NCBI GenBank assembly: GCA_016756835.1
Contig: JAESPE010000031.1
Span: 1-37,303, forward strand
Direction: 5' to 3'
Source: a gamma proteobacterium endosymbiont of Lamellibrachia anaximandri
Lineage (GTDB): Bacteria > Pseudomonadota > Gammaproteobacteria > Chromatiales > Chromatiaceae
DNA: 37,303 nt
This document shows, in pieces, positions 1 to 37,303 of this stretch (its first letter is position 1; each line of letters opens with the position of its first letter). A model generated the notes under the pieces. That model did no database searches, was not told the DNA's origin, and saw nothing but the letters and a program-made list of their open reading frames with translations. Both the position numbers and the translations under genes were made by a program.

Positions 1-42
1 CCGGGACGGCCGGGGCACAAACAGGCTGTCGAAGGCCGAGTC

Positions 43-71
43 GATTTTGGGGACTGGGATGTCCCAAAATC
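43..71 (-). terminator. Hairpin after yggU, probable operon terminator
   Basis: A near-perfect stem pairs GATTTTGGGGAC with GTCCCAAAATC (one bulged G) around a six-base loop. It starts three bases past the yggU stop codon. The A/T-rich stem foot suits a bidirectional intrinsic terminator, although the T-run on the leftward strand lies inside the stem. The remaining 42 bases at the left edge show nothing I can assign. Confidence 0.5.
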
Positions 72-73
72 TT

Positions 74-328
74 TCACGAGGTCGAAGACTCACTTGTTGA
101 ACGTGAAGTTTCACCGCTCACCAGGGTCACCTGGCTGCGGGGTACCCCAAAGGCCTTGGCCAGGAGTTTGATGAGATGTGTGTTGGCCTTGCCATCGACG
201 GGTGGAGCAGTGATGCGAATCTTAAAGTCATCGCCGTGAGGGCCGACAAAGGTATCCCGCGAGGCTTTGGGTTGAATGCGCAGCCGCAGAGTCAGATCGT
301 CCCCATCCCAATGATACCAGCCACTCAA
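74..328 (-). CDS. yggU: YggU/DUF167 family protein
   Basis: Small conserved protein of unknown function, 84 aa from the start chosen here; the family usually has about 95-100. The core is clear: a basic strand '[12 protein letters not shown]', then '[11 protein letters not shown]' and '[18 protein letters not shown]'. A TTG at 326-328 overlaps the TGA of yggT, and the conserved domain begins right after it ('[10 protein letters not shown]'), so I take TTG as the start; residues that could be read further upstream are yggT in another frame. After 'SGETSR' the protein ends in a Ser/Thr tail (STSESSTS) where relatives have a basic strand of the KRVRI type, so a 3' frameshift or truncation is possible. 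Last gene of yggS-proC-yggT-yggU. Confidence 0.8.
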
Positions 329-900
329 AATGGACTGCCGGTGATTACACGCAATGGCGGCAGCAGCAGCATTTTCAGCAGTACCAGCCCGATCATGACC
401 AGCATGGGTGAGAGGTCGAGGCCTGAGATAGGGGGCAGGATTCTGCGGGCGGGCCGCATAACCGGATCGGTCAGTGAGTGGAGTAGCGTCGAAGCGGGGT
501 TGTAGGCGCCGGGGTTGATCCAACTCAGGATAACCTGGATCAGGATCGCAAAGAGAAATATGTTGATCAGCAATTCCACCAGTTCAGGAATGGCCCAGAG
601 GAAGGGGCCGAGGGCATTGACGGAAGCGCCGCTGAGCAGGATCACCAAGCCCAGTTCCGCGGATTTCAATGCCCAGACCAAAACGATGGAGGAGATATCG
701 ATGCCGCCGAAGCCGGGGATGAAACGGCGCAACAGTTTGAGGGGAGGATTGGTGGCCCGCACCAGAAACTGCGAGACGGGATTATAAAAATCAGCCTTCA
801 CCAGTTGCAGTATCAGACGCAGCATTACCGCTAGGATGTAGAGGCCGAAGAGGGTCTGAATCAGGAAGATTGCCGGGTTTGCCAGGTAGTTGCCGTCCAT
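325..900 (-). CDS. yggT: YggT family integral membrane protein
   Basis: Inner-membrane protein of 191 aa with the two tandem YGGT repeats typical of the proteobacterial family. The first covers about residues 8-75 (hydrophobic '[17 protein letters not shown]', then '[20 protein letters not shown]'). The second covers about 105-180 ('[14 protein letters not shown]', then '[15 protein letters not shown]'). About four membrane segments are predicted. The molecular role is not established; E. coli YggT has been linked to osmotic stress, and YlmG relatives to envelope and division processes. Its ATG shares a base with the proC stop (TAATG), which implies translational coupling. The proC-yggT-yggU order is widespread in gammaproteobacteria. 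Confidence 0.92.
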
Positions 901-1727
901 TATTTTCCTCCCAATATCTCTGAGAGTTCCTGAGACCGATCACGTGCGCCGTTGAGCGCCTGTTCGAACAGCGCCGGAAGCCCCCCCTCTTGCAGAATCC
1001 CCAAAGCCCGTTCGGTGGTGCCACCTGGAGAGGTGACTTTTTCCCGCAACGTGGCTGGGGAGTCCTTGCTTTCTATCGCCATGCGGGCTGCCCCCAGTGC
1101 TGTCTGCAGGGTGAGCAGGCGGGCGTTCTCTGCTTCAAGTCCCATCTTGATGGCGGCGGCTTCCATCGCCTCCATGACGAGAAAAAAGTAGGCCGGTCCG
1201 CTACCGGAGAGTGCAGTTACCGCGTCCATTTGGCTCTCGTCGGTCACCCAGCAGGTGAGTCCCACTGCGCGCAGGATGCTCTCTGCCTGGTCTTTCTGAA
1301 TGTCGCTGACATTTTCGCTGGCATGTAAACCGCTGGCGCCGGACTGAATCATTGCCGGTGTGTTGGGCATAGTGCGAACCAGGGCGATATCTTCTCCCAG
1401 CCACTCCCGCAATGCCGCCTCCCGCACTCCAGCGGCGATGGAGATGACCAGCGGCTGATGACGCCAGATGGCGCCAGCCAGGTCGCGGACCACCGATTCC
1501 AGAACCTGGGGTTTGACCGCCAGGACGACGATGTCGGCGTTTTGAACGGCGGCATCGTTGTCGGTTTCAGTGCGAATGGCGTAGTTGGCGGCGAGTTGAG
1601 CCAGTCGCTCTTTATTCGGATCACTGGCGGTGATATGCGTGGGGTCATAGCCATCCGCGACCAATCCGCTGATAAGAGATGCAGCCATATTGCCGCCGCC
1701 GATAAAGGTAATGCTGTTTAGTTTCAT
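900..1727 (-). CDS. proC: Pyrroline-5-carboxylate reductase
   Basis: Catalyses the last step of proline synthesis, NAD(P)H-dependent reduction of 1-pyrroline-5-carboxylate to L-proline, in the cytosol. The 275 aa are full length for the family. The N-terminal Rossmann fold shows 'FIGGGNMA' (residues 8-15), 'AVKPQ' at 70-74 and 'RTMPNTP' at 118-124. The C-terminal dimerisation and substrate domain carries 'SGSGPAYFF' (174-182) and 'VTSPGGTT' (231-238). An AAGAAG Shine-Dalgarno precedes the ATG. It is separated from yggS by a 92-bp palindromic element, so yggS and proC are either transcribed through it or uncoupled by it. Confidence 0.97.
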   Translation of the reverse strand: MKLNSITFIGGGNMAASLISGLVADGYDPTHITASDPNKERLAQLAANYAIRTETDNDAAVQNADIVVLAVKPQVLESVVRDLAGAIWRHQPLVISIAAGVREAALREWLGEDIALVRTMPNTPAMIQSGASGLHASENVSDIQKDQAESILRAVGLTCWVTDESQMDAVTALSGSGPAYFFLVMEAMEAAAIKMGLEAENARLLTLQTALGAARMAIESKDSPATLREKVTSPGGTTERALGILQEGGLPALFEQALNGARDRSQELSEILGGK

Positions 1728-1762
1728 GGATGCTTCTTATGATAGTCGGGGTCAATGGTTAG

Positions 1763-1854
1763 TTAGTGTCCATCCGGAAACAGATGAATAATTGTAGCCT
1801 GGATTACGCAAGCTCCATCCAGGCTACGGCAATTGGTTTCCGGACAGGCCCTAG
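1763..1854. repeat. Palindromic element family 1, copy A (short form)
   Basis: Ends in imperfect inverted repeats: TAGTGTCCATCCGGAAAC on the left, and GGTTTCCGGACAGGCCCTAG on the right. The interior is a single hairpin, from GTAGCCTGGATTACGC to CTCCATCCAGGCTAC. Copies B, C and D (5010, 6974, 15438) have two hairpins, so this 92-bp copy looks like a deletion derivative. The right end supplies the TAG stop codon of yggS (1851-1853). No coding capacity. Confidence 0.85.
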
Positions 1855-2549
1855 TTAACACTATTATACTGCCGGGGGCCAAAAATGGCCGTGCCGATGC
1901 GAACAATTGTAGCGCCCTCCAAAATTGCCGCCTCCAGATCGCCCGACATGCCCATCGAAAGGGTCTCCAGCGGCAGTGCATCGCTTCGCAGAGTGTCGCG
2001 CAGATTCCGCAGTAAGCGGAAGGGGCGGCGCTGTGCGGCTGCATCGTCCGTCGGTGCCGGGATGGTCATCAGTCCCATCACCTCGATGCCTGGCAGAGCT
2101 TGGTACGCCTTGATCAGTTCCGGCAGTTGTTCCGGTTCGTGGCCGCCCTTGCTGGCCTCCCCGCTGGTGTTGACCTGAAGGCAGATTTTCAGAGGCGGGC
2201 GTTCCGGGGGACGCTGTTCACCCAATCTTCGCGCGTGTTTCAAACTTGCGATACTGTGAACCCAGTCAAAATTTTCTGCGATGGGTTTTGTTTTATTACT
2301 CTGTATTCGACCGATGAAGTGCCATTCGAGTTTCAGGTCTGCAAGCGCATCGATCTTTTCCAGGGCATCCTGCAGATAGTTTTCGCCGAAGGCGATCTGC
2401 CCGGCGGCATACGCGGCGCGGATTTCGTCCGCCGTGCGGGTCTTGCTGACTGCCAGCAAAATGGTGCTGGCGGGTGTTCGTTCCGCCTGGTGCTCGGCCT
2501 GTTCGATGCGTTGCCGTACACGGGCGAGTCTCTGTTCGATGCTGCTCAT
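1851..2549 (-). CDS. yggS: YggS family PLP homeostasis protein
   Basis: Cytosolic pyridoxal-5'-phosphate-binding protein of the COG0325/PLPBP family, thought to buffer PLP and keep amino-acid and vitamin B6 pools balanced; no enzyme activity is established. 232 aa, single alanine-racemase-like TIM barrel. The PLP lysine is K36 in 'LLAVSKTR'. Other family blocks are 'FGENYLQDALEKI', 'WHFIGRIQSNKTK', 'LQVNTSGEASKGG' and the phosphate-binding 'LSMGMSGDLEAAI' followed by 'VRIGTAIFG'. The stop TAG and the base after it belong to a palindromic element, so the last residues ('NSVN') may not be ancestral. Divergent from pilT, as in Pseudomonas. Confidence 0.95.
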   Translation of the reverse strand: MSSIEQRLARVRQRIEQAEHQAERTPASTILLAVSKTRTADEIRAAYAAGQIAFGENYLQDALEKIDALADLKLEWHFIGRIQSNKTKPIAENFDWVHSIASLKHARRLGEQRPPERPPLKICLQVNTSGEASKGGHEPEQLPELIKAYQALPGIEVMGLMTIPAPTDDAAAQRRPFRLLRNLRDTLRSDALPLETLSMGMSGDLEAAILEGATIVRIGTAIFGPRQYNSVN

Positions 2550-2788
2550 GGTCGATAGTTTACAAAAAATTACATTCTGCCTGGGATTTTATGATCACAG
2601 CAGGATGTAAATGAAAGGGGTCTGTTTGAGAGTATGGGCAGTGTCGGCATAAATCAAATGCCTGCCGGCACGGAGTGGCGACAAACAATTTGTAGAAACC
2701 GGCGCAAGTGCCGTTATTATTGACGATAATAGATAAGCGGCGCTCTGAACAGGGTCGTCGCGCCGGTTTTTCTATCTGAGGGAAATGA
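2550..2788. promoter_or_regulatory. Divergent yggS / pilT intergenic region
   Basis: This 239-bp gap must hold the promoters of both operons. It is A/T-rich next to yggS and contains short dyads (for example GGC and GCC arms around GCAAGT near 2701-2712). A GAGGGAA Shine-Dalgarno lies just before the pilT ATG. I could not find a -35/-10 pair with good spacing that I would defend on either strand. Confidence 0.45.
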
Positions 2789-3823
2789 ATGGATATCGCC
2801 GAACTTTTGGCATTCAGTGTCAAACACAATGCGTCCGACCTGCATCTGTCCTCCGGACTGCCGCCGATGATCCGTGTGGATGGTGATATCCGGCGCATCA
2901 ATGTGCCGGCGCTGGAGCATAAAGTGGTCCACGGGCTTGTCTACGACATCATGAACGACAAGCAACGGAAGGATTTCGAGGAGTTTCTCGAGACCGATTT
3001 CTCCTTCGAGATTCCCGGGCTGGCCCGCTTTCGTGTCAACGCATTCAATCAGGCGCGGGGCGCATCTGCGGTTTTTCGTACCATCCCCTCCAAGGTACTG
3101 ACGCTGGAGGATCTGGGCTGTCCCGACTCTTTCAAGGAGATTGTAGACGTACCCCGTGGGCTGGTTCTGGTGACCGGGCCAACCGGTTCGGGTAAGTCCA
3201 CCACCCTGGCGGCGATGATGGACTACAAAAACGACAACGACTACGCTCACATACTCACCATCGAAGACCCCATTGAGTTTGTTCACACCAGTAAAAAGTG
3301 CCTGTTGAATCAGCGCGAGGTACATCGGGACACATTGGGCTTCAGTGAGGCGCTACGATCCGCCCTGCGTGAAGACCCGGACATTATCCTGGTGGGTGAG
3401 TTGCGTGACCTGGAGACGATCCGTTTGGCGATGACAGCGGCTGAGACCGGCCATCTGGTGTTCGGCACCCTGCATACCAGCTCTGCCGCCAAGACCATCG
3501 ACCGAATCATCGACGTGTTTCCCGCCGGGGAGAAATCGATGGTGCGCTCCATGCTGTCGGAATCGCTGCGGGCGGTTATTGCCCAGACGCTGCTGAAGAA
3601 GATCGGTGGTGGGCGTACCGCAGCCTGGGAGATCATGATCGGCACCCCGGCGATCCGTAATCTGATTCGTGAAGACAAGGTGGCGCAGATGTATTCGGCT
3701 ATTCAGACGGGTCAGGCAGCTGGTATGCAGACGATGGACCAGAGTCTGAAAGAGTTGGTGGAGAAGGGTGTGATCAGTCGTCTGGATGCCAAGGCCAAGG
3801 CGCAGAACAAAGATTCTTTCTAA
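2789..3823 (+). CDS. pilT: Type IV pilus retraction ATPase PilT
   Basis: Hexameric cytoplasmic ATPase that powers depolymerisation of type IV pili for twitching motility, surface sensing and DNA uptake. 344 aa, the usual PilT length. Visible motifs: N-terminal PAS-like domain (1-100, with 'ASDLHLSSG'), Walker A GPTGSGKS at 130-137, Asp box 'TIEDPIEF' at 157-164, Walker B 'DPDIILVGELRD' at 196-207 and His box 'AETGHLVFGTLHT' at 218-230. The C-terminal 'AIRNLIRE' retraction motif is intact. A GAGGGAA ribosome site supports this start. pilU follows after 46 bp in the same direction. Confidence 0.98.
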   Translation: MDIAELLAFSVKHNASDLHLSSGLPPMIRVDGDIRRINVPALEHKVVHGLVYDIMNDKQRKDFEEFLETDFSFEIPGLARFRVNAFNQARGASAVFRTIPSKVLTLEDLGCPDSFKEIVDVPRGLVLVTGPTGSGKSTTLAAMMDYKNDNDYAHILTIEDPIEFVHTSKKCLLNQREVHRDTLGFSEALRSALREDPDIILVGELRDLETIRLAMTAAETGHLVFGTLHTSSAAKTIDRIIDVFPAGEKSMVRSMLSESLRAVIAQTLLKKIGGGRTAAWEIMIGTPAIRNLIREDKVAQMYSAIQTGQAAGMQTMDQSLKELVEKGVISRLDAKAKAQNKDSF

Positions 3824-3869
3824 CGTAAAGTTAAGAAGGGATGGTGGAGTTTTCCAATGAGGAATGAAC

Positions 3870-4994
3870 ATGGAATTTAATGTGCTGCTGGCCATGATGG
3901 TCCAGAAAAAGGCATCCGATCTGTTTATTACGGTAGGCAGAGCGCCCTCCATCAAGGTGGATGGACGTATCGTCCCGGTCAGCAGGGCCGCAGTCAGCGC
4001 CAAACAGGCGAAGGACTACACCTTCAATATCATGACCGATCAGCAGCAGCGTGAATTCGATGAAACCAGTGAGTGCAACTTCGCCATAAGTGCCAAGGGT
4101 ATTGGACGTTTTCGTGTCAGCGCCTTTATGCAACGGGATTCGGTGGGCATGGTGCTGCGCCGCATCGAGAGCAATATCCCCACCATGGATGCGCTGCGCC
4201 TGCCGCCGGTGCTGCAGGATCTGGCGATGAGCAAACGTGGGCTGGTGATTTTCGTGGGGGCGACGGGTACCGGTAAGTCGACCTCCCTGGCCTCGATGAT
4301 TGGTCATCGCAACAACAAGAGCAGTGGCCATATCATCAGTATCGAAGATCCGATCGAATACATCCATAATCACGATGGCTGCATCATTACCCAACGTGAG
4401 GTGGGACTGGATACGGAATCCTACGAGGTTGCGCTGAAGAATACCTTGCGCCAGGCGCCGGATGTGATTCTGATTGGCGAGATTCGTACCCGCGAGACAA
4501 TGGAGCATGCGCTGACCTTTGCCGAAACGGGACATCTCTGTCTCTCCACCCTGCATGCCAACAATGCCAATCAGGCATTGGATCGAATTATTCACTTTTT
4601 TCCAGAAGATCATCGGGATCAGATCTTCATGGATCTTTCCCTCAATCTACGGGCGATTGTGGCCCAGCAACTGTTGCGGCGGTCGGATGGCAATGGTCGA
4701 CGGGCCTGTTTCGAGATTCTGCTGAATACTCCACTGGCGGCGGATCTGATTCGTAAAGGGGATATTCCAAAGCTGAAGGAGTTGATGAAGCGCTCCACGG
4801 AGCATGGCATGATCACCTTCGACCAATCTCTCTACCGACTTTATGAACAGGGTGAGATCAGCTATGAGGATGCGCTGGCACATGCCGACTCCACCAATGA
4901 TGTGCGCCTGATGATCAAACTTGGCATGAACAGGGGCAATGGAGGACTGGCCAACGGATTGGATGGCGTCTCGTTGATCGACGGGAAGGGGTAG
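3870..4994 (+). CDS. pilU: PilT-dependent retraction ATPase PilU
   Basis: PilT paralogue that in other species acts as an accessory motor giving PilT more force for pilus retraction. 374 aa. Walker A GATGTGKS (130-137), 'SIEDPIEY' (157-164), Walker B 'APDVILIGEIRT' and His box 'AETGHLCLSTLHA' (218-230) are intact. I start at the second of two nearby ATGs (3864, 3870): the GAGGA ribosome site abuts the first but is six bases from the second, and 'MEFNVLLAMM' matches the usual MEFxxLL start of PilU. It ends convergently with the 5157 gene, with repeat copy B between them. Confidence 0.96.
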   Translation: MEFNVLLAMMVQKKASDLFITVGRAPSIKVDGRIVPVSRAAVSAKQAKDYTFNIMTDQQQREFDETSECNFAISAKGIGRFRVSAFMQRDSVGMVLRRIESNIPTMDALRLPPVLQDLAMSKRGLVIFVGATGTGKSTSLASMIGHRNNKSSGHIISIEDPIEYIHNHDGCIITQREVGLDTESYEVALKNTLRQAPDVILIGEIRTRETMEHALTFAETGHLCLSTLHANNANQALDRIIHFFPEDHRDQIFMDLSLNLRAIVAQQLLRRSDGNGRRACFEILLNTPLAADLIRKGDIPKLKELMKRSTEHGMITFDQSLYRLYEQGEISYEDALAHADSTNDVRLMIKLGMNRGNGGLANGLDGVSLIDGKG

Positions 4995-5009
4995 CCTCTT
5001 ACAATTTAG

Positions 5010-5156
5010 TTAGTGTCTATCCGGTAACCAATAATTGTAGCCCGGATGGAGCTTGCGTAATCCGGGAACAGACTGTGAATCAGACACTTATCTCCCCGGA
5101 TTCCGCTGCGCTTCATCCAGGCTACAATTATTCATCTGTTTCCGGACGGACACTAG
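5010..5156. repeat. Palindromic element family 1, copy B
   Basis: 147-bp element. The left end TTAGTGTCTATCCGG and right end CCGGACGGACACTAG form terminal inverted repeats of about 18 bp. Inside are two GTAG-footed hairpins in inverted orientation (GTAGCCCGGATGG outward to the left, CCATCCAGGCTAC-type on the right, about 5037-5125). It fills the gap between convergent pilU and the 5157 gene; the latter's TGA directly abuts the terminal CTAG. It may serve as a bidirectional terminator. Confidence 0.88.
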
Positions 5157-5618
5157 TCACCTGTTTTCCGAGATAAATGCTTCGGCGATGGCATACTGCT
5201 TCTGCGCCTCGTTATCCACTTCTCCCGCATCGTTAAGAATCATTTCGCAGTTCTTGGCCATGCGCGCCTGAACAGCGGCTTTCCAGGCCAGATTGGTCTT
5301 GCTGTTGATCTGCCCCTCGGGCAGCAGACAGGCGGCAGCTGCGGCGGCGACGAAGTGCTCCGCCTGGATCGCCCAGTCCGCATCCCGGCCGCAGGCGGTG
5401 TAGGTCTGGTTCGAGAGCGCCTTGACCCCTTTGTAGGCGGACAACATCTCATCCGGCTGCCCACTCCTTTCAGCAATGACTTCAAGCGCCTGACCAATTC
5501 GCGGATCCTCACTGAGGTGGCGCACACTCACGACGAAGCGACAGCCCAAATTGCGCTGTTCGGTTGCCGGCAGTTCATCCAATACCTTGCGTAACTCCTG
5601 GTCGTTGCTGATTGCCAT
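5157..5618 (-). CDS. Hypothetical soluble protein
   Basis: 153 aa, family not recognised. No signal peptide or membrane segment. Largely helical and Ala-rich, with four Cys ('LGCRF', 'TACGRD', 'AACLLPEG', 'AKNCEM') that do not form a metal-binding motif. The first half ('QELRKVLDELPATEQRNLG') looks like a helical protein-interaction segment. A strong GGGAGGGG ribosome site precedes the ATG, so it is very probably expressed. It stands alone between pilU (convergent) and a 147-bp gap, and its stop codon touches the end of a palindromic element. Confidence 0.8.
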   Translation of the reverse strand: MAISNDQELRKVLDELPATEQRNLGCRFVVSVRHLSEDPRIGQALEVIAERSGQPDEMLSAYKGVKALSNQTYTACGRDADWAIQAEHFVAAAAAACLLPEGQINSKTNLAWKAAVQARMAKNCEMILNDAGEVDNEAQKQYAIAEAFISENR

Positions 5619-5765
5619 GGTGAACCCCTCCCGGAATGAGATTGCCGTCCTTTAAATAATAGGCCCGGAATCAGTAGTGGTCGCATGATTCAGATCAACG
5701 ATTCAACCATTAATTTAGGGCCGAGGGGCGAGGGCCAAGGGATCGAGTGAAATAGTCTGTTGGGT

Positions 5766-6320
5766 TTATCCTCTTTCGGAAAGGCGTTCGATAATGGCCT
5801 GATGTCCCTGGGTCCGAGCCCAGTCCAGTGCGCTGCGTCCTTTTAGATCACGCAGGCCGGGGTCGGCCTGATGAGTCAGCAGTGTTTCAACCGTCTCCCC
5901 GTGCCCCAGTTTGGCGGCCCAGATGAGGGCAGTCCAGCCGCCGGTGCTCTCTACCTGGTCGATGTTGGCCCCCCGTTTCAGCAGCAACCTGACCACGCGG
6001 GCATGGTTGTTCGATGCTGCCAGCATAACCGCTGAGTAGCCGCCTTTATCTGTGAGATTGACGTCGGCACCGGCACTCAGCAGACGTCCCACCGCTTCTG
6101 CATGTCCGTTGAGCGCTGCCTTCATCAGGGGGGTCCAGTGGCAGGCATCGACCACATCGATCGGGTGTTCCTGATCCAGCAGCCGGTCCAGTTCGGTCAT
6201 ATCCCCTTTCTCAGCGGCAGTGATCAGGGGCGGATTATCCGACTCGAAGACTGGCTCCTGTTGCGAACAGGCGGTGAGAAAAAGCGTCAGTGAGGCTAAC
6301 AAGAGCAGTGAGCGATACAT
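5766..6320 (-). CDS. Ankyrin-repeat lipoprotein
   Basis: 184-aa exported lipoprotein made almost entirely of ankyrin repeats. The start chosen gives a classical lipoprotein signal: 'MYRSLLLLASLTLFLTAC' with lipobox LTAC, lipidated Cys at residue 18, and an AGGA ribosome site upstream; the 34 residues that could be read further upstream have no signal character. After a short linker there are about five ankyrin units: a degenerate one ('LITAAEKGDMTELDRLL'), then 'WTPLMKAALNGHAEAVGRLL', 'YSAVMLAASNNHARVVRLLL', 'WTALIWAAKLGHGETVETLL' and 'RSALDWARTQGHQAIIERL'. Presumably a protein-binding scaffold at the inner face of the outer membrane or in the periplasm; partner unknown. Confidence 0.88.
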   Translation of the reverse strand: MYRSLLLLASLTLFLTACSQQEPVFESDNPPLITAAEKGDMTELDRLLDQEHPIDVVDACHWTPLMKAALNGHAEAVGRLLSAGADVNLTDKGGYSAVMLAASNNHARVVRLLLKRGANIDQVESTGGWTALIWAAKLGHGETVETLLTHQADPGLRDLKGRSALDWARTQGHQAIIERLSERG

Positions 6321-6404
6321 GGGGAATCCTGCAAAAACGGGAGTGCAGCAGTATCCATCCCGGTGTCGGGTGGCGGCAATGACGATCCGCAATGGCTGGG
6401 ATAT

Positions 6405-6491
6405 GTAGGCCGGATCAAGCATAGCGGATCCGGCACAGGCTGTTTGTGCATGGCATATTTCGCCTGATCCGCTGCGCTTGATCAGGCCTAC
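6405..6491. repeat. REP-like inverted pair (BIME), copy 1
   Basis: Two 30-nt GTAG-footed hairpins in head-to-head inversion, separated by 27 nt (6405-6434 and 6462-6491). The left stem is GCCGGATC with GATCCGGC, the right (on the reverse strand) GCCTGATC with GATCAGGC; both loops are an AAGCGCAGCG-type sequence (AAGCATAGCG in the left unit). Related copies lie at 17984, 27336 and 29118. It sits between the 5' end of the ankyrin lipoprotein gene and the 3' end of the DUF1820 gene. Confidence 0.9.
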
Positions 6492-6510
6492 GCTTGAGGA
6501 GAGTGTCCTG

Positions 6511-6840
6511 CTATTTTTCCGGCTTGCGGTCCGGTTTGAAGAAGGAGGTTGGGAAAGGTGTGATATTGGATTTTTCGTCCAGTTCCGTGATCTTGCCGGG
6601 TCCCTCTTTCTCGACTTCGTCGATGCGGATGACTGCGTGGATGGGTATCAGTGTGCGGTTGACGCCGGCAAACTCCTCCTGCAGCTTTTCCGAGGAAGGA
6701 TCAATGACCAGGGAATTTCTCTGTTCGAAGATGAGGTCTTCGACTTCCACGAACCCGTAAAGCTCGCCCTGCTGCACCTTCCGGGCAAAGACTTCATAAA
6801 CTTTGCCTTGATTGAGGAAGGTGATTTTGAAGATACGCAT
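6511..6840 (-). CDS. DUF1820 family protein
   Basis: 109-aa conserved proteobacterial protein of unknown function. The family signature is easy to see: 'MRIFKITFLNQGKVYEVFAR' at the N-terminus, then 'GELYGFVEVEDLIFE', 'LVIDPSSEKLQEEF' and 'IPIHAVIRIDEVEKEG', with a Pro-rich end ('ITPFPTSFFKP'). Probably a small soluble beta-rich protein. It starts only 40 bp after the tRNA-Thr on the same strand with no convincing terminator between, so it may be transcribed from the tRNA promoter and released by tRNA 3' processing. Its ribosome site is weak. Confidence 0.9.
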   Translation of the reverse strand: MRIFKITFLNQGKVYEVFARKVQQGELYGFVEVEDLIFEQRNSLVIDPSSEKLQEEFAGVNRTLIPIHAVIRIDEVEKEGPGKITELDEKSNITPFPTSFFKPDRKPEK

Positions 6841-6880
6841 TTTTGCCGTCGCTATGGCGGTTCCTGTAAGAACCTGAAAA

Positions 6881-6956
<76 letters not shown>

Positions 6957-6973
6957 ATAAAATTTTTCCAGTT

Positions 6974-7119
6974 TAGTGCCTGCCAGGAAAACAATTACCG
7001 TAGCCCGGATGGAGCTTGCGTAATCCGGGAGCAGGCTATAAATCAGCCACTTATCTTCCTGGATTCCGCTGCGCTTCATCCCGGCTACAATTATTCATCC
7101 GTTTCCGGTCAGACACCAG
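6974..7119. repeat. Palindromic element family 1, copy C
   Basis: 146-bp copy with diverged ends (left TTAGTGCCTGCCAGGAAAAC, right GTTTCCGGTCAGACACCAG). Both internal GTAG hairpins are retained, as is the central segment shared with copies B and D. It lies between the 3' end of thiO and the 5' end of tRNA-Thr, so the tRNA promoter must be inside it or in the 17 bp left over. It is the most diverged copy at the ends and probably the oldest. Confidence 0.85.
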
Positions 7120-7164
7120 CTTAACGACGGGCGATTATAGTCGCAGAATCCGGCCGGATCCAAT

Positions 7165-8256
7165 TCAATCCTCGCGGGGTGCATCCACGGCATAGGGCCT
7201 CGGGTCGAGAATCGGTTCTCGCTCCAGGATCACATCTGCCATCAGACGGGCAGAGGCGGGGGCCAACACCACGCCGTTACGGTAGTGGCCGGAATTGATG
7301 TAGAGGCCCTTGATTTCGGGTACCGGACCGATGTAGGGGATACCGTGCGGTGAACCTGGACGCAGTCCCGCCCAATGGTGCTCGATCCCGGCATCTTCAA
7401 GCACGGGGAAGTGCTGAATTGCGTACTTTTTCAGTTCCTCTCTGGCCTCGTTGGAGGTTGTTTTTTTGAAATCACTATGTTCCAGAGTACTGCCTACCAG
7501 AACCCTGCCATCCCGGCGGGGAATGACATAGCGGTTTTCGTGTAACACGATTCGCGAAACATCCCCCGGCTGGCCTTTGAAAAGGATCATCTGTCCCCGT
7601 ACCGGTGAGATATCCGGGGCCATTGGCATCGCCTGCAACAGGCGGCCACTCCAAGCACCGGCACAGACCACAACCCGGTCTGCCTCGAAATGGTCGCCGG
7701 CGGTTTTGATGCCGGTGATACGTCCATCCCGGACAAGCAGTTCGGTGACCTCTGCATCCTCGATGATTTTGACCAGGGGGGCGATGGTGAGCCTGGTTGC
7801 TTTTACCAGGCGCGGGTTGCGTATCTGGGCAACCCGCGGCATCCAGACTGCCGTTTCCGCTGTGGTTGCAAGGGCTGGTTCGCACTCCCTCGTCTCATGC
7901 CCGTTCAGCAACTGCAGCGTCTGTCCGGTCTCTTTTGCCCAGGCAGTTGCTTGCTTATCGTCACCCGGCTCAAGAATAAGCAGGCCATTTTGGGAGTATT
8001 CCGGGTCGATGCCGCTATCCTGGGTGAGCGAGCGGGCCAGATCCGCGTATTGGGATTGGCTCCAGCCGGCCAGTGCAGTGACCGAATCCGCATAGCGCCA
8101 GGGGTAGAGCGGGGAAACGATGCCGCCTCCTGCCCATGAGGATTCACGGCCGGTTTCCCTGCGTTCGATCAGCGTCACCCGCATGCCGGCGGATTGAAGT
8201 TCCCATGCGGTCAGCATACCGATGATGCCGCCGCCGATAATGAGACAATCACTCAT
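7165..8256 (-). CDS. thiO: Glycine oxidase ThiO
   Basis: FAD-dependent oxidase of the DAAO family, 363 aa. ThiO oxidises glycine to iminoglycine (dehydroglycine) for the thiazole moiety of thiamine. The N-terminal dinucleotide fold reads 'CLIIGGGIIGMLTAWEL' (GxGxxG at 8-13) followed by 'VTLIERRETGRESSWAGGGI', where the FAD-contacting 'SSWAGGG' is typical of ThiO. The C-terminal part has 'WAGLRPGSPHGIPYIGP' and 'LYINSGHYRNGVVLAP'. No other thi genes are nearby. Divergent from fimT with a 168-bp gap; a DAAO/ThiO gene also borders the fimT cluster in Pseudomonas aeruginosa. Confidence 0.93.
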   Translation of the reverse strand: MSDCLIIGGGIIGMLTAWELQSAGMRVTLIERRETGRESSWAGGGIVSPLYPWRYADSVTALAGWSQSQYADLARSLTQDSGIDPEYSQNGLLILEPGDDKQATAWAKETGQTLQLLNGHETRECEPALATTAETAVWMPRVAQIRNPRLVKATRLTIAPLVKIIEDAEVTELLVRDGRITGIKTAGDHFEADRVVVCAGAWSGRLLQAMPMAPDISPVRGQMILFKGQPGDVSRIVLHENRYVIPRRDGRVLVGSTLEHSDFKKTTSNEAREELKKYAIQHFPVLEDAGIEHHWAGLRPGSPHGIPYIGPVPEIKGLYINSGHYRNGVVLAPASARLMADVILEREPILDPRPYAVDAPRED

Positions 8257-8369
8257 GGATTACTGCCTTATGATTTCAGGTGCTATTCTTCGACTCCTCC
8301 CCCGCGCACCAGTGTCGACCGCTTCACAGTTCTGGATTTAGAGACGCCGTTTATCGGGAAATCGGTGCA

Positions 8370-8391
8370 GTTTATCCTGTTAGGGATAAAC
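8370..8391. promoter_or_regulatory. 8-bp perfect dyad upstream of fimT
   Basis: Arms GTTTATCC and GGATAAAC flank a TGTTAG spacer, ending 33 bp before the fimT ATG. It has the size of a dimeric regulator site, or a short hairpin in the leader. It is the only strong symmetry in the thiO/fimT divergent region. The regulator is unknown; in P. aeruginosa the equivalent operon is activated by AlgR, but this sequence is not an AlgR-type site that I recognise. Confidence 0.5.
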
Positions 8392-8424
8392 AGGCTCCAG
8401 GTTTTTGCTATAGAGAGTATCGAG

Positions 8425-8943
8425 ATGAACAGATTACGTGGATTTACTCTGATTGAATTGATGGTCACCCTGGCGGCGGGCATCATCCTGCTGGCTGTCG
8501 GGATACCGGCATTCACTACTATGATGGCCAACAACCAGTCAGCCGCCTATGCCAACGATCTGGTGATGGCGTTGAATCTGGCCCGCAGTGAGGCGGTGAA
8601 GCGCAAGGTGCCTCTTGCGGTCTGCGCCAGTAATGCAGCCAATACCGCTTGTGACCAGGACAACTGGGAGAACGGTTGGCTGTTGTTTACCGATATGAAT
8701 GCCGACGGGAGTCATGCCCTGGCCGATGATGGGCCACTGCTGCGGGTCTGGGGTGCCCCGGGGGGAACGATGACTGTCCTGGCGGCGCCGGATTTCGCTC
8801 GCTTCACCGTCAATGGGGAGTTGGATAACGCTAACCCACTATCGATCACCACGGAACTGGCACACTGCACAGGACAGCAGGGCAGGGCGTTCACGGTTAC
8901 GGTTACCGGGTATGTCTCTGTGGCCAGGGCGGCCTGTAACTGA
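8425..8943 (+). CDS. fimT: GspH/FimT family minor pilin
   Basis: Type IV prepilin of 172 aa, first gene of the minor-pilin operon. The leader is short ('MNRLRG'), cleaved before Phe7 by PilD. The mature N-terminus 'FTLIELMVTLAAGIILLAVG' has the invariant Glu5. The C-terminal domain has the GspH/FimT pattern ('LNLARSEAVKRKVPLAVCAS', 'WENGWLLFTDMNADG'). I start at the ATG directly before the leader; the reading frame is open further upstream, but those residues carry no signal. The P. aeruginosa cluster has both FimT and FimU; only one GspH-type pilin is present here, so it may serve as FimU as well. Confidence 0.92.
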   Translation: MNRLRGFTLIELMVTLAAGIILLAVGIPAFTTMMANNQSAAYANDLVMALNLARSEAVKRKVPLAVCASNAANTACDQDNWENGWLLFTDMNADGSHALADDGPLLRVWGAPGGTMTVLAAPDFARFTVNGELDNANPLSITTELAHCTGQQGRAFTVTVTGYVSVARAACN

Positions 8944-8963
8944 AGTTGATGACGGGAATCGAA

Positions 8964-9539
8964 ATGAGATCCAGACAGAGAGAGACATCAACAAACCGCC
9001 ATGCAGGTTTCACCCTGATGGAGGTGCTGGTCACCGTCATCATCCTATCCATTGGATTGCTGGGGGTTGCGGGCATGCAGTTCAACTCCCTCAAGAGCAA
9101 CCAGGGCGCAATGCACTCTTCATTGGCGACCATGCTGGTGCTGGATGGTGCTGACCGGTTGCGCTCCAATACAGCCGGGGTGACCAATGCCGAATATAAT
9201 CTGATATTTGCAGCCGTTGCAGATCCGGGGTGTATCGCTGCGGCGGCGGGCTGTACGCCGGCACAACTGGCCGATTACGACGCCTCTGTCTGGTTTGCCA
9301 ATGTTGCGGCACTGCTGCCTGGAGGCCAAGGGGTGATCTGTCTCGACAGCACCCCGGACGATGGCGCCGGCACCCTGAACGGTACCGGGATTCTCAATCA
9401 GGGCGATGCAGGATGCGATGGGGTTGCGACCAATGGTCTGAATCAGTATGTGGTCAAGGTCTGGTGGGATCATGATCGGGATGGCGTGTTTGCCGTCAAC
9501 ACCCCGCTTCGGCGTTTTGTGATGAGTGTGATCCCATGA
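8964..9539 (+). CDS. pilV: Minor pilin PilV
   Basis: Type IV minor prepilin, 191 aa. The leader of 15 residues ends in Gly and cleavage gives 'FTLMEVLVTVIILSIGLLGV', typical of PilV, followed by 'AGMQFNSLKSNQGAM' and 'ADRLRSN'. A GGGAA ribosome site five bases upstream favours this ATG; ATG 8949 and TTG 8946 are alternatives without a site. PilV helps build the priming complex (with PilW, PilX, FimU and PilY1) at the pilus tip. Its stop overlaps the pilW start (ATGA). Confidence 0.92.
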   Translation: MRSRQRETSTNRHAGFTLMEVLVTVIILSIGLLGVAGMQFNSLKSNQGAMHSSLATMLVLDGADRLRSNTAGVTNAEYNLIFAAVADPGCIAAAAGCTPAQLADYDASVWFANVAALLPGGQGVICLDSTPDDGAGTLNGTGILNQGDAGCDGVATNGLNQYVVKVWWDHDRDGVFAVNTPLRRFVMSVIP

Positions 9540-10546
9540 GCGATATTATGACCAACCGCCGCTACAGCCAGGGCCTGACCCTGGTGGAACTGATGATCGC
9601 CATCGTCCTCAGCCTGATCCTGATGGCGGGTGCGACCTCGATCTTCATGGCCAGCAAACAGACGTTCAATCTGGAGGAGGATGTCTCCAGGGTGCAGGAG
9701 AATATGCGTTATGTGGCCAACCGGTTCAGTAACGATCTGGCCGGCGGCGGTTTCTACGGCTGTTATCCCTCCAATCGCAGCAGCAACACTACTGTGACCA
9801 ACACGGTAACGGACAACGGTACCGCCAATCCTACGCTGCTCTACGATTTCTCCCAAGTGATCAGTGGGGTGGATGGAGGGACTGTAGGCGGCGTGGAACA
9901 GCCGGATGAGGTGGCTGTTCATTTCGCCCTGGCCGGTACAGAGGTTCCAATGAATGGCACCATGGGGACGCAGGTTGGTGATGTGCCGGTGGATGCCAAC
10001 GCGCCAAACTATGCCGACCTGTCCAGGGGAGACATCGTTTCAGTGAGTGACTGCAATGCAGTGGCAGTCTTTCTGATCACTGCGGCTCCTGCGGGAAGCC
10101 TCAACCACGACGCGAGCACCACCATCGATGGTGTCAGTAACTTTGCCACTGGCATAGAGCATGTCTTCGGCCACATCGACTACTCTTCTGCGTCCGTATA
10201 CAAAATGGATGCGGTGCACTATGAACTGCGAACTCAAACGGCTGGTGGCCTGACAACCAGTGGGCTCTATGCGACCCGGCTTGGCGATGTCAACCCGCAA
10301 CTGCTGATTGCAGGGGTGGAGGATTTTCAGGTCACCTACGGTATCGATCTCAATGCGGATGGCACTGCTGACCGCTATGTCGACTGGGATGCCGTGGGGG
10401 TAGCGATCAACGATGTTACCAGTCTACACGTCACGCTAACGATCAATCCGGGTGACCCGGTGGCCCAAGCCCAGGGTCGGGATGCGGATTATACGAGGAA
10501 TCTTGAATTCACGGTGAAGCTGAGAAACCGGGATGGAGACATATGA
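9536..10546 (+). CDS. pilW: Minor pilin PilW
   Basis: Minor prepilin of 336 aa, GspJ/PilW class. Leader 'MSDIMTNRRYSQG' is cleaved before Leu14 ('LTLVELMIAIVLSLILMAGA'); Leu at mature position 1 instead of Phe is also known in Pseudomonas PilW. Downstream features match the family: 'MRYVANRFSNDLAGGGFYGC', then a long beta-rich domain with 'GDIVSVSDCNAVAVF' and the C-terminal 'VTSLHVTLTI' segment. Four-base overlaps with pilV and pilX indicate coupled translation. Confidence 0.92.
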   Translation: MSDIMTNRRYSQGLTLVELMIAIVLSLILMAGATSIFMASKQTFNLEEDVSRVQENMRYVANRFSNDLAGGGFYGCYPSNRSSNTTVTNTVTDNGTANPTLLYDFSQVISGVDGGTVGGVEQPDEVAVHFALAGTEVPMNGTMGTQVGDVPVDANAPNYADLSRGDIVSVSDCNAVAVFLITAAPAGSLNHDASTTIDGVSNFATGIEHVFGHIDYSSASVYKMDAVHYELRTQTAGGLTTSGLYATRLGDVNPQLLIAGVEDFQVTYGIDLNADGTADRYVDWDAVGVAINDVTSLHVTLTINPGDPVAQAQGRDADYTRNLEFTVKLRNRDGDI

Positions 10547-11229
10547 TGGTAAAGCAGCCTAACAACCGCTGCCGGATTCTGCGGTCCAAACCAGAGCGGG
10601 GCGCGACGTTGATCTTCGCGCTCATGCTGCTGATGGTACTGACGGTGCTCGGTATCTCGGGTATCAGCAACTCGGTGTTGGAAGAACGTATGTCGGGAAA
10701 TTTCTACCACGCCAACACGGCCTTCCAGTCGGCCGAGACAGCGCTGCGGGTTGCTGAAGAGTGGCTGGATGCCCAAGTCTACAATAATCTCAATTGGGAA
10801 GGATTGTTCGAAGTCGGCGGCACTGGATTACAAGGACTCTACAATTCTAAACCGAACGGTGCCGTCAACAACCAGATATGCCAGGGTCAGGCAGGTTGCG
10901 GTTTCGATCCAACCGATGAAACCGACTGGTGTGATGCCGCCCCGCCAGCCTGCCCTCTGGCAGACGGTTTCGTCACCCTGGGCAGCAACGATCTGGGTAC
11001 CGGGGCGCTGGCCCCAGTGGGGGATCCCAACGACGCAACGAATCGGGTGGTGGCGCAGCAACCCCGTTTTATTATTGAGTACATCGGCGAGGCGGATGTG
11101 CAGGTACCACTGGAAGTCGGACAGGTGGTTGCACCCTCGAAACTCGCTTTCCGTATCACCGCTATCGGCTGGGGTCAGGAACTCACGATTCGTGAAGTCC
11201 TGCAGAGCCACTATCTGATATCCCAATAA
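10543..11229 (+). CDS. pilX: Minor pilin / assembly protein PilX
   Basis: 228-aa PilX-type protein, GspK-like position in the tip complex. The N-terminus has the atypical prepilin form of this family: 'SKPERGATLIFALMLLMVLT', with 'RGATLI' in place of the usual GFTLIE and no Glu5, followed by 'LGISGISNSVLEERMSGN' and 'AFQSAETALRVAEEWL'. The C-terminal part contains two Cys pairs and a Pro-rich loop ('CDAAPPACPLAD'). ATG overlaps the pilW stop. Confidence 0.92.
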   Translation: MMVKQPNNRCRILRSKPERGATLIFALMLLMVLTVLGISGISNSVLEERMSGNFYHANTAFQSAETALRVAEEWLDAQVYNNLNWEGLFEVGGTGLQGLYNSKPNGAVNNQICQGQAGCGFDPTDETDWCDAAPPACPLADGFVTLGSNDLGTGALAPVGDPNDATNRVVAQQPRFIIEYIGEADVQVPLEVGQVVAPSKLAFRITAIGWGQELTIREVLQSHYLISQ

Positions 11230-11250
11230 TTCGGGATGGATGAGGTTGTC

Positions 11251-14200
11251 ATGAACAAACTGAACAGAATGATGAAGCAGATTACCGCAAACCGACAGTT
11301 TCGGCGTGGTACCCACTACCTGGGCGCAGCCATGCTGGTGCTGGTCTCATCCAACAGTAATGCTTCCCCTGGCCCCCTGTCATTGGCCCCTTTGTTTCTG
11401 CAGCAGCCTGTGAAGCCCAATATCTTTTTCATGCTCGATGATTCCGGCAGTATGGATTGGGAGGTACTGCTGACCAAGGGCGCGCTCAGCACCATGTCCG
11501 CCGACGATCAAACTATTCAGAACCGGGGTAACATGGACTTCAGCCCAAGATCCACCCTGTTGCTGAGACTGAAACACTGTGCTGGTTACAACGCACTGGC
11601 CTATGATCCGACCCAGACCTATACGCACTGGAAAGGGGAGGATTATTACGATGTTGCCTTTACCGATCAGGATCCCACCAATGCGTTGGTCAACCCCTAT
11701 ACAGGGTCTGGCAACAGCGGCAGCGACTGCCACCGGCGGGGCACTGTCTACAATTACAACGGCCGCACCTGCAACCTGTTGACAGAATTCAATACCGACG
11801 GCGCCTTCTATTTCCTCTGGAACGATGCCAACAGTGATGGTGAGTATCAGGATGGCGAGTGTCCGAATGCGGAAGCCGACCAGATGTTTGTCAGGGATCT
11901 GCCGTTGCATGGCACCGAAGAGAACCCCAACTCCCAAACCAACTACGCCAACTGGTTCAGTTACTACCGCAAGCGCGAATATGTCATGAAGCGCGCCATG
12001 AGCGAGGTTATTCAGGAGTCTACCGACCGCATGGGTATGGGTACCATCAACCAGAACAACAGGGTCATTGGTACTGGTGAGGTGGGTACCGTGGTCAAGG
12101 ATGTGGACGACCAGACTCTGCCCATCAACCAGGATGCGGTGACGGCCAAGAGTGCTCTGCTGCACAATCTGTTGAGGGTTAATTCCGGTGGCGGTACGCC
12201 GCTACGTCTGGGTCTGGAGAATGTGGGCAAATACTTCAGGAATGAGATGAACAGCAGTGCGCTGTTTGACTTTACGCCGCCGGACGATCCGGATAGTGCT
12301 GCGGGCCATTCGCCTATTCTGTCGGCTGAGAATGGCGGTATCTGTCAACAGAACTTTGCCATCGTGCTTTCAGACGGTTTCTGGAACGGTGACGACCCCT
12401 CGGTGGGCAATGCTGATGGTGACGGGGATACCCTCTACGATGGGCAGTCCTACGCAGATGATGAATCCAATACCCTCGCTGACGTGGCGATGGAGTACTA
12501 TGAAAACGATCTGCTGGACAGTCTGGCGAATGACGTGGGTACCGTTTCGATTGTCCGTGGCCAGGATGACAACCCGCAGCAGCATCTGGTCACCTTTACC
12601 GTTGCATTTGGTATAACAGGCACCATTCCCGATGATGATCCAGCGGGCGGTCCCTGCCTGCCCCCCAACCGCACCGATTCCCTTGGTGCTCAGAACTGGC
12701 CGTCCCGCTGTGAAGAAACCTTGGCTGCCCGCTGGCCGACCCCGGTGGAAAATACCTCGACCACGGTAGACGATATGCTGCATGCCGCCTGGAACGGCCG
12801 GGGCCTCTACCTGAACGCCAAGGATCCTGATGATCTGATTCGGCGGCTCCAGGGTGCGATCGGCAATATCGCATCCCGCGAGACAACGGCAGCGGCAGCA
12901 GTAGCAGTAAACTCCATCAATCTGGTGAATGGGGATTTCATCTTCCAGGGACGTTTCGACTCCACCAACTGGAGCGGCGAACTCAGGGCGATCCAGATCG
13001 GTCAAGACGGTAACGGTCAACTGGCCTGGACCACGGCCACGACCCTGGATCAACGTGTTGACCCCAGGGTGATGGTTACCTACAACGGCACTCAGGGCAT
13101 AGGTTTCCATCTGCCGGTCGACTATCAGTCCCCCGGCGATAATGAGATGACAGCGGCCCAGGTGGCGGATCTGATGACCAACGCACCATTTGCTGCGGAT
13201 ACTGAAGATGCGGACGAGAAGGCAGCCAATCAGGCCTATGGCGAAAGTCTGGTGAACTTTCTGCGGGGTGATCACGGCAATGAAGGGCTTGATCCCACCG
13301 ATTTTCGCTCCCGTGGCGGTCACAGGCTGGGGGATATCATCCACTCCGCGCCGTTCTTTGTCGGCGACCCCTATGCAGCGCTCTATCCTGACAATATCGA
13401 GGGTGGCGGTGACAACTCCTATCAGCAGTGGGCGAATGTCGATGCCATCGGGCGGCGCAAGATGCTCTATGTCGGCGCCAACGATGGTGCGTTGCATGGT
13501 TTCAACGCTGAGACAGGTGTAGAGGTATTCGCCTTTTTTCCACAGGCCGTCTATTCCAGTGAAAACCGCGGAGGCCTGCACTGGCTGGCGGATCAGAATT
13601 ATGATCACAGCTACTATGTGGACCAGACACCGGTGGCGGCAGAGGTTTTTGTCGATTCACCCAACGATAATCTGGGACGCCGCTGGCGAACGGTTCTCGT
13701 GGGTGGTCTGCGGGGCGGCGGCCGGGCGCTGTTTGCCCTGGATGTTTCTGATCCCACCGCCTTCGATAGTGAGGTCAATGCAGCGGGCAAGGTGTTGTGG
13801 GAGTTCACCCATGACGACCTTGGTTATACCTACAGCCAACCGACCATTGCGAGGTTGAATGGTCCCGTCGTGAATGGCGCCAATACCGGGCGCTGGGCAG
13901 CTATCTTCGGTAACGGCTATAACCCTGGCCCCGCTTCAGACGGCAAGGCCAAGCTCTTTATCGTCTATCTGGATAACCAGGCGCCTCGGTTTAAGGTTAT
14001 TGATACCGGCATCGGCAGCATCGTCAATGGCGACTGCCTGGACACCACCAGTAACTGTAACGGCATGTCGACACCCGCAGTACTCGACCTTAGTGGTGAT
14101 GGTATCGCTGATCGGGTCTATGCAGGTGATGTTTTGGGTAATCTTTGGGCGTTCGACCTCTCCAATGCCGATTCCAATCAGTGGGGGCCTGCTTTTGGTA

Positions 14201-15000
14201 CGATCGCCACCCCACTACCTATGTTTAGCGCAAAGGATGACGCTGACAATGCCCAGCCCATCACCGGAAAGCCCACGGCAATATTCCATCCCTCCAAAAG
14301 GGATCTTGCGACTGAACCGAACCTGATGGTCTATTTCGGCACCGGTCAATATATTACTGAGGGTGACCTTACTTCAGCAGGAACCCAGAGTTTTTATGGC
14401 CTGTGGGATAGCGGCACACAGATTGCGGTAGCCCGAGATACCGTATTGGTCGAGCAAACGGTCACGGAACAGACAGTGAGTGTTAATGGTGAGGATGTGG
14501 AGGTTCGCCTGCTGAGTGATCATCTGGTGAACTACGACTTCAAGAGAGGCTGGTTTATTGACTTCCCAACGGCTAAAGAGCGAACGATCGTCAGCCCCAT
14601 TGTTTTCGGTGACTATATCTTCTATGCCACGCTCATTCCCTCCGGCAGCACATGTGGTGCCGTCTCAGGTCAGAGTTGGTTGATGGTACACAATATCACC
14701 AACGGTGGTGAGCCCAATTCGGTTGCCCTTGACATCAATAACGATGGTAATTTCGATGCCCAGGACAAAGTGGGTGGTGAAAATGTTGGCGGCGTGAAGT
14801 CGGGTTCGATCTACTGGCAGCCGTCGCTGGTCAGAATGAACGGCAAACCCACAATGATCCTGCCTACCGACGGTGGCGGCGGAGGCGGTGGTGGTGGTGA
14901 TGACCCCGATCCCTGCCAGGGTGTGGACGCTGACTGTAACAGCATGCCTCCCCCTGCGAATATAGGTAAGCGTTCGTCCTGGGCAAGGTTCCGTTTCTGA
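11251..15000 (+). CDS. pilY1: Pilus tip adhesin/assembly protein PilY1
   Basis: Large exported protein, 1249 aa, that caps type IV pili, promotes their assembly, and takes part in surface sensing. The ATG used has a GGATGAGG ribosome site; ATG 11236 upstream does not. Signal peptide about 1-38 ('LGAAMLVLVSSNSNAS'). A von Willebrand A-like region opens with the MIDAS 'DDSGSM' (63-68). The C-terminal half is the PilY1 beta-propeller ('MLYVGANDGALHGFNAETG', 'VLVGGLRGGGRALFALDVSD'). Calcium-loop-like sequences lie at D947 ('DLSGDGIAD') and D1161 ('DINNDGNFD'). A run of nine Gly near 1210 precedes a short C-terminal tail. Confidence 0.96.
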   Translation: MNKLNRMMKQITANRQFRRGTHYLGAAMLVLVSSNSNASPGPLSLAPLFLQQPVKPNIFFMLDDSGSMDWEVLLTKGALSTMSADDQTIQNRGNMDFSPRSTLLLRLKHCAGYNALAYDPTQTYTHWKGEDYYDVAFTDQDPTNALVNPYTGSGNSGSDCHRRGTVYNYNGRTCNLLTEFNTDGAFYFLWNDANSDGEYQDGECPNAEADQMFVRDLPLHGTEENPNSQTNYANWFSYYRKREYVMKRAMSEVIQESTDRMGMGTINQNNRVIGTGEVGTVVKDVDDQTLPINQDAVTAKSALLHNLLRVNSGGGTPLRLGLENVGKYFRNEMNSSALFDFTPPDDPDSAAGHSPILSAENGGICQQNFAIVLSDGFWNGDDPSVGNADGDGDTLYDGQSYADDESNTLADVAMEYYENDLLDSLANDVGTVSIVRGQDDNPQQHLVTFTVAFGITGTIPDDDPAGGPCLPPNRTDSLGAQNWPSRCEETLAARWPTPVENTSTTVDDMLHAAWNGRGLYLNAKDPDDLIRRLQGAIGNIASRETTAAAAVAVNSINLVNGDFIFQGRFDSTNWSGELRAIQIGQDGNGQLAWTTATTLDQRVDPRVMVTYNGTQGIGFHLPVDYQSPGDNEMTAAQVADLMTNAPFAADTEDADEKAANQAYGESLVNFLRGDHGNEGLDPTDFRSRGGHRLGDIIHSAPFFVGDPYAALYPDNIEGGGDNSYQQWANVDAIGRRKMLYVGANDGALHGFNAETGVEVFAFFPQAVYSSENRGGLHWLADQNYDHSYYVDQTPVAAEVFVDSPNDNLGRRWRTVLVGGLRGGGRALFALDVSDPTAFDSEVNAAGKVLWEFTHDDLGYTYSQPTIARLNGPVVNGANTGRWAAIFGNGYNPGPASDGKAKLFIVYLDNQAPRFKVIDTGIGSIVNGDCLDTTSNCNGMSTPAVLDLSGDGIADRVYAGDVLGNLWAFDLSNADSNQWGPAFGTIATPLPMFSAKDDADNAQPITGKPTAIFHPSKRDLATEPNLMVYFGTGQYITEGDLTSAGTQSFYGLWDSGTQIAVARDTVLVEQTVTEQTVSVNGEDVEVRLLSDHLVNYDFKRGWFIDFPTAKERTIVSPIVFGDYIFYATLIPSGSTCGAVSGQSWLMVHNITNGGEPNSVALDINNDGNFDAQDKVGGENVGGVKSGSIYWQPSLVRMNGKPTMILPTDGGGGGGGGGDDPDPCQGVDADCNSMPPPANIGKRSSWARFRF

Positions 15001-15027
15001 TAGTTGCCTCTGCGGCAGGAGTTTAAG

Positions 15028-15426
15028 ATGAATCGAAGTGGATTAGAGAGACTAAAGCAAGGTGTCCGCATCGGCCTGCTCGCCACAACGCTGTTCAGTT
15101 CCATGGCGATGTCGGAAGGTCGCTTCAGCGGATTTTTGGGAGCGGGTAACGGCGGTAGAGCCGATACAGAAGGCGAGGATGTCGGATACCAGCTGGCGAA
15201 TAATGTCATGAGCGGCCCATTTGACGGCGCCGACCCGAAAACCCACAAACTCTGGATCGATGATACGGTGTTTCTGATGCACCCCACGATGAAGGTGATT
15301 GGCGGCCCGGCGAAGCTCGGGCTGCTCTCTGCCATCGAGCGCGGGGAGATTGTGGAGATCTCCATTCAGTTTGATGAGACGGGGGCGACGCTGCCGGTGG
15401 TCACCGAGGTTCGCCGCCTTCAGTAA
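15028..15426 (+). CDS. Small secreted protein in PilY2 position
   Basis: 132 aa from the ATG that has GCAGGAG upstream. An N-terminal signal ('GVRIGLLATTLFSSMAMS') predicts export. The mature part has no family I recognise; it ends in a beta-rich block ('KLWIDDTVFLMHPTMKV', 'GEIVEISIQFDETGATLPV'). It follows pilY1 after 27 bp and precedes pilE, exactly where P. aeruginosa carries pilY2, another small exported protein. Equivalence to PilY2 rests on position and size only. It is followed by two repeat elements. Confidence 0.82.
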   Translation: MNRSGLERLKQGVRIGLLATTLFSSMAMSEGRFSGFLGAGNGGRADTEGEDVGYQLANNVMSGPFDGADPKTHKLWIDDTVFLMHPTMKVIGGPAKLGLLSAIERGEIVEISIQFDETGATLPVVTEVRRLQ

Positions 15427-15437
15427 CGCCGGGTTAA

Positions 15438-15582
15438 CTAGTGTCCATCCGGAAACCAGTTGCTGTAGCCCGGATGGAGCTTGCGTAATCCGGGAACAGT
15501 CTATGAATCAGCTGCTTATCTTCCTGGATTCCGCTGTGCTTCATCCAGGCTACAAATATTCACTTGTTTCCGGACGGACACA
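15438..15582. repeat. Palindromic element family 1, copy D
   Basis: 145-bp copy with well-kept ends (CTAGTGTCCATCCGGAAAC on the left, GTTTCCGGACGGACAC on the right) and both internal GTAG hairpins. It starts 11 bp after the stop of the PilY2-position gene, inside the pilus gene cluster, and together with the next repeat separates pilE from the upstream genes. Close similarity to copy B suggests both are recent. Confidence 0.88.
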
Positions 15583-15612
15583 AACTAATGGCTGCCCGGA
15601 AACTCAGCTCCA

Positions 15613-15684
15613 ACCACGAAGAGCACCAAGGTGATAAATTGATTAACAGAGCGTTTTCTTCGTGGACTTTGTGTGCTTCGTGGT
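15613..15684. repeat. ACCACGAAG inverted repeat
   Basis: Left arm ACCACGAAGAGCACCAAGG; right arm from 15658 to 15684 reads, on the opposite strand, ACCACGAAGCACACAAAG then TCCACGAAG. Short palindromes of this CACGAAG type recur as intergenic repeats in many bacterial genomes. It lies 45 bp before the pilE start and could form a hairpin in any read-through transcript. Confidence 0.75.
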
Positions 15685-15728
15685 GAAAATGGTGTTTCTT
15701 TATGGATGCCCAACTAGAGGATAGACAG

Positions 15729-16178
15729 ATGATTTCAGTACGACTGGCAAAGGGTTTTACCCTGATTGAATTGATGATCACGCTGGCTGTTATGGCAATC
15801 ATCGTGGCGGTGGGTTATCCGATGTACACCACTCAGGTGCTGAAGTCGCATAGGGTCGATGCCAAAAGCGTGCTGATGCAAGTCGCCCTGCTTCAGGAGC
15901 GCTACTATGTCGTCAATGGCGATTATGGCACCGCGGCGGAGTTGGGGGCCGAGTATACGAATGTGATCAATGGTGTGGACCGTGATGGCGATGGCAATGG
16001 CGACTACTACACTTTTGGCGTGGCCGACGATCCGGACGGCAATGCCTTGACGGATGACTTTACTATCACGGCCACTACCGCCGGCGCACAGACAGGTGAT
16101 GCGGATTGCGCCACTTTTACCATCGACCAGTCTGGCGCCAAAGCCGCCACCGGAGCGGACACTGACAACTGCTGGTAG
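15729..16178 (+). CDS. pilE: Type IV pilin PilE
   Basis: 149-aa prepilin. The leader 'MISVRLAKG' is cleaved before Phe10, giving 'FTLIELMITLAVMAIIVAVG' with Glu5 in place. The middle 'HRVDAKSVLMQVALLQERYY' is typical of the PilE minor-pilin class. The C-terminal disulfide loop is formed by the Cys of 'DADCATF' and 'DNCW'. The ATG with GAGGA upstream is preferred to ATG 15702, which would add residues before the leader. About 300 bp of repeats separate it from the rest of the operon, so it may need its own promoter. Convergent with ispH. Confidence 0.93.
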   Translation: MISVRLAKGFTLIELMITLAVMAIIVAVGYPMYTTQVLKSHRVDAKSVLMQVALLQERYYVVNGDYGTAAELGAEYTNVINGVDRDGDGNGDYYTFGVADDPDGNALTDDFTITATTAGAQTGDADCATFTIDQSGAKAATGADTDNCW

Positions 16179-16183
16179 TCCTG

Positions 16184-16197
16184 TGCCGGATCCGGCA
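16184..16197. terminator. Palindrome between convergent pilE and ispH
   Basis: A perfect 14-bp palindrome, TGCCGGATCCGGCA, followed on the + strand by TTTCC, lies five bases past the pilE stop and 13 before the ispH stop. The position suits a shared terminator, but there is no proper loop or long T-run, so this is tentative. Confidence 0.35.
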
Positions 16198-16210
16198 TTT
16201 CCAAGGAAGA

Positions 16211-17152
16211 TTATTTCTGCAGCGCCTTCGGCAATGAAAAGACCACCTCTTCCCGCTTACCACTGCTTTCATCCACTTTTGCCGCGCCCCACTGAATGAG
16301 TTGATCGGTAACGGTCTTGACCAGAACCTCCGGTGCAGAGGCTCCAGCGGTTACGCCGATGTGTGCCTTGCCCTCCAGCCAGTTTTTATCGATATCCTCG
16401 GGACCATCGATCAGATAGGCAGGGGTGCCAAATTTATCGGCAATCTCCCGCAGTCGGTTTGAGTTCGAGCTGTTGGGCGAGCCGACCACGAGGACCATGT
16501 CGCACCGTTCGGCCAGATCCTTGACCGCATCCTGGCGATTCTGTGTTGCATAGCAGATATCGTTTTTTTTCGGACCGATAATGTTGGAAAAACGCGCTTG
16601 CAGGGCCTCGATGATACGTGCGGTATCGTCCATGGAGAGGGTGGTTTGGGTGACGAAAGCGATCTTCTCCTGCTGGTCGACCTGTAGAGCTGCGACGTCC
16701 TCGGGCGTGACCACGAGGTGGATGTGGGCATTTTTCTCCTGCTGCAGGCACTGCCCCATCGTGCCTTCGACTTCGGGGTGTCCCCGGTGGCCGATCAGAA
16801 TGACCTCGTAACCCTCTCCGCAATAACGGGCCACCTCCAGATGAACCTTGGTTACCAGCGGGCAGGTGGCGTCGAAGATACGCAGATCCCGTGCTTCGGC
16901 CTCCCGGCGTACTGCCTGAGAAACGCCGTGTGCGCTGAAAATAACCGTGTTGTTGTCCGGGATGTCTGAGAGTTCATCGACAAAAATCGCACCGCGTTTA
17001 CGCAGACTCTCCACTACGAAGCGATTGTGCACCACCTCATGCCTGACGTAGATAGGGGCGCCAAGCAGGTCGAGGGCGCGCTCCACTATTTCAATTGCCC
17101 GGTCGACGCCGGCACAGAAACCCCGGGGGTTGGCTAACAGAATGTCAGTCAT
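16211..17152 (-). CDS. ispH: 4-hydroxy-3-methylbut-2-enyl diphosphate reductase
   Basis: Last enzyme of the MEP isoprenoid pathway; reduces HMBPP to IPP and DMAPP using a [4Fe-4S] cluster. 313 aa, full length. The three cluster Cys are C13 ('[11 protein letters not shown]'), C97 ('[11 protein letters not shown]') and C200 ('[10 protein letters not shown]'). Substrate residues include H42 ('RHEVVHN'), H75 ('SAHGVS') and E128 in 'GHPEVEGT'. Start ATG overlaps the fkpB stop (ATGA), so the two are translationally coupled; fkpB-ispH adjacency is common in gammaproteobacteria. In P. aeruginosa this gene also follows pilE. Confidence 0.97.
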
Positions 17153-17622
17153 GATCCGTCTGTCGTCTGGGTGGTGGCAGGCGGTTGCACATCAAGGATG
17201 GAGACGCGGAAGGAGACCTCCCGTCCCGCCAGTGGATGGTTGAAATCCACCACGACCCGCGTATCTTCAAGCATCAGGATAATACCGGCCAGTTCATCTC
17301 CGGCCGGGGTGTCGAAGGCGACCACCTGGCCGGGTTCCAGCACCATCTCCTGTGGAAAGTCCTCCCGTGGCACGGGGTGGACCTTCTCCTCGTCTCTTGT
17401 GCCGAATGCCTGATCAGCCGTCAGCATCAGGGTCTGCTCCATGCCGGGACGCAGGCCATAGAGCGCAAGTTCCAACCCTGCGACCATGCTGCCGTCACCC
17501 ATGTTAAAGGTGAGTGGCTCGTCACCATAGGTGGAGATCGCCTCGGTACCGTCAGGCAGGGTCAGCGAAAAATGCAACGTGACACCACTGCCGGGGATGA
17601 TTTCCGGTCTCTTCTCATTCAT
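17149..17622 (-). CDS. fkpB: FKBP-type peptidyl-prolyl isomerase (SlpA/FkpB)
   Basis: 157-aa cytosolic prolyl isomerase of the SlpA-like class, with an FKBP fold interrupted by an insert-in-flap chaperone domain. Recognisable blocks: '[13 protein letters not shown]', '[20 protein letters not shown]', 'MLTADQAFG', '[10 protein letters not shown]' and '[18 protein letters not shown]', the conserved DFNHPLAG of this class. Coupled to ispH. The usual upstream partners lspA and ileS are absent here; the region upstream is a 130-bp A/T-rich gap with a good TATAAT near 17720 on the + strand. Confidence 0.94.
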
Positions 17623-17752
17623 TCAGCTATCTATCTCTTCCATACTGATTAAGCATACTGGGTTGCAACACAAGTTCGTATTTCCCATTGCAGACCGGGA
17701 AAGCATAACGGATTTGCATATAATTTCGTATGGCCTATCATGTATCTAATTC

Positions 17753-17962
17753 ATGAGGTTAGATGTGTGGTATAACATTATGAATTTTCTAAATAAAATA
17801 GATAAATCCTTCCTGCCGATCTATGAGGTGCGCGAACTTTCCATGAAAGAGGCATTGCTGATGCTGGCTGGGAAGAGGGAAGTGGATCGTCCTACGCTTA
17901 TTCAACGCGCGGCAGAGAGATTGACGGGCGTCTCACGAGTGTCGACAACGGTTACGCTGTAA
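17753..17962 (+). CDS. Possible small protein, doubtful
   Basis: A 69-codon frame with no family I recognise. No ribosome site precedes this ATG; internal ATGs at 17780 and 17844 are no better. The C-terminal part ('SMKEALLMLAGKREVDRPTL') reads like a helical, charged protein segment, and a TATAAT sits about 30 bp upstream, so it may be a real short gene or the remnant of one. It is followed by a REP-like hairpin. Confidence 0.35.
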   Translation: MRLDVWYNIMNFLNKIDKSFLPIYEVRELSMKEALLMLAGKREVDRPTLIQRAAERLTGVSRVSTTVTL

Positions 17963-17983
17963 AACCGATAACACGTCGGGTCT

Positions 17984-18013
17984 GTAGGCCTGATCAAGCG
18001 CAGCGGATCAGGC
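17984..18013. repeat. REP-like hairpin, single unit
   Basis: One 30-nt unit with GTAG foot, stem GCCTGATC with GATCAGGC and loop AAGCGCAGCG, identical to the right-hand unit at 6462. Unlike the other three sites it has no inverted partner. It ends eight bases before the stop codon of the small cysteine-rich gene. Confidence 0.88.
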
Positions 18014-18020
18014 TTTGATA

Positions 18021-18167
18021 TCAGCTGAGTAGCTCTTGGGTAACGAAGAGGAAACCCAGGGCGCCAATAAGTACGGCAACAGCGGCATACTGAGCAACGA
18101 TACAGATGCCCGGCAGGTCGTTGCAGACCTTGCTATAGCGGCAGAGCTTGCAGTTTTTCAACTTCAC
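18021..18167 (-). CDS. Small cysteine-rich single-span membrane protein
   Basis: A 48-aa protein below the usual length cut-off. The N-terminal part is a compact Cys block, 'CKLCRYSKVC' then 'NDLPGIC' (spacing C-x2-C-x5-C-x6-C), followed by one hydrophobic span ('AQYAAVAVLIGALGFLFV') and a short tail. Four Cys next to a membrane anchor suggest metal or Fe-S binding, or a redox function, at the membrane face. The start is GTG at 18165-18167 or, better spaced from the GAGGT site, TTG at 18159-18161; an in-frame TGA lies two codons upstream, so it cannot be longer. The family is not named here; the codon pattern and motif make it convincing. Confidence 0.7.
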   Translation of the reverse strand: MKLKNCKLCRYSKVCNDLPGICIVAQYAAVAVLIGALGFLFVTQELLS

Positions 18168-18475
18168 ACCTCACTAACTGCGGAGGCCGGCCACATTCAT
18201 CGTGTGCGACCTGGCAATACTTCCTGAACCCCGGCGGCCATGCTTGGAAAGCTTCCCGGGAAGCTCATCCAATCAAGTTGGGACGGGATCGTTTCGTCTA
18301 GGTATTAACCCTATATACGAAAACAGGCCGCCATATTCGCATAATCCCCAATGTTTGAACAAGGGGATTTTGTCACAATTCCCAGAAAATTTGTAAGTGC
18401 ATGGTTTGAAAAGACTTTCTTGTCAGGTTCTAACGTATTAACATGTGCTTCCCCTAAATCTGCTGGAACCGCATC
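18168..18475. other. 308-bp gap with two strong dyads, no gene seen
   Basis: Between the divergent cysteine-rich gene and the 18476 gene. It holds a 29-nt dyad at 18244-18272 (palindrome AGCTTCCCGGGAAGCT with outer arms TTGGA and TCCAA) and a second hairpin at 18343-18369 (AATCCCC with GGGGATT, inner TGTT with AACA) followed by TTTT on the + strand. The latter could terminate a short RNA or act as a regulator site. No open frame has a credible start. The DNA is A/T-rich between 18300 and 18470, consistent with promoters for both flanking genes. Confidence 0.5.
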
Positions 18476-18805
18476 ATGTTAATAGATGGTCCCCTGAAAA
18501 TCGGTGTACTTGAGCAGCCTGAGATGCCTGGGCGTGAGCTTCACCTCACCTTTAGCCCGGAGTTTCAGGCCCTGGACCAACAGGCGCAAGTGGCACAGTT
18601 TCAGGCGTATCTGCAGACCCTGCAGCAGGAGATTCACTCTCTGAAAGAAAATGATCAGAATCGGGCGGGCATGTTGATCGTACAACAGATTGCCGAACAG
18701 CTGATGCCACATCTGCAGGGAGGGGATCTGGAGCTTGACGAGACCATCGTGGTGGAGATGGGACGTGACGAATCCAGCCTGTCTTTGATGAATCTTCTTG
18801 GCTGA
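18476..18805 (+). CDS. Hypothetical protein coupled to CnoX-like gene
   Basis: 109 aa, family not recognised. The N-terminus is short and beta-like ('LKIGVLEQPEMPGRELHLTF'). The middle (about 32-85) is a Gln/Leu-rich helix likely to form a coiled coil ('FQAYLQTLQQEIHSLKE', 'MLIVQQIAEQLMPHL'). The acidic C-terminus is 'LELDETIVVEMG'. Its TGA overlaps the ATG of the thioredoxin-like gene (TGATG), so the two products are probably made in fixed ratio and may act together. No Cys and no signal peptide. Confidence 0.78.
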   Translation: MLIDGPLKIGVLEQPEMPGRELHLTFSPEFQALDQQAQVAQFQAYLQTLQQEIHSLKENDQNRAGMLIVQQIAEQLMPHLQGGDLELDETIVVEMGRDESSLSLMNLLG

Positions 18806-19668
18806 TGGCAGCACCCTCATTCATCTTTGAAGGCACCAGCGAGAATTTCGACCGCCTGGTGCTGGAGAACTCGCGCAGAGGTTTGGTTCTGGTCGACTTC
18901 TGGGCACCCTGGGTAGGGCCCTCAATGCGACAAAGGGAGATGCTCAGCAATCTGGCGCAGGAATACGCAGGACGTTTTCTACTGGTCTCGGTGAATACCG
19001 ATGAACAGAAACCGTTGGCGGAGCGTTTCGGCGTGCGCAGTCTGCCGTCGCTCAAATTGTTCAAGAACGGTGAGATGCTTGCGGAGTATCATGGCATGCA
19101 GCCGGAAGCGGATTACCCGCGCATTATCGATGAACATGCCACCAAACCCGTTGATCAGGTCAGTGCCGGGGCGATTGCCGCCTGGCAGGCGGGTGATCCG
19201 GACAAGGCGTTGCAACTGCTGGCCGAGGCGGCAGTCAGCCAACCGGATAATCTCTCCTATCCGGCGCTGATGGCCAAGATCCTGATGCGTCAGGATCGTA
19301 TCGACGACGCACACCAACTGCTAAGCGCCTTGCCGGAGGTGTTTCAGAATGAGTCGCAGATCAGTGGACTGCTGGTGCACCTCGATTTTCTGCAGACGGC
19401 TGCCGGGGCGGATGCAAAAGCCGATCTTGAGGCCCGCATCACTGCGACACCCGAGGATGCCGAGGCGCGTTACCAGTTAGCCGCGGTCTGTCTGCATGAG
19501 GATGAGATCGAGCAGGCGCTTGAGCATCTACTGCTGCTTTCGCGACAGGTTCCGGTCTATCGTAACGGCATCGCCCGCAAAGGCATGAAGGCCCTGCTGG
19601 ACATGCTCGATTCCGCGGATGAGCGGGTGGCCCGCTACCGAAAAGAACTCTTCCGTCTCAACTATTGA
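18805..19668 (+). CDS. cnoX: CnoX/YbbN-like thioredoxin-TPR protein lacking active-site Cys
   Basis: 287-aa fusion of an N-terminal thioredoxin domain (about 1-110) with C-terminal TPR-like helices, the architecture of E. coli CnoX (YbbN), a chaperedoxin that passes clients to GroEL and DnaK. The usual WCGPC is replaced by 'WVGPS' (36-40), so both redox Cys are gone; the cis-Pro region '[14 protein letters not shown]' is kept. The protein has only one Cys elsewhere ('AVCLHED'). A redox role is therefore unlikely and a holdase or scaffold role more likely. Coupled to the 109-aa gene upstream and followed by rimO. Confidence 0.85.
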
Positions 19669-19673
19669 ATGTC

Positions 19674-21002
19674 ATGGAATCACCCGCCCCCCGAGTTGGA
19701 TTCGTCAGTCTTGGATGTCCCAAAAACCTGGTGGATTCCGAAAGGATTTTAAGCCGGCTACGGGCCGAGGGGTATGAGATATCACCCTCTTATGACGGTG
19801 CTGAACTGGTGGTGGTCAACACCTGTGGTTTTATCGATGCCGCGGTGGAGGAGTCACTGGACGCCATCGGCGAGGCGCTCAAGGAGAATGGCCGGGTAAT
19901 CGTCACCGGCTGCCTTGGCGGGGATGAGAAGCGTATCCGCGATGCCCATCCCCAGGTGCTGGCAGTGACCGGAGCTCATGCCTATGAGGCGGTGATGGAT
20001 GCGGTGCATGAGGCCTTGCCGCCGCCGCATGATCCCTTCACCAGCCTGCTGCCCCCGGAGGGAGTGAAGCTCACGCCGCGTCACTACGCCTATCTGAAGA
20101 TCTCGGAGGGGTGCAACCACCGCTGTACCTTCTGCATCATTCCGCAGTTGCGTGGCGACTTGGTGAGCCGTCCCATCGGCGAGGTCATGTTGGAGGCGGA
20201 GCGGCTGGTGGAGTCGGGGGTGCGCGAGTTGCTGGTAGTCTCTCAGGATACCAGTGCCTACGGCGTTGACTTGAAGTATCGTCCCGATTTCTGGAACGGG
20301 CGGCCACTGCAGACCCGCATCAGGGAGCTGGCTGCTGCGCTTGGTGAGTTGCCCGCCTGGGTTCGGCTGCACTACGTCTATCCCTACCCCCATGTGGATG
20401 ACCTGATTCCCCTGATGGCAGAGGGTCATATCCTGCCCTATCTGGATATGCCCCTGCAGCACGCCAATCATCGATTGCTGCAGCTGATGAAACGACCCGC
20501 CGCCACCGAGAAGGTGCTAGAGCGGATTATCCGATGGCGAGCTGAGTGTCCCGGTCTTACCCTGCGCAGCACCTTTATCGTCGGTTTTCCCGGGGAGACG
20601 GAGGCGGAATTCGAGGAGCTGCTCGATTTTCTGCGTGCGGCGCGACTCGACCGGGTCGGCTGCTTTGCCTACTCACCGGTGGATGGGGCAACAGCCAACC
20701 AGCTTCCGAACCCGGTGCCTGAAGCGGTTAAAGAGGAACGCCGCGCCCGTTTTATGGAGGTACAGCAGGAGATCAGCCGTGAGCGGCTACAGCAGCGGGT
20801 CGGTAAGGAGATGATCGTACTGGTGGACGAGGTGAACGAGAAACAGGTTATCGCCCGCAGTGCGGCGGATGCGCCGGAAATCGATGGGCGGGTGGTGATT
20901 CCCGGTAGCTGGGAGCTGGAGCCGGGGGATTTTATTCAGGTGCAGGTGAGCGGGGCGACGGCCCATGACCTGAAAGCGGAACCGGTCGACTTCGAGGAAT
21001 AA
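19674..21002 (+). CDS. rimO: Ribosomal protein uS12 methylthiotransferase RimO
   Basis: Radical-SAM enzyme that adds a methylthio group to the conserved Asp of ribosomal protein uS12. 442 aa. The UPF0004 domain carries its auxiliary-cluster Cys at C15 ('SLGCPKN'), C51 ('VNTCGFID') and C80 ('VTGCLGG'). The radical-SAM motif is C147, C151 and C154 ('CNHRCTFC'). A TRAM domain closes the protein ('[20 protein letters not shown]'). I use the ATG; a TTG three codons earlier overlaps the stop of the preceding gene and is a possible coupled start. Last gene of the 18476-21002 cluster. Confidence 0.97.
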
Positions 21003-21054
21003 GCGCTTCCCTGCGCTTGCCAACCATCCGGCAGGACGGAATTTTCTGAAAGTG

Positions 21055-21255
21055 TCAGAAGGCGTTGCCGCTTTTCCTGCCAAGCATTTTCAGCATCGTG
21101 GCCAGGGGGCAGAAACCGGTGAAAGCGGACTGCAGCAGGTTCAGGCCGACAAAGGCGGTGAAGTAGAGCCAGTAGGGGTTGTGATAGTGCGAAAGTGCCA
21201 GGCTGGCCAGGATGGCGATACCGGCAAAAGCCAGCACGATGCGTTCGATGTTCAT
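21055..21255 (-). CDS. DUF2892 membrane protein (YgaP-like)
   Basis: 66-aa inner-membrane protein with two hydrophobic spans ('[16 protein letters not shown]' and '[18 protein letters not shown]') and the family motif '[13 protein letters not shown]'. DUF2892 domains form the membrane anchor of YgaP-type rhodaneses and are frequent beside sulfide or persulfide detoxification genes, often under ArsR/BigR-type repressors. Here the domain stands alone with no rhodanese. Divergent from the kinase-fusion gene, with a strong dyad in between. Convergent with rimO. Confidence 0.88.
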
Positions 21256-21340
21256 AGATTTGCCTCTAAACTATATATAGGGTTGCCGGATTCAAAACCC
21301 GCTGGAATCCAAATTTAACGGCGTCGTTCGCCGGGAAAAA

Positions 21341-21361
21341 TAAGATATTAGCATTATCTTA
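21341..21361. promoter_or_regulatory. A/T-rich operator-like dyad
   Basis: Perfect 7-bp arms TAAGATA and TATCTTA around TTAGCAT, in the 132-bp divergent gap between the DUF2892 gene and the kinase-fusion gene. Size, A/T content and position next to a DUF2892 gene resemble winged-helix (ArsR/BigR-type) operators. The regulator gene is not in the window, so the identification is by analogy only. Confidence 0.5.
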
Positions 21362-21387
21362 TATTTAGTCAAGGACAAGTTTTTTGT

Positions 21388-22974
21388 ATGGGTGATTCCA
21401 TGGCGCAGCAGCAAAGCCTGATTTCTGCACTTCAGCGTGCGGAGGCCTACCCCCACGCGGTGGATGAAATCGAACATATCGAAACCCATATCTCCCATGT
21501 CCTGCTGGCGGGAGAGTTTGTCTACAAGATCAAAAAACCGGTTGATCTTGGGTTCCTCGATTTTTCCACCCTGGAAAGGCGGCGTTACTTTTGTGGGGAG
21601 GAGTTGCGCCTCAACCGGCGGCTTGCCCCGGAACTCTACCTGGATCTGGTCACGATTACCGGGGATTACGATACTCCGGTGATCGATGGTAAGGGCGAGA
21701 TACTCGAATATGCCGTAAGGATGCGGCGGTTTCCCCAGTCCTCACTGTTTGACCGGACCCTGCCGGATAAGGACATGGTGCTTCGCCTGGCCCGCCGGGT
21801 CGCCCGTTTTCATGCCGTGATTCCTGTAGCCGACCCGGGAGAGTCCTATGGAGAGCCTCAGTCGGTGCTGCAACCGATGCTGGAGAATTTTGCCCATATC
21901 CGGGTTGCGCTGGATGAACGGGGAGGGAACGGGAAACTCACTTCGCTGGAAACCTGGACCCGGAAGAGCATGGAGCGGTTGTTGCCGGTAATCCGGCAGC
22001 GGCGCGAGCAGGGGCATATCCGAGAGTGTCACGGTGACATGCATCTCGGCAATATTGCCCGGTTTCAGGGCCGTATCTGTATCTTCGATGGGATCGAATT
22101 CAACCCGCTGCTGCATTGGATCGATACCCTAAGCGATATGGCCTTCCTGCTGATGGACCTCAAACACAAAGGGTTGCTGCGGCAGGCTGCATGCTTTCTC
22201 AACGCCTATCTTGAGACCTCCGGGGACTACGACGGGCTGCCGCTGCTGCCGTTCTACCTTGTCTACCGTGCCATGGTGCGCGCCAAGGTGACGGCGATCC
22301 GCCTGGCCCAATCCGGCCTGAGCGGGGACGAGAGACGTTCCAGCGAAGCGGAGTATGCGGCTCACATCGACCTTGCTTGCCGCCTGAGTCAGGCCAGGCA
22401 ACCGGCCCTGATCATCACTCATGGGTTCTCCGGGTCCGGCAAGAGCCGGGTCGCAGGCTGGTTGGTGGAACATCTGCCTGCCATCCAGGTGCGCTCGGAT
22501 GTCGAGCGTAAACGGCAGTACGGTCATCTCAAGGGCGAGTCAGGGGGATTGGCGCCGGATGAGGGTATCTATAGGCCCGAAATGACAGAGGCAACCTACT
22601 CCCGTCTGCATGCCATAGCGACTACGGCTATCCAGGCGGGATATACCACGATCATTGATGCTACCTTTCTCGATGCGGAAGTGCGCGACCGTTTCATAGA
22701 ACTGGCGCAAACTCAGGCTTGCCCACTCCTCATCCTGGCTTGTCATGCCCCGATCGAACTTTTGCGTCAGCGTGTGCAACAGCGTAACCGGGAGGGGAAT
22801 GATCCTTCAGATGCGGATCTGGCCGTACTTGAGCGCCAATTGAAAAAAAGTCAGGCGTTCTCTGTCGCCGAACAGCCTTTTCTGCTTGAATGGGATACCA
22901 CTGAAGCGCCTTCATCCGTGCTGTTGGAACAGATTAGTGCCAGGTTGAATCTGCGATCCGATGAGCACTCGTAA
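21388..22974 (+). CDS. Bifunctional phosphotransferase-like / AAA (P-loop kinase) protein
   Basis: 528-aa fusion known across proteobacteria (COG2187 plus COG0645); substrate not established. The N-terminal half is an aminoglycoside-phosphotransferase-like kinase fold: 'EFVYKIKKPVDLGFLDFST', the catalytic loop 'HGDMHLGNI' at 215-223 and the metal-binding 'DGIEF' at 234. The C-terminal half is a zeta-toxin/gluconate-kinase-like P-loop domain: Walker A GFSGSGKS at 346-353, 'VRSDVERKR' and 'IIDATFLDAEVR'. Both active sites look intact. Start ATG 21388 or 21400 (an AAGGA lies farther upstream). The 22999 gene follows after 24 bp. Confidence 0.88.
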   Translation: MGDSMAQQQSLISALQRAEAYPHAVDEIEHIETHISHVLLAGEFVYKIKKPVDLGFLDFSTLERRRYFCGEELRLNRRLAPELYLDLVTITGDYDTPVIDGKGEILEYAVRMRRFPQSSLFDRTLPDKDMVLRLARRVARFHAVIPVADPGESYGEPQSVLQPMLENFAHIRVALDERGGNGKLTSLETWTRKSMERLLPVIRQRREQGHIRECHGDMHLGNIARFQGRICIFDGIEFNPLLHWIDTLSDMAFLLMDLKHKGLLRQAACFLNAYLETSGDYDGLPLLPFYLVYRAMVRAKVTAIRLAQSGLSGDERRSSEAEYAAHIDLACRLSQARQPALIITHGFSGSGKSRVAGWLVEHLPAIQVRSDVERKRQYGHLKGESGGLAPDEGIYRPEMTEATYSRLHAIATTAIQAGYTTIIDATFLDAEVRDRFIELAQTQACPLLILACHAPIELLRQRVQQRNREGNDPSDADLAVLERQLKKSQAFSVAEQPFLLEWDTTEAPSSVLLEQISARLNLRSDEHS

Positions 22975-22998
22975 GATAGAGATTGAGTCAAAACTGCC

Positions 22999-23313
22999 AT
23001 GAAATTTCCTCACCTTCCCATCGGTCAGCGTTTTCGTTTCCAAGACAAGCTCTACACCAAGACTGGTCCACTTACCGCGAGTGAGGAGGGGAGTGGCAAC
23101 AGCCGGCTGATGATGAAATCGGCGGAGGTCGAGCCGCTGGATTTGCAGGTTGAAAAAAAACCAAAAGGGGCGAGGTCATTCTCCCAGCAACAGGTCAGAG
23201 GCCTGTTCGATCAGGCCTGCCGGGATTTATTACAGGCCAATCCCGGTGACGAAACGAAACAGTTGCTTGAGGTGCTTCAGGCGGGGTTCTATCGTCGCCT
23301 GTCAGGTGGTTAG
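22999..23313 (+). CDS. Conserved hypothetical protein
   Basis: 104 aa; not assigned to a named family. Basic, soluble, with a beta-type first half ('LPIGQRFRFQDKLYTKTGPL') and a helical second half ('SQQQVRGLFDQACRDLL'). Conserved-looking 'FRFQDKLYTKTGP' suggests a small nucleic-acid or protein-binding fold, but this is a guess. Probably co-transcribed with the kinase fusion upstream. Its stop TAG is the first three bases of a 166-bp palindromic element. Confidence 0.75.
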   Translation: MKFPHLPIGQRFRFQDKLYTKTGPLTASEEGSGNSRLMMKSAEVEPLDLQVEKKPKGARSFSQQQVRGLFDQACRDLLQANPGDETKQLLEVLQAGFYRRLSGG

Positions 23314-23476
23314 GAGGCTGTCGGGTTTATCCGTTTGATGCGAAAATCACTGGGGGCGAATCAAATCAGTTTATCGAACGAGACGAATAGTGGACCTATT
23401 TAACGAGTTCGATAAGCTGAGTTGATCGTCATCCAGGGATTTGCAGCCAAACAGTGTTAAACCCGACAGTCTCCTA
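23311..23476. repeat. Palindromic element family 2 (MITE-like, 166 bp)
   Basis: Terminal inverted repeats of 19 bp with one mismatch: left TAGGAGGCTGTCGGGTTTA; the right end on the other strand is TAGGAGACTGTCGGGTTTA. A second, inner pair of arms (GTTCGATAA with CTGA and TTGAT blocks) makes most of the element foldable. No coding capacity. The outer TAG on each side is the stop codon of the flanking convergent gene (23311-23313 and 23474-23476). TA at both borders would suit an IS630/mariner-type target, but no transposase is present to test that. Confidence 0.85.
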
Positions 23477-24343
23477 GCTGGCAGCAATCAGAAAAACCCC
23501 GCCGAGCATTACCGTGCCTGCCAGCAGATGGCTGCGTAGACCGGTCTCACGAAAAATGAAGGCGCCGAAGAGGATGCCGAACAGCAGACTGGTGCGTTTG
23601 ACCGCAATCATATAGGCCACTTCCACCTGCTCCAGGGCGATGAAGTGGGTGATCAGCATGATCCCCATCAATCCTGCGACACCAAATACGGGCAGCGGTT
23701 TGCGCCAGATACGCCGGATCGATAGCGGTTTCATCAGCAGCGGCAGCAGTGCGGCGCCAACAAGGACGAAATAGAGCGGGCCGAACAGCTCCGGCGCCAT
23801 GTACTGCATGGCGCCTTTTCCTCCCACTGCGGTAAAGCTATAGAGAAAGGCAACACTCAGCATGGTAAGGGGGCCGGGGTTGTGAAAAATATGGGTCAGC
23901 GGGTTGACCCAGGTGCGCCACTCCCGCAATTCAGCCTGATTGAAATTCAGCAGCCAGGCCCCTGCCACAACCAGCAGAATGCCCATGAAACCGTCACCGC
24001 TGACCGACTCCCCCAACAGCAGATAGCCGACCAGGGTGACAAATACCGGGGTGAAGGCCAGATATGGCAGGGTTTGTGACAGAGGGTAGTCCCGGATCGC
24101 CCGGATATAGAGCAGCATCGCCAGGATCTCCAGCGGCACGATGGCGGCGACCCAGCCCCAGAAGACCCAGGGCAGTTCGGGAAAAGGTTGGCTCAACAGC
24201 AGCGGCGATACCAGCACTCCGGCCAGCGTCAGGCGCACGAAGGCCAGTTCCCGTGCCGAATAGTCGGAGAGTTTTGCTTTGGTCAGGGTATCAGCGGCGG
24301 CAAGACTGAAGGCACAGAACAGGGTGAGAGGAAACCAGTCCAT
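23474..24343 (-). CDS. EamA/DMT family transporter
   Basis: 289-aa inner-membrane protein with about ten hydrophobic segments and two EamA halves (about 5-135 and 150-285), as in the drug/metabolite transporter superfamily. Recognisable: 'AADTLTKAKL' near the first span, 'IRDYPLSQTLPYLAFTPVFV' at the end of repeat one, and 'VAYMIAVKRTSLLFGILFGA' in repeat two. Substrate unknown. It starts 14 bp after the Fur-type regulator gene, so they form an operon and the transporter may serve metal or stress physiology. Its stop codon is the end of a palindromic element. Confidence 0.88.
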   Translation of the reverse strand: MDWFPLTLFCAFSLAAADTLTKAKLSDYSARELAFVRLTLAGVLVSPLLLSQPFPELPWVFWGWVAAIVPLEILAMLLYIRAIRDYPLSQTLPYLAFTPVFVTLVGYLLLGESVSGDGFMGILLVVAGAWLLNFNQAELREWRTWVNPLTHIFHNPGPLTMLSVAFLYSFTAVGGKGAMQYMAPELFGPLYFVLVGAALLPLLMKPLSIRRIWRKPLPVFGVAGLMGIMLITHFIALEQVEVAYMIAVKRTSLLFGILFGAFIFRETGLRSHLLAGTVMLGGVFLIAAS

Positions 24344-24357
24344 TGCGGCTGGCTGGA

Positions 24358-24810
24358 TTAATAAGATACGGCGGTCTTTTCACGCACCCTGATTACGATA
24401 TCCACATCTTCAAGGATGGTGCCATGAGGAAGATCGCTCTCCACAAAGAAGGGATTCAGGTGTTCTTTGGCATCGATCAGGTCACCGGTGTCCACATTGT
24501 AGAAGTGGTGGTGGGGTTGGATATTGGAGTCGTAGAAGGTGCGGGATGAATCGACGAAGATCTCCCGCAACAGCCCCTTCTCAACAAACAGGCCCAGCGT
24601 GTTGTAGACAGTTGCCTTGGAGGCGCAACCTTGTCCCGTCTTCACGCTTTCATGGATCTGGTCAGCAGTCACATGCTGGTGCTTGGCAAAGAGTTTGCCG
24701 GCAATCGTAAGACGCTGCTGCGTGGGGTTGATCCCATACGCCCGCAGTCGCTGCTCCACATCTGTGGAGAAGGTTGCTGGAGGTGAGGATCCATACGCTT
24801 TCTCGATCAT
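24358..24810 (-). CDS. Fur-family regulator, Irr-like
   Basis: 150-aa ferric-uptake-regulator family protein. The winged helix spans about 15-85 ('INPTQQRLTIAGKLFAKHQH', 'SKATVYNTLGLFVEKGLL'). The metal and dimer domain has 'PHHHFYNVDTGDLID' (99-113). The HHH cluster and absence of CxxC zinc motifs resemble Irr, the heme-responsive branch, more than Fur, Zur or PerR; I name it only to family level. A sequence resembling half a Fur box (GAGAATGAT on the coding strand) lies upstream, consistent with autoregulation. First gene of an operon with the EamA transporter. Confidence 0.88.
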   Translation of the reverse strand: MIEKAYGSSPPATFSTDVEQRLRAYGINPTQQRLTIAGKLFAKHQHVTADQIHESVKTGQGCASKATVYNTLGLFVEKGLLREIFVDSSRTFYDSNIQPHHHFYNVDTGDLIDAKEHLNPFFVESDLPHGTILEDVDIVIRVREKTAVSY

Positions 24811-24813
24811 AAA

Positions 24814-24836
24814 GACAATTATAAATCATTCTCATC
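24814..24836 (-). promoter_or_regulatory. Possible Fur-type half-site upstream of regulator gene
   Basis: On the coding strand GAGAATGAT matches eight of nine bases of the GATAATGAT half of a Fur box; the second half is degenerate (TTATAATTG). The position, within 30 bp of the ATG, fits an operator or overlapping -10 (TATAAT-like). Weak evidence. Confidence 0.35.
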
Positions 24837-24857
24837 AGGAAAAGCGAAAACTGGAGG

Positions 24858-27245
24858 TTATCCAGTGGGTCTCTCCAGCAGATCCCTGTTGTCGATCACC
24901 ATCTGCCTGCCCAGGTGGAACCCAAGCACACGATAGGCCTCGAACTGCTTCTCATCGAAGAACTGGTCGGCAGTGGATTCATCGGGGAAGGCCGGATGGG
25001 CTTTTTTGTAGCCGAGAAGATCCTTTGGCACATCATGGACGTAGGTGGTTTTGATCAGGATCAGGGTGCCGTACTCATCGCTGCTTTTTACCCCCGGATA
25101 CTTGATTGTCGCACGGACATAACCGGCGTCGGCGTGTGGGATCTGTTTAGGATCTTTATCGTTGCACTGCTTGTTTGCCGATGGAATCAATGGATTCAGG
25201 CCATCTTCGAATTCAATGCGCACGCCAAAGTCGGTGCGGATCTTTTCGATGACGTTTGCAAGGTCGCCGAACTGAAAATCGGGATCGGCGGCGGCATCAC
25301 AGACAACGATCAGTTTCAGACGACGCCGGATCAACTCATAGATACCGAGGTTTTCAAAGTGGCCGCCGTCACTCAGTTGTAGAAAAGACTCTTTTTCCGT
25401 CAGTTTCTTCCATGGCAGCAGTGGCCAGCTTCCAGGAGAGAGAAAGTTAGGCACCCTGGCCCATCTGCGGCATTGAGGGTCGGGATTGCTTACCCATACT
25501 CCAAGGCCGAGATTCAGAAACACCATCAGCCGGGACAGCAGGGGCTGGCGGGTCGGACCCTCGCCGCCAACGCCGGTATTTGGGTTGGCTGCCGCCCCGG
25601 AGATCGCCATCGCGGTGGAGAGTGTCAGTTCTCCTCCCATATAGCTGTCGGTGCGGTGCCAGCCGGTGGCGTTGCTGCCGCAGTAGCGTGGTGACAGGAG
25701 AAAGTTGTCACCGCCCCGTCCACGGTATTTGTTCACACCCGACTCCACCAGGATCACGTTGCTGTTGATCAGGTGGTAGGGGCCGACTGCGGAATCATCC
25801 TTGTCCTTTGTATCCACCGGGCACATATCCTTTAGCGCGCCGACATCCGCCAGGGGTGATGCCTGAGAAGGCCCAGGGCTGCCGGCCAGAACGCGGCCGA
25901 CGTCCGGCAGATAGGACTCCATCAGGCGATCACGGTAGTAACGATGGATGGAGAGGTAGTTGATGCTGGCAAGCCATCCGAGAACGCTGGTGGCCACAAC
26001 CCCCCATGCCACCACCCATCCAATATGGTCGTTTTCGCTCGCGTCAATTCGGACTGCCATGTAGTAGGTACCGACGAAGAGTCCCAATGTGAGCAGCAGG
26101 GATGCAACAAAGGCGAGCAGGCCGGTAGAGAGCGTACCCTGCTCATCCTTGCCGGATTTGAAAAATGACCCCATCGCTGCAAGAACACCGCCGATGGTGC
26201 TCAACAGGGCCATTAATGGCCCTTTGTCATCCTTGGCAATAGCGATGGTGATGTCCGCACTGCCTGGCTCCGGATGCAGCAGTTTGGTAACCAGTTCGGC
26301 TAGGTCAGGCAGCCAGCCCAACAGCAGCAGCGCAGCGCCGAGGGCGAGCATGTAGGGCATCCATCTTTCATACTCCCGGCGCAACCTGTACCAAAAAGTC
26401 GCCGGCGACCATGCGCTTTTGTATGAAGGATTATCGACTTTGAAAGTCTTGCTCGACCAGCGGGTCAGACCGGCATACAGAATCGACAGGGCAAAGAAGG
26501 CGGTGAACAGTGCAAGCCCGCCAAAGGTAAATGCAGTAACGTCACCATAGATCTTGCCGGGGAAGACTGTATTGGTAAACCAATCGTTTGCAACCAATAG
26601 ATAGAAGATCAGCAGCAGCCAGGGAAGGAATACCAGAATACTGATGAACATGCCTCGCAGGATGACCCCGACCAGCGAGAGAAAGTTGATGCCGTCACCC
26701 GGTGTCAGGTAGTTACCGTGTTGACGCAGATAGCGCAGGATGGCGGCACCCCGGTAGTCGTCGCCACTGAGTTCAACATTGTCGTCTTTGCCTGCTCCAT
26801 TGTGCGGGTCTGCATCACGGTTACGCAGTTTTGTGCCGTAGGGAAAGTCATCTACGGAGACGCCGAAACGGATCTTGGGTGCGTTGGAGTCGTCATAATC
26901 CTCCTTACGCTGTTTTCCCTCTGCCCATTTGCTGTGCAGAATCCAGGTCAGTGATGAACCGATATAACCACCGCCGGAGACGGTGGAGAGATAGTCGAAC
27001 CGCTTCATGATGCCTTCGCGGGCCAATGCCTGCATCACGCCAAGACAGAAGGTGGCGGAGCGGATGCCGCCGCCGGAGAGGGCCAGTCCCGTCAGGTTTT
27101 TGTCTGTAGGTTCAGTCTGCTCGTAACTTTCACGCCGCTTGCTGATGTACTCATCCAGCTCCTCCTGCATGATCTTTACATCGGAGAAAGAGCCATCTCT
27201 ATTATGGTAAGGGAGATAGGGGTCTTTGGTGGCTTTCGCAGACAT
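24858..27245 (-). CDS. Patatin-like phospholipase with central membrane domain
   Basis: 795-aa protein in which a patatin lipase fold is split by a membrane block. The N-terminal part has the oxyanion loop 'LSGGGIRSA' (57-65) and the nucleophile elbow 'STVSGGGYIG' with Ser90; the elbow is TxSxG rather than the usual GxSxG. About six hydrophobic segments follow between 190 and 430 (for example 'GMFISILVFLPWLLLIFYLL'). The catalytic Asp is D626 in 'LSDGGHFENLG'. No signal peptide. The catalytic dyad is complete, so lipid acyl-hydrolase activity at the membrane is likely; substrate and purpose are unknown. No obvious operon partner. Confidence 0.85.
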   Translation of the reverse strand: MSAKATKDPYLPYHNRDGSFSDVKIMQEELDEYISKRRESYEQTEPTDKNLTGLALSGGGIRSATFCLGVMQALAREGIMKRFDYLSTVSGGGYIGSSLTWILHSKWAEGKQRKEDYDDSNAPKIRFGVSVDDFPYGTKLRNRDADPHNGAGKDDNVELSGDDYRGAAILRYLRQHGNYLTPGDGINFLSLVGVILRGMFISILVFLPWLLLIFYLLVANDWFTNTVFPGKIYGDVTAFTFGGLALFTAFFALSILYAGLTRWSSKTFKVDNPSYKSAWSPATFWYRLRREYERWMPYMLALGAALLLLGWLPDLAELVTKLLHPEPGSADITIAIAKDDKGPLMALLSTIGGVLAAMGSFFKSGKDEQGTLSTGLLAFVASLLLTLGLFVGTYYMAVRIDASENDHIGWVVAWGVVATSVLGWLASINYLSIHRYYRDRLMESYLPDVGRVLAGSPGPSQASPLADVGALKDMCPVDTKDKDDSAVGPYHLINSNVILVESGVNKYRGRGGDNFLLSPRYCGSNATGWHRTDSYMGGELTLSTAMAISGAAANPNTGVGGEGPTRQPLLSRLMVFLNLGLGVWVSNPDPQCRRWARVPNFLSPGSWPLLPWKKLTEKESFLQLSDGGHFENLGIYELIRRRLKLIVVCDAAADPDFQFGDLANVIEKIRTDFGVRIEFEDGLNPLIPSANKQCNDKDPKQIPHADAGYVRATIKYPGVKSSDEYGTLILIKTTYVHDVPKDLLGYKKAHPAFPDESTADQFFDEKQFEAYRVLGFHLGRQMVIDNRDLLERPTG

Positions 27246-27335
27246 TGTTCATTCCCTGGATTGGCTGTTATTCGGCATGGAGGCGTTTTGTTCCTCACTC
27301 ACAAGACTAGGTGAAAACCAGGTAATAAGAAAGAT

Positions 27336-27424
27336 GTAAGCCAGTTCAAGCGCAGCGGAACCGGCAATCCTGTTTGCCCCGTCCATCCGGTTGCGCCCGA
27401 ACCGCTACGCTTGATCGGGCCTAC
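27336..27424. repeat. REP-like inverted pair (BIME), copy 2
   Basis: Units at 27336-27365 and 27395-27424, head-to-head with a 29-nt spacer. Stem arms are GCCAGTTC with GAACCGGC (left) and GCCCGATC with GTTCGGGC (right, reverse strand); both differ from the 17984 unit in both arms. The right unit overlaps the 3' end of dusA by 20 bases. It lies between the patatin and dusA genes, both leftward. Confidence 0.88.
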
Positions 27425-28418
27425 ATGCGTGGTAGTTGGTTGACTCTTCCGGGACCAAAGCCGCCGCCTGCTGAATCAGCTCAGGGCCTGCGCCGGGGTT
27501 ATGGGCATGCTCACTGAGATGGCGGCGCCAGGCACGGGCGCCGGGACAGCCGTGAAAAAGTCCGAGGATGTGCCGGGTGATACGCTTGAGTGGAATACCT
27601 TTTTGGCACTGTAACTCAACAAATGGCAGGAGACTCTCCAGCACCTGATGACGGCTGGCTAGAGGTCGTGTATCGCCATAAAGACGGTGATCGGCTTGCG
27701 CCAGAATCCAGGGGTTGTGGTAGGCCTCGCGGCCGATCATCACACCATCGAGATCCTGCAGCAGCGCCTCAGTTTCAGCCAACGTCTTGATGCCGCCGTT
27801 GATGCTGAAACCCATCGCAGGAAAGTCCTGTTTGAGCTGCCTGACCACGTCATAGCGCAGCGGCGGGATATTCCGGTTCTCTTTGGGACTCAATCCCTGC
27901 AGCCATGCCTTGCGTGCGTGGATGATGAAATGGTCACAGCCCGCGCCGATCTGTGTCGCCACGAAGTTGCATAAGGCCTCGTAGCTGTCGTTGTCATCGA
28001 TACCGATACGCGTCTTCACCGTCACCGGAATCGAGACCGCCTCCTTCATCGATTGAACACACTCCGCCACCAGTTGAGGATATCCCAAAAGACAGGCGCC
28101 GATTTTGCCGTTCTGCACCCGGTCTGAGGGACAGCCCACATTGAGATTGACCTCGTCGTAACCGGCTTCTTCTGCTATCAGCGCAGCAGCGGCAAGGTCT
28201 TTCGGATCACTGCCCCCCAGCTGAATGGCGACGGGGTGCTCTGAGTCATCGTGCTCAAGAAAACGCGCTGCATCCCCATGCAGCAGTGCGCCGGTGGTGA
28301 TCATCTCCGTGTAGAGCAGGGCATGATGGGTAATCAGGCGCATGAAATAGCGCTGAAAACGGTCGGTGTAATCCATCATGGGGGCGATGGAGAGTGTGCG
28401 TTGAATAGAATCGGACAT
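27405..28418 (-). CDS. dusA: tRNA-dihydrouridine(20/20a) synthase DusA
   Basis: FMN-dependent enzyme reducing uridine 20/20a in the tRNA D-loop. 337 aa. Family blocks: 'LSIAPMMDYTDRFQRYFMRL' at the start, catalytic Cys96 in 'NLNVGCPSDRVQNG', 'VKTRIGIDD', 'HARKAWLQGLSPKENR' (typical of DusA), 'SINGGIKT' and 'GVMIGREAYHNPW'. The last six residues (CRPDQA) and the stop codon are encoded by a REP-like hairpin, so the natural C-terminus has been replaced or extended. No operon partner is evident. Confidence 0.96.
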   Translation of the reverse strand: MSDSIQRTLSIAPMMDYTDRFQRYFMRLITHHALLYTEMITTGALLHGDAARFLEHDDSEHPVAIQLGGSDPKDLAAAALIAEEAGYDEVNLNVGCPSDRVQNGKIGACLLGYPQLVAECVQSMKEAVSIPVTVKTRIGIDDNDSYEALCNFVATQIGAGCDHFIIHARKAWLQGLSPKENRNIPPLRYDVVRQLKQDFPAMGFSINGGIKTLAETEALLQDLDGVMIGREAYHNPWILAQADHRLYGDTRPLASRHQVLESLLPFVELQCQKGIPLKRITRHILGLFHGCPGARAWRRHLSEHAHNPGAGPELIQQAAALVPEESTNYHACRPDQA

Positions 28419-28493
28419 CTGCCCATTCTAACAACTGTTGGTGTGGGATCCCCCTCGGGGTTTTGAATCTCTTGTCGGGTTTGATTCCCAAAA

Positions 28494-28629
28494 TTTGGGG
28501 TCAGAGTAAAAACTTGCGTTTGATCGTGCCTGAGTCCTGAATTGTTACAATCCGAGATTAATTCATGGTTGACAAACAGACACAATCAAACGGTAGAAAA
28601 TCTGGAGATATGGGCTCTTGACCCCACGG
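28494..28629. repeat. GGGGTCA-ended inverted element, possible remnant
   Basis: Left end TTTGGGGTCAGAGTAAAAAC, right end on the other strand CCGTGGGGTCAAGAGCCC. Ends of this kind flank IS200/REP-associated tyrosine transposase units in many gammaproteobacteria; here only 136 bp without a gene remain. It lies between the start of dusA and the end of the next gene, nine bases from the latter's stop. Confidence 0.55.
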
Positions 28630-28637
28630 TCTCAGCT

Positions 28638-29015
28638 CTAACCAGCGGTTATCACGGCAAGGATTCTCTTGCCCTCTTTCTCATCCAGCGCCGCGAGACC
28701 CTTCTTTAGAATCAGACCTTCCAGCCTGGCGTGATAAGGGTCGGTTTTGGCCTGAGCGGACTTGATGAGATCCTCCTGTGATGCTTTCATCAGGCAGCGT
28801 GCAGCCTTCTTCTTGGCTTGCAGACGTTTTTGATCCCAGGCAGTCTGGACAAATCGCCATACTGGGGGGGATAACTTCTTTTCACCCCAATTGTTGAGGG
28901 TGACCCAATACTCCACGCCGCCTTGAACAAGGGGGAGTTGCTCAGGAGGGACGCCAATCTGGGTAGTCAGAAATGACTTCAGCCAGCGGCTGCTTTTGAT
29001 CTTTCTCTGCGCCAT
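28638..29015 (-). CDS. Hypothetical basic protein
   Basis: 125 aa from an internal ATG ('MAQRKIKSSRWLKSFL'); an ATG 12 codons earlier (29051) is possible, and neither has a clear ribosome site. Not a family I recognise. Lys/Arg-rich with a Trp-containing middle ('GGVEYWVTLNNWGEKKLSPP', 'VWRFVQTAWDQKRLQAKKK') and helical C-terminus. No signal or membrane span. The basic character could mean nucleic-acid binding. Flanked on both sides by repeats. Confidence 0.65.
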   Translation of the reverse strand: MAQRKIKSSRWLKSFLTTQIGVPPEQLPLVQGGVEYWVTLNNWGEKKLSPPVWRFVQTAWDQKRLQAKKKAARCLMKASQEDLIKSAQAKTDPYHARLEGLILKKGLAALDEKEGKRILAVITAG

Positions 29016-29117
29016 TTTAGTATCAGCTAATACAATTATCGATGTGGACATATTAAGCGTTGCGGCGAGGAATATCTGTAAAACTGTGTGACGCTTTGAC
29101 GGTAACCTGCTGGGCTT

Positions 29118-29206
29118 GTAGGCATGATCAAGCGTAGCGGATCAGGCAAAACGATTCGATACAACTATCGATATTTGCCGGCTCCGCTACGCTTGAGCCG
29201 GCCTAC
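29118..29206. repeat. REP-like inverted pair (BIME), copy 3
   Basis: Units at 29118-29147 and 29177-29206 with a 29-nt spacer. The right unit (reverse strand) has stem GCCGGCTC with GAGCCGGC, fully complementary although four of eight positions differ from the 17984 unit. Its GTAG foot provides the TAG stop of the metalloprotease gene (29203-29205). Confidence 0.9.
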
Positions 29207-30246
29207 AGTTTGTCGGAGAGGACCGCCATGCGTTCCGTTTCAGACTGTCTGGAGAGCTTGGTACAGGCTTGATAGAAGGCGTTCCAGTCCCGGTTTTGCT
29301 GTTCGAAAAGGTCGAGAAAGCCGGGTACCAGTCGATAATAGGTGGCAATTTGTGCCAGAGAGGCGTTGTTGATGGGCTTGTCAAACCAGCGGTCGTAACG
29401 CCCGAGGCCATTCCAGCGCAGTTTCAGTTGCTGATAGTCCTGGCGTAATTGGGAGAACAGCCCGGCCTTGCGGTTGCGCATTGCAGATTCTGTCATCTCC
29501 ATTCCATAGAGTGTTTCCAGTGCGTTGCGGGTCTTCAACAGGAGGGCGGTAAATTCCTCATGCCGATACTGCTGCTGTTGCCAGGCCGAGGTGTTTTTCT
29601 GCTTTGTGCGCAGCCACTGATCCACACCCAACTGGGCCACCGCCGTGGCAAAGGCTTCGTTGAAGGCGCTGTCGCCCTGCAGATAGAGTTGCTGATGGGC
29701 CAGTTCGTGGAATATGAGTTGTGCGAGGCTGGTTTCCGGCCAATGGATTACTGTGCTGGGCAGTGGATCGTCGAACCAGCCGAGGGTTGAGTAGGCAGGT
29801 ACGTCGACGATAGTGGCATCCAGCCCTTCGTCCCTTAGTTGACTGGCGTAGGTTGTCGCCTCGGTTTTGCTGAAATATCCACGGTAGCTGGCGCAACCCA
29901 CTATTGGGTAACACCACTGCTTTGGGTGGACTGAGAACTCAGGTGCGGCCACCACACTCCACACCATAGCCTTACGCTGTAGATCGGTATAACTGCGATA
30001 GCTCTCGTTTTCCGGCAGTTTCAGCGTTTGGCTTGCAAAGTCCCTCAGGGTTTCAACCAACTGAAGCTGCTGTTTCAACTGTGGATCCGTCTGTGGATTC
30101 GTCAGCAGATTGCTGATTGGTTCCGTGCGCTGCATCAGGTCCAGGTGTCCCTGGATCGATTGCGCATAGTATCCAATACTGGCGCAACTGGAGAGCAGCA
30201 GTGCCGCCAGCAGGGTAGCGGGAAGGTGTAGGCGTGGAGAAAACAG
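29203..30246 (-). CDS. Lipoprotein aminopeptidase-type metalloprotease, probable CTG start
   Basis: Putative zinc aminopeptidase of the COG4324 type. Motif HELAH in 'LIFHELAHQQLYLQGD' with downstream 'FNEAFATAVAQLG', and 'YRGYFSKTEA' and 'VPAYSTLGWFDDPL' as in relatives. The first in-frame ATG (30135) lies inside the mature protein. Extending upstream gives a clear lipoprotein signal ('LPATLLAALLLSSC', lipobox LSSC) and 'GYYAQSIQGHLDLMQR', as expected for the family. Between this and an in-frame TGA (30250-30252) the only plausible start is CTG at 30244-30246, eight bases after AGAGGG. That yields 347 aa. The stop codon comes from a REP-like unit. Confidence 0.82.
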   Translation of the reverse strand: MFSPRLHLPATLLAALLLSSCASIGYYAQSIQGHLDLMQRTEPISNLLTNPQTDPQLKQQLQLVETLRDFASQTLKLPENESYRSYTDLQRKAMVWSVVAAPEFSVHPKQWCYPIVGCASYRGYFSKTEATTYASQLRDEGLDATIVDVPAYSTLGWFDDPLPSTVIHWPETSLAQLIFHELAHQQLYLQGDSAFNEAFATAVAQLGVDQWLRTKQKNTSAWQQQQYRHEEFTALLLKTRNALETLYGMEMTESAMRNRKAGLFSQLRQDYQQLKLRWNGLGRYDRWFDKPINNASLAQIATYYRLVPGFLDLFEQQNRDWNAFYQACTKLSRQSETERMAVLSDKL

Positions 30247-30267
30247 TGTTCAAACCCTCTTTCGATT

Positions 30268-30288
30268 CTGGCATATACTGCCAGTATA
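30268..30288. promoter_or_regulatory. Overlapping palindromes in divergent promoter region
   Basis: A 15-bp perfect odd palindrome, TATACTGCCAGTATA (30274-30288), overlaps a second dyad CTGGCA with TGCCAG (30268-30284). Each strand reads TATACT, a good -10 hexamer, so this may be a pair of overlapping divergent promoters, a regulator site, or both. It lies 22 bp upstream of the proposed CTG start and about 106 bp before the 30395 gene. Confidence 0.5.
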
Positions 30289-30394
30289 CCCGTGACGAAT
30301 AGAGGCTTCTGAGCCGGTACAAACTGAATCCTGGAGTTGGATCTGCCAGGGGAGGCATTGATAGCAGTAGCAACTGACCTTTTGGGGATGAATC

Positions 30395-31156
30395 ATGTAT
30401 TGGAACAAACTGCGTTTTTTACTTGTTGGACTGGCTTTTTTGTTGGTCGGCGGTTGCCCGTTCACCGACTCAGACGATGGCACAGTCAGCACCACGATTC
30501 CGTTGACGGCTGCGGACAAGCCCGATGTGGCACCCTGTCCCACGCAGGATATCCTGGCCGACCAGGCAACCCTCGATGAGCTGAAAAATGTATTGCTGAA
30601 TGGCGCGCTTGTCTATCTCGATGTCCCCTTCGATGGTGGGGACCCCGATATCTATTCAAAGAAGTGTGGTCTGGATGCGTTTTGGAATCCGGCGGACAAT
30701 GTCAATATGGTTGCGCCGGGCGATGTGGGCATGGCGGCCCTGACGCTAGCCGAGTACTACCAGTTCGGTAATGCCGGTATCTGCGCTGCCGGTTTTAACA
30801 ATGGCAGCTTCGGCAACGGGGAGGGTTTTCCCGTTGCAGGCACCTACCGCAAAGAGATCAAAGCGACCCTTGCGGGCTTTACCTATCATCTGCGATTCAG
30901 GTTGGTCGTCACCGGCACATCAGCGGGTAACCTCTTTGCCGATGAAGGCATCGTGGTGCCGCAGGATATGGAAAACACCCTCGTCTATGAAGTGGATGGC
31001 GTTGTGACTGCTCATGCAGACCTCTACAGCGCCATCGTCGATGCCTTTTTGGCCGGTGGAGGCGCCCCGACAGTGGTGCTGACAATCAAACCGAACGGGG
31101 CTGGGGCGGAGATCCTGCGGATCAGTATCGAACTGATCTGTGTCTCCAAAGCCTGA
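30395..31156 (+). CDS. Hypothetical lipoprotein
   Basis: 253-aa exported lipoprotein, family not recognised. Signal 'FLLVGLAFLLVGGC' with lipobox VGGC and lipidated Cys21; a GGGGATG ribosome site precedes the ATG. The mature part has five further Cys ('APCPTQD', 'KKCGLD', 'AGICAAGF', 'LICVSKA') and a beta-rich C-terminal half ('YHLRFRLVVTGTSAGNL', 'PTVVLTIKPNGAGAEILRI'). Its last 35 bases overlap the 3' end of the RND gene on the other strand. Confidence 0.78.
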   Translation: MYWNKLRFLLVGLAFLLVGGCPFTDSDDGTVSTTIPLTAADKPDVAPCPTQDILADQATLDELKNVLLNGALVYLDVPFDGGDPDIYSKKCGLDAFWNPADNVNMVAPGDVGMAALTLAEYYQFGNAGICAAGFNNGSFGNGEGFPVAGTYRKEIKATLAGFTYHLRFRLVVTGTSAGNLFADEGIVVPQDMENTLVYEVDGVVTAHADLYSAIVDAFLAGGGAPTVVLTIKPNGAGAEILRISIELICVSKA

Positions 31157-33134
31157 TAATTGCCGGGGTAAGGGTGAGACTGCACAGCAGAGCGAGGGTG
31201 AGACCCACTGCCAGCAGGCCGCCGAGTTCCCTGTTGACCTGAATGGTCGAGAGGGAGAGTGCCGCTGTGCAGGTGGCAATAACTGCGGTGGTCGCCAGTA
31301 GCGCAGGACCGGCCCGCAAAGCGCTGCTCTGCAGCCGTCTCGGGAGAGAGCGTTTGCTATGCCGCAGTGGCCATAGTAGATGCAGGGTGTAGTCCACCGC
31401 CAGGCCGATATAGATAACCGGCAGCAGCATCATGCCCAAGCTCCATGGGATGCCTGCATGGCCCATTATGCCGCCGATCAGCAGGGCTGGCAGCAGCAGA
31501 GCGATCAACGCCGGGACAAGGTTGTCTGTGTTGCCACGGAAGGTCCAGAGAAGGGTTACCATGATGATCGCCAGTGATCCGATCAGCCCCATCATGCCAG
31601 CTTTGGCCCCCAGTTGTTCCATGCGATGGTAGTCGTAACCAGTGCCACCGAACCAGAGTCGGTGGTGAGACAATACGGTGCGGTCGAAATGTCTCATCCA
31701 ATCGATGAGTTCGCTGTGGCGTTTGAAAGAGTGGGGGGCGAAATGGAGTTGCACCCGTGCGGTGGCGCTGTCTGGTTTGAACCAGTCTGAGAGCGCTGCT
31801 TCTGCTGTGCCGGGTTTCGACGTCGTAGCTGTTTCCAGCCCTCCCGCAAACGGCAGAACCATTTTCGTTTCGGGCCATGTTTTTGCGTAGTTCCTTATTG
31901 CCCTGGCCGCATTCAGGAGCGCCATCCTGTCAGCGCCGACGTCGTCTATGGCCTTGATGAAAACATCCACGGGCCGCAGGTCAGTTCCACTCATCGCGGC
32001 AAGTTTGTCGATCTCCACTTCAAGTGTATGGGACGGGTGAAAAAGGCTTGGAAAGCGTACGGTCAGTTGTAGTGAAGGCAGCCCTGAAAGGGCGATGCAG
32101 AGTAGCGCGACCCATGCTGTCAGGACCCGTTTCGCATGCTGTTGTGAAAAGCAGACTGTCTGCAGCGCAAGATACCTTGGCCAGCCTGGGACGGATCGAT
32201 GCCTGATCCCGCTAGAGAGAAAAAGTGTGCCGGTAACAAAAGTCAGCAGATAGGCCAGTAGCGCGCCGACGCCTGCCCAGATCCCCAGGTCGTGCAGTAA
32301 GGGTGAATCCTCCTGTAGCGCCAGTATGAGCAGTGCGCCGGCGGTGGTGAGAGTGGTCAGCAGACAGGGATGGGCCAATGCACGAATTTCAACGCCTGGG
32401 AAAAAAGTATTGCGCTTGCCTGCAAGGCGGGCAGTGCGGTCGATCAGATGGATGGCATCGAGGGTTGCAATGGACCAGACGATGGGGATGAGTACCACCG
32501 CAATCAGTCCTGTGTTTCGTTCAAAGTGTTGTACCAGCAGCAGGATAAGGGTGCAGGAGATGCTGGCGACAAAGAGTGGAAAGAGCAAAGCGCTCAGGCT
32601 TCTGAAAAAGAGATAGGGAATCAGTGTCACCGAGATCAGGAGCCAGGGCAGGATGTCTCTTATATCCTCGTAGGCACTCTGCCAGGAGGCGACCCGAATC
32701 TGTGGTGTACCGATGGTCGCGGCGACGGTATCGGCAAATGTCGCAGTCAATGCCGCTATTGCCTTTTCGAGTCGACGCGCCGCCTGCATGGTTGAGTTGC
32801 CGGCGGTGATGTTGATGAGCAGCAGGCGGGTATTCTGTCCGCCGATAGAGATTTGCATGACATCGGCAACATTGTCGATGGCACTTATCTGTTGCTTCAG
32901 TCTCTCGATGCTGTTGGGTTCCGCCTCCGGCTTGATGCCGATGATCACCCGGTTCGGTTCGATACCGAAGATTGTCCGGATCTCTTCCAGTCTGCCTTGG
33001 TCCTGGGGCGGCAGCATCTGTTCCAGGGTCGGGCGTTCATCGGGAGTGAACGAGGAGAGGTAGTAGAGACAGATCGGCACCGCCACAATTGCGGTAATCC
33101 TGCCAAACCAGATCAGCAGGTTAGCTGCGCCCAT
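31122..33134 (-). CDS. RND/MMPL family exporter
   Basis: 670-aa inner-membrane protein with RND-superfamily layout: a first span (about 6-28), a periplasmic loop, a block of five spans (about 165-320), a further span near 340, a second loop and a final block of five spans (about 530-660). Smaller than drug-efflux RND pumps and of the MMPL/SSD size that exports lipids or other hydrophobic molecules; substrate unknown. The conserved segments 'GLAVDYTLHLLWPL' and 'VLIPIVWSIATLDAIHLIDR' match the paired central helices of this superfamily. It follows argA after 34 bp in the same direction. Confidence 0.88.
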   Translation of the reverse strand: MGAANLLIWFGRITAIVAVPICLYYLSSFTPDERPTLEQMLPPQDQGRLEEIRTIFGIEPNRVIIGIKPEAEPNSIERLKQQISAIDNVADVMQISIGGQNTRLLLINITAGNSTMQAARRLEKAIAALTATFADTVAATIGTPQIRVASWQSAYEDIRDILPWLLISVTLIPYLFFRSLSALLFPLFVASISCTLILLLVQHFERNTGLIAVVLIPIVWSIATLDAIHLIDRTARLAGKRNTFFPGVEIRALAHPCLLTTLTTAGALLILALQEDSPLLHDLGIWAGVGALLAYLLTFVTGTLFLSSGIRHRSVPGWPRYLALQTVCFSQQHAKRVLTAWVALLCIALSGLPSLQLTVRFPSLFHPSHTLEVEIDKLAAMSGTDLRPVDVFIKAIDDVGADRMALLNAARAIRNYAKTWPETKMVLPFAGGLETATTSKPGTAEAALSDWFKPDSATARVQLHFAPHSFKRHSELIDWMRHFDRTVLSHHRLWFGGTGYDYHRMEQLGAKAGMMGLIGSLAIIMVTLLWTFRGNTDNLVPALIALLLPALLIGGIMGHAGIPWSLGMMLLPVIYIGLAVDYTLHLLWPLRHSKRSLPRRLQSSALRAGPALLATTAVIATCTAALSLSTIQVNRELGGLLAVGLTLALLCSLTLTPAIIRLWRHRSVRY

Positions 33135-33168
33135 TCCTCATCCTGATGCCGGACACCATATTGCCGTA

Positions 33169-34503
33169 TCAGCTCCCTGAAAGTTGCTTGATCAGCACCT
33201 TTGAATTGCGCCGATAGTTATACAGCTGCCGGCGTTTTATCGGCAGGGATTTCAGATCGGCGGTAACGAAACCCCGCTCCCGGAACCAATGGGCGGTATG
33301 GGTGGTGAGCAGGAAAAGCTGCCGGATGCCTTGGGCACGGGCAGTGGTCTCCATCTGTTCCAGCAGCCTGTCCCCGCGCCCGCCGTCCCGATAGTCGGGG
33401 TGGACGACGACACAGGCCAGTTCCGCCATCTGCTCCTTGGCATAGGGGTAGAGGGCGGCACAGGCGATGGCCATGCCGTCACGCTCCATCAGCGTGAAGC
33501 GTTCGATCTCGGTCTCCAACAGTTCCCGTGAGCGCCGCACCAGAATCCCCTCCGCCTCCAACGGTGCGAGCAGTTCCAGCAGGCCGCCGATATCGTCAAT
33601 GGTAGCGGTGCGGGTCTCCTCATAGGGTTCCGCAGTGATCAGGGTGCCTGAGCCGTCGCGGGTAAAGAGCTCTTGCAACAGCGTGCCGTCACCTTTCCGG
33701 TCGAGCAGGTGGATGCGGTTGACGCCGCTGCGGCAGGCGGTGACCGCCGCCCGCAGATGCTGACCGATATCCTCCGGCAGCCGTTTGCGCCGTGATAGGA
33801 TGGCGTCCACATCCCGTGGCACCACATTGGTGATGAGGCGCCCCCGTGAGTCGGTCAATCCTTTACCCTCCACCAGACTGATGAGCTTATCCGCCCCCAA
33901 GGCGATGGCTACGGATGCAGCGACATCGGCGGCGCTCAGATTGAATACCTCGCCGGTCGGGGAGTAGCCGATCGGGGGAATGATGGCAATCGCACCGGTT
34001 TCCAGGCGCTGCTCGATGGCTGCGGAATCGACGCGGCGAACCTCTCCGGTATGACCGTAGTCGGTACCGTTTCTGACGCCGATGGGTTTAGCCGTCACGA
34101 AGTTGCCGGAGGCAGCCCGGATACGCGCTCCTGCCATGGGAGAGTTGGAGAGTCCCATGGAGAGCAGGGCCTCGATCTCCACCCGCACGGCGCCGGCGGC
34201 CTCCTTGACACAGGCGAGGGCAACATCGTCGGTCACCCGCAGGCCATCGATGTACTGCATCTTGGCCCCGCGTGTCTGCAGCCGCTCTTCGATCTGGGGG
34301 CGTGCACCGTGTACCAGCACCAGACGGATTCCCAGTCCCTGGAGAATGGCAAGATCGTGGATCAGGTTTGGAAAGCACCTGTCCGCCACTGCCTCTCCGC
34401 CGAAACAGACGACGAAGGTGCGTCCACGATGGGCGTGGATATAGGGGGATGAATCGCGAAACCAGGTCACGAAAGGGTCGGTTGTTTGCTTTTTGGAGAC
34501 CAT
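33169..34503 (-). CDS. argA: N-acetylglutamate synthase ArgA
   Basis: First enzyme of arginine biosynthesis, acetylating L-glutamate with acetyl-CoA. 444 aa, the classical bacterial two-domain form: an amino-acid-kinase domain (about 15-290, with 'LVLVHGARPQIEERL' and 'IIPPIGYSPTGEVFNLSAAD') that senses arginine, and a C-terminal GNAT domain (about 300-440) with the acetyl-CoA loop 'HPDYRDGGRGDRLLEQ' and 'WFRERGF'. Follows argE after 34 bp. The presence of both argA and argE means the linear, non-recycling arginine route is available. Confidence 0.96.
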   Translation of the reverse strand: MVSKKQTTDPFVTWFRDSSPYIHAHRGRTFVVCFGGEAVADRCFPNLIHDLAILQGLGIRLVLVHGARPQIEERLQTRGAKMQYIDGLRVTDDVALACVKEAAGAVRVEIEALLSMGLSNSPMAGARIRAASGNFVTAKPIGVRNGTDYGHTGEVRRVDSAAIEQRLETGAIAIIPPIGYSPTGEVFNLSAADVAASVAIALGADKLISLVEGKGLTDSRGRLITNVVPRDVDAILSRRKRLPEDIGQHLRAAVTACRSGVNRIHLLDRKGDGTLLQELFTRDGSGTLITAEPYEETRTATIDDIGGLLELLAPLEAEGILVRRSRELLETEIERFTLMERDGMAIACAALYPYAKEQMAELACVVVHPDYRDGGRGDRLLEQMETTARAQGIRQLFLLTTHTAHWFRERGFVTADLKSLPIKRRQLYNYRRNSKVLIKQLSGS

Positions 34504-34537
34504 TTTTCTGCCTATTCAGGGTCTGGCTAACAGAAGA

Positions 34538-35683
34538 TCACAAACAGAATCTCTTCACCAGCGACTGTATCAGTTTGATTGCAGGCTGGATATGTTCAAG
34601 GGGAAGGTATTCATCGGGTTGATGGGCTTGATCGATATGGCCAGGGCCACAGATCACCGTCTCCATGCCCATCTCGTTCAGATAGGGTCCTTCGGTGCCG
34701 AAGGCGACAGCACCCGCCGGAAAACCGGTGAGGGACTCGACTGCCTGCACGATGGCGGCATTCTTTGGAGTCTCCATCGCCGGGATGCCAGCGAAGACCG
34801 GTACCAGCTCCCAGGTTAGACCGCTATCCACAAGCAACCGATCAATACGGGTAGATATTTCAGCACGCAGATCACTCAATACCATGCCCGGCAGTGGGCG
34901 CAGATCGAACTGGAGTTCGCACTGGCCGCAGATGCGGTTTGGATTGTCGCCGCCGTGAATATGCCCGAGATTAATGGTCGGCACCTCAACTTCGAATGCA
35001 GGATTGCGATAGCGTTGCTGCAGATCGTCACGCCACTGCAGCACCTCTCCAATGACCCGGTGCATTCCCTCCAGGGCATTGACCCCCAGTGACGGGTCGC
35101 TGGAGTGGCCGGAGCGGCCGGTCAGCCGAATCGACTCCATGGAGATCCCTTTGTGGGTACGAATCGGCTTTAGCCCGGTCGGCTCGCCAATCAGTGCATG
35201 ACGTCCCAGCCGGCGATGCAGGTCGACGAGTGCCTGGGCACCGCACATGGTGCTCTCTTCATCGGCGGTGGCGATCAGGGTCAGCGGCTGTTTCAGATTG
35301 TGCAAAGGCAGTTCGCGGATGGCCTCGATGACGACCGCAAAGAACCCCTTCATATCAGTGGTGCCGAGGCCGTAGAAACGGTTGTCTCTTTCGACGAGTT
35401 GCAGGGGGTCGCTGTGCCACTTCTCCTCGTCGAAAGGCACGGTGTCGGTATGGCCGGAGAGCACCAGACCTTCATTGCCGCTACCGGCGCTGGCCACCAG
35501 ATTGAACTTGTTCCTGTGACCTGGGATCGGCACTATCTCGATCTTGAAGTCGAGCGATTCGAGCCAGCTGCTCAATATCTCTATCACCGGCTGGTTACCC
35601 ATGTCCCACGAAGGATTGACGCTGCTTACCGAAGGCGCAGCGATCAGGGTACGGGTCATCTCCATCAGATTGGGTGTCTTCAT
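34538..35683 (-). CDS. argE: Acetylornithine deacetylase ArgE
   Basis: Zinc peptidase of the M20 family that releases ornithine and acetate from N-acetylornithine. 381 aa. Metal and catalytic residues sit in 'LSGHTDTVPFDEEKW', 'YGLGTTDMKGFFA', 'TADEESTMCGAQ' (general base EE), 'IGEPTG' and the C-terminal 'GPGHIDQAHQPDEYL'. The dimerisation domain lies at about 180-290. First gene of the argE-argA-RND group; the 130 bp upstream include a short repeat-like stretch and no clear ARG box. Confidence 0.95.
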   Translation of the reverse strand: MKTPNLMEMTRTLIAAPSVSSVNPSWDMGNQPVIEILSSWLESLDFKIEIVPIPGHRNKFNLVASAGSGNEGLVLSGHTDTVPFDEEKWHSDPLQLVERDNRFYGLGTTDMKGFFAVVIEAIRELPLHNLKQPLTLIATADEESTMCGAQALVDLHRRLGRHALIGEPTGLKPIRTHKGISMESIRLTGRSGHSSDPSLGVNALEGMHRVIGEVLQWRDDLQQRYRNPAFEVEVPTINLGHIHGGDNPNRICGQCELQFDLRPLPGMVLSDLRAEISTRIDRLLVDSGLTWELVPVFAGIPAMETPKNAAIVQAVESLTGFPAGAVAFGTEGPYLNEMGMETVICGPGHIDQAHQPDEYLPLEHIQPAIKLIQSLVKRFCL

Positions 35684-35756
35684 ACAATGATTCTGGATGG
35701 TTGCACCAGTCTCCGCAAGTGTGGTGAGCTAAAGTCGTTCTGATAAAATAATTCAT

Positions 35757-35791
35757 TGTCATCTCGAACGGAGTGAGAGATATCCTTCAGC
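35757..35791. repeat. TCATCTCGAACG-type short repeat
   Basis: The stretch TGTCATCTCGAACGGAGTG followed by AGAGATATCC resembles the TCATTTCGAACGAAGTGAGA-type intergenic repeats seen in several phyla; CTCGAACGGAGTGAG is an imperfect palindrome. Only one copy is in the window, so this rests on resemblance. It sits between argE and the 35817 gene. Confidence 0.35.
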
Positions 35792-35816
35792 CCATTACAA
35801 AACAGGGAAAAACTCA

Positions 35817-36545
35817 ATGCCGATGAAGGACTGGCGCTTAGCCGACGACTACGGTTTCACAGAAAGGTTGAGCGGAGCCCAATGGGCCTGGGAGTTTCTG
35901 CGGCGCAATCCCGATTACCGCAGGGAGTGGAAGACCTTCAATGATACATGGCAACTGCTTGAGGCAGCCTACGGCAGACCGCCGAACCGGGATTTCTGTG
36001 CCTGGAAGCTGGATCCAAGATCCTGGGTGGCGGCCAGTGAATGCAGTGAGAGCGACTGCCGCATCGAAGGTGACAAGGTATTGATCGAATGTGCCGTGGG
36101 TGCACGCTGGGGCTTTTACAAGTTCCCTCCCGACCCGGCAGATGACGATCCCGTGGGCGAAGAGAGACTGACCTGGCGGGAATTTTCAATACCGCCACGC
36201 CTGCTTGAAGAACCTGGTGATGAATGGCGGGCAGAACAGGCGGCGATGCTTTTCGACCTGGCGATTCCGCTACGGTCACAGTTGGCCCAAGCCAAGCGTA
36301 GGCTGCAGATAGAACAGAGCAGGCGCATAAAGGCAGGAAAAATAGCGGCACCGAAAGTGTCGGCTCAGCGAGTTCGCTGGCGTCTGTGGCTTCGGTTGCT
36401 CGATGCTGTGGAGTCAGGCGCGGAAAACGCGATGATGGCACAGCAGGTGGATCTGGAAGACTTGGAAGAACTTGCAGAGGCACTTTCTGCTGCAAACAGT
36501 ATGCTGGATGGAGCATACAGGCGCTGTTTGTTGTATGGCGGGTGA
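35817..36545 (+). CDS. DUF6499/DUF2285-type protein, mobile-element associated
   Basis: 242 aa. The N-terminus ('DWRLADDYGFTERLSGAQWA', then 'WEFLRRNPDYRREW') is the DUF6499 'transcriptional regulator domain' found in proteins of integrative and conjugative elements of alpha- and gammaproteobacteria. The C-terminal part ('RVRWRLWLRLLDAVESGAEN') corresponds loosely to the DUF2285 end of that family. DNA binding is presumed, not shown. Members normally sit beside conjugation or integrase genes; none is seen here before the window ends, so this may be the start of an island or a stray copy. Confidence 0.65.
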   Translation: MPMKDWRLADDYGFTERLSGAQWAWEFLRRNPDYRREWKTFNDTWQLLEAAYGRPPNRDFCAWKLDPRSWVAASECSESDCRIEGDKVLIECAVGARWGFYKFPPDPADDDPVGEERLTWREFSIPPRLLEEPGDEWRAEQAAMLFDLAIPLRSQLAQAKRRLQIEQSRRIKAGKIAAPKVSAQRVRWRLWLRLLDAVESGAENAMMAQQVDLEDLEELAEALSAANSMLDGAYRRCLLYGG

Positions 36546-36674
36546 GGGAAGGAAAACTTGGTGGTATTGTCAAGGAGACACTTTTTGTCGCAACGAACTC
36601 TATTTTCTGTATGATGAAAAAGGCTATGTCGTATCTGCCTGTGCTTGTTTTATAGATATGACAAGGAAAATGCC

Positions 36675-37226
36675 ATGGAAATAAAATTTAATAATTTTCC
36701 AAAGGAATTACACGACAGCGACTGGTATTCTCCGCACAAGTTATCCTATAAACGACCGTTCCTTGTTCGCCTGGTTGAAGTATCCATTCCCCCAGTCTTC
36801 CGTTCCTCACGCGAATTTGTCGGTGCTGAACGAATTTCAATCCCTTTCGCAACAGATCTATATCTGTGGGTCTTCAATTGGCGCGCTATCGATGGCGTCG
36901 AAGATGTGATCGCCTTTGTCTGGGACACACCAAGACATACTTTTCTGGTTGATTTCCGTGCAGAGACATTTCTCAATGTGATCAGGGAGATCTATTCTGA
37001 GCAAGTTGACAATAAGAAGCATTCTATAGCTTATCTTGCACTCTATTTCGAAACTGGAGCAGTCAGGAGGAAAGAACAGAGCCTCGCATTAAGCCTGGAT
37101 AAGGTGCCGCGTCCGGAAAATATTGAGCAAGAACGCTGGGATGATATGCTGGAGAGAGTATCAACTAATAACGGGCCAGTAGTTCAGGGCCACCGCATTA
37201 AAACCTGTTTAAATGCAATGAACTAG
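36675..37226 (+). CDS. Hypothetical protein, A+T-rich orphan
   Basis: 183 aa, family not recognised. The ATG follows an AAGGAAA ribosome site; 'MEIKFNNFPKELHDSDWYSP' is a plausible N-terminus. Soluble, with an aromatic beta-rich middle ('ATDLYLWVFNWRAIDGVEDV', 'FVWDTPRHTFLVDF') and a helical end ('EQERWDDMLERV'). Codon use is clearly more A/T-rich than the rest of the window, which suggests horizontal acquisition. Lies between the DUF6499 gene and an IS-type gene start. Confidence 0.72.
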   Translation: MEIKFNNFPKELHDSDWYSPHKLSYKRPFLVRLVEVSIPPVFRSSREFVGAERISIPFATDLYLWVFNWRAIDGVEDVIAFVWDTPRHTFLVDFRAETFLNVIREIYSEQVDNKKHSIAYLALYFETGAVRRKEQSLALSLDKVPRPENIEQERWDDMLERVSTNNGPVVQGHRIKTCLNAMN

Positions 37227-37261
37227 GCGATCATTACGAGAAACAACATCAGGAGTTTCTC

Positions 37262-37303
37262 ATGACCGCCAGCATAGTAGAGCATTTTTCCTCCCTAACT
37301 GAC
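37262..37303 (+). CDS. ISAs1-like transposase, 5' fragment cut by window edge
   Basis: Only 14 codons are present ('MTASIVEHFSSLTD'), preceded by an AGGAG ribosome site. This closely resembles the first residues of ISAs1/H-repeat family DDE transposases, which typically begin with MxxSxxEHFxxLxDPR. The fragment is too short for certainty. If correct, an insertion sequence begins between 37226 and 37262 and continues beyond the window. Confidence 0.5.
   Translation, partial: MTASIVEHFSSLTD

What the first reader, a model, noticed from the sequence alone, without database searches (positions are those of the whole stretch)
1763..29206. Three unrelated palindrome families all begin with TAG and supply stop codons to neighbouring genes
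Family 1 (ends TAGTGTCC), family 2 (ends TAGGAG) and the REP-like units (GTAG foot) each read TAG when entered from either side. In this window the element's own bases form the stop codon of yggS, the 22999 gene, the EamA gene and the metalloprotease gene; dusA enters a unit and stops at its internal TAG. Seen: the coordinates coincide exactly. Inference: insertion favours CTAG/TAG sites, which are rare inside genes and common at stops, or insertions are tolerated only where they terminate translation cleanly. Either way it would be a general rule of how these genomes space their genes.
Basis: partly seen in the sequence, partly recalled or inferred. Interest (0 to 1): 0.72.

Follow-up and report, generated by a model that had tools for sequence, protein, structure and literature searches.

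The report
Mobile hairpins landing on stop codons
Small hairpin-shaped mobile elements in this genome sometimes sit exactly on gene stop signals, mainly because their preferred landing site contains the stop signal and rebuilds it after landing, while another repeat type sometimes takes over as the stop.

Summary
The coincidences are real and exact, but they have two causes, and the two MITE families do not supply the stops.

Family 2 is a 166-nt hairpin MITE of an IS1182-family insertion sequence. It inserts at TA, mostly within CTAG, and duplicates the TA. Duplicated TA plus the element's first base G reads TAG on both strands and in either orientation. In 31 of 32 element-free orthologous gene ends the stop already stood at that codon. 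CTAG is 11-fold depleted here, and 29 of 141 non-coding CTAGs are stops. In the genus this target bias suffices: 7 of 59 edges at stops against 29 of 273.

Family 1 is a MITE with a 6-bp TANNTA duplication; the logic is the same, with fewer empty sites.

REPs differ: nine gene ends in the sample stop inside a REP, and in several, relatives show that the native stop was lost and the REP took over (dusA). That GTAG REPs often provide TAG stops is published (PMC3733652).

No general gene-spacing rule is needed. A modest excess at stops in a cross-genus set (11 of 61 against 22 of 298) remains open.

The parts
1760..1857 (.). Family 1 MITE, short copy: 6-bp duplications TAGTTA at 1760-1765 and 1852-1857, element 1766-1851; yggS stop TAG at 1853-1851(-) = duplicated TA plus terminal G
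   Evidence: orthologue G003 has TAA at the same codon
5007..5159 (.). Family 1 MITE: TSD TAGTTA 5007-5012, element 5013-5153, TSD TAGTCA 5154-5159; the TGA stop of gene 5157-5618(-) lies in the right TSD copy
   Evidence: G002-G005 lack the element here, G001 carries it
6970..7122 (.). Family 1 MITE with degenerate edges, next to a tRNA gene; no stop coincidence
15435..15587 (.). Family 1 MITE: TAACTA 15435-15440, element 15441-15581, AAACTA 15582-15587; no stop coincidence; element-free in G002 and G004
23311..23476 (.). Family 2 MITE (IS1182-type ends GGAG[GA]CTGTCGGGTTTA), TA duplication 23311-23312 and 23475-23476; forms TAG stops of both convergent neighbours; near-perfect 166-nt hairpin
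   Evidence: inverted in situ in G004, 165 of 166 identical
22999..23313 (+). Small gene without Pfam match whose TAG is duplicated TA plus element G
23474..24343 (-). EamA transporter gene, stop TAG at the other edge of the same element; TAA at this codon in the G002 empty site
6404..6492 (.). REP pair, GTAG feet outward; absent in G002, G003, G005, present in G004; not at a stop
17983..18013 (+). Single REP unit
27335..27425 (.). REP pair; dusA reads through the right foot out of frame and stops at the internal TAG 27407-27405
27405..28418 (-). dusA (Dus), C-terminus extended into the REP: 6 codons longer than in G001, G002, G005, 12 longer than in G003; same end in G004
29117..29207 (.). 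REP pair; right foot TAG 29205-29203 (or its remnant) is the aminopeptidase stop in all six genus genomes
29203..30135 (-). Putative aminopeptidase gene (Aminopep), ends in a REP foot

Best explanation
Two mechanisms give the same picture. (1) Families 1 and 2 are transposase-less miniature transposons that land on a short target ending in TA and duplicate it: family 2 on the TA of CTAG (IS1182-type), family 1 on TANNTA. Their first base on both ends is G, so duplicated TA plus G reads TAG on whichever strand enters. When the target TA belongs to an existing TAA or TAG stop, the stop is kept (TAA becomes TAG) for a gene on either side and for either orientation of the element. Because CTAG is very rare inside genes, a sizeable share of tolerated sites are stop codons. 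(2) GTAG REPs sit mostly just beyond gene 3' ends. When small deletions or substitutions remove the native stop, the foot TAG or the internal GCGTAG is the next in-frame stop, so the REP becomes the stop and the protein gains or loses a few residues. Shown: exact positions, empty sites, target duplication, parent IS of family 2, depletion of CTAG, changed C-termini. Inferred: that harmlessness at stops is what lets these insertions persist, and that the REP captures followed loss of the native stop rather than insertion exactly there.
For: Empty sites: EamA in G002 reads GCCAGC-TA-ACCACC where G000 and G004 have the element between two TAs; the C196 element (L033) is absent from G001 and G003, where one CTCTAGGG is the TAG of both convergent genes. 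Stop at the same codon in 31 of 32 element-free orthologous ends for the 7 family 2 stop edges. The element lies inverted at the same TA in G004 with both stops kept. Parent IS: 10 copies of 1565 bp in G005, 10 of 10 flanked by TA on both sides, 9 of 10 at CTAG, 2 of 10 at a stop; transposase NF033551 IS1182, 363 bits against cut-off 270; empty CTC-TA-GGCC site in G000 for one of them. Family 1 duplication: over 16 sites 68 of 96 bases match between sides, shuffled mean 57.0, p = 4e-4; middle two bases 22 of 32 against 10.8. Expected rate: CTAG edges 29 of 273 at stops against family 2 7 of 59 (7 of 60 with one site I had dropped). REP takeover: native stops 12-36 nt further upstream in relatives at dusA (G001, G002, G003, G005), at C187:63462 (G002-G004, without the REP) and at both genes of the C46:43096 pair.
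Against: In the cross-genus set family 2 edges are at stops more often than CTAG supply predicts: 37 of 172 against 22 of 298 (OR 3.4). That set required an intact TAG, which favours edges under selection as stops, but partner edges without that requirement still give 11 of 61 (p = 0.014). Family 1 also exceeds its null (4 of 35 against 16 of 649). Two of 30 family 2 elements sit on a stop shared by both neighbours, while such double sites are 0 of 259 CTAGs and 2 of 1167 non-coding YTARs sampled. At the parent-IS copy L477 the element-free relatives have TGA, not a TA-containing stop, at that codon, so a prior change to TAG must be assumed. For the aminopeptidase and L015R no element-free relative was found, so preservation and supply cannot be told apart. 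At C46:41496 the stop stood at the same codon in all five relatives without a REP foot there, so that REP case is preservation, not takeover.
Confidence: 0.85

Rival explanations
1. Elements supply new stops: insertion truncates or extends genes, and only insertions that end translation cleanly survive.
For: Fits several REPs: dusA, C187:63462 and both genes of the C46:43096 pair have earlier native stops in relatives.
Against: For family 2, 31 of 32 element-free orthologous ends have the stop at the same codon; 52 of 59 family 2 edges in the genus are not at stops and persist.
Confidence: 0.15
2. The transposase actively seeks stop codons or 3' ends, beyond the CTAG motif (for example through convergent transcription or local structure).
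For: Excess in the cross-genus set: 37 of 172, partners 11 of 61, against 22 of 298 CTAG edges; among 3'-facing edges 37 of 87 against 29 of 126.
Against: The ten parent-IS copies show 2 of 10 at stops and the genus set 7 of 59, both near CTAG expectation. Survivorship and ascertainment can make the excess.
Confidence: 0.12
3. Pure coincidence: elements lie in short intergenic gaps and a TAG at the edge hits a stop by chance.
For: Most edges do not coincide; the genus-level family 2 rate equals the CTAG rate.
Against: REP feet: 6 exact against about 0.6 expected, none at 1-6 nt. Family 1 p about 0.015. Empty sites show insertion into the stop codon itself.
Confidence: 0.05

Closest known systems
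GTAG-class REPs (Di Nocera et al. 2013, PMC3733652; passages, section 15)
   Same: GTAG foot, head-to-head pairs; for the families it diagrams, convergent REPs mostly <20 bp from gene 3' ends; it states that GTAG REP termini often provide the TAG stop to flanking ORFs.
   Different: Here orthologues show how some arose: earlier native stop lost, then the foot or the internal TAG used.
IS1182-family insertion sequences and their MITEs
   Same: Parent transposase passes NF033551 and shares its ends with family 2.
   Different: What is stressed here is the CTAG target and silent insertion into stop codons. Search 'IS1182' with 'CTAG' listed two papers with one mention of each term, which I did not open; 'IS1182', 'MITE', 'stop codon' listed none.
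MITEPsy1 of Pseudomonas syringae (PMC3189936; passages)
   Same: 100-nt MITE inserting at CTAG or YTAA with target duplication.
   Different: 4-nt duplication and different ends; the passages seen mention no stop-codon effect of it.
QMITE2 of Coxiella burnetii (PMC5896051; passages)
   Same: MITE containing a GTAG REP, mainly in 3' untranslated and intergenic regions, as family 1; one gene end is extended by it.
   Different: 7-11 nt direct repeats of variable sequence, not TANNTA.

Membership tests
IS1182-derived MITE (family 2) | Parent element with IS1182-family transposase | tested here: met
   NF033551 363.4 bits, cut-off 270; DDE_Tnp_1 and DUF772
IS1182-derived MITE (family 2) | Terminal inverted repeats shared with the parent IS | tested here: met
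   Parent ends GGAGTCTGTCGGATTTA / GGAGTCTGTCGGGTTTG against GGAGGCTGTCGGGTTTA / GGAGACTGTCGGGTTTA
IS1182-derived MITE (family 2) | Same target duplication as the parent | tested here: met
   TA duplication, CTAG preferred, in both
IS1182-derived MITE (family 2) | Mobilised by that transposase in trans | not testable with these tools
   needs a transposition assay
MITE (family 1) | Terminal inverted repeats and target duplication, hairpin, about 150 bp | tested here: met
   ends GTGTCC[AG]TCCGGAAAC, 6-bp duplication, hairpin z -10.2
MITE (family 1) | Autonomous parent with the same ends | tested here: inconclusive
   No pair of these ends more than 400 bp apart within 1.5 kb of 30 of the 36 exact matches in six genomes; a parent may exist elsewhere
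IS630/Tc1 type (considered for family 1) | 2-bp TA duplication | tested here: not met
   duplication is 6 bp; the 2-bp rule is recalled
GTAG REP | GTAG foot followed by a palindrome, high copy, inverted pairs | tested here: met
   304 matches in the genome with up to 3 mismatches, 0 for the reversed control pattern
GTAG REP | RAYT gene flanked by the same REP type | tested here: inconclusive
   Y1_Tnp matches in 6 of 6 genomes; the C90 gene is flanked by GTAGCCGCGATG units, not by this type; no other of the loci checked has it

The most novel reading that the evidence does not exclude
Ends that read G after a duplicated TA are a safe-landing device: by aiming at CTAG, which selection or mutation keeps out of genes, and by rebuilding TAG on both strands and in both orientations, these elements use stop codons as neutral landing pads. 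Stop-codon sites would then be over-represented beyond target supply across many gammaproteobacteria.
Probability: 0.2. Interest if true: 0.6.

Novelty: new member of a known kind. Interest (0 to 1): 0.42.

Why it matters
It explains why small mobile hairpins abut stop codons and shows that two processes hide behind one look: stop-preserving insertion by TA-target transposons and stop takeover by REPs. Annotators gain a caution: a TAG inside a repeat is not proof that the repeat changed the protein. The CTAG target makes a simple prediction for where such IS1182-type elements can land without cost.

Tried and rejected
Rejected: one common rule for all three families (causes differ). Rejected: that 4 family 2 elements at stops among the 14 loci of the window's own genome shows targeting of stops; adding five same-genus genomes gave 7 of 59 edges, equal to CTAG supply. 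Rejected: a 4-bp CTAG duplication for family 2, because sites flanked CTA..TAA show that only TA is duplicated. Rejected: a 2-bp duplication for family 1. Rejected: long TIR pairs in the cross-genus loci as parent ISs; 5 of the 9 pairs over 500 bp were looked at and held no open frame that I took for a transposase, judged by eye. The DUF4096 transposase family gave 0 of 6 genomes. Rfam found only a tRNA in the window. The family 1 duplication test was run three times: one search had an off-by-one at the yggS site, one search mended it, and one search removed L177, which is the orthologue of L005.

Rows dropped before counts: the family 2 genus count leaves out copies matching less than 120 nt of the query, edges without a recognisable end, the rows that got no locus, and five loci taken as repeats of one site. 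Four of these five are repeats (L137, L152, L159, L160); L154 is a separate site with one non-stop edge and was wrongly dropped, which makes 7 of 60. Family 1 (33 edges plus the two yggS-element edges) leaves out 12 loci taken as the same or orthologous copies. A different family 1 set, exact ends only and either core, gave 3 of 24 edges at stops. The cross-genus set uses the 116 stretches at which the scan stopped, so more exist, and one gene model trained on this genome. Gene ends come from my own gene finder, not from curated annotation; whether an orthologue is element-free was judged by eye, and part of the output was cut (aminopeptidase and dusA rows, covered).
Full report
What was checked. 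Pfam matches four of the proteins; gene 22999 has no match. The window is contig C189 of a 4.14-Mb genome in 263 contigs. Two same-genus genomes match named contigs, one by length (G003:C4, 232250 bases, QFXE01000020.1, endosymbiont of Escarpia spicata) and one by the positions of its element ends (G002:C49, QGON01000018.1, endosymbiont of Escarpia laminata). So the window probably comes from a close relative of tubeworm endosymbionts; this is an inference.

Family 2. The query 23311-23476 finds about ten near-full copies in the genome and more in five same-genus genomes. The window copy folds as a near-perfect hairpin (-87.5 kcal/mol, z -12.7). Between the two sides of a copy only TA repeats. 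At EamA, relative G002 has the empty site GCCAGC-TA-ACCACC, and G004 carries the element inverted at the same TA, 165 of 166 bases identical. A parent was found in the complete relative G005: ten copies of a 1565-bp IS, nine identical over their length and the tenth in the opposite orientation and not compared; ten of ten are flanked by TA on both sides, nine at CTAG. Its transposase passes the NCBIfam IS1182 model. One of these sites is empty in the window's own genome as CTC-TA-GGCC. At another copy (L477) the gene's stop is TGA at the same codon in the element-free relatives, so the stop must have become TAG before insertion.

Why stops. CTAG occurs 259 times in 771 kb where base composition predicts 2875; 118 are inside genes, 29 at stop codons, 112 intergenic. 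Duplicated TA plus the element's first G reads TAG on both strands, so an insertion into the TA of a TAA or TAG stop leaves a stop at the same codon for a gene on either side. This was tested on the seven family 2 stop edges found: EamA 4 of 4 element-free relatives with the stop at the same codon, gene 22999 3 of 4 (G001 ends two codons earlier), L031R 5 of 5, L033L 5 of 5, L033R 5 of 5, L037L 5 of 5, L150R 4 of 4, together 31 of 32. At L033, relatives G001 and G003 show a single CTAG that already served as TAG for both convergent genes.

Is there an excess? In the genus, 7 of 59 family 2 edges are at stops against 29 of 273 non-coding CTAG edges (OR 1.13, p 0.82; 7 of 60 with a wrongly dropped site), and 2 of 10 parent-IS copies are at a stop. 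There 37 of 172 edges are at stops against 22 of 298 CTAG edges (OR 3.4). That set requires TAG at the edge, which favours edges kept by selection; partner edges without the requirement give 11 of 61 (p 0.014). I read this as survivorship plus remaining bias, but do not exclude targeting.

Family 1. Ends are GTGTCC[AG]TCCGGAAAC, and the target duplication is 6 bp, TANNTA: 68 of 96 bases agree between the two sides of 16 sites against 57.0 when sides are shuffled (p 4e-4), and four sites agree perfectly, the yggS site among them. The same ends enclose either a core of GTAGCC..GGAT REP-like units or a different core with ACCACAAAGGACACGAAG; no version with ends more than 400 bp apart was seen in the 30 loci held. 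Four of 35 edges are at stops against 16 of 649 TANNTA edges; a second set of exact ends gives 3 of 24, one of them the L012 site again. For yggS, G003 has TAA at the same codon, G005 keeps a remnant of the end, and G002 runs on into another repeat; G001 and G004 were not in the stretches held. For L178R, G002 has TAA and G004 TAG at the same codon; for L012L, G002 has TGA there; for L015R every relative keeps something like a remnant of the end, so no empty site is known.

REPs. The pattern finds 304 matches in the genome with up to three mismatches and none with the reversed control. In the 771-kb sample 88 units were found; 56 feet face a gene 3' end, 6 have the foot TAG as stop, 3 stop at the internal TAG, none lie 1-6 nt off. 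Orthologues of these nine ends: dusA ends 6 codons earlier in G001, G002 and G005 and 12 earlier in G003 (G001 has REP units beyond its own TGA; G004 ends as here). C187:63462 ends 12 nt earlier in G002-G004, which lack the REP, and at the foot in G001 and G005. At the C46:43096 pair the left gene ends 27 nt earlier in G002, G003 and G005 (G005 has a REP beyond that stop) and the right gene 18 and 12 nt earlier in G002 and G003. At C1:112296, G001 and G005 have TAA 6 nt later with the REP further on. At C46:41496 all five relatives have a stop at the same codon without a foot there, and G004 and G001 have the REP about 16 and 41 nt downstream. At C231:53468 the stop is unchanged in three of five relatives; at C231:-18820 and the aminopeptidase gene all five carry the foot or a remnant. 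So REPs do take over as stops in several cases, probably after small deletions or substitutions; the order of events is inferred. That GTAG REPs often provide TAG stops was already stated in 2013 (PMC3733652, section 15).

Verdict. Families 1 and 2 keep existing stops because their target contains the stop's TA (well shown for family 2, by fewer cases for family 1); REPs sometimes replace a lost stop, an outcome already published. A universal rule of gene spacing is not supported. Remaining puzzles are the cross-genus excess, the family 1 excess and the two family 2 elements on stops shared by both neighbours. Statements about IS630 duplication length are recalled, not taken from a call.

Noticed in passing
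window 23311-23476 against L137 (G004): The same family 2 copy lies inverted at the same TA in relative G004, 165 of 166 bases identical, with both flanking stops kept; in-place inversion through its inverted repeats is the simplest reading.
   Followed up: partly
L012, L210, L231 (one site in G000, G001, G004) and the L015 site: Family 1 ends stay at one site in several relatives while the core between them differs (REP core or ACCACAAAGGACACGAAG core), as if cores were swapped.
   Followed up: partly
window 27335-27425 and orthologous spots in G001, G002, G005: The 3' flank of dusA holds different repeats in different relatives (this REP type, or a GTAGGTCGGGTTAG repeat), a likely insertion hot spot.
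   Followed up: no
yggS end in G002: yggS reads past its usual stop there and the next in-frame stop is the TAG of a GTAGGTCGGGTTAG repeat, another repeat type giving a stop.
   Followed up: no
771-kb sample of the genome: CTAG is about 11-fold rarer than base composition predicts (259 against 2875).
   Followed up: partly
L471-L480 (G005): Ten copies, nine of them identical, of a 1565-bp IS1182-family element in one complete relative: probably a recent burst.
   Followed up: yes
C231:53468 and C46:43096: Single REP pairs between convergent genes provide the stops of both genes.
   Followed up: partly
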